NCBI RefSeq assembly: GCF_000949135.2 | Contig: NZ_JTAN02000001.1 | Location: 372,001 to 436,000, forward strand | Source: Burkholderia sp. USMB20 | GTDB taxonomy: Bacteria; Pseudomonadota; Gammaproteobacteria; Burkholderiales; Burkholderiaceae | Reading direction: 5' to 3' | DNA length: 64,000 bases | Notes under the pieces: generated by a model | Database searches by the model: none | Told to the model about the DNA's origin: nothing | Seen by the model: the letters and a program-made list of their open reading frames with translations, nothing else | Translations under genes and position numbers: made by a program | In this document: positions 1-64,000 of the stretch, in pieces | How the letters are laid out: every line of letters begins with the position of its first letter | How positions within the stretch are numbered: the first letter of the stretch is position 1

Positions 1-1
1 A

Positions 2-406
2 ATGGGCTATTACCGCTTCCCCGTCATCGACCCGAAGGTGCCGACCGCCGAGGACGGCCCGGTCGAATCGCTGCACATCCCGACCAAGGCGAAGAACAAG
101 GCCGACGCGCATACCTTCCTCGCGTTCGTCGAAACGCCCGAGATGGGCGCGAAGCTCGCCGAAGGGCTCGGTTCGCTGTCGGCCAACGGCAAGTCGCCGG
201 AGCCGGCCGATCCGATCTCGCGCATCGGCTTCCGGATCCTCGCCGACACCCGGGGCGGCGTCGCGCAGTTCTACGACCGCGACATGACGAAGGAAATGGC
301 CGACGAAGGGATGAAGGGGATGCAGCAGTTCGTCGCGAATCCCGCGCAGCTCGACACCGTGCTCGCGCAACTCGAACAGACCCGCAAGCGGATCTACAAG
401 AAGTAA
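2..406 (+). CDS. ABC transporter substrate-binding protein, C-terminal part (5' end outside window)
   Basis: This is the last 134 residues of a periplasmic binding protein of the family-1 (carbohydrate) type. The reading frame is already open at the left edge, so the true start lies outside. The segment holds the usual C-terminal lobe with a run of short helices (around KNKADAHTFLAFVETPEMG) and ends in a basic KRIYKK tail. Two permease genes follow closely on the same strand, which supports the importer assignment. The ATPase subunit is not visible here and may lie upstream. The substrate cannot be told from this fragment. Confidence 0.75.
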   Translation: MGYYRFPVIDPKVPTAEDGPVESLHIPTKAKNKADAHTFLAFVETPEMGAKLAEGLGSLSANGKSPEPADPISRIGFRILADTRGGVAQFYDRDMTKEMADEGMKGMQQFVANPAQLDTVLAQLEQTRKRIYKK

Positions 407-460
407 CCGCGTGACCCCTGCGGCGGCCGAGTGCCGCCGCATCCGCCCAGGAGGCTTGCC

Positions 461-1429
461 GTGTCCAGTCCGATCACGTCCAGACCCGTCGCAACGGCGG
501 CTGCCCCGGCCGCACCGCCCGCCGACGCGCCGCCGGCCCGCAGCTCGCCTGTCGCGCTGCGCGCGCGCCGGCCGTCGCCGGCCGTGCGGCGACAACGGCG
601 CGCCGCGTGGCTCTTTCTCGCGCCCGCGTGCGCAATGGTTGCCGTCTATGTGATCTGGCCGATCCTGTCGACGCTGTGGCTGAGCCTCTGCAACTGGGAC
701 GGGATGACCGAGCGCACGTTCGTCGGTCTCGCGAACTACGCCGAGCTGTTGCAAGCGCCGACGTTCTACACCGCGCTGCGCAACAACGTGATCTGGCTCG
801 CGCTGTTCATGCTCGCGCCGCCGCTCGGCCTCGCGCTCGCGCTGTACCTGAACCAGGCGGTCGCCGGCATCCGGCTCGTGAAGTCGCTGTTCTTCGCGCC
901 GTTCGTGCTGTCGGGCGTGGTCGTCGGCCTGATCTTCTCGTGGTTCTACGATCCGACCTTCGGGCTGCTCGCACTGATCGCCGGGCACGGGATCCCGGTG
1001 CTCGGCGATGCGCGCTATGCGACCTTCGGCATCGTGTTCGCCGCGCTGTGGCCGCAGACCGCGTACTGCATGATCCTGTACCTGACCGGCCTCACGTCGG
1101 TGAACCCGGAGCAGATCGAAGCGGCACGGATGGAAGGCGCGCGCGGCTTCGCGCTGCTGTGGCACGTCGTGCTGCCGCAATTGCGGCCGACCACGTTCAT
1201 GGCGATCGTCGTCACGGTGATCGGCGCGCTGCGCAGCTTCGACCTGATTTCGGTGATGACGGGCGGCGGCCCGTTCGAGAGCTCGACCGTGCTCGCGTAT
1301 TACATGTACGACCAGGCGATCAAGTATTACCGGCTCGGCTATTCCGCGTCGATCGCGGTCGTGCTGTTCGCGATCATGCTCGTCTACATCGTGTTCCAGT
1401 TGCGCCGCATGCTGCGCAACGAGCAGTGA
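461..1429 (+). CDS. ABC sugar transporter permease, MalF/UgpA type
   Basis: Inner-membrane permease of a binding-protein-dependent importer. A perfect AGGAGG ribosome site at 449-454 sits six bases before the GTG at 461, so I take this as the start rather than the in-frame GTG at 431. The product has about 322 residues: a long Ala/Pro/Arg-rich cytoplasmic N-terminus, then six predicted membrane segments starting at WLFLAPACAMVAVYVIW. The ATPase-contacting EAA loop is visible as EQIEAARMEGARGFALLWHV, followed by VLPQLRPT. It lies between the binding protein and a second permease, as in maltose and glycerol-phosphate type systems. Substrate unknown. Confidence 0.85.
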   Translation: MSSPITSRPVATAAAPAAPPADAPPARSSPVALRARRPSPAVRRQRRAAWLFLAPACAMVAVYVIWPILSTLWLSLCNWDGMTERTFVGLANYAELLQAPTFYTALRNNVIWLALFMLAPPLGLALALYLNQAVAGIRLVKSLFFAPFVLSGVVVGLIFSWFYDPTFGLLALIAGHGIPVLGDARYATFGIVFAALWPQTAYCMILYLTGLTSVNPEQIEAARMEGARGFALLWHVVLPQLRPTTFMAIVVTVIGALRSFDLISVMTGGGPFESSTVLAYYMYDQAIKYYRLGYSASIAVVLFAIMLVYIVFQLRRMLRNEQ

Positions 1430-1455
1430 CCTGACCTTCCGGGGAACCATCCATC

Positions 1456-2307
1456 ATGTTTCCGACACCCGTTGCCCACTGGAAGCCGGTATCGCGCCGG
1501 CTGTACAAGCTGTCGCTGCCCGTCGCGCTCGTGATCTGGCTGCTGCCGATGATCGCGGTGTTCGTCACGTCGGTGCGCTCGACCGAGGAGCTGGTCGAAG
1601 GTCACTACTGGGGCTGGCCGCGGCACTTCTCGATGATCGAGAACTATCGCGACGCGCTAACCACGTCGCCGATGCTGCATTACTTCTGGAACAGCGTGCA
1701 GATCACGGTGCCGTCGGTGCTCGGGTCGATCGCGCTCGCGGCGATGGCCGGATTCGCGCTGGCGACTTACCGGTTTCGCGGGAATGCCGCGCTGTTCGGG
1801 ACCTTCGTCGCGGGGAATTTCGTGCCGGTGCAGGTGCTGATGATTCCGGTTCGCGACCTGTCGCTCAGGCTCGGGGTGTTCAATACGGTCGAGGCGCTGA
1901 TTCTCTTTCACGTCGCGTTTCAGACGGGGTTCTGTACGCTGTTTCTGCGCAATTTCATCAAGCAGTTGCCGTTCGAGCTGATCGAGGCGGCGCGGATCGA
2001 AGGCGCGGGAGAGTGGACGGTGTTCTGGCGGATCGTGTTGCCGTTGATCCGGCCGGCGCTGGCCGCGCTCGCGATTCTCGTGTTTACGTTCGTGTGGAAC
2101 GATTACTTCTGGGCGCTGTGTCTCACGCAAGGTGACGAGGCCGCGCCGATTACCGCGGGTGTGGCGGCGCTGAAGGGGCAATGGACGACTTCCTGGAACC
2201 TTGTTTCGGCCGGGTCGATTCTCGCAGCGTTGCCGTCGGTCGCGATGTTCTTCGCGATGCAGAAGCATTTCGTCGCGGGACTCACGTTTGGGGCGACGAA
2301 AGGTTGA
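1456..2307 (+). CDS. ABC sugar transporter permease, MalG/UgpE type
   Basis: Second inner-membrane permease of the same importer, 283 residues, starting 26 bases after the first permease ends. The first membrane segment is LPVALVIWLLPMIAVFV. The EAA loop reads ELIEAARIEGAGEWTVFWRI, then VLPLIRPALAAL, which matches the family pattern for docking to the ATPase. It should pair with the upstream permease in the membrane. A strong hairpin terminator follows about 70 bases downstream, so this is the last gene of the transport operon. Confidence 0.87.
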   Translation: MFPTPVAHWKPVSRRLYKLSLPVALVIWLLPMIAVFVTSVRSTEELVEGHYWGWPRHFSMIENYRDALTTSPMLHYFWNSVQITVPSVLGSIALAAMAGFALATYRFRGNAALFGTFVAGNFVPVQVLMIPVRDLSLRLGVFNTVEALILFHVAFQTGFCTLFLRNFIKQLPFELIEAARIEGAGEWTVFWRIVLPLIRPALAALAILVFTFVWNDYFWALCLTQGDEAAPITAGVAALKGQWTTSWNLVSAGSILAALPSVAMFFAMQKHFVAGLTFGATKG

Positions 2308-2377
2308 GCCGACGCTGAGCGCTGATCGCGGCTGTCTGCTCGCGGATTCGCATCTCCCCCTCTTCATCGAGAGGATT

Positions 2378-2399
2378 GCCCGCTTCGGCGGGCTTTTTT
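2378..2399 (+). terminator. Rho-independent terminator of the ABC importer operon
   Basis: GCCCGC and GCGGGC form a perfect 6-bp stem around a TTCG tetraloop, directly followed by six T. It ends the plus-strand transport operon. Confidence 0.9.
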
Positions 2400-2570
2400 G
2401 CGCGTTTCGGGTACGAACTACACCCCAATTTCGCCCGATTCAACCGCCTGAGCGCATGTCGCGCAGCGGCTAAACAGGTCGTGTCGGGCCACGCATCGAA
2501 TAGGCCGCACCGTCAACTTAACATGCTTGACACACGTCCTGACGTCATCGGCCACGCTGGTTCGAGTGAC

Positions 2571-3341
2571 TCAAGTCCACCCTTCGAGCCGCAACGTCGA
2601 GCGCACGAGCCGCTGCTCCTCCTCTTCGATCTCGCGCAGATACTCGACGCACTGCCGGATATGCTCGCTCGCCGCCTTGCGGGCCTGGTCGGGCAACCGC
2701 CCCGTCACCGCGTTGTAGAGCCGCGCGTGCTGGCGGTCGATCTGCTTCTTCAGCGGCTCGCGGTGATAGAGGTTGTTCACCGACGCGAACACGGAGCTGA
2801 GCAGCAGGTCGGTCAGCGACTGCAGCGTGTTGACGAGCACCGGATTGTGCGACGCCTCGCAGATCGCGAGATGGAACGCATGGTCGAGCTTCGCGCGCGC
2901 GGCCGGATCGAGATCCTGCGCATCGGCCGCCGTCATCTCCTCGTAGCGGCGCTTGATCAGGATGAAGTCGGCGGGTGTGCCGCGCAGCGCGGCGAGCCGC
3001 GCGGCTTCGGTCTCGAGCATGCCGCGCACCTCGAACAGGTCGTACAGCGTGCGCGGCTGCGAGCCGAGCAGATGCATCATCGGCGAGACTTCGCGCTGCG
3101 GGGTCAGGCTCGCGACGAACGAGCCCTTGCCGTGCGTCGTGTCGATGATCCCGCGCGCGCGCAGCAGCTTCATCCCTTCGCGCACGGCCGTGCGCGACAC
3201 GCCGAGCTTCTCGGTCAGCCGACGTTCGGACGGCAGCGCCTGCCCGGCCTTCAACACGCCGTCGACGATCAGCTGCTCGATCCGCTCGGCGACGACATCG
3301 GCGACATTGCGCGCCGGCGCTTGTCGATTCTGCATTTCCAT
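2571..3341 (-). CDS. glcC: GlcC-like GntR/FadR-family regulator of glycolate genes
   Basis: Transcription regulator with an N-terminal winged helix (ADVVAERIEQLIVDGVLKAG, then SERRLTEKLGVSRTAVREGM) and a C-terminal helical FCD effector domain. It is divergent from glcDEFGB, which is the usual place of GlcC, the glycolate-responsive activator/repressor. I chose the ATG at 3341. An in-frame ATG exists at 3383, but using it would place the operator-like palindrome at 3344-3354 inside the coding region; an ATG at 3335 is also possible. None of the candidate starts has a strong ribosome site. The identical palindrome in the divergent promoter suggests that it binds there and controls its own gene as well. 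Confidence 0.82.
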   Translation of the reverse strand: MEMQNRQAPARNVADVVAERIEQLIVDGVLKAGQALPSERRLTEKLGVSRTAVREGMKLLRARGIIDTTHGKGSFVASLTPQREVSPMMHLLGSQPRTLYDLFEVRGMLETEAARLAALRGTPADFILIKRRYEEMTAADAQDLDPAARAKLDHAFHLAICEASHNPVLVNTLQSLTDLLLSSVFASVNNLYHREPLKKQIDRQHARLYNAVTGRLPDQARKAASEHIRQCVEYLREIEEEEQRLVRSTLRLEGWT

Positions 3342-3343
3342 AC

Positions 3344-3354
3344 TGGTATGACCA
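3344..3354. promoter_or_regulatory. GlcC-type operator, copy 1 (next to glcC start)
   Basis: TGGTATGACCA is an inverted repeat of the TnGTnnnACnA type bound by FadR-subfamily GntR regulators. It lies three bases before the chosen glcC start, so binding would block the gene's own expression. The same 13-mer (CTGGTATGACCAC) recurs at 3449-3461. Confidence 0.7.
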
Positions 3355-3449
3355 CTTCGGACGGACCTCGCCGATTTTCGCACAAACCCTTGTGCTGATT
3401 GCGTTTTACGTCACATCCAGCTGCCCCTCAAAGGCACTCGAACAAAAAC

Positions 3450-3460
3450 TGGTATGACCA
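3450..3460. promoter_or_regulatory. GlcC-type operator, copy 2 (glcD promoter side)
   Basis: Second exact copy of TGGTATGACCA, 106 bases from the first and about 110 bases upstream of glcD. The pair brackets the divergent glcC/glcD promoter region. By analogy with FadR-family sites it is the likely binding site for GlcC control of glcDEFGB. Confidence 0.7.
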
Positions 3461-3572
3461 CGTCGGCGGCATCTGGACACGCCCCCGCCGCCCGCCAAGA
3501 ATGCCGTCCATCGGCGTGCCGCGCGTCCCGCGGACGCCTGCACGATGAAGATGGTGGAGACGGAGACACACG

Positions 3573-5072
3573 ATGAGTTTCATCTACGACGAACGGATCG
3601 ACGGCCCGCTGGCGACCGTCGACCGCGACACGCTCGTCGCCGCGCTCGACGCGGCGGCGCCCGGCCTCGACGTGCTGCACGAGCGCGAGGCGCTGAAGCC
3701 GTTCGAATGCGACGGCCTCGCCGCGTACCGCACGGTGCCGCTTGCGGTCGTGCTGCCCGACACGGTCGAGCAGGTGCGTGCGGTGCTGCGCGTCGCGGCC
3801 GCGCACGGCGTGCCGGTCGTCGCGCGCGGCGCCGGCACCGGGCTGTCGGGCGGCGCGATGCCGCTCGAAAAAGGCATCCTGCTCGTGATGTCGAAGTTCA
3901 ACCGGATCCTGGAAATCGACGCCGACGCCGGCATCGCGCGCGTGCAGCCGGGCGTGCGCAACCTCGCGATCTCGCAGGCCGCGGCACCCTACGGCCTCTA
4001 CTACGCGCCCGACCCGTCGTCGCAGATCGCCTGCTCGATCGGCGGCAACGTCGCCGAAAACGCGGGCGGCGTGCACTGCCTGAAATACGGGCTGACGGTG
4101 CACAACATCCTGAAGGTCGAGATCCTGACGATCGACGGCGACACGCTGACGCTCGGCGCCGATGCGCTCGACGCGCCCGGCTTCGACCTGCTCGCGCTGT
4201 TTACCGGCTCCGAGGGGATGCTCGGCATCGTCACCGAGGTGACGGTGAAGCTGCTGCCGAAACCGTCGAGCGTGAAGGTGCTGATGGCGAGCTTCGACGA
4301 CGTGGCCGAAGCCGGCGCGGCGGTCGCGCGGATCATCGGCGCGGGCGTGATCCCCGGCGGGCTCGAGATGATGGACAACCTCGCGATCCGCGCGGCCGAG
4401 GACTTCATCCACGCCGGCTACCCGGTCGACGCGCAGGCGATCCTGCTGTGCGAACTCGACGGCGCCGCAACCGATGTCGACGAAGACGCCGAACGCGTGG
4501 CCGCGCTGCTGCGCGACGCGGGCGCGTCGGAGATCCGCGTCGCGCGCGACGAAGCGGAGCGGCAACGCTTCTGGGCCGGCCGCAAGAACGCGTTCCCGGC
4601 GGTCGGCCGCATGTCGCCCGACTACTACTGCATGGACGGCACGATCCCGCGCCGCGAGCTGCCGCGCGTGCTCGAAGGGATCGCCGCGCTGTCCGCGCAA
4701 TACGCGCTGCCGGTCGCGAACGTGTTCCATGCGGGCGACGGCAACATGCATCCGCTGATCCTGTTCGACGCGAACCGTTCCGGCGAGCTCGACCGCGCGG
4801 AAGCGCTCGGCGGCAAGATCCTCGAACTGTGCGTCGCGGCAGGCGGCAGCATCACCGGCGAACACGGTGTCGGGCGCGAGAAGATCAACCAGATGTGCGT
4901 GCAGTTCAACGCCGACGAAATCACGTTCTTCCACGCGGTGAAGGCCGCGTTCGATCCGCAGCGCCTGCTCAACCCCGGCAAGAACATCCCGACGCTGCAC
5001 CGCTGCGCCGAGTTCGGCGCGATGCACGTCCATCACGGCAAGCTGCCGTTTCCCGAACTGGAGCGCTTCTGA
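3573..5072 (+). CDS. glcD: Glycolate oxidase subunit GlcD (FAD-linked)
   Basis: FAD-binding catalytic subunit of the membrane-associated glycolate dehydrogenase, which oxidises glycolate to glyoxylate and passes electrons to the respiratory chain. It has 499 residues, the normal family length. The PCMH-type FAD domain shows ARGAGTGLSGGAMPL near residues 85-100 and SIGGNVAENAGGVHCLKYG near 150-170. The C-terminal FAD-oxidase domain has NVFHAGDGNMHPLIL and GEHGVGREK. It begins the glcDEFGB operon, and its stop codon overlaps the glcE start, implying coupled translation. Confidence 0.95.
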   Translation: MSFIYDERIDGPLATVDRDTLVAALDAAAPGLDVLHEREALKPFECDGLAAYRTVPLAVVLPDTVEQVRAVLRVAAAHGVPVVARGAGTGLSGGAMPLEKGILLVMSKFNRILEIDADAGIARVQPGVRNLAISQAAAPYGLYYAPDPSSQIACSIGGNVAENAGGVHCLKYGLTVHNILKVEILTIDGDTLTLGADALDAPGFDLLALFTGSEGMLGIVTEVTVKLLPKPSSVKVLMASFDDVAEAGAAVARIIGAGVIPGGLEMMDNLAIRAAEDFIHAGYPVDAQAILLCELDGAATDVDEDAERVAALLRDAGASEIRVARDEAERQRFWAGRKNAFPAVGRMSPDYYCMDGTIPRRELPRVLEGIAALSAQYALPVANVFHAGDGNMHPLILFDANRSGELDRAEALGGKILELCVAAGGSITGEHGVGREKINQMCVQFNADEITFFHAVKAAFDPQRLLNPGKNIPTLHRCAEFGAMHVHHGKLPFPELERF

Positions 5073-6154
5073 TGCGACGCGAACGCGAACCCGAATCGAT
5101 CGACGACAGCGCGGCGCTCGTCGCGCAGGTCGACGCCGCAATCCACGCGCGCCAGCCGCTGCACATCCGCGGCGCGGGCACGAAGGCGTTCGTCGGCCGC
5201 GCGGTCGAAGGCCGCACGCTCGACGTGCGCACGCACCGCGGCATCGTCGCGTACGACCCGACCGAACTCGTCATCACCGCACGCGCGGGCACGCCGCTCG
5301 CCGAACTGGAAGCGATGCTCGACGCGGCCGGCCAGATGCTGCCGTGCGAGCCGCCCACGTTCGGCGGCACGGCAACGCTCGGCGGCATGTTCGCGGCGGC
5401 GCTGTCGGGGCCGCGCCGCCCGTGGGCCGGCGCGGTGCGCGACTTCGTGCTCGGCTGTCGCGTGATCACCGGCCATGCGAAACACCTGCGCTTCGGCGGC
5501 GAGGTGATGAAGAACGTCGCGGGCTACGACGTGTCGCGGCTGCTCGCGGGCAGTTTCGGCTGTCTCGGCGTCGTGACGGAGGTATCGCTGAAGGTGCTGC
5601 CGAAGCCGCGTGCGACCGGCGATCTCGCGCTGACGCTCGCTGCCGCCGAAGCCGTGCAACGCGTCGCGGCATGGCGTCGCGCGGGGCTGCCGCTCGCGGG
5701 TGCCTGCCACGCGGACGGCGTGCTGCGCGTGCGGCTCGAAGGCGGCGAGGGCTCGGTGAAGGCCGCGCGCGACACGATCGGCGGCGAGCGGATGGACGAT
5801 CGCGACGACGGGTTCTGGGCGCGGCTGCGCGACCTGTCGCTGCCGTTCTTCGACGATCCGCGCGCGCTGTGGCGCGTATCGGTGCCGGCGGCCGCGCCGC
5901 TCGATGCGCTGCCCGGCGCGCTGCTCGTCGACTGGGGCGGCGCGCAGCGCTGGCTGAAAAGCGACGCCGCGCCGGCCGACGTGCAGCACTTCGCCGCGCA
6001 GTGGGGCGGCCACGCGACCTGCTTCACGCCCGGCACGACGCCCGAACCGTTCCATCCGCTGCCGCCCGCGCTGCTGCGCGTGCATCGACAGCTGAAGGCG
6101 CAGCTCGATCCGCATGCGATCTTCAATCCCGGCCGCCTGTACGCGAACGTCTGA
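5072..6154 (+). CDS. glcE: Glycolate oxidase subunit GlcE (FAD-binding)
   Basis: Second flavin-type subunit of glycolate dehydrogenase, 360 residues. The ATG at 5072 overlaps the glcD TGA by one base, the common GlcD-GlcE arrangement, which sets the start (MRREREPES). An N-terminal FAD-binding domain is visible as HIRGAGTKAFVG, GTATLGGMFAAALSGPRRPW and AGYDVSRLLAGSFGCLGV. It is shorter than GlcD and lacks the second catalytic histidine-rich block, as is usual for GlcE. It acts with GlcD and the iron-sulfur subunit GlcF. Confidence 0.92.
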   Translation: MRREREPESIDDSAALVAQVDAAIHARQPLHIRGAGTKAFVGRAVEGRTLDVRTHRGIVAYDPTELVITARAGTPLAELEAMLDAAGQMLPCEPPTFGGTATLGGMFAAALSGPRRPWAGAVRDFVLGCRVITGHAKHLRFGGEVMKNVAGYDVSRLLAGSFGCLGVVTEVSLKVLPKPRATGDLALTLAAAEAVQRVAAWRRAGLPLAGACHADGVLRVRLEGGEGSVKAARDTIGGERMDDRDDGFWARLRDLSLPFFDDPRALWRVSVPAAAPLDALPGALLVDWGGAQRWLKSDAAPADVQHFAAQWGGHATCFTPGTTPEPFHPLPPALLRVHRQLKAQLDPHAIFNPGRLYANV

Positions 6155-6180
6155 CGCCAACCCGACTTCGAACCGCCGAT

Positions 6181-7401
6181 ATGCAAACCAATCTCAGCGA
6201 AGCCAGCAAGGCCCTCGACCGGGCCGACGAAGCGGAAGCGATCCTGCGCGCGTGCGTGCACTGCGGCTTCTGCAATGCGACCTGCCCGACCTATCAAGTG
6301 CTCGGCAACGAGCTCGACGGGCCGCGCGGACGCATCTACCTGATCAAGCAAATGCTCGAAGGCGAGCCGTGCGGCGAGCGCACGCAGCAGCATCTCGACC
6401 GCTGCCTGACCTGCCGCAACTGCGAGACGACCTGCCCGTCCGGCGTGCGCTATCACACGCTGCTCGACATCGGCCGCGCGGAAGCCGAGAAGCGCGCGCG
6501 GCGGCCTGCGCGCGAGCGCCTGCTGCGCGCGGGCCTGCGTCACGTGGTGCCGCGGCCGGCAACCTTCGCCGCGCTGCTGAAGGCCGGCCGCGCGTTGCGC
6601 CCGCTGCTGCCCGGCACGCTGCAGGACAAGATTCCGGCCGCCGTGCCCGCCGCCACGCCGCGCCCGCCGGTACGCCATGCGCGGCGCGTGCTGATGCTGG
6701 AAGGCTGCGTGCAGCCTTCGCTGTCGCCGAACACGAACGCGGCCGCCGCGCGCGTGCTCGACCGCCTCGGCATCAGCGTGACGCCCGCGCGCGAAGCCGG
6801 CTGCTGCGGCGCGACCGAATATCACCTGAACGCGCAGGATGCCGGGCTCGCGCGCGCGCGCCGCAACATCGACGCGTGGTGGCCTGCGATCGAAGCCGGC
6901 GCGGAGGCGATCGTGCTGACGGCGAGCGGCTGCGGCGCGTTCGTGAAGGAATACGGCGACCTGCTGCGCTCCGACCCCGTCTCTGCGGACAAGGCGCGGC
7001 GCGTCAGCGCACTGGCGCGCGACCTCGCGGAAGTGATCGCGGCCGAGCCGCTCGACGCGCTGGCCGAATCGACGCGACGCCGCGTCGCGGTCCACTGCCC
7101 GTGCACGCTGCAGCACGCGCAGCGGCTCGGCGGCGCGGTGGAAAGCATCCTGACGCGGCTCGGCTTCGATCTGACGAATGTCGCCGACGGCCATCTCTGC
7201 TGCGGCTCGGCCGGCACCTACGCGCTGACGCAGCCCGAACTCGCGGCCAGGCTGCGCGACAACAAGCTCGACGCGCTCGAAGCCGCGCGGCCGGACCTGA
7301 TTGTCACGGCCAACGTCGGCTGCCAGACTCACCTGAACGGCGCAGGCCGCACGCGCGTGCGCCACTGGATCGAGCTCGTCGACGACCGACGGGTCGACTG
7401 A
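6181..7401 (+). CDS. glcF: Glycolate oxidase iron-sulfur subunit GlcF
   Basis: Electron-transfer subunit, 406 residues, with start MQTNLSEASK 26 bases after glcE. Two ferredoxin-type [4Fe-4S] motifs lie in the N-terminal quarter: CVHCGFCNATCP and CLTCRNCETTCP. Two cysteine-rich CCG domains follow, seen as EAGCCGATEYHL and LCCGSAGTYAL. This order is that of GlcF and heterodisulfide-reductase-like subunits. It links GlcDE to the quinone pool at the membrane. Confidence 0.94.
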   Translation: MQTNLSEASKALDRADEAEAILRACVHCGFCNATCPTYQVLGNELDGPRGRIYLIKQMLEGEPCGERTQQHLDRCLTCRNCETTCPSGVRYHTLLDIGRAEAEKRARRPARERLLRAGLRHVVPRPATFAALLKAGRALRPLLPGTLQDKIPAAVPAATPRPPVRHARRVLMLEGCVQPSLSPNTNAAAARVLDRLGISVTPAREAGCCGATEYHLNAQDAGLARARRNIDAWWPAIEAGAEAIVLTASGCGAFVKEYGDLLRSDPVSADKARRVSALARDLAEVIAAEPLDALAESTRRRVAVHCPCTLQHAQRLGGAVESILTRLGFDLTNVADGHLCCGSAGTYALTQPELAARLRDNKLDALEAARPDLIVTANVGCQTHLNGAGRTRVRHWIELVDDRRVD

Positions 7402-7429
7402 TTCCACCGACCGCTGATTCCGGAGGAAC

Positions 7430-7837
7430 ATGATGCAAACCAAACCCGAACTCCAGCTCGCCGACGCCGAACGCATGCTCGCGGCCGCCCGCGTGGAAGC
7501 CGCACGGCACGGCTGGGCCGTATCGATCGCCATCGTCGACGACGGCGGCCACCTGCTCGCGTTCGCGCGCCTGGACGGCGCATCGCCGGCCAGCGCCGTC
7601 ATCGCGCAGGACAAGGCGCGCGCGGCGGCGCTCGGCCGGCGCGAGACGAAAGCGTATGAGGATATGATCAACGGTGGCCGCACCGCGTTTCTCAGCGTGC
7701 CGCTGACGGGCTTGCTCGAAGGCGGCGTGCCGGTAGCGTTCGACGGCCGGATTGCGGGCGCGATCGGCGTGTCTGGCGTAAAGTCCGAGCAGGACGCGCT
7801 GATCGCCCGCGCCGGCGTACAAAGCGTCGCGACATGA
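7430..7837 (+). CDS. glcG: GlcG/HbpS family heme-binding-like protein
   Basis: Small single-domain protein (135 residues) of the GlcG/HbpS (DUF336) family, a regular member of glycolate operons whose exact role is not settled. Typical features are [24 protein letters not shown] near the N-terminus and the C-terminal [25 protein letters not shown] ribosome site precedes two adjacent ATG codons at 7430 and 7433; either may be used. It sits between glcF and the malate synthase gene. Confidence 0.88.
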
Positions 7838-7881
7838 GTCAGCCAAGCCGCGCGCGAATTTTTTCCCCGGGAGGAATCACG

Positions 7882-10056
7882 ATGATCGACCATGCAGGAC
7901 TGCAAGTCGCGCCAGCGCTGAGCCAGTTCATTGAAAACGAAGCACTGCCGGGCACCGGTATCGACAAGGCCGCGTTCTGGAGCGGTTTCTCGGCCCTGGT
8001 ACACGACCTCGCGCCGCGCAACCGCGAGCTGCTCGCGGAACGCGACCGCCTGCAGCAGGAACTCGACACGTGGCATCGCGCGCACCCCGGCCCGGTGCGC
8101 GACCACGCCGCGTTTCGCGCATTTCTCGAAGAGATCGGCTACCTCGTGCCGGTCCCGTCGAACGTCGCGGCAGCCACCGCGAACGTCGACAGCGAGATCG
8201 CGACGCAGGCCGGCCCGCAGCTCGTCGTGCCGCTGTCGAACGCGCGCTATGCGCTGAACGCCGCGAACGCACGCTGGGGCAGCCTGTACGACGCGCTGTA
8301 CGGCACCGATGCGCTGCCGGAAGACGGCGGCGCCGAGCGCACCACGGCATACAACCCGACGCGCGGCCAGCGCGTGATCGACTACGCGCGCGGCGTGCTC
8401 GACAACGCGGCGCCGCTCGCGAGCGGCTCGCACCGCGACGCGCTGCGCTATCGCGTGGAAGACGGCCAGCTCGCCGTCGAAACCGGCAAGGGCGTCGTGC
8501 ACCTCGCGCAGCCGGCGCAGTTCGTCGGCTACCAGGGCGCGGCCGGCGCGCCGTCCGCGATCCTGCTGAAGCACAACGGCCTGCACCTCGAGATCCAGAT
8601 CGACGCGTCGACCCCCATCGGCCGCGCCGATCTCGCGAACGTGAAGGACGTCGTGCTCGAAGCCGCGGTCAGCACGATCATCGACTGCGAGGATTCGGTC
8701 GCGGCGGTCGACGCCGACGACAAGGTCCAGCTCTACCGCAACTGGCTCGGCCTGATGCAGGGCACGCTGGTCGAGGAGGTCGCGAAGGGCGGCAAGACCT
8801 TCACGCGCCGCCTGAACGCCGATCGCGAGTACACCACGCCGGCCGGCGGCACGCTGGTGCTGCACGGCCGCTCGCTGCTGTTCGTGCGCAACGTCGGCCA
8901 CCTGATGACCAACGGCGCGGTGCTGGACCGCGACGGCAACGAGATTCCGGAAGGCATCCTCGACGGTGTCGTCACGACGCTGTGCGCGCTGCACGACCTG
9001 AAGGCCAAGCGCAACTCGCGCACCGGCTCGATCTACATCGTGAAGCCGAAGATGCACGGCCCGGTCGAAGTCGCGTTCGCCGACACGCTGTTCGCGCGCA
9101 TCGAGGATCTGTACGGCCTGCCGCGCAACACGCTGAAGATGGGCATCATGGACGAGGAGCGCCGCACCAGCGTGAACCTCGCCGCCTGTATCGCGGCGGC
9201 GGCCGCGCGCGTCGCGTTCATCAACACCGGCTTCCTCGACCGCACCGGCGACGAGATGCACACCGCGATGGAAGCGGGCCCGATGATCCGCAAGGGCGAC
9301 ATGAAGTCGTCGGCGTGGATCCAGGCGTACGAGCGCAACAACGTGCTCGCGGGCCTGTCGGCCGGCCTGCGCGGCCGCGCGCAGATCGGCAAGGGCATGT
9401 GGGCGATGCCGGACCTGATGCACGCGATGCTCGAGCAGAAGATCGCGCATCCGCGCGCCGGCGCGAACACCGCGTGGGTGCCGTCGCCGACCGCCGCGAC
9501 GCTGCACGCGCTGCACTACCACCTCGTCGACGTGCAGGCCATCCAGCAGGAACTCGAGAAGACGACGTACGCAAGCGAACGCGACACGCTGCTCGAAGGG
9601 CTGCTGACCGTGCCGGTCGTCGAGCGCGCCGCGTGGAGCGAGAGCGAAATCCTGAGCGAGGTCGAGAACAACGCGCAGGGCATTCTCGGCTACGTCGTGC
9701 GCTGGGTCGAACAGGGTGTCGGCTGCTCGAAGGTGCCGGACATCCACGACGTCGGCCTGATGGAAGACCGCGCGACGCTGCGCATCTCGAGCCAGCACAT
9801 CGCGAACTGGCTGCGCCACGGCGTGATCACCGAGGCCTTCGTGCTCGACGTGTTCAAGCGGATGGCGCGCGTCGTCGACCAGCAGAACGCCGGCGACCCG
9901 AACTATCGCCCGATGGCGCCCGGCTACGACCAGTCGACCGCGTTCAAGGCCGCATGCGCACTGGCGCTGCAGGGCACGTCGCAGCCGAGCGGTTATACCG
10001 AGCCGCTGCTGCATCGGTTCCGGCTCGCGTACAAGGCGCAACAGCACGGCGCGTAA
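7882..10056 (+). CDS. glcB: Malate synthase G
   Basis: Condenses glyoxylate with acetyl-CoA to malate, the step that returns the glyoxylate made by GlcDEF to central metabolism. The start is the ATG at 7882, preceded by GGGAGGA; this gives 724 residues, matching isoform G. Family signatures include [45 protein letters not shown] and [16 protein letters not shown]. Its position as the last gene of the glc operon fits the E. coli glcDEFGB order, and two terminators follow. Confidence 0.96.
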
Positions 10057-10062
10057 GCCTTC

Positions 10063-10088
10063 GCATGCGGGCTTTCCCGCATGCGGTT
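10063..10088 (+). terminator. Terminator 1 after glcB
   Basis: GCATGCGGG and CCCGCATGC pair perfectly around a CTTT loop and are followed by GGTTTT. First of two hairpins ending the glc operon. Confidence 0.75.
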
Positions 10089-10097
10089 TTCACGAAG

Positions 10098-10124
10098 CGG
10101 GCAGCCATTACGGCTGCCCGTTTT
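10098..10124 (+). terminator. Terminator 2 after glcB
   Basis: A 9-bp stem CGGGCAGCC/GGCTGCCCG with a short ATTAC loop is followed directly by TTTT. The stretch from here to about 10603 holds no convincing gene, only the FNR-type box and a promoter-like region. Confidence 0.85.
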
Positions 10125-10312
10125 CATATGCGAATTCATGCAAACGCAGAAACGGATAATCGACCCAAATCGCACGACTTCAGGTTCCGCGTGCGCCTGC
10201 CGTTAAAGCAGGTAAATCGGCAACCACGGAACGCGCGCCGCCCCCTCCTGGCGCAAAGCCTTGCGCTGCAACGTTCCCCACGCGACTGGCAAGTCTCTGC
10301 CAGGGCGATAAT

Positions 10313-10326
10313 TTGATCCGGATCAA
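10313..10326. promoter_or_regulatory. FNR/ANR-type box upstream of the Cache-GGDEF gene
   Basis: TTGATCCGGATCAA is a perfect match to the FNR-family consensus TTGATnnnnATCAA. A TATACT hexamer at 10365-10370 could be the -10 element, which would put the box near -58, compatible with class I activation. This suggests oxygen-dependent control of the following cyclase gene. Confidence 0.65.
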
Positions 10327-10603
10327 CGGTCCGCAACATTTTCCGCGTGCACGAATGCGCGCGTTATACTCGGACCAATCCGCGCCGCCCGATTCGTCGG
10401 ATCGTCGAATCGCGGCAACTCTTGCCGGTGAGCAGGTGATGCAGCGGCTTATCCGGCCGCCATCGCAGATCGTCGGCACCATGTTCCAGATCGGTCGGGC
10501 GGAATGCGCACCGGGGGGTGCATTCCGGATCATCGCCGGCAAATCATACGAACAATCGCATCGGCCCGCCGCCCCGGCGACGATGCCCATCGATCCACGG
10601 ACC

Positions 10604-13069
10604 ATGGCAGAAACCGACTACGCAATGCCCAGCGAATCCGGCCTGACAAGCCGCGTCGCCGCCCAATTGCGCCGGTTCCTGCTGCCGCACCTGATCTTCT
10701 ATTCAGGGCTGCTGATCGCACTGATCCTGTTGTTGCTGTGCGGCATCCTGCTGTACGAAGGCCGGATCGACGCACGCGATCGCGCGCGCACCACCCAGCA
10801 GAACATCGCGCTGATGGCGTCGTGGGACATCGAGCGCAACATCGAGTTCTATGCGCTGTCGCTGCAGGCGGTCGTCGAAGGCGAGAACGATCCCGCGGTC
10901 CTCGCGCTGCCGATGCCGCTGCGCCGCCAGGTGCTGTTCGATCGCGCGACGACGGCCAAGTATCTCGGCGGCATCTACGTGCTCGACTCGAACGGCGACA
11001 TCGCGGTCGACGGCAAGAGCGACGTGCCGCGCAAGGCCAACTTCGGCAACGAATCGTTCTTCACGGTGCACCGCGACAACCCGGACGTCGGCCTGTACGT
11101 CAGCGACCCGTACCGCTCGCGCTTGCGCGGCGGCTCGCCGAGCATCGCGCTCAGCCGGCGGATCACGCGGCCCGACGGGTCGTTCGGCGGCGTCGCCGTG
11201 ATGTCGATCCGGCTCGAATATTTCCAGGACCTGTTCTCGCGCCTCTCGCTCGGCGATCGCGGGTCGATGGCGCTGATCAATACGAAGGGCCTGATGCTCG
11301 CGCGCCAGCCTTACGATCCGGCGATCGTCGGCCGCAACATCAGCAAGGCCAGCACGTTCCGCCGGTTCATGACCGCCAACGAAGGGAGCTTCGCCGATAC
11401 CGCGTCGATCGACGGCGTGCGGCGCCTGTACGTGTTCCGGCACCTCGACCACCTGCCGCTGATCATCATGGTCGCGCGCTCGGAGGCGGACACCTACGCC
11501 GCCTGGTACGACCGCGCGATCCCGATCGGCTCGGCGATGGCCTTGCTCGCGCTCGGCTTCGTCGGCCTGTCGATGCTGCTCGACATCCAGCTGCGCAAGC
11601 GTCACCGCGCGGAAACCGAGCTGGAAGCGCTCGCGCGCACCGACGGCCTCACGGGCCTCGACAACCGCCGGATGCTCGACGTCACGCTCGCGCGCGAATG
11701 GCGCCGCGCGGCGCGCTCGCAGCACGCGCTGTCGCTGCTGTTCGTCGACGTCGATCACTTCAAGCGCTACAACGACACGCAAGGCCACCAGGCCGGCGAC
11801 GATGCGCTCGCAGCGGTCGGCCGCTGCATCGCCGGATGCCTGCGCCGCCCGGCCGACTATGCAGCGCGCTACGGCGGCGAGGAGTTCGTCGTGGTGCTGC
11901 CGGACGTCGACACGCCCGGCGCCGTGACGATCGCCGAATCGATCCGCACCGCCATCCTCGATCTCGGCATCCTGCACGACACGGATGCGTCGGACCGCCT
12001 GACCGCGAGCATCGGCGTGACGACCTGCTATCCGGAACTCGACGACAGCATCCAGGCCGCACTGAAGCTCGCCGACGACGCGCTGTATCGCGCGAAGGAA
12101 GGCGGGCGCAACCAGGTCGTCGTGCAGACGGCCCGTCCGCGAGCGCACGCTGCGGCGCGCCTGAGCCACGGCTGGCGCCCGGCCGCCGCAGCGCCGGCCG
12201 CGGGCGAAATCGCCGACAATGTCGGCTCGCCGGCGCCGCGCGACACGCGCGCCCGCCGGCCCGCGCCCGCTTCACACCACCATGAGACTCAAGGCAAAGA
12301 TTTTCCTTCTGGCCATCGTGCCGTTCCTGCTCGCGATCGCCGGCATCGGCTTCGGCGTGCGCCAGCAGGCGACGTCGCTCGCGCGCACGCAGCACGCGAC
12401 GATCCAGGCCGCCTACCTGTCGAGCAAGGAAGTCGAGCTGAAGCATTACGTCGAACTCGCGACGAGCGCGATCATGCCGCTGTACGACGCGAGCGGCCGC
12501 AATGCGCGCGACGACGGACTGCTGCGCACGCAGGCGCTCGCGATGCTGCAGAAGATGGATTTCGGCCCCGACGGCTATTTCTTCGTGTACGACCTGCACG
12601 GCAATGCGCTGATGCATCCGCGCGAGCCCGAGCGCGTCGGCCACAACTACTGGTCGATGCGCGACCCGCAGGGCGCGCTGACGATCCAGCAGCTGATCGG
12701 CGCCGCGTCGCACGGCGGCGGCTACGTGCGCTACACGTGGCAGCGGCCGTCGACGGGCAAGCCCGCGCCGAAGCTCGGCTACGTCGTCGCGCTCGAACGC
12801 TGGGGCTGGATGGTCGGCACCGGCATCTATCTCGACGACGTCGACACCGCGCTGCAGCGCATCGACGCGCGCGCGTCCGCGAACATCGAGCGCACGATGA
12901 GCTGGCTCACCGCGATCGCGCTGACCGGCGCGGCGGCGATCGCCGTCTGTGCGCTGGTGCTGAACGTCAGCGAGTCGCGCAGCGCCGACGCAAAGCTCAA
13001 GCAGCTCGCGCAGCGCGTCGTCGAATCGCAGGAGCAGGAGCGCGAGCGGCTGTCGCGCGAGCTGCATGA
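10604..13069 (+). CDS. Membrane Cache-GGDEF diguanylate cyclase; 3' end of frame anomalous
   Basis: A membrane segment (FLLPHLIFYSGLLIALILLL), a periplasmic double-Cache-like sensor, a second membrane segment (IPIGSAMALLALGFVGLSML) and a C-terminal GGDEF domain with the active signature RYGGEEF make this a c-di-GMP synthase. ATG 10604 is taken as start; 10583 and 10625 are alternatives. Recognisable homology ends near 12127. The frame then stays open to 13069, running about 790 bases inside the sensor kinase gene in another frame. That tail looks like shadow translation (very Arg/Ala-rich). A single missing base near 12130-12160 would instead give a stop (TGA at 12162), so the last 900 bases should not be trusted. 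Confidence 0.7.
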   Translation: MAETDYAMPSESGLTSRVAAQLRRFLLPHLIFYSGLLIALILLLLCGILLYEGRIDARDRARTTQQNIALMASWDIERNIEFYALSLQAVVEGENDPAVLALPMPLRRQVLFDRATTAKYLGGIYVLDSNGDIAVDGKSDVPRKANFGNESFFTVHRDNPDVGLYVSDPYRSRLRGGSPSIALSRRITRPDGSFGGVAVMSIRLEYFQDLFSRLSLGDRGSMALINTKGLMLARQPYDPAIVGRNISKASTFRRFMTANEGSFADTASIDGVRRLYVFRHLDHLPLIIMVARSEADTYAAWYDRAIPIGSAMALLALGFVGLSMLLDIQLRKRHRAETELEALARTDGLTGLDNRRMLDVTLAREWRRAARSQHALSLLFVDVDHFKRYNDTQGHQAGDDALAAVGRCIAGCLRRPADYAARYGGEEFVVVLPDVDTPGAVTIAESIRTAILDLGILHDTDASDRLTASIGVTTCYPELDDSIQAALKLADDALYRAKEGGRNQVVVQTARPRAHAAARLSHGWRPAAAAPAAGEIADNVGSPAPRDTRARRPAPASHHHETQGKDFPSGHRAVPARDRRHRLRRAPAGDVARAHAARDDPGRLPVEQGSRAEALRRTRDERDHAAVRRERPQCARRRTAAHAGARDAAEDGFRPRRLFLRVRPARQCADASARARARRPQLLVDARPAGRADDPAADRRRVARRRLRALHVAAAVDGQARAEARLRRRARTLGLDGRHRHLSRRRRHRAAAHRRARVREHRAHDELAHRDRADRRGGDRRLCAGAERQRVAQRRRKAQAARAARRRIAGAGARAAVARAA

Positions 13070-13661
13070 CGGGATCAGCCAGATGATGGTGTCCGCGAAG
13101 CTGATGCTCGAATCCGCGCTCGCGCGCTTCGAGCGCGGCACCGCGCGCATGCCCGAGGCCGAGCAGGCGCTCGCGTCGGGCGTCGGGCGGCTCGGCGACA
13201 CGCTGCGCGAAGTGCGCCGCATCTCGCACGCGCTGCGCCCGGCGATGCTCGACGATCTCGGCCTCGCCGCCGCGCTCGAACAGCTCGTGCGCGAGCTCGG
13301 TGCGGAAAGCGGCATCGACATCGGCTATACGCAGGTCGCGCACAGCGGCGCGCGGCCGCTGCCCGCGCCGGTCAACACGGCGCTGTTCCGGATCGCGCAG
13401 GAGGCGCTCAGCAACATCGTGCATCATGCGCAGGCGTCGCGCGCGGCCGTCACGCTCGACGTCGGCGCGCATGCCGTCACGCTGACCATCGCCGACAACG
13501 GCTGCGGCTTCGACGCCGAGCGTACGCAGACCGACGCGCGCCGCGGCATCGGGCTGCGCAACATGCGCGAGCGGCTCGACGCGCTGGGCGGCATGCTGAC
13601 GATCACGTCGCAGGTCGGCCACACCGTCGTGGCCGCGCGCGTGCCGCTGCGCGCCGCCTGA
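12282..13661 (+). CDS. NarL-type sensor histidine kinase with Cache domain
   Basis: Sensor kinase of 459 residues. An N-terminal membrane segment (FLLAIVPFLLAIAGIGFGV) is followed by a single-Cache periplasmic domain (DGYFFVYDLHGNALMHPRE, VGTGIYLDD) and a second membrane segment (LTAIALTGAAAIAVCALVL). The cytoplasmic part has a HisKA_3 dimerisation box with the phospho-acceptor His in RLSRELHDGISQ and an ATPase domain with IADNGCGF and GIGLRNMRERL. The response regulator gene starts about 30 bases downstream. The Cache fold suggests a small organic ligand; which one is unknown. Confidence 0.92.
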   Translation: MRLKAKIFLLAIVPFLLAIAGIGFGVRQQATSLARTQHATIQAAYLSSKEVELKHYVELATSAIMPLYDASGRNARDDGLLRTQALAMLQKMDFGPDGYFFVYDLHGNALMHPREPERVGHNYWSMRDPQGALTIQQLIGAASHGGGYVRYTWQRPSTGKPAPKLGYVVALERWGWMVGTGIYLDDVDTALQRIDARASANIERTMSWLTAIALTGAAAIAVCALVLNVSESRSADAKLKQLAQRVVESQEQERERLSRELHDGISQMMVSAKLMLESALARFERGTARMPEAEQALASGVGRLGDTLREVRRISHALRPAMLDDLGLAAALEQLVRELGAESGIDIGYTQVAHSGARPLPAPVNTALFRIAQEALSNIVHHAQASRAAVTLDVGAHAVTLTIADNGCGFDAERTQTDARRGIGLRNMRERLDALGGMLTITSQVGHTVVAARVPLRAA

Positions 13662-13692
13662 ACACGATCCCCATAACCGGAGACCCTTGCCC

Positions 13693-14337
13693 ATGAGCGC
13701 CCCCGACACCGCCCGGCCCGCTGCCCGCCTTCTGCTGGTCGACGATCATCCGCTGGTGCGCGACGGCCTGCGGATGCGGCTCGAGGCGGCCGACCTGTCG
13801 GTGGTCGGCGAAGCCGGCAACGCGGACGAGGCGCTTGCGCTCGCCGCGTCGCTCGAGCCCGATCTCGCGCTGATGGACGTCGGCATGAACGGGATGAACG
13901 GCATCACGCTCGCCGGCGTGTTCCACGAGCGCTTTCCGGGGATTCGCGTGCTCATGCTGTCGATGCACGACAACATCGAATACGTGACGCAGGCCGTGCG
14001 CGCCGGCGCGAGCGGCTACCTGCTGAAGGATTCGCCCGCGAGCGAGATCGTGCGCGCGATCGGCTCGGTGCTGGCCGGGCAGACGTTCTTCAGCGAAGGG
14101 CTCGCCGCGCGGATGATCCAGGCAAGCGCGACCGCGTCGCCGCTCGACCGGTTGACGCCGCGCGAGCGCGACATCCTCGATGCGCTGGCCGAGGGGCTGT
14201 CGAGCAAGCAGATCGCGCAGCAGACGGGGCTGTCGGTCCGCACGGTGGAAACGCATCGGCTCAACCTGAAGCGCAAGCTCGAGATCGAAGGGCAGGCGGA
14301 GCTGATCAAGTTCGCGGTCGAGCATCGGCGGCGGTAG
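13693..14337 (+). CDS. NarL/FixJ-family response regulator
   Basis: Partner of the upstream kinase, 214 residues from the ATG at 13693; a TTG six bases earlier is in frame but lies too close to the GGAG at 13679-13682. The receiver domain carries LLVDDHPLVRDGL with the acidic pair, the phospho-acceptor Asp in LALMDVGMNGMNG and the conserved Lys in YLLKD. The C-terminal LuxR-type helix-turn-helix reads LTPRERDILDALAEGLSSKQ and then TGLSVRTVETHRLNLKRKL. Targets are not evident; the co-located cyclase is a candidate. Confidence 0.93.
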   Translation: MSAPDTARPAARLLLVDDHPLVRDGLRMRLEAADLSVVGEAGNADEALALAASLEPDLALMDVGMNGMNGITLAGVFHERFPGIRVLMLSMHDNIEYVTQAVRAGASGYLLKDSPASEIVRAIGSVLAGQTFFSEGLAARMIQASATASPLDRLTPRERDILDALAEGLSSKQIAQQTGLSVRTVETHRLNLKRKLEIEGQAELIKFAVEHRRR

Positions 14338-14487
14338 GGCGGCGACGTGCGGCGCCGCAAAAGGCACTGTGCGCGTCGGTCACATTGATTAGCCCTACGA
14401 TGCTGTTTTTTCTCGCTTCGCATGTGATTCGACGAGTCGGCATCGCGCAGTGGAATCACCGCTCGACCGCTCGACTGACCACGAACG

Positions 14488-14512
14488 AAAAAGGCGCCCG
14501 GAGGCGCCTTTC
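14488..14512 (-). terminator. Terminator downstream of hpnM
   Basis: Read on the minus strand, GGCGCC-TCCG-GGCGCC is followed by a run of T (plus-strand A 14488-14492). It lies about 35 bases after the hpnM stop. Confidence 0.85.
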
Positions 14513-14546
14513 ACTCATCCAAAATCCAGACTGCGCGCAGCGACGC

Positions 14547-15143
14547 TCAATTCGTCCGCGAATTGTGCTTCTGCAGATACGCGATCAGGCCGTCGATCCC
14601 GCCCGACGCGAGCTGGCTCTTGAACTGCCCTTGGTAGACCTGGATCAGCCACGCACCCGACATGTCGATGTCGTAGATCTTCCAGTCGCTGCCGACCTTG
14701 CCGAGCCGGTAGCCGACCGACTGGCTGTCGCCCGGCGTCGTGACCGTCGACTGCACCAGCGCATCGGCACCCGACGCGCCGCCGGCCTTGAACGAGAACT
14801 TCGCGTCCTGGTTGCCGAGTTGCGCGAGCGACGCGGCATAGGTACGCGTCATCAGCAGCTTGAACTGCTTGTACAGCTCCTGCTGCTGTTGCGGCGTCGC
14901 CTGCTTCCAGGCATCGCCGACCGCGATGCGGGTCGTGCGCTCGAAGTTCGTCGCGGGCAGGAAGCGCTGCTCGACGACTTGCGTGACTTTTGCCATGTCG
15001 CCGCCGCGCGCACCCGGATCGGCCTTCATCGCGTTGACGGTGCCTTCGACCGCATTACGGACGATGTCGACCGGCGCGCTCTGCGCGAAAGCGGAAACCG
15101 ACACGGCGGCCGCCGCGACGAAAGCAAACAGATGACGTTTCAT
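14547..15143 (-). CDS. hpnM: HpnM-like periplasmic lipid-transfer protein (MlaC/Ttg2D family)
   Basis: Secreted protein of 198 residues with a clear signal peptide (MKRHLFAFVAAAAVSVSAFA, cut before QSAP). The rest is the MlaC/Ttg2D fold, including ERTTRIAVGDAWKQATPQQ and YKQFKLLMTRTYAASL. Members of this family shuttle lipids across the periplasm. Its head-to-head position with the hopanoid transporter gene hpnN identifies it as HpnM rather than the general MlaC, which normally sits with mlaFEDB. The start is the ATG at 15143, chosen because it begins the signal peptide. Confidence 0.85.
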   Translation of the reverse strand: MKRHLFAFVAAAAVSVSAFAQSAPVDIVRNAVEGTVNAMKADPGARGGDMAKVTQVVEQRFLPATNFERTTRIAVGDAWKQATPQQQQELYKQFKLLMTRTYAASLAQLGNQDAKFSFKAGGASGADALVQSTVTTPGDSQSVGYRLGKVGSDWKIYDIDMSGAWLIQVYQGQFKSQLASGGIDGLIAYLQKHNSRTN

Positions 15144-15473
15144 ACGGATATTCGCACTCGGTAAAAAAAAACGGACGGCGGATTGCATCGATCGCATCGG
15201 CCGGTGGGTCGAAGTATAGCGGCCCGGCGGCCCGCCTGCCGCGCGGTGACCGACTGTTACCTTTCAGCCCCTTTTGTCACAGGGTGCCGGCCGCAGCGCG
15301 ATCGGCGCCGATTATGTCAATTTCCGCCGACCATTCGTCCGACGATTCGCGGCGATTCCCTCCCGGCGCAGCAAATATCCTTCCCGCCCCTTTACGCTCC
15401 AACGTGGCGACCGACGTCACGTGGCGCCGGTATACTCTTTGCCTTGTCCTTGCCAGCCCCTCCCCACCGCCAC
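15144..15473. promoter_or_regulatory. Divergent promoter region hpnM / hpnN
   Basis: About 330 bases with no gene. It must contain back-to-back promoters for hpnM (minus) and the hpnN-mlaA pair (plus). A TATACT hexamer around 15430 is a possible -10 for hpnN. No clear regulator palindrome was seen. Confidence 0.5.
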
Positions 15474-18107
15474 ATGGTGACTTCTCTCATCGTCCGACTC
15501 GTCGCATTGTCGGTACGCCGCCCCGTCTGGGTCGTCGTGCTGTCGCTCGTCATCGCCGTCTTCAGCGGCGTCTACGTCGCGCAGCACTTCAAGATCAACA
15601 CGGACATCAGCAAGCTCGTCGACGCGGAACCGCAGTGGGCCGCGCTCGGCCAGGCCGTCGACAAGGCCTTCCCGCAACGCAACGGCACGATCCTCGCGGT
15701 AGTCGAGGCACCGGCCCCCGAATTCGCGACGGCCGCCGCGCACACGCTCACCGAAGCCCTGCGCAAGCAGGCCGACGCCGGCCGCATCGGCCAGGTCGCC
15801 GAACCCGGCGGCGGCCCGTTCTTCGAGCACAACGGGCTGCTGTTCCTGTCGCCGCAGGAAGTGTCGGATACGACGTCGCAGCTTGCGAGCGCGCGGCCGC
15901 TCGTCAACGAACTCGCGAAGAACCCGAGCCTGACCGGGCTCGCGACCACGCTGTCCACCACGCTCGGCCAGCCGCTCCTGACCGGCCAGGTGAAGCTGCC
16001 CGCGATGGCGAAGCTGCTCGCGCGCAGCGCCGCGGCGGTCGACGACGTGCTGGCCGGCAGGCCCGCCGCGTTCTCGTGGCGCGGGCTGGTCGACAGCGAT
16101 GCCGCACGCCAGCCGGCACGCGCGTTCGTCACGGTGCAGCCGGTCGTCGACTATGGCGCGCTGAAGGCCGGTGCCGAAACGACCCGGGTGATCCGCGACA
16201 CGGCGAAAGCGCTCGGCATCGAGCAACGCTACGGCGCGGTCGTGCGCCTGACCGGCGAACAGCCGCTCGCCGACGACGAATTCGCGTCGGTGCAAGACGG
16301 CGCCGCGCTCAACGGCGTGCTCACGCTGCTCGCCGTGCTCGTGATCCTTTGGCTCGCGCTGCGCTCGAAGCGGATGATCGGCTCGGTGCTCGTCACGCTG
16401 TTCGTCGGCCTCGTCGTGACGGCCGCGCTCGGCCTCGCGATGGTCGGTTCGCTGAACATGATCTCGGTCGCGTTCATGGTGCTGTTCGTCGGCCTCGGCG
16501 TCGACTTCTCGATCCAGTACGGCGTGAAGTACCGCGAGGAACGCTTCCGCGATCCGCGCATCGATCACGCGCTGGTCGGCGCCGCGCACTCGATGGGCAT
16601 GCCGCTCGCGCTCGCCACCGCGGCGGTTGCGGCGAGCTTCTTCTCGTTCATTCCCACGGCCTATCGCGGCGTGTCCGAGCTCGGCCTGATCGCGGGCGTC
16701 GGGATGTTCGTCGCGCTGCTGACCACGCTCACGCTGCTGCCCGCGCTGCTGCGCCTGTTCGCGCCGCCGGGCGAATCGAAGACGCCGGGCTTTCCGTGGC
16801 TCGCCCCCGTCGACGACTTCCTCGATCGCCATCGCAAGCCGATCCTGATCGGCACGCTCGCGGTCGTGATCGGCGCGCTGCCGCTGCTCGCGTTCCTGCA
16901 CTTCGATTTCAACCCGCTGCACCTGAAGGATCCGAACAGCGAATCGATGGCGACGCTGCTCGCGCTGAAGGATTCGCCCGAAGCAGCCGTCAACGACGTC
17001 ACGCTGCTCGCGCCGTCGCTCGCCGAGGCCGACGCGGCCGCGAAGCGCCTCGACGCGCTGCCGGAAGTCGGCCGCACGACGACGCTCACGACCTTCGTGC
17101 CGGCCGACCAGCCGGCCAAGCGCGCGGCGATCGCCGCGGCCGCGAGCGAGCTGCTGCCCGCGCTGACGCAGCCGGCCGCGCCGGCCGCGACCGATGCGCA
17201 GCGCGTCGCCGCGCTCAAGCGCGTGTCGGACCTGCTCGGCTACGCGGCGGAAGATCACCCGGGCCCGGGTGCCGCCGCCGCGCAGCATCTGTCGGCATCG
17301 CTCGCGAAGCTGGCCGCCGCCGACAGCGCGGCGCGCGACCGCGCCGAACGCGCGTTCTCCGACACGCTGCGCATCGCGCTCAACCAGCTCGCGACGCTGT
17401 TGCAGCCGCAGGACATCACGCGCGAATCGCTGCCGCCGCAGATCGTGCGCGACTGGGTCGCGCCGGACGGCCACGCGCTCGTGCAGATTTCGCCGAAGGT
17501 GCCGAAGGGCGTCGATCCGAACGACGACACGATGCTGCGCCGCTTCGCGAAGACGGTGAAGGCGGCGGAACCCGGCGCGACCGGCGGGCCGATCTCGATC
17601 CTGCATTCGGCCGACACGATCATCAACGCGTTCCTGCACGCGGCGCTGTGGTCGATCCTCTCGATCACGATCCTGCTGTGGATCACGCTGCGCCGCTTCG
17701 GCGACGTGCTGCGCACGCTGGTGCCGCTGCTCGTGTCGGGGCTCGTCACGCTCGAGATGTGCGTCGTGCTCGGCATGTCGCTGAACTTCGCGAACATCAT
17801 CGCGCTGCCGCTGATGCTCGGCGTCGGCGTCGCGTTCAAGGTGTACTTCGTGATGGCGTGGCGCGCGGGCCAGACGGGCCTGCTGCATTCGAGCCTCACG
17901 CACGCGGTGCTGTTCAGCGCCGCGACGACCGCAACCGCCTTCGGCAGCCTCTGGCTGTCGCATCATCCGGGCACGTCGAGCATGGGCAAGCTGCTCGCGC
18001 TGGCGTTGACCTGCACCCTGATCGGCGCCGTGGTGTTTCAGCCCGTCCTGATGGGCAAACCGCGCGTCAAACGCGCCAAGAACCAATTGCAAGGAAACAA
18101 TGAATAA
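15474..18107 (+). CDS. hpnN: Hopanoid transporter HpnN (RND family)
   Basis: Inner-membrane RND-type transporter of about 877 residues that exports hopanoids toward the outer membrane; the family has been characterised in Burkholderia. After an N-terminal membrane segment ([19 protein letters not shown]) comes a large periplasmic loop with the [14 protein letters not shown] motif typical of the MmpL/HpnN branch. A membrane bundle follows ([35 protein letters not shown]), then a second periplasmic loop and bundle ending near residue 860. The ATG at 15474 is the start. The mlaA-like gene overlaps its last eight bases. Confidence 0.92.
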
Positions 18108-19102
18108 GGTGCGAATCATTGCGGCGACCGTCGCTGCCAGCGCAGTGCTGAGCGGCTGTGCGACGGGCCCGAACCGCAACCCCAACGACCCGCTCGAGCC
18201 GATGAACCGGGCGATGTACAAGTTCAACGACACGGTCGACACGAACATCGCCGTGCCGATCGCGAAGGGTTACCAGAAGATCACGCCGACGCCCGTGCGT
18301 ACCGCGATCAGCAATTTCTTCTCGAACCTCGGCGATCTCGGCAACATGGCGAACAACCTGTTGCAGCTGCGCATCACCGATGCAACGCAGGACCTGATGC
18401 GCGTGGCGATGAACTCGGTGTTCGGCGTCGCCGGCCTGATCGACATCGCGACGCCGGCCGGGCTGCCGAAGCACCACCAGGATTTCGGGCTGACGATGGC
18501 GCGCTGGGGCATGCCGTCCGGCCCGTACCTCGTGCTGCCCGTGTTCGGGCCGAGCACGATCCGCGACGGCGTCGGCCGCGCGGTGGACGTCCGCTTCAAC
18601 CTGCTCAACTACATCGAGCCGGCCGTGCGCAATCCGATGTACATCGCGCAATTCATCAGCGCGCGCTCGGATCTGCTCGGCGCGACCGATCTGCTGAAGC
18701 AGGCGGCACTCGATCCGTACTCGTTCGTCCGCGATGCGTATCTGCAGCAGCGCAAGTCGCTGACGTATCACGGCCAGTCGGCGTCGGCCGCGCCGCCGAA
18801 CTACACGGAGCCGGGTGAAGCGGGGGCGGTGCCGGCGGCCACGCCGGCCGTGCCGGGCTTGCCGAACTACGAGGATCCGGGCGAGTCGGCGGCGCGCCGA
18901 ACAACGCGCCGGGGCGGCGGGCTTGCCGCAGTACGACGATCCGGGTGCGGACGGCGCGATGCCCGCGAGCGCGCCTGCCGCGGCCTCGGCCGCTGCGCCC
19001 GTGACGGCGCCGAGCGGGGCGACGACGGCGCCGGCCTCCAACGGCGCGCCGATCGCGCCAGCGATGCCGACCCTGCCCGCGAGCGCACCGGCCGCGCAGT
19101 AA
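18100..19102 (+). CDS. mlaA: MlaA/VacJ-like outer-membrane lipoprotein, frameshifted near its 3' end
   Basis: Lipoprotein signal with lipobox LSGC (Cys about residue 20) followed by the VacJ/MlaA domain ([30 protein letters not shown]). MlaA proteins sit in the outer membrane and remove mislocalised lipids; here the gene overlaps hpnN by eight bases, suggesting a hopanoid-linked version. Past residue 250 the tail repeats a short motif: [18 protein letters not shown] and then LPQYDDPGA, but the third copy is in the +1 frame. One extra base in the GC run around 18886-18935 explains this. Removing it gives a protein ending at TAA 19102, just before a terminator. As read, the original frame runs on antisense to hpnG. 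Confidence 0.8.
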
Positions 19103-19130
19103 CGCGGCACGGAACCCGCCGACAAGCCGA

Positions 19131-19160
19131 AGCGCGCTGCATCACGCAGCGCGCTTTTTT
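19131..19160 (+). terminator. Terminator after hpnN-mlaA
   Basis: AGCGCGCTGC and GCAGCGCGCT form a perfect 10-bp stem around ATCAC, followed by at least five T. It supports 19102 as the real end of the mlaA-like gene. Confidence 0.9.
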
Positions 19161-19214
19161 TGTGCGTCAGGAAAACGGGAACGGAAGGGGGAGAGGAGAA
19201 GCGGCGAACGCCGC

Positions 19215-19922
19215 TCAGACGATCCGCATCGCGCCCGCACGCTCGAATGCGTGCCGCGCCTGGATCAGCGTCGTGCGTGCCGCGCGCGCGTCGCCCGCGA
19301 CCTGCAGCAGCGGGCCGAGCTGCGACGGCTGCTTCAGCAGTTCGCGCAGGATCGGCAGGATGGCCGTGCTGCCGTCGTCGCGCAGGCCGGCCGTCGCCGC
19401 GCGCGGCAGCGTGCGCCACGCCGGGTCGACGATCGCGCGGCACACCGCGAACGGTACGCCGCGCGACGCCGCGAAGGCCGCGGCGATATGCGATTCCATG
19501 TCGACGGCGAGCGCGCCCTTCGCGCGATGCAGCGACGTCTTTTCCTGTTCGCTGACGACCGGCGCGCCGACCGCCGCCATCGTGCCGCGCGTGACGCGTG
19601 CCCATACCGGCGTGTCGTGCAGCGCGGCGACGAGCCGCGCGCTCCAGCCCGGATCGGTCTGCACGCGGCCGAACGGCCCGTCGATCGCGTCCGCGATCAC
19701 GAGCGCGCCGGGTGCGAGATCGGGCGCGAGCCCGCCTGCCGTGCCGAAGCTCACGATGCCCGCGCAACCGCGCGCGGTCGCCTCGGCCAGCGCGCGCTCG
19801 AGGCGGTCGGCCCGCGCGGCGAACACGGCCTCGACGCCCTGACCGCGCGCGATGCGCGCCTCGAACGCCATTCCTGTGACGGCGATGACGGGCAACGTGC
19901 CGTTGTGCTGCGTCGGCGCCAC
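19215..19922 (-). CDS. hpnG: HpnG, hopanoid-associated nucleoside phosphorylase
   Basis: Phosphorylase-fold enzyme of 235 residues that removes adenine from adenosylhopane on the way to bacteriohopanetetrol. Family features are the N-terminal PVIAVTGMAFEARIARG, the ligand loop GIVSFGTAGGLAPDL and the catalytic region LAVDMESHIAAAFAASRG. It begins three bases after the shc stop, so it is translated as part of the hpnD-hpnE-shc-hpnG run. In other hopanoid producers hpnG sits beside the cyclase gene in the same way. Confidence 0.87.
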   Translation of the reverse strand: MAPTQHNGTLPVIAVTGMAFEARIARGQGVEAVFAARADRLERALAEATARGCAGIVSFGTAGGLAPDLAPGALVIADAIDGPFGRVQTDPGWSARLVAALHDTPVWARVTRGTMAAVGAPVVSEQEKTSLHRAKGALAVDMESHIAAAFAASRGVPFAVCRAIVDPAWRTLPRAATAGLRDDGSTAILPILRELLKQPSQLGPLLQVAGDARAARTTLIQARHAFERAGAMRIV

Positions 19923-19925
19923 GCG

Positions 19926-21899
19926 TTACATCCCGACCGTCACGCGCGTCGCGTTGGCGCGCTTCAGGTTGCGATAGCGCGCGAGCGCCCACAGCGGGAA
20001 GAACTTGCGATAGCCGTGATAGCGCAGATAGAACACGCGCGGGAAGCCGGTTGCCGTGAAGCGCGTTTCGTCCCACAGGCCTTCTTCGTTCTGCTGAGCG
20101 ATCAGGTAGTCGACGCCGCGTGCAACGGCCGGGTTGTTCACCTCGCCGGCCGCCATCAGGCCGAGCAACGCCCAGGCCGTCTGCGACGCGGTGCTCGGCG
20201 CCTGCTCGAAACCGCGGTAATTCAGCTTGTAGCTGTCGCCGTCCTCGCCCCAGCCGCCGTCCTTGTTCTGGATCGACAGCAGCCACTGCGCGCCGCGCTT
20301 CATGCGCGGATCGTCCGGCGTCAGGCCGGCCGCGTTCAGCGAGCACAGGGCCGTCCACGTGCCGTACACGTAGTTCATCCCCCAGCGGCCGTACCAGCTG
20401 CCGTCCGGCTCCTGCTCCTTCAGCATGTAGTCGAGCGCGCGACGGGCCGGCTCGCTGTTCAGCGGCGTCTCGCCGAGCTGCGACAGCATCGACAGGCAGC
20501 GGCCCGACACGTCGGCGGTCGGCGGATCGAGCAGCGCGCCGTGATCGGAGAACGGAATGTTGTTCAGGTAGTACTGCGTGTTTTCCGGTTCGAACGCGCC
20601 CCAGCCGCCGTCGCTGCTCTGCATGCCGACGACCCATTCGCGCGCGCGCGCCATCGAGTCGCGATACGTGTCCGTCTGCCTGAGCTTCTGCGCGCGGTCC
20701 ATCGCCATCACGACCACGGCCGTGTCGTCGACGTCAGGGTAGTGCGCGTTCGCGTACTGGAACGCCCAGCCGCCGGGCCGCACGTGCGGGCGGCGCGAGA
20801 TCCAGTCGCCGCGCACGTCGAGGATCTGCAGCGGGCGCAGCCAGTCGAGGCCGCGCAGCACGGCTTCCTCGGCACGCGCGTCACCGGTCTCGAGCAGCGC
20901 ATGCGCGGCGAGCGACGTGTCCCACACCGGCGACAGGCACGGCTGGCAATACGCTTCGTCCTCGTGCACGACGAGCAGCTTCTCGAGCGCCTTGCGCGCG
21001 ATCGCGCGGTTCGGATGATCTTCCGCATAGCCGAGCACGTCGTACATCATCACCGCGTTGGCCATCGCCGGATAGATCGCGCCGAGGCCGTCCTCGCCGT
21101 TCAGGCGCTCGTCGACGAACGACACGGCCTGGCGGATCGCGCGTTCGCGCGTGTAGTTCGGGAACAGGCCGTCGACCGCGCGCAGCGCGTGGTCGACCAC
21201 GCGGAAGAACGCGAACCAGCCGGGGCTCTGGTGGCCCTGGCGCGGCAGCAGGCCGGCGTTGACGGGCGGGTCGATGAACAGCTCGTCGATGCGCACGCCG
21301 CGCGGGTTCTTCGCGATCGGGCGCTTCGCGTTCAGCACCAGCAGCGGCACGATCACGGTCCGCGCCCAGTACGACACCTTCGACAGGTGGAACGGGAACC
21401 ACTGCGGCAGCAGCATGATCTCGACCGGCATCATCGGCACCGCGCGCCACGGAATCGCACCGTACAGCGCGAGCTGGATGCGCGTGAACACGTTCGACAT
21501 CTCGGCGCCGCCCATCGCGTGGATCGCACGGCGCGCACGCTGCATGTGCTCGGCGTTCTCGTCGTCGCCGATCACCTTCAGCGCGAAATACGCCTTCACG
21601 CTCGCGCTGATGTTCGGCGCGCCGTCGGTGAACAGCGGCCAGCCGCCGTCGGCCTGCTGGATGCGGCGCAGATACTTGCCGATCTTCCGTTCGAGCTCGA
21701 GGTTCGGCGTCTCGCCGAGATAGTGGACGAGCAGCACGTATTCGGCGGGAATCGTCGAATCGGCCTCGAGTTCGTAGACCCAGTGTCCGTCCGCGTTCTG
21801 CGCGGCCAGCAGCGCGTCGGTCGCGCCGGCGACGGCCGCGTCGAGCCCGGCCGGCACGGTGCCGGCGGACAGGGTGGCCATTTCGGTGAGATCGTTCAT
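19926..21899 (-). CDS. shc: Squalene-hopene cyclase
   Basis: Cyclises squalene to hopene/hopanol; a monotopic inner-membrane enzyme, also called HpnF. It has 657 residues, the normal length. The catalytic acid motif DxDD is DVDD at about residues 389-392 (HYPDVDDTAVV). Several QW repeats are visible: QNADGHWVYELEAD, QQADGGWPLF, QSSDGGWGAF, EQEPDGSWYGRWG, QNKDGGWGED and QQNEEGLWDETRFT. It lies between hpnE, which helps make its substrate, and hpnG, which processes a later product. Confidence 0.97.
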   Translation of the reverse strand: MNDLTEMATLSAGTVPAGLDAAVAGATDALLAAQNADGHWVYELEADSTIPAEYVLLVHYLGETPNLELERKIGKYLRRIQQADGGWPLFTDGAPNISASVKAYFALKVIGDDENAEHMQRARRAIHAMGGAEMSNVFTRIQLALYGAIPWRAVPMMPVEIMLLPQWFPFHLSKVSYWARTVIVPLLVLNAKRPIAKNPRGVRIDELFIDPPVNAGLLPRQGHQSPGWFAFFRVVDHALRAVDGLFPNYTRERAIRQAVSFVDERLNGEDGLGAIYPAMANAVMMYDVLGYAEDHPNRAIARKALEKLLVVHEDEAYCQPCLSPVWDTSLAAHALLETGDARAEEAVLRGLDWLRPLQILDVRGDWISRRPHVRPGGWAFQYANAHYPDVDDTAVVVMAMDRAQKLRQTDTYRDSMARAREWVVGMQSSDGGWGAFEPENTQYYLNNIPFSDHGALLDPPTADVSGRCLSMLSQLGETPLNSEPARRALDYMLKEQEPDGSWYGRWGMNYVYGTWTALCSLNAAGLTPDDPRMKRGAQWLLSIQNKDGGWGEDGDSYKLNYRGFEQAPSTASQTAWALLGLMAAGEVNNPAVARGVDYLIAQQNEEGLWDETRFTATGFPRVFYLRYHGYRKFFPLWALARYRNLKRANATRVTVGM

Positions 21900-21914
21900 C
21901 GGTCCCTCTGTTGC

Positions 21915-23168
21915 TTACTGTGTCTGGAGCACGTCCGCGGCCAGCTGGCCGGAACGGATCGCGCCCTCGATCGTGGCGGGCAAGCCGGTGGCAATCCAGT
22001 CGCCCGCCAGCACGAGATTGGTCCAGCGCGTACGCACGGCCGGACGTTTCATTTCCTGCGACGGCACCGCCGCAAACCCCGCGCGCGGCTCGACCACGAG
22101 CTGCCACGCCGGCATGGTTTCCGGGTTCGCGCCGGTCACGCGCGCGACGTCTTCCCAGATGCGCCGCGCGAGCGCATCGCGCGGCATGTCGAGCCAGCGG
22201 CCCGCGTCGCGGATGGTCGCCGCGAGCGGACCGCCGCCGGTGCGCACCGCGTCGACGACGCCGTTGACGACGGTCGTCTGCAGCGGGCCGTCGGCCGGTG
22301 TATCGACCGCGAAATACGCGGTCACGACCGCACTGAACGTGTCGGGCGCGGTGAGATCCGGGACGAGCGGCTGCGCGACCTCGGGCGGCACGGCCAGCAC
22401 GACCGCGTCGCCCGGTGCGAGATCGACGCGCTCGCCGCCGATCGCGACCGCATCGACCGCGTTGCCGTGCGCGCCGAATTCGAACGCATCGAGCCGCGAA
22501 TTCAGCCGGATCTGCGCGCCGCCGTGCTGCAGCATCCGCAGCGCCGGTTCGACGAATGCGCTGCCGAGCCCGTGGCGCGCGACGAGCGGGCGCCATCCGG
22601 GGCCGCCCGCGGCAAACGTGCCGCACAGCGCCGCGCGCGCGAGTTCGGCGCTCGCGTGGCGCGGCTCGACGTTCAGCACCCCGAGGAAATACGGCCGCAG
22701 CCAACGGTCCCACAGCACGCCGTCGCAGCGCATCGTCTGTGCGAGTGAGCGGCCGGTGCGCGCGAACGCGAGCGAGGCCAGCGCAAGATAATCGAGCGGC
22801 GTGGTGCCCGGCGCGCGCGATGCGGCGTCGAACAGCCACGACGGCCAGCGCCCGTTGCCGAAACGCAGCGTCCAGCGCTGCTGCGACGCGACGTCGACCA
22901 CCGGACATTCAGGCAGCGCGGGCCCCGTGAGCCGATCGGCGGCGCCGATCGCGCGCAGGTAGCGCTGGGTCGCGGATTGCCCCGCGAAAACCTGATGCAG
23001 CCCGCTGTCGAGCGTCGTGTTCAGCACGCCGTCGAACCACGAGCGGCAGCGGCCGCCCGCATGCGCATGCGCGTCGTGCAGCACGATGCGCCGCCCGCGG
23101 CGTTGCAGCTCGACGGCGGCCGACAGGCCCGCGAGTCCTGCACCGATCACGTGGACGGTTCTGGGCAT
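21915..23168 (-). CDS. hpnE: HpnE, squalene-forming FAD-dependent oxidoreductase
   Basis: Amine-oxidase-type flavoprotein of 417 residues. The dinucleotide-binding motif is right at the start (VHVIGAGLAGLSAAVELQRRG), with RIVLHDAHAHAGGRCRSWF following. HpnE reduces hydroxysqualene to squalene in the HpnCDE route. The gene starts four bases after hpnD ends and its stop is 15 bases before shc, so the three are one unit. HpnC, the third enzyme of the route, was not found in this window. Confidence 0.9.
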   Translation of the reverse strand: MPRTVHVIGAGLAGLSAAVELQRRGRRIVLHDAHAHAGGRCRSWFDGVLNTTLDSGLHQVFAGQSATQRYLRAIGAADRLTGPALPECPVVDVASQQRWTLRFGNGRWPSWLFDAASRAPGTTPLDYLALASLAFARTGRSLAQTMRCDGVLWDRWLRPYFLGVLNVEPRHASAELARAALCGTFAAGGPGWRPLVARHGLGSAFVEPALRMLQHGGAQIRLNSRLDAFEFGAHGNAVDAVAIGGERVDLAPGDAVVLAVPPEVAQPLVPDLTAPDTFSAVVTAYFAVDTPADGPLQTTVVNGVVDAVRTGGGPLAATIRDAGRWLDMPRDALARRIWEDVARVTGANPETMPAWQLVVEPRAGFAAVPSQEMKRPAVRTRWTNLVLAGDWIATGLPATIEGAIRSGQLAADVLQTQ

Positions 23169-23172
23169 CGGC

Positions 23173-24021
23173 TCAGAACAGCGCGTAGCGCGCGGCGATC
23201 ATCAGCATGCGCGCCTTCGGCTTGCGCAGCGGCGCGCGCGGGGCGGCGAAGCCGCGCGCGATCGCGGCCTCCAGGATGCAGCGATACGCGCCCGACATGA
23301 TGCGCGGCGCCTTCACCTGCGCACGCGTGCACGTATCCATCACGGCATCCGCTTCGCGGAAGTGCTCGAGCGCGCGCTCGACGAGCGTCGCGCACACGCG
23401 CGGCAGCGCCGGGTCGCGCACGATCGTCGCCGGATCGGTGATCGCGATGCCTTCGCGCGCGAGCAGCTCGCGCGGCAGGTAGCAGCGGTTGATCGCCGCG
23501 TCGTCGTCGATGTCGCGCAGGATGTTCGTCAGCTGCAGCGCGCGGCCGAGGTGGTGCGACAGCTTGATGCCTGCCGCCTCCGGGATCCCGAAAATCCTCA
23601 CCGACAGCCGGCCGGCCGCGCTCGCCACGCGATCGCAGAACAGGTCGAGCGTCGGTTCGTCCGGCGCGCAGATGTCCTCGGCGGCGTCCATCGCCATCCC
23701 GTCGATCATCGCGTGGAAGTCCTCGCGCTTCAGGTCGAACGCGCGGATCTCGCGCTCGAGCGCGACCAGATGGCGCGGCGGCTGGCCGGCGAAGCACGCG
23801 TCGATGTCCGCGCGCCAGCGATCGAGGCCCGCGTTGCGCTCGGCGCGCGGCAGGTCGCTGTCGGCGATGTCGTCGACCGCACGGCAGAATGCGTAGACCT
23901 GGAACATCGCATCGCGCTGCACGGCCGGCAGGATGCGCATCGCCAGATAGAAAGAACTGCCCGATGTGACGGCAGCGGCGTCGGTTTCTTGTTCGTCCAC
24001 GACGAGATTGGAAACGGCCAA
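23173..24021 (-). CDS. hpnD: HpnD, presqualene diphosphate synthase
   Basis: Condenses two farnesyl diphosphates to presqualene diphosphate, the first step of squalene synthesis by the HpnCDE route. Two Asp-rich metal-binding motifs are present: RAVDDIADSD and LTNILRDIDDD, with the conserved YCYLPRELL-like segment as RCYLPRELLAREG. I chose the TTG at 24021 because a GGAG lies six bases upstream; a GTG at 24045 is in frame without a good ribosome site. It is the first gene of the minus-strand hopanoid operon. The 250 bases upstream hold no gene. Confidence 0.88.
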   Translation of the reverse strand: MAVSNLVVDEQETDAAAVTSGSSFYLAMRILPAVQRDAMFQVYAFCRAVDDIADSDLPRAERNAGLDRWRADIDACFAGQPPRHLVALEREIRAFDLKREDFHAMIDGMAMDAAEDICAPDEPTLDLFCDRVASAAGRLSVRIFGIPEAAGIKLSHHLGRALQLTNILRDIDDDAAINRCYLPRELLAREGIAITDPATIVRDPALPRVCATLVERALEHFREADAVMDTCTRAQVKAPRIMSGAYRCILEAAIARGFAAPRAPLRKPKARMLMIAARYALF

Positions 24022-24270
24022 GACGAGCTCCACGGAGACACCCACGCGGGGCGATTGAAGAAGCCATGCCCGGCTGGGTTGGTCAGGGCGTCAAATGCGT
24101 GCGAGATATGCGAACGATCGACGCAGACAGGCACAAATTACCGGCCGGAAGCCGGAATTGGGCGAAAGTATAGCAATCTTTGACGTTCGATGGCGGACAC
24201 GCGCCGCGCCCGGCGGCCCGCGCGGGGCTTGGGAGACCGGCCGCGGCGGGGAGCGGCACCGCGCCGCCCG

Positions 24271-24603
24271 TCAGCCGTAGACGATGTCGCGCTGCAGGTC
24301 GAGCGCGATGAGCCCCATTTCGCGGGTCAGCTGCAGCATCGAGCGGCGTTCGAGCCGCGAGCCCATGAAGCTCGTTACGCGCCCGTCGGGCTCCGCCGTG
24401 AACTGGAACGACGGGCCGCCGGTGCCGAACCACGCGCCCGGCACGTCGGGCGATTCCTGCCAGTCGATCTGCTCGAACACGCGCGCGATCCCCGCGCGCA
24501 CCATGTCGCTCGGGCCGATCGGCGGCGCGGTCTCGCCCAGGTCGTCGAGGGAATAGGGGCCGGGTTTGTCCGGCCGCCGGTAGAAGAGGTAATCGACGTT
24601 CAT
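24271..24603 (-). CDS. Hypothetical protein, 110 residues
   Basis: Small soluble protein starting MNVDYLFYRRPDKPGPYSLD, with no signal peptide or membrane segment. I do not recognise the family. The reading frame has normal codon use and a Gly/Phe-rich middle (GAWFGTGGPSFQFTAEPDG). It stands alone between the hopanoid operon and a divergent hydrolase gene. An in-frame ATG at 24630 would add nine residues. Confidence 0.6.
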   Translation of the reverse strand: MNVDYLFYRRPDKPGPYSLDDLGETAPPIGPSDMVRAGIARVFEQIDWQESPDVPGAWFGTGGPSFQFTAEPDGRVTSFMGSRLERRSMLQLTREMGLIALDLQRDIVYG

Positions 24604-24822
24604 GGGGCGCAATCGGGAGCAAAGCGTCAAATTAGCGCGCTTCGGCGCAAATTCAAATCAGATCGAGACGAAATGTGGCCTGTACGAGACAAAAGCGCCG
24701 CATCCCGACAGCCGGTGCGAGCCCGCGCACGCCCGGGCCGTGCGTTCATGCCGGGGCGCGCAGCTTCGTCCACGCGGCTTCGTCTAAGATGAACATCTTT
24801 CTCGAAAAAACACACGGACACC

Positions 24823-25707
24823 ATGGAGACGAACGTAACCGCCACCGCGCCATCCGACCATCCCGTTTTCGTGCTGGTGCACGGCGCGTGGCACGGTGAG
24901 TGGTGCTACGCGCACGTCGCGGCCGCGCTCGCCGCGCGCGGCTACCTGTCGATCGCGCGCGACCTGCCCGCGCACGGCATCAAAGCCCGCTTTCCCGCAT
25001 CCTATCTCGAACGGCCGCTCGACAAGGACGCCTTCGGCGCCGAGCCGTCGCCGGTCGCGAACACCACGCTCGATGATTACGCGACGCAGGTGATGCAGGC
25101 CGTCGACGACGCGTACGCGCTCGGCCGCGGCAAGGTCGTGCTCGTCGGGCACAGCATGGGCGGCCTCGCGATCACCGCCGCGGCGGAGCGTGCGCCGGAG
25201 AAGATCGCGAAGATCGTCTATCTCGCGGCGTTCATGCCCGCGTCGGGCGTGCCGGGCCTCGACTACGTGCGTGCGCCCGAGAACAAGGGCGAAATGCTGG
25301 GCCCGCTGATGCTCGCGAGCCCGCGCGTCGCGGGCGCGCTGCGGATCGATCCGCACAGCGGCGATGCCGCGTATCGCGCGCTCGTGAAGCGCGCACTGTA
25401 TGACGACGTGCCGCAGGCCGACTTCGAGGCGGTGGCGAACCTGATGACCTGCGACGTGCCGGCCGCGCCGTTCGCGACCGCGATCCCGACGACCGCCGCG
25501 CGCTGGGGCGCGATCGACCGTCACTACATCAAGTGCCTGGCGGATCGCGTGATCCTGCCCGCGCTGCAGCAGCGCTTCATCGACGAAGCCGACGCGTTCG
25601 TGCCCGGCAATCCGACGCACGTGCACCAGCTCGACAGCAGCCATTCGCCGTTCGTGTCGCAGCCGGCCGTGCTGGCCGGCGTGCTGGCGGATATCGCGAA
25701 AAGCTGA
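24823..25707 (+). CDS. Alpha/beta-hydrolase, EstC/plant methylesterase type
   Basis: Soluble hydrolase of 294 residues. The oxyanion region FVLVHGAWHGEWCY and the nucleophile elbow VLVGHSMGGLAIT are clear; the final His of the triad is probably in VHQLDSSHSPFVSQP. The overall layout matches the short-chain esterase/hydroxynitrile-lyase-like branch. No signal peptide. It stands alone, so the natural ester substrate cannot be inferred. Confidence 0.82.
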   Translation: METNVTATAPSDHPVFVLVHGAWHGEWCYAHVAAALAARGYLSIARDLPAHGIKARFPASYLERPLDKDAFGAEPSPVANTTLDDYATQVMQAVDDAYALGRGKVVLVGHSMGGLAITAAAERAPEKIAKIVYLAAFMPASGVPGLDYVRAPENKGEMLGPLMLASPRVAGALRIDPHSGDAAYRALVKRALYDDVPQADFEAVANLMTCDVPAAPFATAIPTTAARWGAIDRHYIKCLADRVILPALQQRFIDEADAFVPGNPTHVHQLDSSHSPFVSQPAVLAGVLADIAKS

Positions 25708-25777
25708 CGGGGGCGCGGCACGCGCGGTGTGCGGTGTGCGGTACGCCGCAGGTAACCGCGCTGCGGCCGCGCCGCGC

Positions 25778-26734
25778 TTACGCGTACGCGATCGACCGGT
25801 CGCGCCCGAGCCGCTTCGCGCGATAGAGCGCGGTATCGGCCTCGTTGACGAGCACGTCGCACGCCAGCGCGCCGGCCGTCGCGCACGCGCCGCCGACGCT
25901 CGCCGTCACCGGCACGCTGACGCCTTCCGCGTCGACCGGCGTGCTGCCGATCGCGTGGCGCACCTTGTCCGCGACCCGCATCGCTTCGTCGAGATTCGTG
26001 CACGGCAGCAGCAGCGCGAATTCCTCGCCGCCGAAACGGCCGAACGTATCCTGCGCGCGCACGATCGACGCGACGCGGCGCGCCGTCTCGCGCAATACCG
26101 CATCGCCGGCCGCATGCCCGAACCGGTCGTTGATCGTCTTGAAGTGGTCGAGGTCGAACAGCAGCACCGACAGGTCGCCGCCGTAGCGCTGCCAGCGCGC
26201 GAACTCGTCACTGAGCCGCGCCTCGAAGAAGCGCCGGTTCGCGATGCCGGTGAGGCCGTCGAGATTCGCATGCTCGCGCAGTTTCGCGACCGCCTCCTCG
26301 CGCTCGCGCTGCATCACGCTCACGTGCGTGACGTCCGAGATCGTCACGCACACGGCCTCCACTTCGCGGCCGCGCGTGAGCGGCATGAACGTGCAATCCT
26401 GCTGCATGTAGTCGACGCCGCCCGTGATCGGCCGGTCGTGCTCGAAGCGAAACAGGTAGGGCCGCTGCTCCCAGGAGCTGAACGCGAAGCTGCCGAGCTG
26501 GAACACGCTCTCGAGCTTGCGCTCGAGCCACGCGCGCGGCAGCGCCGGAAAGCAGTCGAACAGGTTGCGGCCGATCACGTCGGCGGCCGGGATGCCGCTG
26601 TGGTCCTGCATGAAGCGATTCCACATCAGCACGGTCATCGCGCGGTCGAGCACGAACAGGCCGAAGCCCACCCGTTCGATCACGAGGTCGCTCAGCGACG
26701 CGGCAGTGGCGGTGGCGGCGGGGGTCGCGTTCAT
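25778..26734 (-). CDS. PAS-GGDEF diguanylate cyclase
   Basis: Soluble cyclase of 318 residues. An N-terminal PAS domain (FGLFVLDRAMTVLMWNRFMQ, QQDCTFMPLTRGREVEAVCV) is followed by a short coiled linker and a GGDEF domain with an intact active site (RFGGEEF, LDHFKTINDRFGHAAGD). The ATG at 26734 overlaps the stop codon of the CheC-like gene, so it is translated with that gene. It is the output end of a three-gene receiver-CheC-cyclase operon. Confidence 0.9.
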   Translation of the reverse strand: MNATPAATATAASLSDLVIERVGFGLFVLDRAMTVLMWNRFMQDHSGIPAADVIGRNLFDCFPALPRAWLERKLESVFQLGSFAFSSWEQRPYLFRFEHDRPITGGVDYMQQDCTFMPLTRGREVEAVCVTISDVTHVSVMQREREEAVAKLREHANLDGLTGIANRRFFEARLSDEFARWQRYGGDLSVLLFDLDHFKTINDRFGHAAGDAVLRETARRVASIVRAQDTFGRFGGEEFALLLPCTNLDEAMRVADKVRHAIGSTPVDAEGVSVPVTASVGGACATAGALACDVLVNEADTALYRAKRLGRDRSIAYA

Positions 26735-27357
26735 AGCGCGGACAGCAACGCGTCGAGCGCGTCGCCCATCAGCCGGATCGAGTCCTCCGCCATCAGCATC
26801 ACGAAATGTGCGCGGAACGCGTGATCCTCGAGACCGAAGTTCACTTCGAGCAGCAGCGCGACGCTCCAGGCGAGCGCGGTCGGCTGGAACACGTCGTCGA
26901 ACGACACGTTCGCGCCGAGCAGCCCCGGCGGGAAAAACACGGGCTTGCGGCCGAGTTCGTCGAGGATCGACGCGACGCATGCGCTCATCAGCACGTTCGA
27001 GACATCGAACACGAGTTCGTCCTGCGTGGCCATGCCGGCATACACGCCGTCGCCGAACGTGCGCTCCATCAGCGACATGAGCCGCGCGACGCCCGCGCTG
27101 CGGCACAGCACGATCGCCTCGCCCTTGATGTCGGAACGGAATCCCTGGCGCACGGCCGTCACGTTCTCGTGGATGCCCGTCATCTCGCGCAGCGCGTCGC
27201 CCGCATCGGCGGCCTTCACGACGCGCACGCGCGGTACCGACAGCTCGATGAAGTGCCCGAGCAGCAGCGCAAGCCGTGCGGCGGCACGGCCCATCGCGAG
27301 GTTGGCGATTTCCTGCAACGCGTCGCGTTGCTCCGCCGTGAACACCGATTCAGGCAT
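26731..27357 (-). CDS. CheC/CheX-like phosphatase
   Basis: Member of the CheC/CheX/FliY family, 208 residues. Each half carries the phosphatase helix pattern E..N: ALQEIANLAMGRAAARLALLL near the N-terminus and DELVFDVSNVLMSACVASIL in the second half. Such proteins remove phosphate from CheY-type receivers, and the gene directly follows one. The ATG at 27357 overlaps the receiver stop by eight bases; an ATG at 27366 is also possible. No flagellar or core chemotaxis gene is nearby, so it probably serves the neighbouring receiver and cyclase. Confidence 0.8.
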   Translation of the reverse strand: MPESVFTAEQRDALQEIANLAMGRAAARLALLLGHFIELSVPRVRVVKAADAGDALREMTGIHENVTAVRQGFRSDIKGEAIVLCRSAGVARLMSLMERTFGDGVYAGMATQDELVFDVSNVLMSACVASILDELGRKPVFFPPGLLGANVSFDDVFQPTALAWSVALLLEVNFGLEDHAFRAHFVMLMAEDSIRLMGDALDALLSAL

Positions 27358-27718
27358 ACAACCCATACTCCTTGAGAATGGGCAGCAACGCCTCCGACGT
27401 CACGGGCTTGGCAACGAATGCGATCGCGCCCAACTCGCGCACGCGTGCTTGCGCCTGCGGCTGGATATCGGCGGATACCACGATCACGAACGTGTTCAGA
27501 TCTTCGTGGCGCAGTGTCTCGAGCACCTGATAGCCGTTCATGTCGGGCATCGTCAGGTCCAGAAACATCACGGAAGCCTTGCCGTCACGATAGAGCGCCA
27601 GGGCCTCACGACCATTCGCCGCATACGTGACGTCGACGTCCCAGTCCCCCGGGAGTGCCTTTGTCAGAAGTTTGCGAGCGAGCAAGGAGTCGTCGGCGAT
27701 CACGATCGGCAAAGGCAT
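27350..27718 (-). CDS. CheY-like single-domain response regulator
   Basis: Stand-alone receiver domain of 122 residues with all catalytic positions: the acidic pair in PIVIADDSLLARKLL, the phospho-acceptor Asp in VMFLDLTMPDMNG and the Lys in AFVAKPVTSEAL. It has no output domain and must act by protein contact. It starts the operon with the CheC-like phosphatase and the PAS-GGDEF cyclase. The hybrid kinase transcribed away on the other strand could be its phosphate donor. Confidence 0.9.
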   Translation of the reverse strand: MPLPIVIADDSLLARKLLTKALPGDWDVDVTYAANGREALALYRDGKASVMFLDLTMPDMNGYQVLETLRHEDLNTFVIVVSADIQPQAQARVRELGAIAFVAKPVTSEALLPILKEYGLYA

Positions 27719-28185
27719 GGCGGCGAAGCGGTATACGGAATGGTCTCTCTCGCGTTAACGACCGCGCGGCGCGCTTCTTTAGGCGCCATGCGATCAAGCG
27801 CGGCCACCGCCGTGCGGCCGCGCGCGGGCGCCGCGGCGCCAGGCACGCGACACACCGCGCCGCAAACGCCGGCGGGCGCATATATCTGTCATGGGGAAAG
27901 CAAGGCGCGATTCTCTGAGTAAACCGAAGGCGGTGCAACTCGCCATTTTCACCATTTCGAACAAAATCGATTCATTCGCCCTGCATTCCGAAAACAGCCG
28001 CGACCATTTTCGAGATAAGCACGCAAAATTTTTCTTTGTGTACGTTTGCGCTGCCGGATTCATAGCGTTTTCAAACTTTCACCGTGCCCCTGTCGGAATC
28101 ACCAGGTTGCACATCGGTGCGGCGGTACGGCGCACGTGCGCAACTCGTTTATGATGGAACACCTCCGCTTCACCCGCTTTCTTCG
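27719..28185. promoter_or_regulatory. Divergent promoter region, receiver operon / hybrid kinase
   Basis: About 465 bases without a convincing gene. The part from 27900 to 28080 is clearly richer in A and T than its surroundings and probably holds the promoters for both directions. A TATGAT hexamer at 28150-28155 could be a -10 for the kinase gene. Confidence 0.45.
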
Positions 28186-30429
28186 ATGACGTCCGAACGT
28201 CCCGCCGACTCCCGCACGCACACCGCACCGCCCGCCGACGACTGGCAGGACGACGGCAACTATGCGTCCGGCGCGCCCGAGCACGATTTCGCGGTCCGGC
28301 GCGTGACGCTGATCGTGCTGCTGGTCGCGGCGATCGTGCTGCCGTGCATCTACGTGTCGGTCATGGCGTACAACGACCTGAAGGCCCGCGAAGCCGCGGC
28401 GAGCGACGTGACGATGCGTACCGTGCGCGTCGCCGAGGAACATGCGCTCAAGGTGTTCGACCTGAGCGAGACGCTCGATGCGCGCATCGTCGACCTCGTG
28501 CAGGACATGGACGACGCCACCGTGCGCCGCCACGAATCCGACATCCACGAAGCGCTGAATACGATCGGCGGCGGCTATCCGCAGGTGGCCGCGGTGTCGA
28601 TCTTCGGTGCGAGCGGGATGCTGCTCGCCAACAGCCTCTACTATCCGGCGCCCTATGCGTCGATCGCGAACCGCGACGACTTCGCCGGCATCCGCGACGG
28701 CCGGGTGATCGAACACATCTCGAAGCTGATGATGGGGCCGCTCAAGCTCGAGAACATCCCCGTGTTCAACACGGGCGTCGCGCGACGCCATAGCGACGGT
28801 TCGTTCGCCGGCATGGTGTCGATCGCGCTGAAGTCGTCGTATTTCAACGCGTTCTACCGCGACCTGCTCGGCGGCGCGGCCACCCCGATGACGATGGCGC
28901 TCGCGCGTTCCGACGGCGCGGTGATCGCGTCGTATCCGCCGCCGCCGTCGCTCGCGCACACCGATCTCACGGCGACCTTCGGCAACGCGCAAAGCGATCC
29001 GCGCGCGGGCGTCGTGCGGGTGCGCCACGACGGCGCCAGCAGCGAGATCGTCGCGTACCGCCAGGTCGGCAGCTACCCCGTGTACGTGACCTGCGCGTAC
29101 CGCACGTCGGCGATCTGGCGTGAATGGTACGAACACCTGAGCGTGCTGTTCATCTCGATGTTCGCGCCGTCGATCGCGCTGTGGTCGGTGATCTGGCTGT
29201 CGCTGAAGCGGCTGAAGGCGGAAGAGGAGGCCTGGGACCGCTGGCAGGCCGAAGCGTCGATGCGACGCTCGATCGAATCCGCGTACCGGCAGTCGCGCAA
29301 GATGCAGGCGCTCGGCAACCTGGTCGGCAGCGTCGCGCACGACTTCAACAACCTGCTGATGATCATCTCGAGCAACGTGCAGATCGCGCGGCGACGCGGC
29401 GTCCAGCATCTCGACAAGGAACTCGGCGCGATCGAACGCGCGTTGAAGAATGGCCAGTCGCTCACGCGCCAGTTGCTCGGCGTCGCGCGCAAGCAGCCGC
29501 TGCACAGCGAGACGATCGACGTCGGTCAATGGCTCGGCACGTGCCGCGAACTGCTGAAGACGTCGCTCGGTTCGAAATCGCTGCTGGTCGTCGCGATCGA
29601 GCCCGGCGTATGGCCGATCCGGGTCGATGTCGCGGAGCTCGAGCTCGCGGTGATCAATCTCGCCGTCAACGCGCGCGATGCGATGACGGTCGGCGGCCGC
29701 TTCACGGTCGGCGCGCGCAACGTGACGCTGCGCCGCGAGGACGGCTTTCCGCTGACCGGCGACTTCGTGCAGATCTCGCTCGACGATACAGGCTCGGGCA
29801 TGCCGCCCGACGTGCTCGCGCGCGCGTTCGAGCCGCTCTTCACGACGAAGGCGCAGGGGATGGGAACGGGGCTCGGGCTGCCGCAGGTGTTCGCGTTCTG
29901 CGAGCGCTCGGGCGGACTCGCGACGATCGACAGCGCGGTCGGCGCCGGGACGTCGGTGCGCCTCTACCTGCCGCGCGCACGCGTCGAGGACATCGTCGCG
30001 CGACCGCAGGCCGCCGTGCACGACGCGGGCGGGCTTGCCGGCCTGCACGTGCTGCTGGTCGAGGACAACAGCGAAGTCGCGGCCGGCACCGAGGCGCTGC
30101 TCACGCTGCTCGGGCACCGCGTCACCTATGCGCCCACCGCCGACGACGCACTGCGCCTGATCGAGGGCGCGGCCGCGAACGACGCATTCGACCTGGTGAT
30201 CTCGGATATCCACATGCCGGGCCGCCTGAACGGCATCGATCTCGCCGAAGCGATCGACAAGCGGCCGGGGAAGCTGCCCGTGATCCTCGTCACGGGTTAC
30301 GCGGAGGAACTCGACCGCACGCGTACCGTCGACGTGCGCGTGCTGTCGAAGCCGTTCGACATCGCGCTGCTCGACGAGATTCTGCTCGGCATCCGCGAAG
30401 CGCGCGACGCACGGCACGCCGGCGCCTGA
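28186..30429 (+). CDS. Hybrid sensor histidine kinase with C-terminal receiver
   Basis: Protein of 747 residues. A membrane segment (VTLIVLLVAAIVLPCIYVSV), a periplasmic double-Cache-like sensor and a second membrane segment (LSVLFISMFAPSIALWSVIW) are followed by a HisKA box (LGNLVGSVAHDFNNLLMI), an ATPase domain (ELAVINLAVNARDAM, LDDTGSGMP, MGTGLGLPQVFAF) and a receiver domain with LLVEDNSEVAAG, the Asp in LVISDIHMPG and the Lys in VLSKPFD. The HDFNN form of the histidine box is typical of hybrid kinases with terminal receivers. The start at 28186 (MTSERPADS) is chosen over an in-frame ATG at 28084 that would place the promoter inside the gene. Confidence 0.9.
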   Translation: MTSERPADSRTHTAPPADDWQDDGNYASGAPEHDFAVRRVTLIVLLVAAIVLPCIYVSVMAYNDLKAREAAASDVTMRTVRVAEEHALKVFDLSETLDARIVDLVQDMDDATVRRHESDIHEALNTIGGGYPQVAAVSIFGASGMLLANSLYYPAPYASIANRDDFAGIRDGRVIEHISKLMMGPLKLENIPVFNTGVARRHSDGSFAGMVSIALKSSYFNAFYRDLLGGAATPMTMALARSDGAVIASYPPPPSLAHTDLTATFGNAQSDPRAGVVRVRHDGASSEIVAYRQVGSYPVYVTCAYRTSAIWREWYEHLSVLFISMFAPSIALWSVIWLSLKRLKAEEEAWDRWQAEASMRRSIESAYRQSRKMQALGNLVGSVAHDFNNLLMIISSNVQIARRRGVQHLDKELGAIERALKNGQSLTRQLLGVARKQPLHSETIDVGQWLGTCRELLKTSLGSKSLLVVAIEPGVWPIRVDVAELELAVINLAVNARDAMTVGGRFTVGARNVTLRREDGFPLTGDFVQISLDDTGSGMPPDVLARAFEPLFTTKAQGMGTGLGLPQVFAFCERSGGLATIDSAVGAGTSVRLYLPRARVEDIVARPQAAVHDAGGLAGLHVLLVEDNSEVAAGTEALLTLLGHRVTYAPTADDALRLIEGAAANDAFDLVISDIHMPGRLNGIDLAEAIDKRPGKLPVILVTGYAEELDRTRTVDVRVLSKPFDIALLDEILLGIREARDARHAGA

Positions 30430-30474
30430 CCCGCGGCATGCGGGCCGGTGCCGGCGGCGGCAAGGAAACGGCGG

Positions 30475-31029
30475 TCAGGCCGCCTTCAGCACGCGCACCC
30501 AGTCGACGTAGCGGTCGACGAAACCCTGCAGGAACTTGCGGGTGTCTTCGCTGACGATCTGGCCCTCGTCGTCGATACGCGCCGGGTCGTGCTTGATGAA
30601 CATTTCCGGCTGGCCGAGCGTCTTCACGTCGAGATACGCGAGCACGTTGCGCAGGTGCTGCTGCGCGAGCGCGGTACCGGTCGCACCCGGCGACGTGCCG
30701 AGCACCGCACCCGGCTTGCCGGACCACGAGTTGTGCCCCCACGGGCGCGAGCCCCAGTCGAGCGCGTTCTTCAGCACGCCCGGGATCGAGCGGTTGTACT
30801 CGGGCGTCACGAACAGCAGCGCGTCGGCCGCCTCGATCGACTGCTTGAAGCGCTTCGCGACTTCCGGAAAGTCCGCGTCGTAGTCCTGGCTGTAGAGCGG
30901 CAGTTCGCCGATCTCGACGAATTCGAACGAGAAATCGGCGGGGGCGAGCGAGATCACGGCTTGCGCGAGCGCGCGGTTCCAGGAACCGCGACGCAGGCTG
31001 CCGACGACGACTGCAACACGATAGGACAT
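30475..31029 (-). CDS. NADPH-dependent FMN reductase (chromate/quinone reductase type)
   Basis: Flavodoxin-fold reductase of 184 residues. The FMN phosphate loop reads VVVGSLRRGSWNRALAQAV, and the family hallmark VTPEYNRSIPGVLKNALDW is complete. Related enzymes reduce quinones, chromate or flavins with NAD(P)H. The ATG at 31029 has an AAGGAG ribosome site. It is convergent with the hybrid kinase gene and monocistronic. Its upstream region carries two DnaA-box-like sites. Confidence 0.88.
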   Translation of the reverse strand: MSYRVAVVVGSLRRGSWNRALAQAVISLAPADFSFEFVEIGELPLYSQDYDADFPEVAKRFKQSIEAADALLFVTPEYNRSIPGVLKNALDWGSRPWGHNSWSGKPGAVLGTSPGATGTALAQQHLRNVLAYLDVKTLGQPEMFIKHDPARIDDEGQIVSEDTRKFLQGFVDRYVDWVRVLKAA

Positions 31030-31154
31030 GGCTTTCTCCTTCCGGTGAGTAAGGAATCGGGTCGATTGATTCTGGACAGGCGACAAAGGTCTGTTTATAG
31101 GCAAGCCAGCCCGCGAGCCGTCCCACGGGGCCGACCGGCCGACTTTCCACAAGG

Positions 31155-31177
31155 TTTTCCACAGAAATTGTGGATAA
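31155..31177. promoter_or_regulatory. Pair of DnaA-box-like sites
   Basis: TTTTCCACA (31155-31163) and TGTGGATAA (31169-31177, a perfect TTATCCACA on the minus strand) form an inverted pair five bases apart. They sit in the 375-base gene-free gap between the FMN reductase and the sigma-factor gene, about 2 kb left of the parS cluster. Confidence 0.55.
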
Positions 31178-31404
31178 CTTGACCGTTATGGTCTGATGTT
31201 ACAGACCGCCCGCGTCGCGATTTCGCGGCGCGCGACGCCAGGCTTCGGCAAGCATAGCGCAGCGCGCCAGCCGGCCTCGTGAATTCGCGACGGAACATGC
31301 GTTGCAGCGCAGCGTCTCGCCCAGTAAGCTGCTCGCACACCGCGATGCGCCCGCCCGGTGGCGCGCACGCGAGCGCTTTCGCTTCGTAAGGCTCCCGACC
31401 TGCC

Positions 31405-32001
31405 ATGCTGTCCGCGTACGACGACCCTGCCTATCTCGCGCAACTGCGGCGCGACCTGCTGCGCTTCGCGCGACTCCAGCTCCGCGACACCGATGCGGCC
31501 GAGGATGCCGTGCAGGAAGCGCTGACCACCGCGTGGTCGCACGCGGGCGAGTTCGCGGGACGGTCCGCCCACAAGACCTGGGTGTTCGGCATCCTGCGCA
31601 ACAAGCTGATCGACATCCTGCGCGCGCGGCAGCGGACGGTGAGCCTGTCCGCGCTCGATGCGGAACTCGACGGCGAATCCGCGCTCGATCGCGAACTCTT
31701 CAAGGAAAACGGGCATTGGGCGCCGCACACGAAGCCGCAGCCGTGGCCGCGCCCCGAAACGCTATTGCAGCAACAGCAGTTCTGGATGCTGTTCCAGGTC
31801 TGCCTGGACCACTTGCCGGAACACATCGGGCGCGTGTTCATGATGCGCGAATTCCTCGACGTCGAGATTGCCGACATCTGCAGCGAACTGACGTTGACGA
31901 CGAATCATTGCAGCGTGCTGCTGTATCGGGCGCGTACGCGCCTGCGCACCTGCCTCAGCGAAAAAGGAATGACGACCGAAGATGCTGCCGGGGAAATGTA
32001 G
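31405..32001 (+). CDS. ECF-type RNA polymerase sigma factor
   Basis: Group 4 sigma factor of 198 residues. Region 2 spans about residues 15-80 (FARLQLRDTDAAEDAVQEAL, KTWVFGILRNKLIDILRAR) and region 4 about 125-185 (LPEHIGRVFMMREFLDVEI, then SVLLYRARTRLRTCL). An unusual insertion rich in Pro/Trp and Gln (HWAPHTKPQPWPRPETLLQQ) joins the two. Its last bases overlap the next gene, which encodes a small zinc-finger protein likely to be its anti-sigma factor. The signal it answers to is not evident. Confidence 0.88.
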   Translation: MLSAYDDPAYLAQLRRDLLRFARLQLRDTDAAEDAVQEALTTAWSHAGEFAGRSAHKTWVFGILRNKLIDILRARQRTVSLSALDAELDGESALDRELFKENGHWAPHTKPQPWPRPETLLQQQQFWMLFQVCLDHLPEHIGRVFMMREFLDVEIADICSELTLTTNHCSVLLYRARTRLRTCLSEKGMTTEDAAGEM

Positions 32002-32218
32002 GGACGTGACGCGACTGCTGTCGGATGCGCTCGACCGGTCCTTGACGCTTCATGAGCGCATGCAGGTGCATGTGCATCTGCCGACTTGCAGCGGATGCCG
32101 CGTGTATCGCGGGCAGATCGCGCTGCTGCGGACGGCAGCGCATGCGGCGGCGGGGCGGGGGATGGGGGATGAAGCGGGTGGCGATCGGGATGAGTCGTCG
32201 GGCGACGGGCAGGGCTGA
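31982..32218 (+). CDS. Small zinc-finger anti-sigma factor
   Basis: Protein of 78 residues whose start overlaps the sigma gene by 20 bases. A zf-HC2-type motif is visible as HVHLPTCSGCR (His-x3-Cys-x2-Cys), the fold that holds ECF sigma factors inactive. There is no membrane segment, so it would be a soluble, possibly redox- or metal-responsive anti-sigma. The C-terminal third is Gly/Asp-rich and probably disordered. Confidence 0.78.
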   Translation: MLPGKCRDVTRLLSDALDRSLTLHERMQVHVHLPTCSGCRVYRGQIALLRTAAHAAAGRGMGDEAGGDRDESSGDGQG

Positions 32219-32230
32219 GTTGCTGCCTTG

Positions 32231-32630
32231 TGATTTCTGCTACGAGCGGTTCATTTGATGACGGCTGGGAGCGTAGCCACGGTGGTCGGTTGTGATATTC
32301 GAATTCAGTCGATCGATCCGACGCCTCTCGTGATTGCTGCTACGAGTGGTTTGTTTGATGACGGCTGGCAGCGTAGCCACGGTAGACGGTTGCGGTATTC
32401 GAATTGAGTAGGCCAATCCGGCACGTCTCGTGATTGCTGCTATGAGTGGTTCCATCGATGAATGCTGGCAGGGCAGCCACGGTGGACGGTTGTGCTACTC
32501 GAATTCAAGCGGTCGATCCGATGCGTCTCGTGATTTCCGCTACGCGCGGCTCATTTGATGACCATCGGCAGCGTAGCCACGGTGGTCGATTGCGGCTCGC
32601 GAATTCAGCCGCTTATTCCCGGCGCGCTCG
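32231..32630. repeat. Four tandem repeats of exactly 100 bp
   Basis: Units begin at 32231, 32331, 32431 and 32531, each starting TGATTnC and each exactly 100 bases, with no insertions between copies. The best-kept block is at unit positions 36-54 (around GGCAGCGTAGCCACGGTGG, containing the inverted repeat TGGC-AGCGTA-GCCA), then the GAATTC area near 71-76 and CTCG at the end. Copies differ by scattered substitutions. No reading frame is maintained, so this is not coding. The last copy runs into a GC hairpin at 32617-32638. Function unknown. Confidence 0.9.
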
Positions 32631-32670
32631 CGCCGGGATGATGCGATAAGAAAAATACGCCGAACAACAA

Positions 32671-33030
32671 TTATTCGAACAGCGCGCGCACCGACTCAGG
32701 CGGACGACCGATGGCCGCCTTGCCTCGATACACGACGATCGGACGCTGCAGCAGAATAGGATGAGCCGCAATCGCTTCATAGGCCTCCGCGTCGGTCAGA
32801 CTCGCACGGGCCAGATCCAGCGTCTTGTACGGCTCTTCGCCGTCGCGAAGCATGTCGCGCACCGGGCGCCCGAGCTGACGATGCAACGCTTCCAGTTCCT
32901 CGACCGTCGGCGGCGTCTTCAGATACTCGACGACATTCACCTGCGTGCCGGCGGTGTTCAACGTCTCGACCAGTGCGAGCGTCTCGCGGGACTTTGAGCA
33001 GCGGGGGTTGTGGTAGATCGTGATCATCAT
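32671..33030 (-). CDS. arsC: ArsC-family (glutaredoxin-dependent) arsenate reductase-like protein
   Basis: Thioredoxin-fold protein of about 119 residues. The active site HNPRCSKSRE fits the HX3CX3R pattern of the glutaredoxin-linked ArsC family, and the C-terminal RPIVVYRGKAAIGRPPE segment contains the usual Arg residues. Two adjacent ATG codons (33030, 33027) could start it; much longer versions would run through a parS site and are unlikely. No other ars gene is nearby, so a general reductase role (YffB-like) is also possible. Confidence 0.87.
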   Translation of the reverse strand: MMITIYHNPRCSKSRETLALVETLNTAGTQVNVVEYLKTPPTVEELEALHRQLGRPVRDMLRDGEEPYKTLDLARASLTDAEAYEAIAAHPILLQRPIVVYRGKAAIGRPPESVRALFE

Positions 33031-33180
33031 TCGGACCTGGATTGGAAAGGCACGTATTGTAGCCAGTCTGGTTGCGTGCGTTTCGGCGGGGACCGGCGCG
33101 CGGGCGAAAGGGGAGTTGGAGTACGGTGCGGCGTGCGGGGGGAATCGTTCGCGCCGACGAGCGGGCAGAGCGCGTGATGC

Positions 33181-33196
33181 CTTTATGCGCATAAAG
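33181..33196. promoter_or_regulatory. parS: parS site 1
   Basis: CTTTATGCGCATAAAG, a perfect 16-bp palindrome sharing the core TTTATGCGCATAAA with five further sites up to 34729. It is the likely ParB-binding centromere of this replicon. It lies about 150 bases upstream of the arsC-like gene. Confidence 0.9.
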
Positions 33197-33325
33197 TGCG
33201 TTGCACGGGCAATCGCCAAGGACGTCTGCGGTGGCGAGCGCCGATGAACGACGACTCACCACTACGGCGTGTTGCAGGTTCTCACGCGAGGGCCACCGTA
33301 CGGTTTTGGTTTTATCCGTCGCCGG

Positions 33326-33341
33326 GTTTATGCGCATAAAG
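33326..33341. promoter_or_regulatory. parS: parS site 2
   Basis: GTTTATGCGCATAAAG; same 14-base core as the other sites, with only the outermost pair not matching. Confidence 0.9.
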
Positions 33342-33517
33342 CTATCGCTTCGCGAGGTGGGGAGGTCCACTGATATCGCGACGGGCCCGGACACTTCGAT
33401 ACCTCGAACGATCAGCGGTGCGATACGCGATCGAGTCCGTCCGGGGCATTGTCGCGGGACGTATTAATGCGCGCTTGCCGACGTGGGGCCCGCCGATCGC
33501 TGCCGAGCCTCTCGATG

Positions 33518-33533
33518 GTTTATGCGCATAAAC
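33518..33533. promoter_or_regulatory. parS: parS site 3
   Basis: GTTTATGCGCATAAAC, a perfect 16-bp palindrome. It lies just before the 8-bp tandem repeat. Confidence 0.92.
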
Positions 33534-33545
33534 GCTTGGGGCGGC

Positions 33546-33609
33546 CACCGCTTCACCGCTTCACCGCTTCACCGCTTCACCGCTTCACCGCTTCACCGCT
33601 TCACCGCTT
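33546..33609. repeat. 8-bp tandem repeat (CACCGCTT)x8 inside the parS cluster
   Basis: Eight perfect copies of CACCGCTT, followed by a decayed copy and three GCTGCAC-type repeats to about 33640. Such arrays change length easily by slippage. The whole stretch 33031-34050 has no gene; it is the parS-containing leader of parA. Confidence 0.95.
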
Positions 33610-33741
33610 CACCACTGCACGCTGCACGCTGCACGGCACACGGCGCGAGTATCGCGCCGGCCTGAGTCGCGCCGCGTTCGTCATCCAGGCTCGTGCTCAA
33701 GCGAGGACGCCGACTCGCAGATGCTCTCCAGCACCGCCGAA

Positions 33742-33757
33742 GTTTATGCGCAAAAAC
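33742..33757. promoter_or_regulatory. parS: parS site 4 (degenerate)
   Basis: GTTTATGCGCAAAAAC differs from the perfect palindrome at one base (T to A in the right half). It may bind ParB more weakly. Confidence 0.7.
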
Positions 33758-33934
33758 TCCCCCGTCACCAAGGCCCCGCACGTTCGGCTAACGACAGGGC
33801 AGGCGCCAACACATTGCGCCGATCAGCTTCTCGAACGACGAGCAGAAACGCCTGTCGTCACGACGATCCATCCGCTCATCATCCACCGCAGCAATCTCGC
33901 CGCCATCCGCTGCAGTCAGCCAGCGTCTCCATTC

Positions 33935-33950
33935 GTTTATGCGCATAAAC
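33935..33950. promoter_or_regulatory. parS: parS site 5 (parA promoter)
   Basis: Perfect GTTTATGCGCATAAAC about 100 bases before the parA start, so ParB bound here could affect parAB transcription. Confidence 0.92.
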
Positions 33951-34050
33951 CGATAGCCCGAATGGCTAACGCGTAGTTGGCAAACGACAATTTCATTGAA
34001 ATATAAATATCGTCCTGTAAAATTCCAACGACCAAAAACAGGAGTGAAAA

Positions 34051-34713
34051 TTGGCCGCGGAAATCATTGCAGTCACTCAACAAAAAGGTGGCGTCGGCAA
34101 AAGCACGATTGCCATGCACCTCGGCGCGGCATTCCATGAGAAAGGGAAGCGCGTCCTCGTCATCGACGCAGACGGTCAAAACACACTGATTCACTGGTCG
34201 AGCGCATCCGGTGACAGCGACGCCGGCATCCCGTTCCCGGTCGTCAATCTCGCCGAAGCCGGCGGCCAGATCCATCGCGAGATCAAGAAGTTCATCAACG
34301 ACTACGACATCATCGTCGTCGATTGCCCGCCGTCGATCACCGAGAAAGTTTCCGGCGTCGTGTTGCTGGCCGCATCGATCGCCGTGATCCCGACTTCGTC
34401 GTCGCCGGCCGATTACTGGTCGAGCGTCGGGCTGGTCAAGCTGATCCAGCAGGCGCAGGTGATGAACGAAGACCTCCGTGCCGTCTTCCTGCTGAACAAG
34501 ACCGAAGAGAAGCGCATGCTGACCCGCGAGCTCAAGCGTGCGCTCGAGGAGCTCGGCTTCCCGTTGCTGAAGACGCAAATCCCGACCCGGGAAGCGTACA
34601 AGCAGGCAATGGCGCTCGGTCAGACCGTGCTGCAGATGAACGATCGCGGCGCCAAGCTGGCCGCCGCGGAAATTCGCGCATGTGCCGACGAAATCGTCGC
34701 CATGCTGCCCTGA
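34051..34713 (+). CDS. parA: ParA partition ATPase of the secondary replicon
   Basis: Walker-type partition ATPase of 220 residues. The deviant P-loop KGGVGKST is at residues 12-19, with VLVIDADGQNT (Walker A') and IIVVDCPPS (Walker B) following. It lacks an N-terminal DNA-binding domain, as in type Ib ParA. The start is a TTG at 34051 with AGGAG at 34040-34044; no ATG is available before the P-loop. With ParB and the parS cluster it separates the replicon copies at division. Confidence 0.95.
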   Translation: MAAEIIAVTQQKGGVGKSTIAMHLGAAFHEKGKRVLVIDADGQNTLIHWSSASGDSDAGIPFPVVNLAEAGGQIHREIKKFINDYDIIVVDCPPSITEKVSGVVLLAASIAVIPTSSSPADYWSSVGLVKLIQQAQVMNEDLRAVFLLNKTEEKRMLTRELKRALEELGFPLLKTQIPTREAYKQAMALGQTVLQMNDRGAKLAAAEIRACADEIVAMLP

Positions 34714-34729
34714 CTTTATGCGCATAAAG
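34714..34729. promoter_or_regulatory. parS: parS site 6, overlapping the parB ribosome site
   Basis: CTTTATGCGCATAAAG lies in the 23-base gap between parA and parB. Its last bases form part of the parB ribosome site (AAAGGAG), so ParB binding to DNA here sits exactly at its own gene's translation start region. Confidence 0.92.
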
Positions 34730-34736
34730 GAGTCAC

Positions 34737-35798
34737 ATGAAACCCTCCCAATTTGCAAAAGGATTCCAAGCGCGCCCGGATATCACGACGAGCGAGAAGC
34801 GCACGGCGCTTGATCGGCTGAATGCCATCGACGGCATCGTCAAATCCGAGACGGCCACGCCGGCCCCGACGAAGTCCGCCAAGAAGGACATCACGCCGCC
34901 ACCGTCTCCGGACGTCCTGCTCGATCCGTCGATCGACGAGTCGCCGCAATATCGCGCGTGGCGCCTCGAGAACCGCTATGCGCCCGGCCAGGTAATCGAA
35001 CTGCCGTTGAAGGCGATCAAGCATAGCCCGTTCAACCCGCGGCACTTCTATCTGAAGTCGTCGATTGCCGAACTCGCGGTCAACCTCGCGAAGCAGGGGC
35101 AGCAGCAGGCGATCCACGTGATTCCGGACTATGACAATCCGGGCTCGTATTTCGTCAGCGACGGCGGCCGCCGCGTGCGCGCGCTGAAGGAAGCGAACAA
35201 GGAGTCGGTAAAGGCGATCGTGATCGACGTGCCGATCGGGATCCAGAGCTACAAGCTCGGCTACGACCTGAACGTGCAACGCGACTCGCAGACGGTGTTC
35301 GACAACGCCGTCGTGTGGCGCCGCTTCCTCGACGACAAGCACTTCCTGAGTCAGAAGGAACTGTCCGAGCATCTCGGCCTCGACGAGTCGACGGTCGCGG
35401 TCGCGCTGTCGATCGGCAAGCTGCCGGAAAGCGTGATGCAGGAGATGGTCGCGCGCCCCGATCGTTTCGGTTCGAACATGGCGTATCAGGTCGGCCGTTA
35501 TCACAACGCGCGCGGCACCGAGGCGACGCTGCGGCTGATCAACAAGATCGTGTCCGACGATCTCAGCACGCGCCAGGTGTCGGACATCGTCAAGGGCCGC
35601 GTCGCGGCGCAGGAAACGCCGAAGCCGGCGGGCCGCCAGCGCTATGCGCAGCGTCTCGAGATCAAGCTCGGCGGCAAGTCGGTCGGCGACCTGAAGTCGT
35701 ATGGCGAAGACCGCATCGAACTGCGCCTGCGCGGCCTCCCGAAGGACAAGCGCGACGCGATCCTCGAGCAGCTCGAGCGGATGCTGTTGTCGGACTGA
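34737..35798 (+). CDS. parB: ParB centromere-binding protein of the secondary replicon
   Basis: ParB/Spo0J-type protein of 353 residues. The central ParB domain has VIELPLKAIKHSPFNPRHFY, LAVNLAKQGQQQAIHV and the nucleotide-binding box SDGGRRVRALKEANKE. The helix-turn-helix follows as LSQKELSEHLGLDESTVAVA. The N-terminal 70 residues are probably flexible and should bind ParA; the C-terminal end dimerises. The ATG at 34737 is preceded by AAGGAG, which overlaps parS site 6. It is convergent with the rep gene. Confidence 0.95.
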   Translation: MKPSQFAKGFQARPDITTSEKRTALDRLNAIDGIVKSETATPAPTKSAKKDITPPPSPDVLLDPSIDESPQYRAWRLENRYAPGQVIELPLKAIKHSPFNPRHFYLKSSIAELAVNLAKQGQQQAIHVIPDYDNPGSYFVSDGGRRVRALKEANKESVKAIVIDVPIGIQSYKLGYDLNVQRDSQTVFDNAVVWRRFLDDKHFLSQKELSEHLGLDESTVAVALSIGKLPESVMQEMVARPDRFGSNMAYQVGRYHNARGTEATLRLINKIVSDDLSTRQVSDIVKGRVAAQETPKPAGRQRYAQRLEIKLGGKSVGDLKSYGEDRIELRLRGLPKDKRDAILEQLERMLLSD

Positions 35799-35888
35799 TG
35801 GAAACGGCCGGCAGGGCCTGGCGATGCGCCGGGCCCGCCGGTTGGGCGGGCGGCCGGCGGCGGCCCGTCAGAGGGGCCTGAACAGGCC

Positions 35889-37253
35889 TCAGGCGGCCCG
35901 CGATTGATTCAGGGTGAACGACAGCAGGTCGCCGTCGGTCGGCTCGCCCCAGGTCTTCTGAGCCAGCCAGTCGAAAAACGCCGTCTCGGCCAGCTTCGAA
36001 TCGAGGCCGCGCTTGCGCCAGTCGTCACGCAGGTGCGAGCCCATCGTCGGCAGCACTTCCGACTCGAACGACTCGCGCGCCACTTCGCGCTCCGCGTCGC
36101 CCTGCTCCTCGTACAGCACCTTCGCTTCCTTGCGGCGGAACGCCGCGAATTCGCTCAACAGACGCGCCTTCAGATCGTCCGGCTGCGCCGCGACGACCTT
36201 CGCGGCAGGCGCGCCCGACGGCAGCGCGTCGACGGACTCGACCGGCGGCGCATAACCCTTCTTCAGCGCATCCTTGAACAACGCGGGCGCGCTGCGCACC
36301 GGCGGCAGCGTCGTGCTGCGCATCCGCTGCTCGGTCATCTGCAGCGCGGCGCGAATCCGGTTTTCCTCGCTGTCCGCGTAGAGCGTCTGCGCTTCCTTGA
36401 GCGGAATCCCGAGCTTCACCATCCGGTCGACCAGCGTGCTGTCGAACACGTTCGGATGCTCGTCGAGCGCGAGCATCGGCTGCTTGCGCTCGGTCACGCG
36501 GAACTGGATCTCCGCGACCCGGCGCCCTTCGCGATGTTCGATCAGTTCGACGAAGATGTTGGTGACCGCATTGACCTCGGCGATCGCCGGACGCAGGTAG
36601 TCGCGCTTGAAGTACTTGTACTCGCGCTTCGCCTCGTCGCCGGCTTCCGTATCGGGCGTGCCCGACAGGATCGGCCGCCACCATTCCCAAGGCTCGCGCA
36701 TTGTCAGGTGGCTCGGGTTCGTCAGGTAGCGCACGCAGATCTCGTAGAGAGCGAGACCGGCGCTGCTGCGCAGCTGGCTCTGGAACTGCAGGCTCAGACG
36801 CGCGTACTGGACCGGGTCGAGCAGCTTCTTCTTGATCTTCGGTGCGAACGAGAATTCGACCCACACGCGGCGGGTAGCCGGATCCTCGAGAATTTCGGCA
36901 TCGGCGATCAGCGTCGAGATCCCCCACTTGCGGCCCGGCTTCTGGCTCGACGTCCCCGTGCTCCATTCAACCTGGACCGACACCATGCGGCGCAGGTGTT
37001 CCTTCACCAGCGCGGTGTCGTTCGAATCGAAGGCGGAGTTGGCGACGATATCCGACAGCAGCGCGCGATACGTATCGCCGGAGTCGTCGGCCTGCTGCGC
37101 GACGGCGAGCAGGACGTTGAACAGCTTGCGGGTCAGGAGCGTGATCTTGCCGCTCTTCGGCTGAATTGCGATCGCCTCGACGGCCTTACGCAATTCGGCT
37201 GAACTGGCACTCACCACATCCACATCGGTTTTCTTGGCGCGCTTCGTGGCCAT
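35889..37253 (-). CDS. Plasmid-type replication initiator (Rep_3-like) of the secondary replicon
   Basis: Initiator protein of 454 residues. Residues about 30-260 resemble the tandem winged-helix Rep_3 fold: KITLLTRKLFNVLLAVAQQA, a long VKEHLRRMVSVQVEW helix, then EFSFAPKIKKKLLDPVQYAR and SSAGLALYEICVRYL. The C-terminal 190 residues are charged and less conserved, longer than in most plasmid Reps. It is transcribed away from the iteron array that it should bind. It is convergent with parB; the 90-base gap has GC-rich inverted repeats without a T run. Confidence 0.9.
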   Translation of the reverse strand: MATKRAKKTDVDVVSASSAELRKAVEAIAIQPKSGKITLLTRKLFNVLLAVAQQADDSGDTYRALLSDIVANSAFDSNDTALVKEHLRRMVSVQVEWSTGTSSQKPGRKWGISTLIADAEILEDPATRRVWVEFSFAPKIKKKLLDPVQYARLSLQFQSQLRSSAGLALYEICVRYLTNPSHLTMREPWEWWRPILSGTPDTEAGDEAKREYKYFKRDYLRPAIAEVNAVTNIFVELIEHREGRRVAEIQFRVTERKQPMLALDEHPNVFDSTLVDRMVKLGIPLKEAQTLYADSEENRIRAALQMTEQRMRSTTLPPVRSAPALFKDALKKGYAPPVESVDALPSGAPAAKVVAAQPDDLKARLLSEFAAFRRKEAKVLYEEQGDAEREVARESFESEVLPTMGSHLRDDWRKRGLDSKLAETAFFDWLAQKTWGEPTDGDLLSFTLNQSRAA

Positions 37254-37598
37254 GCGTCGGGTCGGAGGAGAAGTTTCACGGAAGGATAGCGCCTGTGGTG
37301 ATGTGCGTCCAGAACGACATGCTCACCATAGCGGGTGAAGTGCGCGTGTGAAACGGCACTCACCCCAACCCTCTCCCGAAAACCCTCACCGGTCCGGATT
37401 TACAGCGTTTCGGACTCGTCCAGACGTGTCGCGGGATGCGCGGATTCACAGATTTTCGCCTGTGCTCGACACGTGCGAAACTTGCTCCCGTATCGGCTCA
37501 CCTTCCGATTTGTCGTAATTTTGCGACTGCACTTCCGGGTCCTCGTCACAGGGTCGCCACTGGACGTCGCGACATCGAGTGGACAGGCCCGCACCGGC

Positions 37599-37614
37599 CT
37601 GTATGCATGTACAG
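37599..37614. promoter_or_regulatory. LexA-like box upstream of rep
   Basis: CTGTATGCATGTACAG fits the CTGT-N8-ACAG pattern of proteobacterial LexA sites and is flanked by a further C/G pair, giving the inverted repeat CCTGTA-N6-TACAGG. It lies about 345 bases upstream of the rep start. It could instead be a site for another dimeric regulator. Confidence 0.4.
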
Positions 37615-37745
37615 GCGCGGCTGACCTGGGCGACCGCAACCACGCCCGGAACCCGGAAACCGCGCCAAAAAGGATGCGCCGCGAGGCCATCGAAGCCGAT
37701 TCTCGGGCCCGGGCGCGCATTGTACAGCGCACAGAAACCGTTCGG

Positions 37746-38682
37746 TCCCGAAAATTCTCACCTCAACGGCTCCGAATTCTGTGCGCCGGATCCAGACGAG
37801 TCCCCGGCACACGCGGGATCGCCAGCCAGGACCTCCCGAAAAGCCTCACCTTATTGAAAAAAGCGGCGCTCCAACGGACGCGGATACGGCTCCCGAAAAA
37901 CCTCACCGTAACCGCCGCGGTATCAAAAATGTCAATGCCGTCCGATACTTATGTGCAGCAGGCGTTCCGCTGCGTCCGGCGATCGTCCCCCGAAAAGCCT
38001 CACCTTTGCGGCAGGCGAACGTCGGCGGCAGCTGTGTATCGACTCCTGAAAACTCTCACCTGTGCCAAAAAGTGGCACAGCAAAAATCAGATTTCTGCCA
38101 GTCCCGGCGGGCTTTTCAGCGAATTCGCCCCGTTATGGGTCCCGAAAAGCCTCACCTTTGCCCTATTTTCGAGCAAATGGCGCTCCCGAAAAGGCTCACC
38201 TATCAGGCAAACGGCAGCCTGTGATCGATGTCCCGAAAAAGCTCACCTCAACGGGATCCGGGCAGGAAAACCCGGATTTCGCTCCCGAAAAGCCTCACCT
38301 TTCAGGCTTCACAGGCCCCACAGGGCACTTTTGCTGTGCAAAATGACCGTCGTTTCCCGGAAATCCTCACAGCAAATCCCTGCGGAGTCCCGTGAAACCT
38401 CACCTTTCATGAAAACTGCCCAAAAGATGGGCAGAATAGGGGCGCTAGCAAGGTCCCGCAAATTCTCACCTATGTCTGCACAGGCAGAAAACTGTGCGCT
38501 CAGGCACAGCGCGGGTTCCATGGCAGTGCAGCCCCGAAAAGCCTCACCTTTGGGAAATCTCGCATTTCACTGTGATCCCGAATCCGCTCACGACCTTTCC
38601 TGCATCGGCTCACGCAGATCCCCGAACCCCATCACTTCAGCTCCCGCAGAAGATCACCTTGGTTCCCGTAAAACTTCACCTT
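37746..38682 (+). repeat. Iteron array (about 17 copies)
   Basis: Direct repeats with consensus TCCCGAAAAGCCTCACCTT, all in the same orientation. Starts are near 37746, 37834, 37891, 37987, 38043, 38140, 38184, 38230, 38283, 38355, 38388, 38454, 38531, 38576, 38619, 38642 and 38663. The CTCACCT half is the most constant; the last five copies vary more and three are packed about 20 bases apart next to the AT-rich segment. They are the likely binding sites of the adjacent initiator. Confidence 0.92.
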
Positions 38683-38789
38683 CTCGGCCGGAAAGCCTTG
38701 CTACATAAGGCTGTGCCGTGGCGTTAACGTTTTTAACTAAGGGTTCAAGGGTGTTTACTTCTAATACTCTCAAGACATCGGTCGTCGAG

Positions 38790-38798
38790 TTTTCCACA
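38790..38798 (+). promoter_or_regulatory. DnaA-box-like site at the origin
   Basis: TTTTCCACA, one mismatch from TTATCCACA, directly beside the AT-rich segment at 38700-38775. Confidence 0.55.
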
Positions 38799-39056
38799 GA
38801 GACCCCAACCCCTGAACACCGACAGCGAGCGTGACGCCCATCATGTGAAACAAATGCCCTTTTTCGGGGCTTGCTAAAAAACGCTTTCAGCACAAGTACT
38901 TGGCTCGTTTTCTTCGCTTTGTTTCACGGGATCGGGACGCTGGCTCATCCAGATCGGCTCACAGCGCCGATTTCTGTGCACAGCGACGCAAATTCATCGC
39001 GGCCAACAAAAACAGGTATCAAAAAATACGTGTTCCGTTATGATCACAACATTTCA

Positions 39057-40256
39057 ATGTCTGTGAGTCCTGCCATGACGCTGGATGAAATACGTGAAGC
39101 CATCCGGGAAGAACTCGAATCGCTACGCGCGAGCGGCGCGCGCCGCCAGGAGTTGTCGCTGCATGCCTGCAAGCGCCTGTTTTTCGATCTCGGCATCCGG
39201 CCGTCGGCCGCCAATGTCCGCGATCTGACCCAGACCGGCAGTGCCAGCGACATTCCGAAGGACATCGATCATTTCTGGGAACGGATCCGTGCCGCGTCGA
39301 AGGTTCGGCTCGACGGTGCGGCGATTCCGAAAGCGGTCGAGGAAAAGGCCGGCGCATTGCTCGGCGCGCTATATGAAGAGGCGTTGAAAGCGGCCAGGGA
39401 AAGTCTCGATGTCGACCGCGAGCAGATCCGCGCCGGCGTGACCGATGCGGAACAGCGGCTGCGCGACGCCACGGTTCGCCAGGAAACCCTCGAGGGCGCG
39501 CTGACGCGCAGCGAAGCCCGCAACGAGCAGCTGCAGGCGCGTGTGACCGAGCTCGAGGTGCAACTGGCCTCGCAATCGACGCACGGTTCGGCAAACGAGG
39601 CGACGCTGCTCACCACAGTCGCCCGACTCGAAAAGGAACTGGCCGCCATGGCCGGCCGCGTCGATGCCGAACAGACGCAGAACGCGGCGCTGCGCGACCG
39701 TATCGACACGCTGCAAGCCGAATTGCAGCAGCGCACCGAACACTATGCGCAGCAGATCAAGGATGCGGTGGCCGAAGCCGAGCGCCGCGTCAAACCGATG
39801 CTGGTCGAGCTGGACTCGCTGCGCAGCATGGCGTCGACCTATCAGAGCGGTTTGCGCGACGTGCAACGCAAGGAATTCGATTTCCTTCAGCAACTGAGTT
39901 CGACCAAGGCCCGCGCGGACCGGCTCGAGGAACAGCTTCGCAGCCAGGGCGACGAGTTGGAGCGCGCGACGCGCGAGGTGAATACGCTGCGCGCGAGCCG
40001 CGGGATGAACCCGGAGATTTCCGCGCTGATCCGGCGCCTGGCCGATGCCGGTCAGCTGGATGCCGATGCGTTTTCCGCGATCGGGACGTCACTGGACCAT
40101 GAAATTCCGGTGCCGACCCAGTGCCCGCATTGCGATGGCGAACCGGAGTTGTCGCACGGCGACGACGGGTTCGAAGTATCGTGCCCCGAATGCGAACATG
40201 CGTCGGGGCCCTGGCCTTCACGATTCGAAGCGATCGCACGCTTTGCACGAGATTGA
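39057..40256 (+). CDS. KfrA-like coiled-coil DNA-binding protein with C-terminal zinc finger
   Basis: Protein of about 399 residues. The first 110 resemble the KfrA_N plasmid-replication-region DNA-binding domain (SLHACKRLFFDLGIRPSAAN, DIPKDIDHFWERIRAAS). Residues about 120-330 form a long coiled coil (ARNEQLQARVTELEVQLASQ and similar). The end carries a CPHC...CPEC pair that should bind zinc, which plain KfrA proteins lack. ATG 39057 is used; ATG 39075 (MTLDEIREAI) is equally possible as neither has a clear ribosome site. KfrA proteins are nucleoid-like and help plasmid stability, fitting its position beside the origin. Confidence 0.82.
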   Translation: MSVSPAMTLDEIREAIREELESLRASGARRQELSLHACKRLFFDLGIRPSAANVRDLTQTGSASDIPKDIDHFWERIRAASKVRLDGAAIPKAVEEKAGALLGALYEEALKAARESLDVDREQIRAGVTDAEQRLRDATVRQETLEGALTRSEARNEQLQARVTELEVQLASQSTHGSANEATLLTTVARLEKELAAMAGRVDAEQTQNAALRDRIDTLQAELQQRTEHYAQQIKDAVAEAERRVKPMLVELDSLRSMASTYQSGLRDVQRKEFDFLQQLSSTKARADRLEEQLRSQGDELERATREVNTLRASRGMNPEISALIRRLADAGQLDADAFSAIGTSLDHEIPVPTQCPHCDGEPELSHGDDGFEVSCPECEHASGPWPSRFEAIARFARD

Positions 40257-40306
40257 CGCGCCGGTCGGCACAGCGATCGCACAGGTGAGGTGATGCGGGA
40301 CGCGTG

Positions 40307-40325
40307 AGGTGAGGTTTTTCGGGAG
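40307..40325 (-). repeat. Distal inverted iteron 1
   Basis: AGGTGAGGTTTTTCGGGAG is the reverse complement of the origin iteron. It lies in the 139-base gap between the convergent KfrA-like and recombinase genes, about 1.6 kb right of the array and in opposite orientation. Confidence 0.75.
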
Positions 40326-40395
40326 CGGGGAAACGGTGAGGCTACGCCGCACAAGGCTGCTCACGGATCACGTCGCGTGAGCAGCCGGTTCGGCA

Positions 40396-41409
40396 TCAGT
40401 GAGTTTCGTCCTGGTCGGAAGCGTCACCATTCGCGAGATCGTCACGCCAGTTTTTCCACGCGCGGTGCAGCCGGTTCGACGAGATCGGCCGCACGAAGCC
40501 GAGCCATTTGCCGACCCGCTCGGGCGGTACGTCGTGTTCGAACAGCTCGGCCGCATAGGTGTTGCGCAGCGTTTGCGGACTCGCGCGCGCGGTGCGCGAC
40601 GACGTCAGCCCCGCGGATTCGACGATCGCGTCGATTGCGCGCAGCATCGTCGCCTTGTGCATCGGCCGCCCGGCATGCGATGCGGGAAACACGAGCTCGC
40701 CGGGAATCTCCTGGCGCTTGCGCTCCACGAGCCATGCTTCGAGCAACGCGATCGCGAACGACGCCAGATGGGTTTCGCGCGCGAAATCGGGATGCGTCGA
40801 CGGGATCTGCAGCGACGTTCCGCTCGTATCGATGCAACTAATCGTGAGCACGCGTGCTTCGCCGGTCTTCACGCCGGCGCCGAGAAACGCGGCGACGAGC
40901 GCGCGGTCGCGGCGCTCTTTCCAGTACGCGGAGCCGGACACGCCGATCGGTGAAAACAGGTAGGCCAGCAACTTTGCGCGTTCGGCCGGCGTCAGGAAAC
41001 CGGTTGGCTCGTTGTCGCGTGCCTGACGCCAGTTCGCTTCGCCATCCTGAGCAATGAAGCGGGCCGGGTTGGTGGACGCGAACTCGGTGCGCCGGATGTG
41101 GTCGAGCACGCGTTCGATCAGCCGCAAATAACGCATTCGCTGCGTTTTCCGGATCGGAAGCTCGCCGACGAAGTTCGCGATCGTTGCGGTATCGACGGTG
41201 GCCAGGTTTTTCTGGTTTGCACGCAGCCACGCAAGAAAGGCGCCCCATTGCGCGCGGTAGACGTCGGCCGACGAACGGCGGTAGTCCTGCATGGCAAGCC
41301 ACGCGTCGAACGCGGCTTCGGGCGAGATGATCCAGTCGGACGCGCCGCGGTCGAACAGATCCTTTTCTTCCGGGCGTGCCGGGGTGTCGGAGGGCGTGGG
41401 AAGGGACAT
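40396..41409 (-). CDS. Tyrosine-recombinase-like protein with degenerate active site
   Basis: Protein of 337 residues with the two-domain layout of XerC/XerD: an N-terminal SAM-like core-binding domain (about residues 30-120) and a C-terminal catalytic-fold domain. Aligned by eye to XerD, box I reads GAGVKTGEARVLT (Arg replaced by Lys), box II reads SPQTLRNTYAAELF (His to Gln, Arg kept, next His to Asn), LGH is LGF, and the nucleophile Tyr position is Leu in SSNRLHRAW. It therefore probably cannot cut DNA and may act as a DNA-binding or structural protein. It lies just right of the origin with an inverted iteron downstream. Confidence 0.82.
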   Translation of the reverse strand: MSLPTPSDTPARPEEKDLFDRGASDWIISPEAAFDAWLAMQDYRRSSADVYRAQWGAFLAWLRANQKNLATVDTATIANFVGELPIRKTQRMRYLRLIERVLDHIRRTEFASTNPARFIAQDGEANWRQARDNEPTGFLTPAERAKLLAYLFSPIGVSGSAYWKERRDRALVAAFLGAGVKTGEARVLTISCIDTSGTSLQIPSTHPDFARETHLASFAIALLEAWLVERKRQEIPGELVFPASHAGRPMHKATMLRAIDAIVESAGLTSSRTARASPQTLRNTYAAELFEHDVPPERVGKWLGFVRPISSNRLHRAWKNWRDDLANGDASDQDETH

Positions 41410-41511
41410 GTTATTTATTCCGTTAGTTGCGTATATGGTAGCCCTTTCCGCAACGTCGCGGACAGCAGGATGCGGGAGCCGCCCACCGTGACGGACGCTC
41501 GGGGCCTGACG

Positions 41512-41889
41512 TCAGTCGCCCCACGCCTTCGACGGGCGGTGAACGCGCTCGCGGGGCGCCGCTTCCTGCGATTTGGCCGCGGCTTCATACGCGAGGACCG
41601 CGAACGAGAACACGGCGGGCAGCGCGTTCGATCGGCCGAAGTCGATCGGATCGTCCGTTTCGGGAAAGGTCATGTCCGACGGCCGTTCGAACAGTTGACG
41701 CATGCCGGGCTCGTGCCGGCTGGCAAAGCCGAGATCGGCGAGCGCCTCGGCTTCGATCGCGTGCAGCAGGCGCCACGACAGCGGGACGCGCTGACGGATG
41801 TAGCGCCCGGCTATATGGCGAACGATCAGTTCGAGGTCGTGCGCGGCAGCCTTGAAGCTGAGCGCGGCCAAATCTTGTTCTTCTGTCAT
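41512..41889 (-). CDS. Hypothetical protein, 125 residues, under a LexA-like box
   Basis: Soluble, largely helical protein starting MTEEQDLAALSFKAAAHDLE. It has no recognised domain; the C-terminus is Ala/Lys/Glu-rich. An AGGAG lies before the ATG at 41889. Seventy-odd bases upstream is a near-consensus LexA site, so it is probably induced by DNA damage. The recombinase-like gene follows on the same strand about 100 bases downstream and might be co-transcribed. Confidence 0.68.
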   Translation of the reverse strand: MTEEQDLAALSFKAAAHDLELIVRHIAGRYIRQRVPLSWRLLHAIEAEALADLGFASRHEPGMRQLFERPSDMTFPETDDPIDFGRSNALPAVFSFAVLAYEAAAKSQEAAPRERVHRPSKAWGD

Positions 41890-41961
41890 CGCAGGCTCCT
41901 GTCGACCGGCGCGGGCGCCTCGGTGCGCCGCCCCGGCCATGCATGGCGGAATGTCCGTATA

Positions 41962-41977
41962 CTGTACAAATATACAG
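41962..41977. promoter_or_regulatory. LexA (SOS) box upstream of the 125-residue protein
   Basis: CTGTACAAATATACAG, with flanking TA on the left and TG on the right, is close to the LexA consensus TACTGT-N8-ACAGTA. A TTGCGG-like -35 and a TACAGT-like -10 on the minus strand overlap it. Confidence 0.7.
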
Positions 41978-42017
41978 TGTTCTCCGCAACTGGCCTTTCG
42001 GCCAGCTACCCGCATCG

Positions 42018-42629
42018 TCAGCGATGAATCACGATCAGTAGTGCGCGCGCCTCGGCCTTGCCGGGGTTGCGGATCGCATGCGGCGTGTCGGCCGGGTAGC
42101 GCGCGGTGTCGCCCGCCTTCAGGCGTCGGCTCGCCGCCGCGGCTTCGATTTCCATCGCGCCCTGCAGCACGGTGAGGTGCTCGCGCGTGCCGGGTTCGTG
42201 CGCGTTCGACACGAGCGCGCCGCCGCCCGGCAGCGTCAGTTCGTACCACTCGAACTTGCCGGCCAGGTCGATCGGGCCCCATACGCGCAATTGATAGCGG
42301 CCGTCGTGGCCGGCGAGCGTCGGGATGTCGTGCGGGCCGTCCACGCGGATCGTCTCCGGCGCTTTCGGCTGAGAGAACAGTTCGTCGAGCGTGATGCCGA
42401 GCGCATTCGTGAGCCGCCATGCGACCGCGATCGTCGGATTGGCCTTGTCGCGCTCGATCTCGGAGAGCATCGACTTCGATACGCCAGCCGCGCGCGACAG
42501 GTCGTCGAGCGTCAGCTTGCGCTCGTTGCGCAGGCGCTGGATTTGCTCGCCGACGCGCGGCGGCGTCACGCCCGGCGCTTGCGGTGCGGCGCCGGCAGGC
42601 GTGCGCCGCGACGCGGAGGAACTTGCCAT
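42018..42629 (-). CDS. XRE-family regulator with cupin domain
   Basis: Regulator of 203 residues. An N-terminal helix-turn-helix (RLRNERKLTLDDLSRAAGVS, then KSMLSEIERDKANPTIAVAW) is joined to a C-terminal cupin domain (HEPGTREHLTVLQGAMEIE, GDTARYPADTPHAIRNPG) that probably senses a small ligand. It is divergent from kbl-tdh, which it most likely controls; such XRE-cupin regulators often govern amino-acid catabolism. Two direct GTTCGG repeats lie in the shared promoter region. Confidence 0.88.
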   Translation of the reverse strand: MASSSASRRTPAGAAPQAPGVTPPRVGEQIQRLRNERKLTLDDLSRAAGVSKSMLSEIERDKANPTIAVAWRLTNALGITLDELFSQPKAPETIRVDGPHDIPTLAGHDGRYQLRVWGPIDLAGKFEWYELTLPGGGALVSNAHEPGTREHLTVLQGAMEIEAAAASRRLKAGDTARYPADTPHAIRNPGKAEARALLIVIHR

Positions 42630-42652
42630 TTGGTTTCCGTTCGCTTAGAGTT

Positions 42653-42706
42653 GTTCGGTATTTCGAATTCTAGTTCGGAATATCGGATAAATGCGGTCAA
42701 CCGAAC
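42653..42706. promoter_or_regulatory. Candidate operator repeats between the XRE-cupin regulator and kbl
   Basis: GTTCGG occurs at 42653-42658 and 42673-42678, exactly 20 bases (two helical turns) apart, and its inverted form CCGAAC at 42701-42706. They lie in the 160-base divergent promoter region and are candidate regulator sites. Confidence 0.4.
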
Positions 42707-42790
42707 GACCGACTATAACAGTAGCAGGCCGTTGCGCCGCCGCCACGAGCGGCGCGCGACGGGATGCGAATCCCTGTCAGGAGCTTTGCG

Positions 42791-43990
42791 ATGCGTGATG
42801 CCTTTCTCGCCCAGGTGCGCGGGACGCTCGACCAGATCCGCGCGGACGGTTTTTACAAGACCGAGCGCGAGATCGCGAGTCCCCAGGCGGCGGCCGTGCG
42901 GCTCGCCGGCGGTGCCGGCGTGCTGAATTTCTGCGCGAACAACTATCTCGGTTTGGCGAACGATCCGCGCCTGATCGCCGCGGCGCAGGCCGGTCTCGAC
43001 CAGGACGGCTTCGGCATGGCGTCGGTGCGCTTCATCTGCGGCACGCAAACCGTGCACAAGCAGCTCGAAAGCGCGCTGGCATCGTTTCTCGGCACCGAGG
43101 ACAGCATCCTCTATTCGAGCTGCTTCGATGCGAACGGCGGCCTGTTCGAGACGCTGCTCGACGAGAACGACGCGGTGATCAGCGACGAGCTGAACCACGC
43201 AAGCATCATCGACGGCATCCGCCTCTGCAAGGCGAAGCGTTTCCGCTACAAGAACAACGACCTGTCCGACCTCGAGGCGAAGCTGCAGGAAGCCGACGCC
43301 GCGGGCGCGCGCCACAAGCTGATCGCGACCGACGGCGTGTTCTCGATGGACGGCATCATCGCCGACCTGAAAGGCATCTGCGACCTCGCCGATCGTTACG
43401 GCGCGCTCGTGATGGTCGACGATTCGCACGCGGTCGGCTTCATCGGCGCGCATGGCCGCGGTACGCCCGAGCACTGCGGCGTCGACGGTCGCGTCGACAT
43501 CATCACCGGCACGCTCGGCAAGGCGCTGGGCGGCGCATCGGGCGGCTACGTCGCGGCCCGCCGCGAGATCGTCGAATTGCTGCGCCAGCGTTCGCGCCCG
43601 TACCTGTTCTCGAACACGCTGACGCCGAGCATTGCCGCGGCGTCGCTGAAGGTGCTGGAACTGCTCGGCAGCGACGAAGGGGCGAAGCTGCGCGAACGCG
43701 TGCGCGAGAACGGCGCGCGTTTCCGCGAGCAGATGACGGCCGCGGGTTTCACGCTCGTGCCGGGCGCGCATCCGATCATCCCGGTGATGCTCGGCGACGC
43801 GCAGCTTGCGACCAACATGGCCGACAAGCTGCTGGCCGAAGGCGTCTACGTGATCGGCTTCTCGTTCCCGGTCGTGCCGCGCGGTCGCGCGCGCATCCGT
43901 ACGCAGATGAGCGCCGCGCATACGCCCGAACAGATCGATCAGACGGTCGCCGCGTTCGTGCGCGTCGGCAAGTCGCTCGGCATCGTCTGA
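42791..43990 (+). CDS. kbl: 2-amino-3-ketobutyrate CoA ligase
   Basis: PLP-dependent enzyme of 399 residues that splits 2-amino-3-ketobutyrate into glycine and acetyl-CoA, the second step of threonine breakdown by the Tdh route. The cofactor-binding Lys is in [18 protein letters not shown]; other family blocks are [31 protein letters not shown] and [20 protein letters not shown]. The ATG at 42791 has an AGGAG just upstream. The tdh gene follows after 13 bases. Confidence 0.97.
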
Positions 43991-44003
43991 CGGAGGCGCG
44001 ACC

Positions 44004-45032
44004 ATGAAAGCACTGGCAAAGCTCGAACGCGGCCCGGGCCTCACGCTCACGCGCGTGAAGCGCCCCGAAGTCGGACACAACGACGTGCTGATCAAGATTC
44101 GCCGCACGGCGATCTGCGGCACCGACATCCATATCTGGAAGTGGGACGACTGGGCGCAGAAGACGATTCCCGTGCCGATGCACGTCGGTCACGAATACGT
44201 TGGCGAGATCGTCGAGATGGGGCAGGAAGTGCGCGGCTTCGCGATCGGCGATCGCGTGTCAGGCGAAGGCCACATCACGTGCGGCTTCTGTCGCAACTGT
44301 CGCGCGGGGCGCCGGCATCTGTGCCGCAACACCGTCGGCGTCGGCGTGAACCGTGAAGGCGCGTTCGCCGAGTACCTGGCGATTCCCGCGTTCAACGCGT
44401 TCAAGATTCCGCCCGAGATCTCCGACGATCTCGCGTCGATCTTCGATCCGTTCGGCAACGCGACGCATACGGCGCTGTCGTTCAATCTCGTCGGCGAGGA
44501 CGTGTTGATCACCGGCGCGGGCCCGATCGGGATCATGGCCGTCGCGATCGCGAAGCACGTCGGCGCGCGCAACGTCGTGATCACCGATATCAACGACTAC
44601 CGGCTCGAACTTGCGCGCAAGATGGGCGCGACGCGCGCGGTCAACGTCGCGCGCGAGTCGCTGCGCGACGTGATGGCCGACCTGCGCATGACGGAAGGCT
44701 TCGACGTCGGTCTCGAGATGTCGGGCGTGCCGAGCGCGTTCACGAGCCTGCTCGAGGCGATGAATCACGGCGGCAAGGTCGCGCTGCTCGGCATTCCGCC
44801 CGCGCAGACGGCGATCGACTGGAACCAGGTGATCTTCAAGGGGCTCGAGATCAAGGGCATCTACGGTCGCGAGATGTTCGAGACCTGGTACAAGATGGTC
44901 GCGATGCTGCAAAGCGGTCTCGATCTGTCGCCGATCATCACGCATCGCTTTGCGGCGGACGATTACGAGAAAGGCTTCGCGGCGATGCTGTCCGGTGAAA
45001 GCGGCAAGGTGATTCTCGACTGGACGGTCTGA
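44004..45032 (+). CDS. tdh: L-threonine 3-dehydrogenase
   Basis: Zinc-dependent medium-chain dehydrogenase of 342 residues that oxidises threonine to 2-amino-3-ketobutyrate using NAD. The catalytic zinc site is in [16 protein letters not shown] and [12 protein letters not shown]; the structural zinc Cys cluster is [15 protein letters not shown]; the NAD-binding loop is [20 protein letters not shown]. With Kbl it converts threonine to glycine and acetyl-CoA. The 525 bases that follow hold no convincing gene, only a distal inverted iteron. Confidence 0.97.
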
Positions 45033-45123
45033 GTGCCGGCGGGGCGGTTCGGTACGTTTGCCGGCTGCTCCGCTCGTGCGGGCATGAGCGTTTGTCGGGG
45101 CTGGGCCGCTTCGACAAACGCGT

Positions 45124-45143
45124 AAGGTGAGAATATTCGGGAG
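45124..45143 (-). repeat. Distal inverted iteron 2
   Basis: AAGGTGAGAATATTCGGGAG, matching the reverse complement of the origin iteron, about 90 bases after tdh. The rest of 45033-45557 shows no gene that I can support. Confidence 0.65.
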
Positions 45144-45557
45144 CTGTGTTTGCGTACCGAACGGCGGCTCGATCATGCTGCCGCGTGTCGCGCAGGCGTG
45201 GAATTCAACGGGCTGCACGTCGTTTCCCGTCAGCGATACGAGGGCGATCGCACTTCGATTCCGCAGCACTCATCGGTGACATGCAATCGCGCATGCACCT
45301 CACCCATCAGCGCCGCTCCGCTGCCCACTCCGTCGCGTCGCTCGGCGCGTGCCTTTCTTCCTGCCCTTCCGTTTTCGCTTGTCGTGCCTGAATAGTGGGC
45401 CCTTGCCGCATCATCGCGTGTCATGGTTTTGCCCTGCGTCAGCGCCAGCACGTCACCACGCAACCCGGTCACAGCCCGGCCTCGAGGCGTGAGCCGATCA
45501 CCGACGTGCGAACTCACCCATCAGCCCGCCAGCTGGCATCGATCGGTGCGCTGCCTG

Positions 45558-45959
45558 CTATTCGATCCGCTCACCGTTCGACCGTCGCGGCTCGAGTTGA
45601 AGACTCAACACGACGAGCCAGCGTTTCGGGCATTGCGGTGCGATCTCGATCAGATCGCCATGCGCACCGGACACCGTCACGAGTCCGTTTTGCGCTGCAT
45701 GCCGATACGCGCGCGATGCGTCCGCCTGAAGCCAGAAGCTGACCAGCGCGCACGTGACGAAGCGGAACAGCAGCAATGTCGCGGCTTCCGGCGTGTCGCC
45801 CAGCAACACGAGCAGGCTGTCGAACGCGAGCGTCAGCATCTGCGTGACCGCGATCGTGATGGCCGTCAGCTTCGCCAGCCCGCGCATGCGCAGTGCTGCC
45901 CGCGTGCGGGCGTGACGTAGTGCGAGCCGCGCGCGATCGTCGTCGCTTTCGTGTCTCAC
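45558..45959 (-). CDS. Small inner-membrane protein of unknown function
   Basis: Protein of 133 residues that begins at a GTG overlapping the stop codon of the upstream acetyltransferase gene (GTGA overlap). Two membrane segments are likely: LAKLTAITIAVTQMLTLAF and TLLLFRFVTCALVSFWL. The last 50 residues are polar. I do not recognise a family. The coupling suggests a role with the acetyltransferase. Confidence 0.6.
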   Translation of the reverse strand: MRHESDDDRARLALRHARTRAALRMRGLAKLTAITIAVTQMLTLAFDSLLVLLGDTPEAATLLLFRFVTCALVSFWLQADASRAYRHAAQNGLVTVSGAHGDLIEIAPQCPKRWLVVLSLQLEPRRSNGERIE

Positions 45960-46594
45960 GACGCCGCTCCGGCGCGCTGCGCGACGTCGATCGATGTCGT
46001 GTCGGATACAGGCATCGGCTCGCCTGCTACGCCAACCGCCTTGCACAGGATCGCGCTGTCGTAGCTGTGTCCTGCAAACCGCATCACGTCGATCAACCGA
46101 AACCCTTCGCGACGATAGAAGTCGACGAGCCGGACAGCCGCATGCGGCGCATCGAGCGCGATGTGCGTCGCGCCACGCGCGGCAGCCCGCCGTTGCGCGA
46201 ACGCGAGCAGCGCACGGCCGATTCCGCGGTCCTGCCAGACCGGATCGACGGCCAGCTGGCCGAGCGTCGCGACGCGTCGGCTGCGATACGGATCGCAACG
46301 CGAATCGGGATCGTGCGGTTGCATCGTGATCGTCGCGACCAGATGCGCGTTGCCGAGCGCGACGAAACACTCGCTGGTGAGTATGCGTTCGCGCGTCGCC
46401 GACGCCGGCTGGTCGACCCCCGGACAGTTGAAGCCCGCGGCGCCGAGTGGCGCGTACGCACGATGCAGCAACGCGGTCAGCGACTCATACGAATCGCTGC
46501 GCGGATCGAAACGCCTTACCACCACGCGGCCGTCGAGCCGCTTCGCATAAGCCGCATAGGCACGCGCGGAGCGTGCGGATTCCGGTCGCTGCAT
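45956..46594 (-). CDS. GNAT-family N-acetyltransferase
   Basis: Acetyltransferase of 212 residues starting MQRPESARSARAY at 46594, preceded by AAGGA. The acetyl-CoA-binding motif A is LAVDPVWQDRGIGRALLAFA (Q-x-x-G-x-G/A pattern), followed by HIALDAPHAAVRLVDFYRRE. The substrate is unknown. Its stop overlaps the start of the small membrane protein gene. It is divergent from a TetR-type regulator. Confidence 0.83.
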   Translation of the reverse strand: MQRPESARSARAYAAYAKRLDGRVVVRRFDPRSDSYESLTALLHRAYAPLGAAGFNCPGVDQPASATRERILTSECFVALGNAHLVATITMQPHDPDSRCDPYRSRRVATLGQLAVDPVWQDRGIGRALLAFAQRRAAARGATHIALDAPHAAVRLVDFYRREGFRLIDVMRFAGHSYDSAILCKAVGVAGEPMPVSDTTSIDVAQRAGAAS

Positions 46595-46760
46595 GATGTC
46601 CTTTCGGCCAGACAGGGTGACCGAAGTGTAGTGAGCCCCCCGCGCCGGCTTCAAGAAAAAATGTCGTAAACGCCGGCTGCAATGCGCCGCTCGCCATCGG
46701 GACCATGCGGCGATCGGCCCTTCCGACGGCAGGGCCTTTTCACGCGGCTGTTGACGAGGG

Positions 46761-46774
46761 AGAACGATCGTTCT
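46761..46774. promoter_or_regulatory. Palindromic operator of the TetR-type regulator
   Basis: AGAACGATCGTTCT is a perfect 14-bp palindrome ending 11 bases before the tetR-type start, where binding would repress the regulator and the gene after it. Confidence 0.6.
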
Positions 46775-46785
46775 ACCGTAAACCC

Positions 46786-47400
46786 ATGAACACACATGAT
46801 GACCTCTCCGGTGAACCGGCCGTTCGCGACCGGCTGCTCGACGCGGCCGAGGCGCTGATCTACTCGGGCGGCATCCACGCCACGGGTGTCGATGCGATCG
46901 TGAAGCGATCCGGTGCCGCGCGAAAGAGCTTTTATTCGCATTTCGAATCGAAGGAGGCGCTGGTCGTGGCCGCGCTCGAGCGCCGTGACGAACGCTGGAT
47001 GCGCTGGTTCGTCGACGCGACGCTGGCGCGGGGCAAGTCGCCGCGTGCGCAGTTGCTCGGCATGTTCGATGTGCTGCGCGACTGGTTCGTGGAACCCGAT
47101 TTTCACGGCTGCGCATTCCTGAACGCGTCCGGTGAAATTGCCGACGCCGACGATCCGGTGCGCATCGTCGCGCGCATGCACAAGGCGCGCTTGCTCGCGT
47201 TCGTGCGCGAGCGGTTCGACGCGTATGCCGACGCAGACGGGATCGAGCGCCGCGGGCTGGCCCGCCTCGCACGTCAATGGCTGGTGCTGATCGACGGCGC
47301 GATTGCCGTGGCGCTCGTCAGCGGCGATGCCGTCGCGGCGCGCGATGCGCGCGCAGCCGCCGAATGCTTGCTCGATACGGTGTCTCGAGCGTCGCGGTAA
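46786..47400 (+). CDS. TetR/AcrR-family regulator
   Basis: Repressor of 204 residues starting MNTHDDLSGEP. The N-terminal DNA-binding domain reads RDRLLDAAEALIYSGGIHAT, then VDAIVKRSGAARKSFYSHFE. The C-terminal part is the variable ligand domain. A perfect palindrome lies just upstream, and a DUF1348 gene follows after 55 bases, so this is probably an autoregulated regulator-enzyme pair. The inducing ligand is unknown. Confidence 0.9.
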   Translation: MNTHDDLSGEPAVRDRLLDAAEALIYSGGIHATGVDAIVKRSGAARKSFYSHFESKEALVVAALERRDERWMRWFVDATLARGKSPRAQLLGMFDVLRDWFVEPDFHGCAFLNASGEIADADDPVRIVARMHKARLLAFVRERFDAYADADGIERRGLARLARQWLVLIDGAIAVALVSGDAVAARDARAAAECLLDTVSRASR

Positions 47401-47454
47401 CGCGTCCCAACCGGCTGCGTTCGTGCGCAGCCCAACCTTGAACAGGAGCATCCC

Positions 47455-47934
47455 ATGTCCGCTTCCCCGGAAGTTCGTCCGCCCGTTCCGCCCTTCACGC
47501 TCGACACGGCGCGCCAGAAAGTGCGCGCCGCGGAGGATGCGTGGAACACGCGCGACCCGCAGCGCGTGTCGCTCGCCTATACGCCGCAGAGCCGGTGGCG
47601 CAATCGCGCGGAGTTCGTGACGGGCCGCGACGAGATCGTCGGCCTGCTGCAGCGGAAATGGACGCGTGAGCTCGACTACCGGCTGATCAAGGAGCTGTGG
47701 GCGTTCGGCGGCAATCGCATCGCGGTGCGATTCGCGTACGAATGGCATGACGACGCCGGCAACTGGTTCCGCTCATACGGAAATGAAAACTGGGAGTTCG
47801 ACGAAAACGGCTTGATGGCGCATCGCCACGCGAGCATCAACGATCTGCCGATTCGCGAAGCGGATCGGCTGTACCACTGGCCGCTCGGCCGCCGTCCGGA
47901 CGATCATCCCGGCCTGTCCGATCTCGGGCTGTGA
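47455..47934 (+). CDS. DUF1348 / nuclear-transport-factor-2-like protein
   Basis: Soluble protein of 159 residues with the cone-shaped SnoaL/NTF2-like fold. Family blocks are [39 protein letters not shown] and [23 protein letters not shown]1348 proteins are widespread and of unknown function; the fold often holds small hydrophobic molecules. An AGGAG precedes the ATG. It is likely co-transcribed with, and controlled by, the TetR regulator upstream. Confidence 0.85.
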
Positions 47935-47996
47935 CGCAGCACGATGACGACGCGTGAACGCGTTCGATCACGCATCGAGCGTGCCGCCGGTGCTCA

Positions 47997-48045
47997 ACGG
48001 TGAGGAAATTCGGGAGCCGTGTATTGAGGTGAGAGTTTTCGGGAG
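47997..48045 (-). repeat. Distal inverted iterons 3 and 4 (pair)
   Basis: ACGGTGAGGAAATTCGGGAG (47997-48016) and GAGGTGAGAGTTTTCGGGAG (48026-48045) are two tandem copies of the reverse-complemented origin iteron, 29 bases apart. They lie in a 540-base gene-free gap (47935-48474) that otherwise shows no feature I can name. Confidence 0.75.
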
Positions 48046-48474
48046 AAGGAGCGATTCCGTGCGGGACGGTGTGATTCTTCACGTCCCGCGTCTCACCGAT
48101 CAATCTTCGCAGGAAACGGCGCGATTGCGCTGACGGAAGCGCCGTGCGCATTGCAGTGCTCGCGCTTTCGTTGCGTTGCCCGCACGCGAATCGAATGCGA
48201 CATCGACACTGGCGGGATTCGATCGGTGTGTAGCGATGCGCGATGCAACTCACCGCTCGACTTCGACGTGATGCCGGTTACGGCGATGGATCGACACGTG
48301 ACCGTGCGTGTCACCGCATCGCGTTGCTCACCGTTCGAAATCGACATCGATACCGACACGCGCGCATCCAGGCCCGCGCATCGGAATCAACCAGGGTGCG
48401 CGGCAGCCGGTCGTGTTGCTCACCCCTGAACACGCATCCATCGACCACCTGCGCGCACCCTGCGCATCGTTCCG

Positions 48475-49560
48475 TCAGCCGGCGATCCGCGCCGCGATCG
48501 CTTCACCCACTTCCTGCGTCCCTGCCTGGCCGCCGAGATCGCGCGTGCGCGGCCCGGTGCGCAGCACGTCCTCGATCGCCGCGACGATCGCATCGTGCGC
48601 TTCGCGTTCGCGGCCCGCGCCGTTGCCGAGGAAGTCGAGCATCATCGCCGCCGACCAGATCATCGCGATCGGGTTCGCGACGTACTGGCCCGCGATGTCC
48701 GGCGCGGAGCCGTGCACCGGTTCGAACAGCGACGGAAACGTGCGATCCGGGTTCAGGTTCGCCGACGGCGCGATGCCGATCGTGCCCGTGCAGGCCGGCC
48801 CGAGGTCGGACAGGATGTCGCCGAACAGGTTCGACGCGACCACGACGTCGAAGCGGTCGGGCTGCAGCACGAAGCGCGCGCACAGGATGTCGATGTGCTG
48901 CTTGTCGACGGCGATCTCGGGATAGCGCTCGCCCATCTCGGCCGCGCGCGCGTCCCACCACGGCATGCTGATCGCGATGCCGTTGCTCTTCGTCGCGACG
49001 GTCAGGCGCTTCGCGCGGCGCTGCGCGAGCTCGAACGCGAACTTCAGCACGCGCTCGGTGCCGTGACGCGTGAAGATCGACTGCTGCATGACCACTTCGC
49101 GCTCGGTGCCTTCGAACATCGTGCCGCCGACCGACGAATATTCGCCTTCGGTGTTCTCGCGCACGATCATGAAGTCGATGTCGCCCGCGTTGCGGCCGGC
49201 GAGCGGCGACGGCACGCCGTCGAACAGGCGCGCGGGCCGCAGGTTGATGTACTGGTCGAACTCGCGGCGGAATTTCAGCAGCGAACCCCACAGCGAAATG
49301 TGGTCGGGCACCGTCGCGGGCCAGCCGACCGCACCGAACAGGATCGCGTCCATGTCCGACAGCTGTGCCTTCCAGTCGTCCGGCATCATCTTGCCGTGCT
49401 GCGCGTAGTAGTCGCAGCTCGCCCAGTCGATCTGTTCGAACTGGAAACGGATGCCGAAGCGCGCCGTCACGGCGTCGAGCGCGCGCAGGCCCTCGGGCAT
49501 CACTTCACGGCCGATGCCGTCACCGGGGATGACGGCAATCCTGTACGTCTTGTCGCTCAT
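48475..49560 (-). CDS. ttuC: Tartrate dehydrogenase/decarboxylase or D-malate dehydrogenase
   Basis: Isocitrate/isopropylmalate-dehydrogenase-family enzyme of 361 residues. The N-terminal RIAVIPGDGIGREVMPEGL, the substrate loop LKFRREFDQYINLRPARLF, IVRENTEGEYSSVGG and the metal site NLFGDILSDLGPACTG are all present. The pattern is that of the TtuC/DmlA branch, which oxidises tartrate or D-malate, rather than LeuB, because leu genes are absent. A divergent LysR regulator, as for dmlA/dmlR, supports this. Confidence 0.85.
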   Translation of the reverse strand: MSDKTYRIAVIPGDGIGREVMPEGLRALDAVTARFGIRFQFEQIDWASCDYYAQHGKMMPDDWKAQLSDMDAILFGAVGWPATVPDHISLWGSLLKFRREFDQYINLRPARLFDGVPSPLAGRNAGDIDFMIVRENTEGEYSSVGGTMFEGTEREVVMQQSIFTRHGTERVLKFAFELAQRRAKRLTVATKSNGIAISMPWWDARAAEMGERYPEIAVDKQHIDILCARFVLQPDRFDVVVASNLFGDILSDLGPACTGTIGIAPSANLNPDRTFPSLFEPVHGSAPDIAGQYVANPIAMIWSAAMMLDFLGNGAGREREAHDAIVAAIEDVLRTGPRTRDLGGQAGTQEVGEAIAARIAG

Positions 49561-49677
49561 GCAAGCCTCCTTGGCTGTTCGGGCCGCCGGCAGCGTGCGC
49601 AGCGGAACGTGACGCCATTTTATTTATTTCCATTCAGATTAAAATCGTGCGAAAGGTTAATCGACTTTCCACGAATC

Positions 49678-50601
49678 GTGAACAAATCGCCGAATCTCGA
49701 CGACCTGCGCGTCTTCAGCCTGGTCGTCCGCCTGACGAGCTTCAGCGCGGCCGCCGAGCAGCTCGCGGTGTCGCCCGCGTACGTGAGCAAGCGCATCGCG
49801 CTGCTCGAGGCGCAGCTCGGCACGCGGCTGCTGCATCGGTCGACGCGCCGCGTGACGGTCACCGAGGCCGGCGAACGCGTGTTCGCGCGTGCCGAGAAGA
49901 TTCTCGACGACGTCGATCATCTCGTCGAGGACGTCTCGACCACACGCACGGTGCCGCGCGGCACGCTGCGCATTTCGAGCAGCTTCGGCTTCGGCCGCCA
50001 TGTCGTCGCGCCGGCGTTGCTCGACTTCTCCGCGCGCTATCCGCAGCTGAACGTGCGGCTCGATCTGTTCGACCGGCTCGTCGACGTCGCGGGCGAAGGC
50101 TACGACCTCGACGTGCGCATCGGCGACGAGATCGCCGATCACCTGATCGCGCGCCGCCTTGCCGCGAACTACCGCGTGCTGTGTGCGTCGCCCGACTATC
50201 TCGCACGACGCGGCACGCCGCGCACGCTCGCGGATCTCGCGTCGCACGACTGCCTCGCGATCAAGGAGCGCGACCATCCGCTCGGCGTGTGGCGGCTGAA
50301 CCTGCGCGGAGAAACGGCAACGGTGAAGGTCGGCGGCGCGCTGTCGACGAACCACGGCGAGGTGGCCGTGCAATGGGCGCTGGCCGGGCGCGGGATCGTG
50401 CTGCGCTCGATCTGGGAGGCGGGGCCGCTGATCGAACGCGGCGCGCTGCGGCGCGTGCTGCCGGACGTGATTCAGCCGGCGAACATCTGGGCGGTCTATC
50501 CGGAACGCGTCGCGGCTTCGGCGAAGGTGCGCGTGTGCGTCGATTTTCTGGCGGAGGCGCTCGCCCGGTTGAATGCCGCGGCGAGCGACGATGCGGGCTG
50601 A
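49678..50601 (+). CDS. LysR-family regulator, divergent from the tartrate/malate dehydrogenase
   Basis: LysR-type regulator of 307 residues. The winged helix covers residues 1-65 (NLDDLRVFSLVVRLTSFSAA, SPAYVSKRIALLEAQLG) and the ligand-binding domain follows. The start is the GTG at 49678. The subfamily resembles DmlR. It is transcribed away from the dehydrogenase gene with a 117-base gap that should carry the shared operator. Confidence 0.88.
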   Translation: MNKSPNLDDLRVFSLVVRLTSFSAAAEQLAVSPAYVSKRIALLEAQLGTRLLHRSTRRVTVTEAGERVFARAEKILDDVDHLVEDVSTTRTVPRGTLRISSSFGFGRHVVAPALLDFSARYPQLNVRLDLFDRLVDVAGEGYDLDVRIGDEIADHLIARRLAANYRVLCASPDYLARRGTPRTLADLASHDCLAIKERDHPLGVWRLNLRGETATVKVGGALSTNHGEVAVQWALAGRGIVLRSIWEAGPLIERGALRRVLPDVIQPANIWAVYPERVAASAKVRVCVDFLAEALARLNAAASDDAG

Positions 50602-50610
50602 AATCGGCGA

Positions 50611-50630
50611 AAGGTGAGCTTTTACGGGGG
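50611..50630 (-). repeat. Distal inverted iteron 5
   Basis: AAGGTGAGCTTTTACGGGGG, directly after the LysR gene. It belongs to the TTTACGGG subtype, which also occurs at 38663 in the origin and at 56509-56550. Confidence 0.7.
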
Positions 50631-50749
50631 CATGTCTGCGACGTCGGCACATGCCCGTTTTGGGCGTGCCATCGCGTCATGGGCCGACACGACGCAACAG
50701 GCAGCGATACGTCGATGGCCGCGAGGCACGCGCCCGACCGACGATGATG

Positions 50750-50830
50750 CCCGCACCCGCACCCGCACCCGCACCCGCACCCGCACCCGCACCCGCACCC
50801 GCACCCGCACCCGCACCCGCACCCGCACCC
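50750..50830. repeat. Hexanucleotide repeat (CCCGCA)x13.5
   Basis: Perfect tandem array of CCCGCA, 81 bases, in the gap between the LysR gene and argC, followed by a 13-base repeat around GGCTCACACCCGC. It ends about 45 bases beyond the argC stop. Length variation between strains is likely. Confidence 0.95.
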
Positions 50831-50874
50831 AAACCGCGGCTCACACCCGCGGCTCACACCCGCGGCTCCGGCGT

Positions 50875-51822
50875 TCAAGCCGCTTGCGCAGCGCTCGCCG
50901 CGCCGAGCATCAGGTCGAGATTCTGCACGGCCGCGCCGGATGCCCCTTTGCCGAGATTGTCGAACACGGCGGACAGCAGCACCTGACCGTGATCGTCATT
51001 GACGAACACGCTCAGCCGCAGGTCGTTCGTACCGTTCAGCGCCTGCGGATCGAGATGCGTGATCGTGCGCGTATCCGCGAGCGGCGTGACCTCGACATGG
51101 CGTGCGCCGGCGTAATGGTGCGCGAGACACGTGTGCAGCAACTCACCAGTCACGCCGGCCGGAAGAAGGCGCAGCTCGATCGGCACCGTCAGCACGATGC
51201 CCTGCCGATAGGCGCCGTAAGCCGGCACGAACAGCGGACGATGCGCGAGCCCGGCATGCAGCTGGATCTCGGGCGCATGCTTGTGCGCGAGCGCGAGGCC
51301 GTAGACCTGCAGCGGTTTCGCGCGCGCGGCGTCGTTCGATTCGAATGCGTCGACGGCGGCGCGGCCGCCGCCCGAGTAACCGGACACCGCATGGATGCTC
51401 ACCGGGTAGTCGCGCGGCAGCAGGCCGGCCTGTTGCAGCGGCCGCAGCAGCCCGACCGCGCCTGTCGGATAGCAGCCCGGATTGGTGACGCGCCGTGCAC
51501 GTGCGATGGTCTGCGCGTGCCCGTCGGCCGTCTCGGGGAAACCGTAGACCCATTCCGGTTCGGTGCGATGGGCCGAGCTCGCATCGATCACGCGTACCGC
51601 CGGATTCCGGATGAAGCCGACCGCTTCGCGCGCGGCGGCGTCGGGCAGGCACAGAATCGCGATATCGCACGCGTTGATCGCTTCGCCGCGCCGCGCGGGG
51701 TCCTTGCGCTCGGCATCCGGCAGCGTGACGAGCCGCAGGTCGGTGCGATCCCGCAGGCGCTCGTGGATCTGCAGTCCGGTCGTACCTTGGTCGCCGTCGA
51801 TATAGACAGTAGGGAGGCTCAT
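50875..51822 (-). CDS. argC: N-acetyl-gamma-glutamyl-phosphate reductase, short type
   Basis: Arginine-pathway enzyme of 315 residues that reduces N-acetylglutamyl phosphate to the semialdehyde. The NADP-binding start is [19 protein letters not shown], and the catalytic Cys is in [13 protein letters not shown]; the family block [15 protein letters not shown] is complete. The length fits the shorter type 2 enzymes. ATG 51822 (MSLPTVYI) begins the conserved part. No other arg gene is near; it is divergent from a LysR regulator, so it may be a paralogue under separate control. Confidence 0.92.
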
Positions 51823-51884
51823 GATGGTCGCGTTCCTCGTTTCGGGCATCGGGAAAGCCGTATCGTCCATCGAACGCCTAGAAT

Positions 51885-51928
51885 AGGAAAAGTTGAATTT
51901 CCTGATGACCGGATTCAGTTTTCCTGAA
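51885..51928. promoter_or_regulatory. Two inverted repeats between argC and the LysR gene
   Basis: AGGAAA-AGTTGAA-TTTCCT (51885-51903) and TTCAG-TTTTC-CTGAA (51914-51928) lie in the divergent promoter region just before the LysR start. They are the likely binding sites of that regulator. Confidence 0.5.
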
Positions 51929-51940
51929 CGAGAGGTGGGC

Positions 51941-52825
51941 ATGCGCGAGATCAGTCTGGACCGGCTGCGTACGCTGGTCGCAATCGCCGACCAGGGATCC
52001 TTCGTGGCCGCCGCGCAGCTGCTGCATCTTGCGCCGCCGACGGTCAGCCTTCATGTCGCCGAACTCGAAAGCCGCATCGGTGCGCCATTGCTGTCGCGCA
52101 CGCGCGGCAACGTGCAGCCGTCGACGATCGGTGCGGTGCTGGTGGAGCGGGCGCGCCGTCTGCTGGCCGAGGTCGAGTCGACCCTCGACGACGTGGAACG
52201 GCAGGTGCAGGGCCTGACCGGGCGGGTGCGCCTCGGCGCGTCGACCGGGGCGATCGCCCATCTGCTGCCGCAGGCGGTGGCCCGGCTGCGCGAGCAGCAT
52301 CCGGACATCGATGTCCAGATCGCGGTGCTCACGTCGCACGACACACTGGCGCGGCTTGCGCAGGGCTCGCTCGACGTCGGGCTGGTCGCCCTGCCGCAGG
52401 CGGCGGTCGCGGGGTTGTCCATCCGCGCGTGGCGGCGCGATCCGGTGCTGGCCTTTCTGCCCGCGGACTGGCGGCTGCCGGCACGCGTGACGCCGGCCTA
52501 TCTGGCCGCGCGCCCGCTGATTCTCAACGATGCGACCACCCGCCTGTCGCGGCTCACGACGGAATGGTTCGCGCTCGGCGGCCACCGGCCCGAGCCGCGC
52601 ATCGAACTCAACTACAACGATGCGATCAAGAGCCTGGTCGCCGCGGGTTACGGCGCGACGCTACTGCCGCACGAGGCGGGCGCCCCGTTGCCCGACCCAC
52701 GCATCGTCATGCGGCCGCTGCGTCCGGCGTTGTGGCGCGAACTGGGCATCGCGCATCGGGCCGGCCCGGTCGAGCGGTCGACCCAGCACGTGCTCGACGC
52801 GTTGTGGGCGCTCGGCGCGCGCTAG
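51941..52825 (+). CDS. LysR-family regulator, divergent from argC
   Basis: LysR-type regulator of 294 residues starting [14 protein letters not shown], with AGAGG upstream. Helix-turn-helix: [20 protein letters not shown] and [15 protein letters not shown]. The ligand domain contains [20 protein letters not shown] and a hinge typical of the family. The shared gap with argC holds two inverted repeats, which suggests control of argC and itself. Confidence 0.88.
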
Positions 52826-52851
52826 GGCGCTCAGGGAACCGCGCCGCCGTC

Positions 52852-53316
52852 CTACAGCCGGTTGTCCTTCGCGAGCATCAGCACGCGCGCCCAGCGCTGC
52901 GCATCGCGCTTGTCCATCATCGGCAGTTTCCATTCGCCGCGCACCGCGTCGCGCACGCGCACGACGAGATGCCAGCGGCCGCCGATCGGCGCCGCCTCGC
53001 AGCCGTCGAGCTGCGACAACGTATAGCGGCCGTCCGCGCCGTCGTGCGACAGCCACAGCAGCCCCTGCGTCGCGGACACGCGCAGCTCGCCCCACGCGCG
53101 ATGCACGATGTGGGTCCAGCCTTGTTCCTTCGTGTTCGGTGCGATGTCGCGGCGGCGCTTGATCCACCATGCGATCAGCGCGATCAGGATCGCGGCGGCG
53201 AGCACGGCGGCCGCGTTCGCGACCGGCTGGCCGAACTGCGCGGCGATGACGTGAAACAGGTGGACGGCGCCCCATCCCAGGGCGATGAGCGCGAACAGCG
53301 CAATGAAGATCGGCAT
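52852..53316 (-). CDS. Hypothetical membrane-anchored protein
   Basis: Protein of 154 residues with two N-terminal membrane segments (PIFIALFALIALGWGAVHLF and AAAVLAAAILIALIAWWI) and a soluble C-terminal domain of about 95 residues containing GLLWLSHDGADGRYTLSQLD. The family is not recognised. It follows the patatin-like gene on the same strand after about 60 bases and may be the last gene of that run. Confidence 0.65.
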   Translation of the reverse strand: MPIFIALFALIALGWGAVHLFHVIAAQFGQPVANAAAVLAAAILIALIAWWIKRRRDIAPNTKEQGWTHIVHRAWGELRVSATQGLLWLSHDGADGRYTLSQLDGCEAAPIGGRWHLVVRVRDAVRGEWKLPMMDKRDAQRWARVLMLAKDNRL

Positions 53317-53376
53317 GTCGAATCGGAACAAAGGACGGACCGGCGCAGCCTGCGCGCCGGTCCGTCGCATACGGCA

Positions 53377-54594
53377 TCACCGGCGGCGGTGAATGTCGTG
53401 CGTGACGAAGCCCGCGTCGTTGGTGGGCAGCGCGAGGCCGTCCTTGACCGCGAGCGTCTTGCGGATGTCGTCGAGACCCGCGCACCAGTGGTCGCGCATC
53501 GTCGACAGACCGAACTGATAGTCCTTGTAGTGGTGCTCGTACGCCTTCTGCTGATAGATCAGGTGCTGGATGTTGTATTTCTTCCCGCTCGACATCGCTT
53601 CGGCCTCGATGCACCACGGGTCGTTCTTGCGCTGCTCTTCCGGCACCTGCTCGAGCACGTGGCGCAGCACGTTGCGGTAGCGCTGTTCGCGCTGCAGCGT
53701 ATCGGTGACGAAACGCGTGCGGCTCGAATACTGCACGTCCTTCGTGCGTTCCGCGACGTCGGCCATCGTGCGCGGCAGCGGCCCGCGCGCGCTCCACAGA
53801 TCGACCTGGAACGCGAGCGTGTCGCGCCGCGGACGCGCGCGCAGCACTTCCATCAGCGGCGTGTTCGACACGACGCCGCCGTCCCAGTAATACTCGCCGT
53901 CGATTTCGACCGGCGGAAACGCGGGCGGCAGTGCGCCGGACGCCATGAAGTGCTCGGGTTCGAGGCGGATGCGCGAGTTGTCGAAGTACACGAAGTTGCC
54001 GGTGCCGACGTTGACCGCGCCGACCGACACGCGCGTCTCGCCCGAGTTGATCCGGTCGAAATCGCACAGCTTGAGCAGCGTCGCGCGCAGTGCCGACGTG
54101 TCGTACCAGCTGATCTTTTCCGGATGATCGGACACGCCCGGCAGCGGCGGCGGGAAGCGCGGCGAGAAGAAGCCCTGCTGGCCCTGCATCATCGCGCTTG
54201 CGGCCTGCGATGCGGTGAAGAACGTGCGGACCTGGTCGATGCTGTTGAACAGCGCGAATTCGAACGCGGCCGGAATCGCGGGAAAGAACGCCGGCTGGCA
54301 GATCGTTTCCCAGAATTGGCGCAGCCGCTCGACGCGATGTTCGGGTGCATTGCCGGCGATCAGCGCGGTGTTGAGCGCGCCGATCGAGATGCCTGCGATC
54401 CAGTCGAGCGGAACGCCCGCTTCGTGCAGCCCTTCGAACACGCCGGCCTGATACGCGCCGAGCGCGCCGCCGCCCTGCAGGACGAGCGCGATGGTTTCGT
54501 ACGGCAGCGACCGCGCAGCGGCCGGCGCGCCGGCTTCGTGATGCAGGTCCGCCGCATCGACGGCCTGCTTTTCTGTACGCGCGTGCGGTTTCAT
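53377..54594 (-). CDS. Patatin-like phospholipase
   Basis: Patatin-family lipid hydrolase of 405 residues. The oxyanion loop GGGALGAYQAGVFEG, the nucleophile GxSxG as GISIGALNTALIAG and the catalytic Asp in YYWDGGVVSNTPLME are all present. The long C-terminal extension (DUF3734 type) is typical of proteins linked to polyhydroxybutyrate metabolism. It is downstream of bdhA and adc on the same strand, which points to use in PHB or lipid turnover. Confidence 0.9.
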   Translation of the reverse strand: MKPHARTEKQAVDAADLHHEAGAPAAARSLPYETIALVLQGGGALGAYQAGVFEGLHEAGVPLDWIAGISIGALNTALIAGNAPEHRVERLRQFWETICQPAFFPAIPAAFEFALFNSIDQVRTFFTASQAASAMMQGQQGFFSPRFPPPLPGVSDHPEKISWYDTSALRATLLKLCDFDRINSGETRVSVGAVNVGTGNFVYFDNSRIRLEPEHFMASGALPPAFPPVEIDGEYYWDGGVVSNTPLMEVLRARPRRDTLAFQVDLWSARGPLPRTMADVAERTKDVQYSSRTRFVTDTLQREQRYRNVLRHVLEQVPEEQRKNDPWCIEAEAMSSGKKYNIQHLIYQQKAYEHHYKDYQFGLSTMRDHWCAGLDDIRKTLAVKDGLALPTNDAGFVTHDIHRRR

Positions 54595-54717
54595 CAGTTG
54601 CTCCGAGAAATCCCGCCGTGGACGGCGGAGATGGATGGCGTGGCGTCGACCGACGGCACGCCGTCCTTGGTATGGATGGTGGTGTGGAAGTCGCCTCCCG
54701 TTACAGAGGCGAGGACC

Positions 54718-55503
54718 TTACTGCATGAACCAGCCGTGGCTGACGACGAACGACTGGCCCGTGAGCGCGGCGCTCGGGAACGCCGACAGGAACAGCACCG
54801 TCTGCGCGACGTCCTGCACCGTCGTGAACACGCCGTCGACCGTGTTGCCGAGCATCACCTTCTTCACCACTTCCTCTTCGCTGATGCCGAGCTCCTTCGC
54901 CTGCTCCGGAATCTGCTTGTCGACCAGCGGCGTGCGCACGAAGCCCGGACACACGACGTGCGAGCGCACGTTGTGCTTCGCGCCTTCCTTCGCCAGCACG
55001 CGCGCCAGACCGAGCAGCCCGTGCTTGGCCGTCACGTACGCCGACTTCAGCGGCGACGCTTCGTGCGAGTGCACCGAACCCATGTAGATCACGACGCCGC
55101 CGCGATCGTCCTTGTACATGTGCTTGAGCGCGGCCTTGGTCGTCAGGAACGCGCCGTCGACGTGGATCGCCTGCATCTTCTTCCAGTCGGAGAACGCGTA
55201 GTTCTCGATCGGGTTGACGATCTGGATGCCCGCGTTCGACACGAGGATGTCGACCGAGCCGAACGTGTCGGCCACCTTGTCGATGCCGCTGTTGACCGCT
55301 TCCTCGTTGGTCACGTCCATCGCGACGCCGATCGCCTTGCCGCCTGCCTTGACGATCTCGTCGGCAACCGCGTTTGCGCCGTCCTGGTTCAGGTCGGCGA
55401 TCGCCACGGCCGCGCCCGCTTTCGCGAGCTCCAGCGCGATTTCCTTGCCGATGCCGCTTGCGGCGCCCGTGACGACTGCGGTCTTGCCATTCAGGTTGCT
55501 CAT
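54718..55503 (-). CDS. bdhA: 3-hydroxybutyrate dehydrogenase
   Basis: Short-chain dehydrogenase of 261 residues converting 3-hydroxybutyrate to acetoacetate with NAD. It has the Rossmann motif [16 protein letters not shown] in LVSNAGIQI, the catalytic Ser region [15 protein letters not shown] and [10 protein letters not shown] (Tyr-x3-Lys). It lies between adc and the patatin gene, together a ketone-body/PHB degradation set. Confidence 0.94.
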
Positions 55504-55554
55504 TTCGAATTCCCGTGGTGAAAGGATTGACAGGGAGAAAGGACTGCGGACGTG

Positions 55555-56295
55555 TTACTGAGCCAGGTAATCGTAGACGACTTCGCCGAGGCCGAGTGTC
55601 AAATCCGCGACGAGGTGGCGCGCTTCGACGATCTCGAGCACCGGCAGGTCGGCCACCGGCGCGAGCGCGTGCGGTGCCAGTTCGAGCGACGCGGGGCCCG
55701 TCCACGCGCCCTTCATCCTGATGTCCTGCATGTAGTAGCGCACCAGTTCGCACACGCGTGCGGTGCCGTCGACGTGCGGGATGATCTTCAGCAGGAAGTT
55801 CGGGCCCGCGAGGCGCTTCGTCTGCTCGTCGATGTCGAGCTCCTTGTGCTTGTAGCCCATCGTGCCGGTCGCGACGCGCACCTTGCCGTAGTCGAGCGTG
55901 CCCAGCAGGTGGTCGGTGTTCACGTGCAGCGTGGGCGACGCGAGTTTTTTCGGGAAACCCCACAGCTCGCGGCCGCCGGCGATCGGCGGGTGATCGTCGA
56001 GATACATCGCGAGCGTGTAGCCGCCGGCCTGGCCGTTGTACTCGACGGGGATCACCTGGCCGCTTTCCGTGTAGTCGCCGAAGCCGGTCGAATCGGCCAT
56101 GCGAATGAATTCGTAATGGACGAGCGGCTCTTTGACCTGCAACGGCTCGGGCACGATTTCACGCAGACGGTCCGGATCGGTGCGGTACGTGATGATCAGA
56201 AACTCACGATCGACGAAACGGTACGGGCCCATCGGAAAGGCCGGGCTGGTCAACGGCATCGCAAACGCTTTCGATCGGACATCGCTGGGTTTCAT
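55555..56295 (-). CDS. adc: Acetoacetate decarboxylase
   Basis: Enzyme of 246 residues that turns acetoacetate into acetone and CO2. The catalytic lysine pair is seen in [19 protein letters not shown], the standard GxPKK site. It is the first gene of the adc-bdhA-patatin run, so acetoacetate formed by BdhA can be decarboxylated. The 450 bases upstream hold no gene but two inverted iterons. Confidence 0.93.
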
Positions 56296-56508
56296 GCGGA
56301 CTCCTTGTTGTTGATCGCTTCGTGGATGAGTGCTCGTAAGCTCGTAATCCTATGCCTGTGCGTTGCCGTTGTGCGATGCCGCATATGGAATTAATTGTTG
56401 CCGATTTCGAATGATTTGCGAGGCAAATATTGAGACGAACGGTGCAAACGGCATGGCGCGCCTGAGCGGTCCGATACTCGCACGGGTCGGTGACGCCACG
56501 ATGTGAAA

Positions 56509-56550
56509 AAGGTGAGCTTTTACGGGATGGTCAGTGAGCTTTTACGGGAG
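56509..56550 (-). repeat. Distal inverted iterons 6 and 7 (pair)
   Basis: AAGGTGAGCTTTTACGGGAT (56509-56528) and CAGTGAGCTTTTACGGGAG (56532-56550) are adjacent copies of the inverted origin iteron, about two helical turns apart. They lie in the 449-base gap 56296-56744, which otherwise shows only promoter-like sequence; they are about 18 kb from the array. Confidence 0.75.
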
Positions 56551-56744
56551 ACAGTCGCGCGTGAATGTGACAATTGTGTGAACTTGTGTTGCAGTACAGG
56601 CTCTAAGTGCGTTCGCGCGCGGGCCTCGGTCCTGGTCACCGGTCGCCCGGCGCATTAAGCACTGCTTAAGCGAGTGAGCACTAGCATCGTTCGCATCCGA
56701 CCGGCACCGCCGGTCCCGTCACGACATCCCACGCAACCGGATTC

Positions 56745-57326
56745 ATGCAGAACCTCAATCTCACCCTGTTTTCCGCCTTCAATGCCGGCGCCGCGCCGCA
56801 CCCCGGCGTTGCCCACCTCGCGATCTTCGCCGCCGACTGGCTCGTCTATGCGCTGCCCGCGATGTTGCTGCTGACCTGGATCTTCGGCGAACGCCCGACG
56901 CGCCGCCAGGCGATCGAGGCCGGCGTCGGCACGTGTGTGGCGCTGGCGCTCGCGCAGGTGATCGGGCATTTCTGGTTTTCGCCGCGGCCGTTCATGGCCG
57001 GAATCGGCACGCAACTGATTCCGCATGCGCCGGACAGCTCGTTTCCAAGCGATCACATGACGTTTGCCTGGAGTCTCGCGGTCGGCATGATGCTCGCCGG
57101 TACCACGCGGCTGACCGGCGTCGTGATGGCCGCGATGGCCGTCGCGATTGCATGGGGGCGTGTGTATGCGGGCGTGCACTGGCCGTTCGACATGGCCGGC
57201 GGCGTGCTGGTCGGCACGGCCGGCGCGCTGGCCGCGCACCTGTACGGACAACGCGTGGTCGAACTGCTCGAACGGATCGGCGACGTCGTGCACGCGGTGC
57301 TGATGGGGCGTGAGCGCACGCCCTGA
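56745..57326 (+). CDS. PAP2-family phosphatase, undecaprenyl-diphosphatase (BcrC) type
   Basis: Integral membrane phosphatase of 193 residues with five or six membrane segments. PAP2 motifs: FWFSPRPF (motif 1 region), SSFPSDHMTF with the catalytic His (motif 2) and WGRVYAGVHWPFDMAGG (motif 3). The length and PSDH form match BcrC-type enzymes that recycle undecaprenyl diphosphate for cell-wall synthesis and can give bacitracin tolerance. Single gene, start just after a gene-free region. Confidence 0.88.
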   Translation: MQNLNLTLFSAFNAGAAPHPGVAHLAIFAADWLVYALPAMLLLTWIFGERPTRRQAIEAGVGTCVALALAQVIGHFWFSPRPFMAGIGTQLIPHAPDSSFPSDHMTFAWSLAVGMMLAGTTRLTGVVMAAMAVAIAWGRVYAGVHWPFDMAGGVLVGTAGALAAHLYGQRVVELLERIGDVVHAVLMGRERTP

Positions 57327-57365
57327 GCGGCAGGACTACGCGGGAGAAGTGTAGGCCGGACGCCG

Positions 57366-57590
57366 TCAACCGGGCGTCTTGGCCGCTTCCGCCGAAGCGG
57401 ACGGGCCGCCGCCCGCTTCATGCAATTCGGGTGTCTCGCCCGGATGCCGTGCGGCGTCACGGTCGAGCGCGCTTTCCTTCAGGATCGCGCACATCGCGAC
57501 GAACAGCGCGAGCACGACGACCGCCAGACTGCAATAGCCGGCGATCTTCAGGTTGCGAAGGAAAGGCGAAGCGTGGCTTTCTCTTGTCAT
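57366..57590 (-). CDS. Small single-pass membrane protein
   Basis: Protein of 74 residues starting MTRESHASPFLRNLKIAGYC with one membrane helix (YCSLAVVVLALFVAMCAIL) and a Gly/Ala/Glu-rich tail. Family unknown. It is convergent with the phosphatase gene and stands alone. Confidence 0.55.
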   Translation of the reverse strand: MTRESHASPFLRNLKIAGYCSLAVVVLALFVAMCAILKESALDRDAARHPGETPELHEAGGGPSASAEAAKTPG

Positions 57591-57709
57591 GACCGGGCGC
57601 TCCTGGGCGGGCTGCGGCGGCTGTCGCCCGACAGCGGCGTCGCAGACACAGATATATACCAGCCGCCCCGCCGATGCCAAGCCCGCCCGTGCGCGGGCAC
57701 CCGTTCGCG

Positions 57710-58531
57710 TCAGTCTTCCAGCGTTTCGTGCACGGCCGTCGCGCCGCGCTTCCAGTAGGCCGCCGCGCGGATGCGCGACTTGTCGACGCCGCGCTCGCCG
57801 GTCAGGTGCTGACGCACCGCGCGCATCGATTGCGCTTCGCCTGCCGCCCACACGTAACCGTCGCCGGAGGACGGCATCGGCAGCTCGCGCACCGCGTTCA
57901 GCAGCAGGTCGCCGTCCGCGGCGTCGGCTTCGGCGCGAAAGCGCCAGATTTCATGCACGTCGGCACGCGTATCGAACGCGATCTGCGCGGTGCGATCCGC
58001 GACTTCCAGCACGACCGCCGTGCGCGCGCCGGCCGGCAATTGCTCGAGACGCCGCGCGATCGCCGGCAGCGCCGTATCGTCGCCGATCAGCAGATGCCAG
58101 TCGAAATCGATCGGGACCACGAACGATCCGCGCGGTCCGCCGATACCGAGCCATTGGCCGATGCGTGCCTGTGCCGCCCACTGCGATGCGGGGCCCGGAT
58201 GGTTCAGCACGAATTCCAGATCGAGTTCGCAGGCGGCGCGGTCGAAACGGCGCGGCGTGAAATCGCGCGCGACCGGCTTCGGTTCGCCTTCGGGAAACTC
58301 GGGGCCGTTCGCGCCGAGCGTCGGCATCGCGGGCCGTTCGGCGCCGGGCGGCGGGAAGAACACCTTCACGTGATCGTCGAACGACGACGATTCGAAATCC
58401 GCGAGGTCGGGGCCGCCGAGGGTGACGCGCAGCAGGTGCGGCGTCACGGCGTGCACGCGCACGACCTGCAGCAGGCGGAACTTGAGGGTATGGCGCACGC
58501 GGGTGACGGCGCGTTCGGAGGGGTTCTGCAT
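57710..58531 (-). CDS. Siderophore-interacting protein / ferric reductase (ViuB/NfeF type)
   Basis: FAD-binding reductase of 273 residues. An N-terminal FAD barrel (VTPHLLRVTLGGPDL, ARDFTPRRFD, LDLEFVLNHPGPASQWA) is followed by a C-terminal NAD(P)H-binding SIP domain ending YWKRGATAVHE. Such enzymes release iron from ferric siderophores by reduction in the cytoplasm. The ATG at 58531 has an AAGGAG nine bases upstream. It follows a His-rich PadR regulator gene after 38 bases, the arrangement known for NfeR/NfeF (YqjI/YqjH). Confidence 0.9.
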   Translation of the reverse strand: MQNPSERAVTRVRHTLKFRLLQVVRVHAVTPHLLRVTLGGPDLADFESSSFDDHVKVFFPPPGAERPAMPTLGANGPEFPEGEPKPVARDFTPRRFDRAACELDLEFVLNHPGPASQWAAQARIGQWLGIGGPRGSFVVPIDFDWHLLIGDDTALPAIARRLEQLPAGARTAVVLEVADRTAQIAFDTRADVHEIWRFRAEADAADGDLLLNAVRELPMPSSGDGYVWAAGEAQSMRAVRQHLTGERGVDKSRIRAAAYWKRGATAVHETLED

Positions 58532-58569
58532 CAATCCGTACTCCTTGGGTTTTGACGGGACGGCGCGGG

Positions 58570-59280
58570 TTACGCGCCGGTGCCACCTTCGATTTCGGCC
58601 GTCGCGCGGCGCATGATTGCCGCGATGCGCCGCTGTTCGTCGGCATCGGCCGCGCTCTTGTGGAGCAGCGCCCGCTTCAGTGCAAGGCGGGCCTCGACGA
58701 ACTCCGGCAGCCAGCCGGGCTGCGTGTCGTCCTGTGCCTCGCTGCCCGCCGCCTCGCCGGCGAACGCGCGACGCATGAATTCCATCTTGCGTGCGAGGTG
58801 CGTGAGGCGCGCGAACAAGGTGTCGACGCGTTCGCGCTGTGCATCGAGATGCGCGCGGCCGGCGTCGGTCAGCGCATAGCGCTTGCGATTGCCTTCCGCC
58901 TGCGACGCGACGAAGCCGACTTCGTCGAGATACGTGAGCGCCGGATACACCATGCCGGGGCTCGGGCTGTAGAAGCCATTCGAGCGCGTATCGAGCGCCT
59001 TGATCAGTTCGTAACCGTGGCTCGGTTGCTCGGCGACCAGCGCGAGCAGCAGCAGCTGAAGATCGTCGGAGCTGAATTGGCGGCCGCGCGGCATGCCGTC
59101 GTCGCCGAAATCGCCAAAGCCGCCGCGTCCGCCACGGCCACCGAACGGGCCGCCGCCGAACGGATCGTGGCCGCGCCGATGGCGGCCGATCAGTTGCCAG
59201 ACACTGGTGTACCAGTCAGGGCCCGCATGCGCACCATGACCGTCGCATCGGGCATGGCCGCGGGAGGAGTTGTGTCGCAT
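58570..59280 (-). CDS. PadR-family regulator with His-rich N-terminus (NfeR/YqjI-like)
   Basis: Regulator of 236 residues. The first 45 are rich in His and contain one Cys (RGHARCDGHGAHAGPDW, GRHRRGHD), likely a metal-binding extension. A Gly-rich linker then leads to the PadR winged helix (LLLALVAEQPSHGYELIKAL, SPGMVYPALTYLDEVGFV). E. coli YqjI has the same design and senses nickel and iron while repressing the reductase gene yqjH. Here the ferric reductase gene is directly downstream and paired TATC-GATA palindromes lie just upstream. Confidence 0.87.
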   Translation of the reverse strand: MRHNSSRGHARCDGHGAHAGPDWYTSVWQLIGRHRRGHDPFGGGPFGGRGGRGGFGDFGDDGMPRGRQFSSDDLQLLLLALVAEQPSHGYELIKALDTRSNGFYSPSPGMVYPALTYLDEVGFVASQAEGNRKRYALTDAGRAHLDAQRERVDTLFARLTHLARKMEFMRRAFAGEAAGSEAQDDTQPGWLPEFVEARLALKRALLHKSAADADEQRRIAAIMRRATAEIEGGTGA

Positions 59281-59291
59281 GATCGTGTCCT

Positions 59292-59332
59292 ATATGTCGT
59301 AAAACATATCTAAAGATATATATCGAAAGATA
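59292..59332. promoter_or_regulatory. Operator array of the PadR regulator
   Basis: An inverted repeat ATATGT-N6-ACATAT (59292-59309) overlaps the first of two near-identical palindromes TATCTAAAGATA (59307-59318) and TATCGAAAGATA (59321-59332), which are 14 bases apart. It is a very AT-rich patch directly upstream of the padR start, fitting autorepression. Confidence 0.65.
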
Positions 59333-59456
59333 GGGTGTCAAGGAGGATTATTGGGGGGCGGATGTTGATGGGAGGGGATTGTAGGTTTGCAGAAAAGGTG
59401 GCCTTTTTTGCAGCATTTGAACAAGACTATTTAATTGTTCTAATTGATAGCAATGA

Positions 59457-59750
59457 GGCTGCAACGCGAGCTGGACTGCCGCGGATATTCAGACGCGAGT
59501 CACCGGCATCGCGGCGGCCGTGCACGTTGAGATCGAGGAACGCAAGGTCGAACTGTCGACCGTCGCGCACCGGCTGCTCGTGCGCGACCTGTCACTGGGC
59601 TGGCACGATACGCCGCTCGTCAGCGACGCCGTGCAGGAGGTAAAAGCGGAAATCCTGAGTTTGTTCGACGCGCTCGGGCGGCGGCCGGAATGGGCGGACA
59701 CAACGGGGCAAGGGGACTGCGCGATAAACGGTTACCGGTGGTATGCGTGA
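59457..59750 (+). pseudogene. 5'-truncated gene remnant
   Basis: An open frame begins right after an in-frame TGA at 59454 and continues to a stop at 59748-59750, encoding ...HVEIEERKVELSTVAHRLLV and a C-terminal GDCAINGYRWYA, with codon use like a real gene. The first possible starts are internal (GTG at 59520). The 120 bases upstream are much richer in A and T and unlike their surroundings, so the 5' part of the gene appears to have been lost. Family not recognised. The remainder, 59751-59960, shows nothing. Confidence 0.45.
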
Positions 59751-59960
59751 GCGACGCGTTCGCACACGTGAGCGCCGCAGGCCGCGCCGATCGAGCTGCG
59801 CAAGGTTCGCGACGGGGAGGAACGGCTGTCGCACGTGAAAGCTTCATGCTACTGGCCGTGTCCTCGCGAATGCCACGCAAGTTTCCCTCCCCGCTATCGT
59901 TCTGCCTCGCGTGATCCCCGCATCGACGCCGGATAGAACGGAGCAAAACATTGTCTGGGG

Positions 59961-60524
59961 TTATTGGTTGTGGTTGGGCGAGTGTGTCATCGCAAGAAGC
60001 TCGTCGATGAATTCAGTGCGTTGTTTTGGATCCAGCGGTTTCAACCCGCACACCTCGTCAAACCACAGGCCTTCTACGGCAAAGCGAATGATCCGGGCGG
60101 TCCGTTCCGGCAGTTGGTCCCGATTCAGCAATTCCGCCCAGCGAGCCGCATGGCTGGCATAGACGGGCAGCAGGCTCGGTTCCAGAAGCAGGCTCCCGAT
60201 CACGGCAGACAGACTTTTTCCCTGGAGTGCCTGTTCAGAGCTCGCGATGATGTACGCGCGCGTCCACGCACCTGGCTGTCCGTCCGCCTCCGCGGCAGCG
60301 GTGACCGCCTGCTCGAAAGTTGTCGCTTCGAAGTGCAGCAGTCCGGCCAGGAGTTCGGACTTGTTCGAGAAGTGATAAAGCAGCCCCCCCTTGCTGATGC
60401 CGGCAACCGACGCAGCCTCGGCTAGGGTTAGTCCCAAGATGCCTTTTTCCTGCAGGATTTGTTGCGAGGCTTGGAATATTTTTCTCTTTGTATTGCCTGT
60501 ATCGCTATCAATAGTCTCTTTCAT
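59961..60524 (-). CDS. TetR-family regulator of the esterase-permease operon
   Basis: Repressor of 187 residues, start ATG 60524 (a GTG is next to it at 60527). The N-terminal DNA-binding domain is KRKIFQASQQILQEKGILGL and LAEAASVAGISKGGLLYHFS. The C-terminal domain resembles the TetR_C_17-like type. It is divergent from the carboxylesterase gene. Two copies of the ACCGkCTGGACGGT palindrome lie in the shared gap and two more after the permease gene, making it the probable repressor of this set. Confidence 0.9.
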   Translation of the reverse strand: MKETIDSDTGNTKRKIFQASQQILQEKGILGLTLAEAASVAGISKGGLLYHFSNKSELLAGLLHFEATTFEQAVTAAAEADGQPGAWTRAYIIASSEQALQGKSLSAVIGSLLLEPSLLPVYASHAARWAELLNRDQLPERTARIIRFAVEGLWFDEVCGLKPLDPKQRTEFIDELLAMTHSPNHNQ

Positions 60525-60560
60525 CACGATTTGGTGGGATCAAGTATCGAAGTGGGCCAT

Positions 60561-60574
60561 ACCGGCTGGACGGT
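60561..60574. promoter_or_regulatory. TetR operator 1
   Basis: ACCGGCTGGACGGT, nearly palindromic, 37 bases upstream of the TetR gene start. Identical to the copy at 63950. Confidence 0.7.
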
Positions 60575-60620
60575 GCATTATACAAATTTCCCTTGGAATT
60601 TTTTTTGGCTTTGCTACTGT

Positions 60621-60634
60621 ACCGTCTGGACGGT
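60621..60634. promoter_or_regulatory. TetR operator 2
   Basis: ACCGTCTGGACGGT, a perfect palindrome around a central TG, 55 bases before the esterase start and 60 bases (about six helical turns) from operator 1. Confidence 0.75.
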
Positions 60635-60688
60635 TTAGTTTGATCAAGACAACCCGAGCATCCCTCTGCTCTCTGGTATTGATAGAAG

Positions 60689-62248
60689 ATGAACGAGCAC
60701 ACGAGCTTTCTTGCGATCGATAATTGTCCCGAACGTAGCGATGAGGTGTTGGCGCTCCCCCAGGGAAAGATCAGAGGCAGCCGCACGCGCGGCTGCGTCC
60801 AGTTTCTTGGCATTCCTTATGGAAAACCGACGGGCGGTGACTTGCGATTCAGGCCGCCCGTGCCCTCGCCTGCATGGGATGGCGTTCTCGATTGCCGTGC
60901 CTATGGCGATGCGTGTCCTCAAGCCAATGACGACTTGCCGGCCTGGCAGTTCGATGGAGGCCATTCGACAGACTGCCTCAATCTCAATGTTTGGGCGCCC
61001 GCGTCGGCGGCGCCTGGCGATTGTCTGCCGGTGATGGTGTGGCTGCATGGCGGCGCCTATCTGTCCGGCTCCGCAAATTTGCCGCTGTACGACGGACGGA
61101 CACTCGCCGAAGAGCAGCAGGTGATGGTCGTGTCGATCAACCATCGTCTCAACGCTTTCGGGTACCTATACTTGTGCGATCAGGACGCGAGTTATTCGAA
61201 TGCCGCGAACGTGGGGCAGCAGGATATCGTGCTGGCCCTCGAATGGGTCGCAGCGAACATCGGCGCGTTCGGCGGCGACGCAGCCAACGTCACGCTTTTC
61301 GGCGAATCGGGCGGCGGCGGGAAGATCTGCGCGCTCACGATGATGCCGTCGGCCGACGGGCTGTTCCATAAGTCGATCATCCAGAGCGGCGCTTTTCTCA
61401 CGACGCTGTCGCGGGAGCAGGCGAACGCCAGGGCCGACGCGTTCCTGTCGATGCTCGGCGCTGACACCCGATCGCTCGACGGGATCGAGGACGACCGGTT
61501 CCTCGCGGCTACGCGTCGACTGGTCGAGCGATACGGATATACCGCGTTTTGGCCGGTCGATGACGGCGTCGTTATCGATGCATCGAGAATTCGCGACGTA
61601 TCGCTGCCGATGATGATCGGAACGACGCGGCACGAGGCGGCGTACTTCCTGGAACCGCGGTTACTCACGCACGGCCCGCTGGAGTTGGCCGGCTACCGGC
61701 ATGCGCTGGAGAACGGGCTCAGGCCGTTCAGCCTCGGTCCGGATGATGCGAGGACAGCGGCGGCGGTTGCATCGCGGACCCATTCGATCCAGCCGAGCAC
61801 AATCGGCCGGGACCTGACCGACGTGATGTTCTGGATGCCCGCGGTGGCGCTTGCGGAACGCAATAGCCGGCATGCGAATACGTTCATGTATCGGTTCGAC
61901 TGGGAATTCCGGTGTTGTGGTGGCAGTTACTCAATCCACGGCGCTGAAATCCCTTTCGTATTCGGCACGCTCGATTACCCGCTACCCGCCTGGGATCGCG
62001 TCGACCTCCCGAGCGAGCGGTATTCGGACGACGCGACCGGCGCCCGGTTCGGACTGGCCCTGCGCGTGCAGCGCGCATGGGCAGATTTTGCGCGATACGG
62101 CGATCCGTCCGTGCGTGGTGGCTCGGTATGGCCGCGCTACACACCGGAGGAGCGTTCGACACGGATATTCAACCAAACATGCCGCATCGAAAAAGATCCG
62201 GATTCCGAGCGCCGGCGCGCGCTGTTCACCGGGCACTCGGGCTCGTGA
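60689..62248 (+). CDS. Type B carboxylesterase
   Basis: Alpha/beta-hydrolase of the carboxylesterase/PnbA family, 519 residues without a signal peptide. The N-terminal block GCVQFLGIPYGKPTGGDLRF, the oxyanion MVWLHGGAYLSGS, the nucleophile elbow VTLFGESGGGGKICA and the His region HGAEIPFVFGTLDY are all seen. It should hydrolyse an ester or carbamate in the cytoplasm. The permease gene follows after 32 bases, suggesting that the operon imports and breaks down one compound. Confidence 0.9.
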   Translation: MNEHTSFLAIDNCPERSDEVLALPQGKIRGSRTRGCVQFLGIPYGKPTGGDLRFRPPVPSPAWDGVLDCRAYGDACPQANDDLPAWQFDGGHSTDCLNLNVWAPASAAPGDCLPVMVWLHGGAYLSGSANLPLYDGRTLAEEQQVMVVSINHRLNAFGYLYLCDQDASYSNAANVGQQDIVLALEWVAANIGAFGGDAANVTLFGESGGGGKICALTMMPSADGLFHKSIIQSGAFLTTLSREQANARADAFLSMLGADTRSLDGIEDDRFLAATRRLVERYGYTAFWPVDDGVVIDASRIRDVSLPMMIGTTRHEAAYFLEPRLLTHGPLELAGYRHALENGLRPFSLGPDDARTAAAVASRTHSIQPSTIGRDLTDVMFWMPAVALAERNSRHANTFMYRFDWEFRCCGGSYSIHGAEIPFVFGTLDYPLPAWDRVDLPSERYSDDATGARFGLALRVQRAWADFARYGDPSVRGGSVWPRYTPEERSTRIFNQTCRIEKDPDSERRRALFTGHSGS

Positions 62249-62280
62249 CGCATTTCATACCTCATCGACAAGGAATAGAC

Positions 62281-63726
62281 ATGGAGACGTCAGCGGCAGC
62301 ACCTGCAGCCTCACCCTCGCGTCCTTTAAACTGGATCGCGATCGTGTTTTTCGTTCTCGCGACAAACGGACCGCTCACCAGTCTCATCGGATGTGTTCCG
62401 TATGGCGTCGCGTACGGTAACGGAATCGGTATCTCCGGTTCTTACTTGTGCGTCGGATTGATCTACCTGTTCTTCGCCGTCGGGTTCACGGCGATGAGCC
62501 GCCATGTGCGCAATGCGGGCGCACTGTACGCATACGTCGGGCAAGGCCTCGGCCGGCCGGCGGGCGTCGGCGCAGCGTTCATGGCGGTCGCGTCATATTT
62601 TGTGATCACGCTCGCATGCTACGCGCTGCTCGGGTTCTATATCAGCTATTTCATCAACACGCTCACCGGTTTGGCCGTGCCATGGTGGCTCAGTACGCTC
62701 GCCGCGGCAGCCGTCGTGCACGTGTTCGCGATCAACAATGTCCAGTTCAACGGCGCTGTGCTGTTCCTGTTGATGATCATCGAGATCGGGCTGATTGTCG
62801 TATTCAACGTCAAGGTCGCGGCGACTGGCGGTGGGATCGAGCATTTCAGTCTGGCACCGCTGCATCCCGAGAGCGTCTTCACCGGGAAATTCGGCACGTC
62901 GCTCGTCTTCGTCATCGTCGCATACATGGGATTCGAAACGACGGTGATCTACGCGAACGACGTCCGGAATCCGGGCCGGTCGATTCCGATCGCCACGTAT
63001 GTCAGCGTCGCGGTGATCATGACGATCTACGTGGTGTCGACGGTGCAGATGTCCAATGCGTTCGGTTATGCCGAAGTCGTCGCCCTTGCGGTGAAGTCCC
63101 CCGCGGATCTGTGGTTCGCCGTGACAGAGCGGGTGCTCGGCAAGCAGATGGTGGCGGTCACCAACGCACTGCTGATCACCAGCATGCTCGCCGCGATCAT
63201 CAGCTTTAACAACGCGACCGTACGTTACTGGTATTCGCTCGGCCGAGATGGCATCGCGTTCAAATGGCTTGGTCAGTTGAGCCAGAAAAAAGGATTGCCT
63301 ATTCGAGCGGCGAATATGCAATCTGTAATCATGATCGCATTGGTCGTTCTGTTTGCCGTCTATCGCGTCGACCCGGTCATGGTGATCGCGCCGTATCTCA
63401 GCATTCCGTCCGCAATCGGCATCGTATGCGTGCAGGCATTGACAGCGCTCGCGGTGATCCGCTTCTTCGGCGCTCGCCGTGAGCGCGAAACACGGTTCGT
63501 CCGGTGGGCCGTTTTCCCGGCCATCAGCTTTGCCGGGTTTGGCTACTTCCTGTACGCGATGATCAGCAATGTATCGCTGATGGCCGGTACGTCCTCGACC
63601 GTCGTGTCGATTCTTCCGTGGACGACACCGGCGATCGCTGTCGCGGGTGTGATCTTCGCAGCATGGCTGAGGCACGCGCGACCGGCGGTTTATACCCAGT
63701 TGGGGCGATTCCTCAGCGACAGTTGA
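62281..63726 (+). CDS. APC-family amino-acid permease
   Basis: Inner-membrane transporter of 481 residues with about twelve membrane segments. The first segment holds the APC substrate motif (FFVLATNGPLTSLIGCVPYG); others include SYFVITLACYALLGFYISYF and IMTIYVVSTVQMSNAF. The ATG at 62281 follows a gap of 32 bases after the esterase. It probably brings in the esterase substrate or an amine/amino-acid product. The following 274 bases contain no gene but two TetR operators. Confidence 0.9.
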   Translation: METSAAAPAASPSRPLNWIAIVFFVLATNGPLTSLIGCVPYGVAYGNGIGISGSYLCVGLIYLFFAVGFTAMSRHVRNAGALYAYVGQGLGRPAGVGAAFMAVASYFVITLACYALLGFYISYFINTLTGLAVPWWLSTLAAAAVVHVFAINNVQFNGAVLFLLMIIEIGLIVVFNVKVAATGGGIEHFSLAPLHPESVFTGKFGTSLVFVIVAYMGFETTVIYANDVRNPGRSIPIATYVSVAVIMTIYVVSTVQMSNAFGYAEVVALAVKSPADLWFAVTERVLGKQMVAVTNALLITSMLAAIISFNNATVRYWYSLGRDGIAFKWLGQLSQKKGLPIRAANMQSVIMIALVVLFAVYRVDPVMVIAPYLSIPSAIGIVCVQALTALAVIRFFGARRERETRFVRWAVFPAISFAGFGYFLYAMISNVSLMAGTSSTVVSILPWTTPAIAVAGVIFAAWLRHARPAVYTQLGRFLSDS

Positions 63727-63886
63727 TCAGACGAAATTATCCAGCAAGCAGGACGATGCTGGGTGGCCGATTCCCTATGACGAAAGCGCAAGAGGACTTT
63801 TTCCTCCATCGGGCGCCTTGCCGTTTGCAGGATCCTTGTTCACGCATCTGCCTGCTTCCCTAATGGCAGATATCAAAACGAAGTGC

Positions 63887-63900
63887 ACCGTCCAGGCGGT
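63887..63900. promoter_or_regulatory. TetR operator 3
   Basis: ACCGTCCAGGCGGT, same pattern as operators 1 and 2 with a changed centre. It probably serves a gene starting beyond the right edge. Confidence 0.6.
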
Positions 63901-63949
63901 CGTGTTGGTGCAAGAACCAAGTTGCAATTTCTTTTGTCGCGTGTACTGT

Positions 63950-63963
63950 ACCGGCTGGACGGT
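63950..63963. promoter_or_regulatory. TetR operator 4
   Basis: ACCGGCTGGACGGT, identical to operator 1, preceded by GTACTGT as operator 2 is preceded by CTACTGT. It lies 63 bases from operator 3, nearly the same spacing as operators 1 and 2. Confidence 0.7.
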
Positions 63964-64000
63964 ATATATCGATGTGGGAGGTGTTGGACCCGAGTGACCG

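Follow-up and report, generated by a model that had tools for sequence, protein, structure and literature searches.

The chromosome 2 origin (ori2) of Burkholderia sp. USMB20 is accompanied by distal copies of its own iterons. Judged by their conservation in relatives, these distal sites are selected elements. Their place, strand and pair spacing are kept, evidence for a selected function connected with the initiator. They are likely outlying predicted Rep-binding sites, a selected control regulon of ori2 that would restrain re-firing by titration or pairing. We infer a "brake or timing device" for chromosome 2, as the original prediction had proposed. Distal iterons are already in print (Du et al. 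2016), as is a Vibrio parallel; a predicted chromosome-2-type pair at the chromosome 3 (c3) origin is new here.

The window is the whole 64,000-nucleotide stretch analyzed, and coordinates are positions within it. Rep, a Rep3-family initiator with WH1 and WH2 domains, is encoded at 35892..37253 (minus strand; PF01051, E 3.5e-12; PF21205, E 7.7e-10) and matches pi and RepE-type initiators weakly at the profile level. Its gene adjoins the origin array, 17 irregularly spaced direct repeats (37371..38683, plus strand) with consensus CTCCCGAAAAnCCTCACCT, which is the arrangement of an iteron-controlled (Rep3) replicon. A KfrA-like DNA-binding protein is encoded at 39075..40256 (plus strand; PF11740 KfrA_N, E 4.1e-19), and parA and parB of chromosome 2 are encoded at 34051..35798 (plus strand; Pfam matches). 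Six palindromic GTTTATGCGCATAAAC-type sites, which we take to be parS, lie at 33181..34729 (repeat family D6).

A scoring matrix was built from the 17 array copies, with scores in bits, and TCCCG-N6-CTCACC was used as the working search form of the iteron. The motif first proposed, one base short, gave one match at ≤3 mismatches when searched literally; a looser scan replaced this literal motif, which misses sites. By matrix scan, the array and the distal sites share an identical motif. The window has 10 matches of ≥12 bits outside the array, versus a mean of 0.8 and a largest count of 3 in 20 first-order Markov resamplings.

The original prediction placed seven iteron copies on the right arm, all intergenic and all opposite to the array. 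All seven were recovered 1–2 bases from the positions given, at 20.2–32.1 bits with the 17-copy matrix, on the minus strand with the array on the plus strand, and outside called genes. They lie at 40305..40327 (32.1 bits; 17/17 regions of the comparison described below), 45123..45145 (30.3 bits; 16/17), 47996..48018 (23.1 bits; 17/17), 48025..48047 (28.1 bits; 17/17), 50610..50632 (27.8 bits; 17/17), 56508..56530 (26.0 bits; 16/17) and 56530..56552 (20.2 bits; 16/17). The matrix scan added two minus-strand sites on this arm. One, at 40281..40303 (19.0 bits; 16/17), forms a 24-bp-spaced pair with 40305 directly after kfrA. The other, at 55936..55958, is weak and marginal (14.3 bits), lies inside an acetoacetate decarboxylase-family gene, and scores 15.0–15.3 bits at the corresponding place in three relatives (G002, G006 and W03). 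Sites 47996 and 48025 are also paired (spacing 27–31 bp), as are 56508 and 56530 (22 bp). The 40281/40305 and 47996/48025 pairs and the 50610 site lie between convergent genes, and the 56508/56530 pair lies between divergent genes. The absence of sites left of the origin, hedged when it was proposed, did not hold: a 23.5-bit site lies at 23583..23605 on the array's plus strand, inside a squalene/phytoene synthase gene (23173–24045, minus strand). It is present in 17/17 Burkholderia regions and mapped to the corresponding place in three of four other-genus regions.

Conservation was compared across 17 regions, the window and 16 Burkholderia regions. The table omits G007, which is more distant and has 20 kb only, and the four other-genus regions; unmapped matches were assigned through their neighbors, and the left-arm distance in G032 is an artifact of a gap between two stretches. 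Nine distal sites are each present in 16–17 of the 17 regions with place and strand kept. The sole region missing 45123, W03, has a 13.7-bit match nearby. The region missing the 56508/56530 pair, G001, reaches a contig end there, and a similar pair is found close to the end of a different G001 contig. The interval between 45123 and 47996 varies from 1.6 to 9.5 kb while both sites persist. Core letters of the sites are 89–100% alike versus 41–96% for 30-base flanks, the core figure being partly by construction because the matrix itself found the sites.

At the 23583 site, the rare codons are kept in 19 of 20 rows, and the remaining row, G105, is misaligned. AGR makes up 4.1% of Arg codons and GGG 11.8% of Gly codons in 20 window ORFs of our choosing. 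The adjoining Ile codon is kept less strictly (ATT/ATA in 16 of 20 rows, GTT in 2, ATC in 1). Plain-average synonymous conservation was also tried and is not telling: it is 0.94 at the site codons and 0.85 in the rest of the gene, and other stretches reach 0.99. The rare-codon argument appears stronger than the plain average, but it rests on related sequences.

A wider set of 80 named loci was found through kfrA. Each array holds 13–17 matches of ≥16 bits. Right arms, over about 10 kb on the array's clockwise side, hold 431 sites, of which 379 are inverted, versus 2 in resampled DNA. On the par side, no sites were found at these loci within 7.4 kb beyond the array. An inverted site of ≥10 bits lies within 250 bases after kfrA at 80/80 loci, and a pair spaced by 20–30 bp follows kfrA at 77/80. 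The ratio of inverted to array-strand sites on the right arm is 164:1 in the Burkholderia set and 215:51 in the Paraburkholderia-type set. Counted by hand within 150 kb of right arm, four other-genus genomes have 36 sites pointing toward the origin and 10 pointing away. Iteron letters shift along with Rep divergence: in two genomes with Reps 38–41% identical, the iteron is TCCCYG-N6-CTCACC, and similar copies also lie outside the array.

All genome-wide statements rest on the genomes of relatives. A lack of enrichment near the origin would have spoken against the original prediction, but enrichment was observed: of the 93 exact matches on three complete records of chromosome 2, 86 lie within 171–226 kb about the origin, occupying 5–7% of the replicon. 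The few isolated matches elsewhere on these records look like chance. In three finished genomes (G002, G032 and G070), a scored model gave 110 matches at E ≤1, all on c2/c3 contigs, with 150 of 1665–1836 candidates scored per genome. Chromosome-1-type contigs of eight genomes have 0–5 scattered exact-pattern matches per genome, approximately the level of the reversed pattern.

A second cluster consists of mostly 23-bp-spaced sites. In 11 of the 12 genomes where it shares a contig with the array, it lies 136–209 kb off on the par side; the 14 regions used for this cluster were picked for exact matches already observed there. Three sites beside it violate a simple "toward the origin" rule, and in G136 the cluster lies about 100 kb away on the opposite side if the contig is circular. 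A second c2 iteron cluster 140 kb anticlockwise, with others "throughout the genome," was reported for Burkholderia cenocepacia J2315 (Du et al. 2016, PMC4948915, S1 Table legend), and its consensus is identical to ours. The available portion of that paper, unlike the present account, is silent on strand bias and conservation, on sites in the right arm and on c3-origin sites of the c2 type.

If the sites control ori2, each distal site would bind Rep. Sites close to the origin are replicated shortly after it fires, so that their duplication would take up Rep and offer partners for Rep-bridged pairing with the array. Such pairing would block a second firing within one cycle, and a plasmid-like origin would thus gain a chromosome-type brake. 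The distal sites share the sequence features of titration or handcuffing sites: they have the origin-iteron motif and sit near the origin of the replicon they belong to. At incA of plasmid P1 and incC of plasmid F, iterons beyond the minimal origin reduce copy number through titration or handcuffing. The Burkholderia sites resemble these in lying outside the minimal origin, but span tens of kilobases, whereas incA and incC sit close to the plasmid origin. On Vibrio cholerae chromosome II, RctB sites outside ori2, spread over 74 kb at a distance of about 40 kb, were shown to be bound by RctB and to reduce the copy number of the origin (Baek and Chattoraj 2014, PMC3937223). Both systems combine a plasmid-like initiator with iteron-type sites that lie on the same replicon but beyond its origin. 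The predicted Burkholderia sites differ in being more numerous, much nearer the origin, strand-biased and grouped into fixed pairs, and they include a far cluster of mostly 23-bp spacing; the initiator and the motif are also different. Several observations count against control of ori2. Near sites are fewer than array copies, and orientation is looser in the Paraburkholderia-type set, with the second-cluster neighbors and G136 as exceptions. KfrA or a further protein could also bind the sites.

Use of the distal sites by the KfrA-like protein instead of Rep, for example for folding or anchoring the origin region, with an array that may serve both, is unlikely. At 80/80 loci, a set itself derived from kfrA, the kfrA gene separates the array from the first inverted site; it also adjoins both of the 38–41% identical Reps. 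In four reduced genomes, kfrA was not found within the 12–19 kb examined around the array, and strong inverted sites are missing with it. Two larger relatives from the same genus have both kfrA and strong inverted sites. The near absence of inverted sites where the c2 contig is 61–72 kb favors control of ori2. Rep, ParAB and the array are all retained in the reduced genomes; the array tracks the Rep3-family initiator and persists where kfrA was not found nearby, which counts against use by KfrA. Three weak outlying matches of 14.9–16.4 bits (two on the array's strand, one marginal and inverted) also persist there, which speaks against control of ori2. No kfrA was found at seven c3 loci, each with its own Rep and iterons, and at least five of these have a chromosome-2-type pair. 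Known iteron binders are Rep3-family initiators.

It is quite unlikely that Rep, bound at the near sites and at the far cluster, brings the origin region together in a single segregation domain and leaves firing unaffected. In favor of such a structural device, strand and spacing are conserved, there is a far cluster, and ori2 contacts a large part of chromosome 1 in the Hi-C data available for Burkholderia cepacia (PMC13342612). Against it, segregation is already served by parABS, and nothing here distinguishes a segregation device from control of firing. Regulation of neighboring genes by Rep or another factor through the sites is very improbable. In its favor, the 56508/56530 pair lies between divergent genes, but six of the nine strong distal sites are between convergent genes or inside a gene, inter-site DNA varies in length while the sites stay, and V. 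cholerae RctB appears, from the portion of PMC11711613 available, to regulate its own transcription only. Functionless relics or chance matches, suggested by the short motif and the isolated chance-like matches, are hardly credible because they are contradicted by the conservation of nine sites in 16–17 of 17 regions, with cores more alike than flanks, and by the 431 matches versus 2 in resampled DNA.

A chromosome-2-type pair, mostly 33 bp apart, is found at the c3 origin in 40 of 51 genomes. The two secondary chromosomes thus probably share one initiator pool. Somewhat more tentatively, the chromosome 2 initiator may also act at the c3 origin, where the strand-fixed pair beside the c3 iterons would couple c3 firing to chromosome 2 in one direction. 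A search of c2 with a strict c3-type pattern found no match, a weak result because the pattern catches part of the c3 array only. In B. cenocepacia, c2 foci double nearly always before c3, and the available portion of the report gives no initiator-based cause (PMC4948915). As with crtS on V. cholerae chromosome 1 (PMC11711613, PMC6090056), a site on another replicon would be tied to a secondary-chromosome initiator. Unlike crtS, as far as those sources describe it, the Burkholderia trans sites are plain iterons of the chromosome 2 type and sit at a third replicon's origin, and the model matched no chromosome-1-type contig in three genomes. No crtS-like iteron-type site was found on chromosome 1 at E ≤1 (G002, G032 and G070; 150 of 1665–1836 candidates per genome); a crtS of a different motif would escape this search. 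The ordered firing of several bacterial chromosomes is understood at the molecular level in few systems, and the available part of a 2026 survey names crtS. The c3 pair hints at how such bacteria might keep chromosomes in step and, if the coupling is true, would be an inter-chromosome timing link made of plain iterons. The conserved sites are small, precisely defined targets for tests of a once-per-cycle chromosome 2 brake and of the chromosome 2-to-3 link. Pairs at c3 were defined as two matches of ≥8 bits with a CTCAC core on one strand; 39 are found at 13 bits, the threshold of the resampled control. Single strong c3 sites, not counted as pairs, are present in G145 and G141.

The window carries the replication origin region of chromosome 2 (c2), a secondary chromosome in Burkholderia. 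It encodes parAB (34051–35798), a minus-strand Rep of the Rep3 family (35892–37253), and a KfrA-like gene (39075–40256), and a plus-strand array of 17 irregularly spaced iterons spans 37371–38683. The array consensus CTCCCGAAAAnCCTCACCT is in accord with the c2 iteron printed for B. cenocepacia J2315, ctCCCGAAAAacCTCACCTtt (PMC4948915). The closest genome available for comparison shares 29% of the window's sampled 31-letter words. A perfect 8-bp tandem repeat of 8.5 copies, CACCGCTT, lies within a parS-like cluster (33546–33613). Immediately left of this cluster is a 100-bp tandem repeat of 3.7 copies with 77% matches (32230–32595), and also to its left are a perfect DnaA box (31169, minus strand) and an adjoining one-mismatch box (31155, plus strand; 31155–31177 overall).

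Distal sites were located with a matrix trained on the 17 array copies alone. Outside the array, 10 places in the window score at least 12 bits; 20 resampled windows have a mean of 0.8 and a maximum of 3. The seven right-arm sites of the original prediction (40305, 45123, 47996, 48025, 50610, 56508, and 56530) were all recovered, every one inverted relative to the array. The other three are 40281, the weak 55936, and 23583, a left-arm site on the strand of the array, where the original, non-exhaustive reading had seen none left of the origin. All ten are oriented toward the origin. Site 23583 is within a squalene/phytoene synthase gene. A tyrosine-recombinase-family gene (40399–41409, minus strand) adjoins the 40281/40305 pair, and 50750–50868, about 120 bases past site 50610, contains 13.5 perfect tandem copies of CCCGCA together with a 13-bp repeat.

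Conservation across Burkholderia, a check proposed with the original prediction, was borne out. Sites were compared one by one in the window and 16 Burkholderia regions, leaving out G007 and four regions from other genera, and nine distal sites are at the same place and on the same strand in 16–17 of these 17 regions. Sites 23583, 40305, 47996, 48025, and 50610 are present in all 17, and 40281, 45123, 56508, and 56530 in 16; of the four misses, those of 56508 and 56530 fall at a contig end in G001. Pair spacings among relatives are 24 bp (15/15), 22 bp (15/15), and 27–31 bp (16/16). The twelve core letters are 89–100% like the window and the 30-base flanks 41–96%; core likeness is partly built in, as the matrix found the sites, a caveat that does not apply to their matching positions. 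Sites 45123 and 47996 lie anywhere between 1.6 and 9.5 kb apart; the sites are therefore not bound to one spacing of their neighbours. At 23583, two codons that the window uses infrequently, one AGR and one GGG, are kept in 19 of 20 aligned rows, including three other-genus genomes (the twentieth row is misaligned), which points to selection acting on the DNA.

A wider sample was drawn by scanning for KfrA-like proteins, and 80 of 180 loci were kept; from identity and title, 35 were classed as near Burkholderia and 45 as Paraburkholderia-Trinickia type. Each locus has 13–17 array matches of at least 16 bits. Within 10 kb right of kfrA, there are 164 inverted sites versus 1 direct in the near-Burkholderia loci and 215 versus 51 in the others; resampled right arms gave 2 matches in 792,683 bases. 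Up to 7.4 kb left of the array in the 80 loci, no sites were found in 550,241 bases. An inverted site is present within 250 bases past kfrA in 80/80 loci, and a pair 20–30 bp apart in 77/80. Many Paraburkholderia-type loci have an additional run of sites about 7.5–9.5 kb past kfrA. One Paraburkholderia fynbosensis record (L244), unlike the remaining 79 loci, has nine direct c2-type matches 73–76 bp apart, 8153–8756 bases past kfrA.

The exact pattern TCCCG-N6-CTCACC occurs 31, 33, and 29 times on three complete c2 records, and its reversed control 1, 2, and 0 times. Near the origin lie 30, 29, and 27 of these matches, within 181, 226, and 171 kb (spans of 5.1, 7.0, and 5.4% of the record, chosen after the fact). 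With 86 of 93 matches in 5.1–7.0% of the record, the predicted enrichment near the origin holds in these relatives. Thirteen same-genus genomes have 28–45 exact matches each versus 1–6 for the reversed pattern. In three finished genomes, with 150 candidates scored in each, a scored model gave at least 37, 37, and 36 matches at E 1 or better, and every one of these is on a contig with a c2 or c3 (chromosome 3) rep. Contigs of chromosome-1 type, inferred from size, carry scattered exact matches (G002, 0; G032, 1; G094, 5; G136, 2 or 3; G065, 5; G116, 1; G072, 4; G105, 2), about the reversed-pattern level of 0–6 per genome.

A second c2 cluster of 9–13 matches, spaced mostly 23 bp, is present in 14/14 regions, which were chosen since matches had been seen in them. 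At 2.7–2.9 kb from the cluster, each of the 14 has a 22-bp pair, followed by one strong site, in the opposite sense. Of 12 genomes in which a single contig carries array and cluster, 11 have the cluster on the par side, 136–209 kb away from the array as measured by hand, and a table legend in Du et al. places a second c2 cluster '140kb anticlockwise' (PMC4948915). In the exception (G136:C2:25377-28842), if the contig is circular, the cluster seems to be on the kfrA side at a distance of about 100 kb, as if shifted across the origin by inversion or rearrangement. In one genome inspected by eye, the neighbours include an acetyltransferase-like and an H-NS-like gene, and no replication gene was seen.

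Four reduced genomes (1.1–1.2 Mb) have c2 contigs of just 61–72 kb. They retain Rep (77–82% identical), ParA, ParB, and array matches, and no kfrA was found in the 12–19 kb fetched; an array without detected kfrA is as expected of Rep iterons. Genome-wide, the four have 13 exact matches, all within the array (for G081, if its contig is circular). Of three weak outlying matches, one is inverted, at 14.9 bits, and the other two, at 15.0 and 16.4 bits, share the array strand. Inverted sites are thus lost along with both kfrA and replicon size. kfrA is present in two larger same-genus relatives (3.6 and 3.8 Mb), whose inverted sites number 7 and 8. Two genomes with kfrA have a Rep that is 38–41% identical; their array motif is TCCCYG-N6-CTCACC, and similar copies are present beyond the array. 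The Rep profile weakly matches the second winged helix of pi and RepE-type initiators in the PDB (E 2.3e-4 to 4.5e-3).

Sequence comparisons establish that array and distal sites share one motif, in a fixed layout and close to the origin. We infer that Rep binds the distal sites. Those near the c2 origin, ori2, would be doubled soon after firing, leaving less free Rep per origin and providing partners for bridging with the array; together these effects would prevent a second firing. That a plasmid-sized c2 has almost no inverted sites is consistent with a device that a large replicon needs. Plasmids P1 and F provide parallels for iterons outside an origin. Iteron-type sites located beyond ori2 in V. 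cholerae bind RctB and reduce origin copy number, although deletion of one such site gave no growth phenotype (PMC3937223; PMC6090056). Literature searches turned up no paper describing conservation of sites on the right arm or the presence of c2-type sites beside the c3 origin, although some of these sites may be listed in the S1 Table of Du et al.

The c3 rep shares about 36% identity with its c2 counterpart and has distinct iterons (CCCATAA-N2-GG-N-TACC). Among 61 genomes sampled, all 51 with this rep were used (50 at 95–100% identity, one at 69%). A c2-type pair is upstream of c3 rep in 40 (39 at 13 bits), with none on the other strand at 13 bits in the 51 genomes; resampled c3 regions gave 2 single matches in 51 at that threshold. 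Its spacing is 33 bp in 34 genomes and 34 bp in four, with one genome each at 32 and 35 bp, and it lies 1.64–1.79 kb before the matched rep start in 39 and 3.1 kb before in one. In the 34 aligned cases, agreement of 75% is reached at few positions between the two sites and next to them. Two of the remaining genomes have one strong c2-type site and nine have neither. Through such a pair, the c2 initiator could assist, restrain or sense c3; c2 foci nearly always double before c3 foci in B. cenocepacia (PMC4948915). Six genomes (G001, G003, G005, G006, G012, and G032) have an extra c2-type site on the c3 contig 16–50 kb away. In four genomes, all 13 matches to the c3 pattern are on the c3 contig and none was seen on c2; the pattern is strict and catches part of the c3 array only. 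An outlying c3-type site, much like 23583 on c2, seems to be present on chromosome 3 as well. It is on the strand of the c3 array about 9–10 kb past rep in three genomes (G032:C3:742248, G012:C4:562537, and G136:C4:1222779), and G070 instead has an outlying match about 139 kb away.
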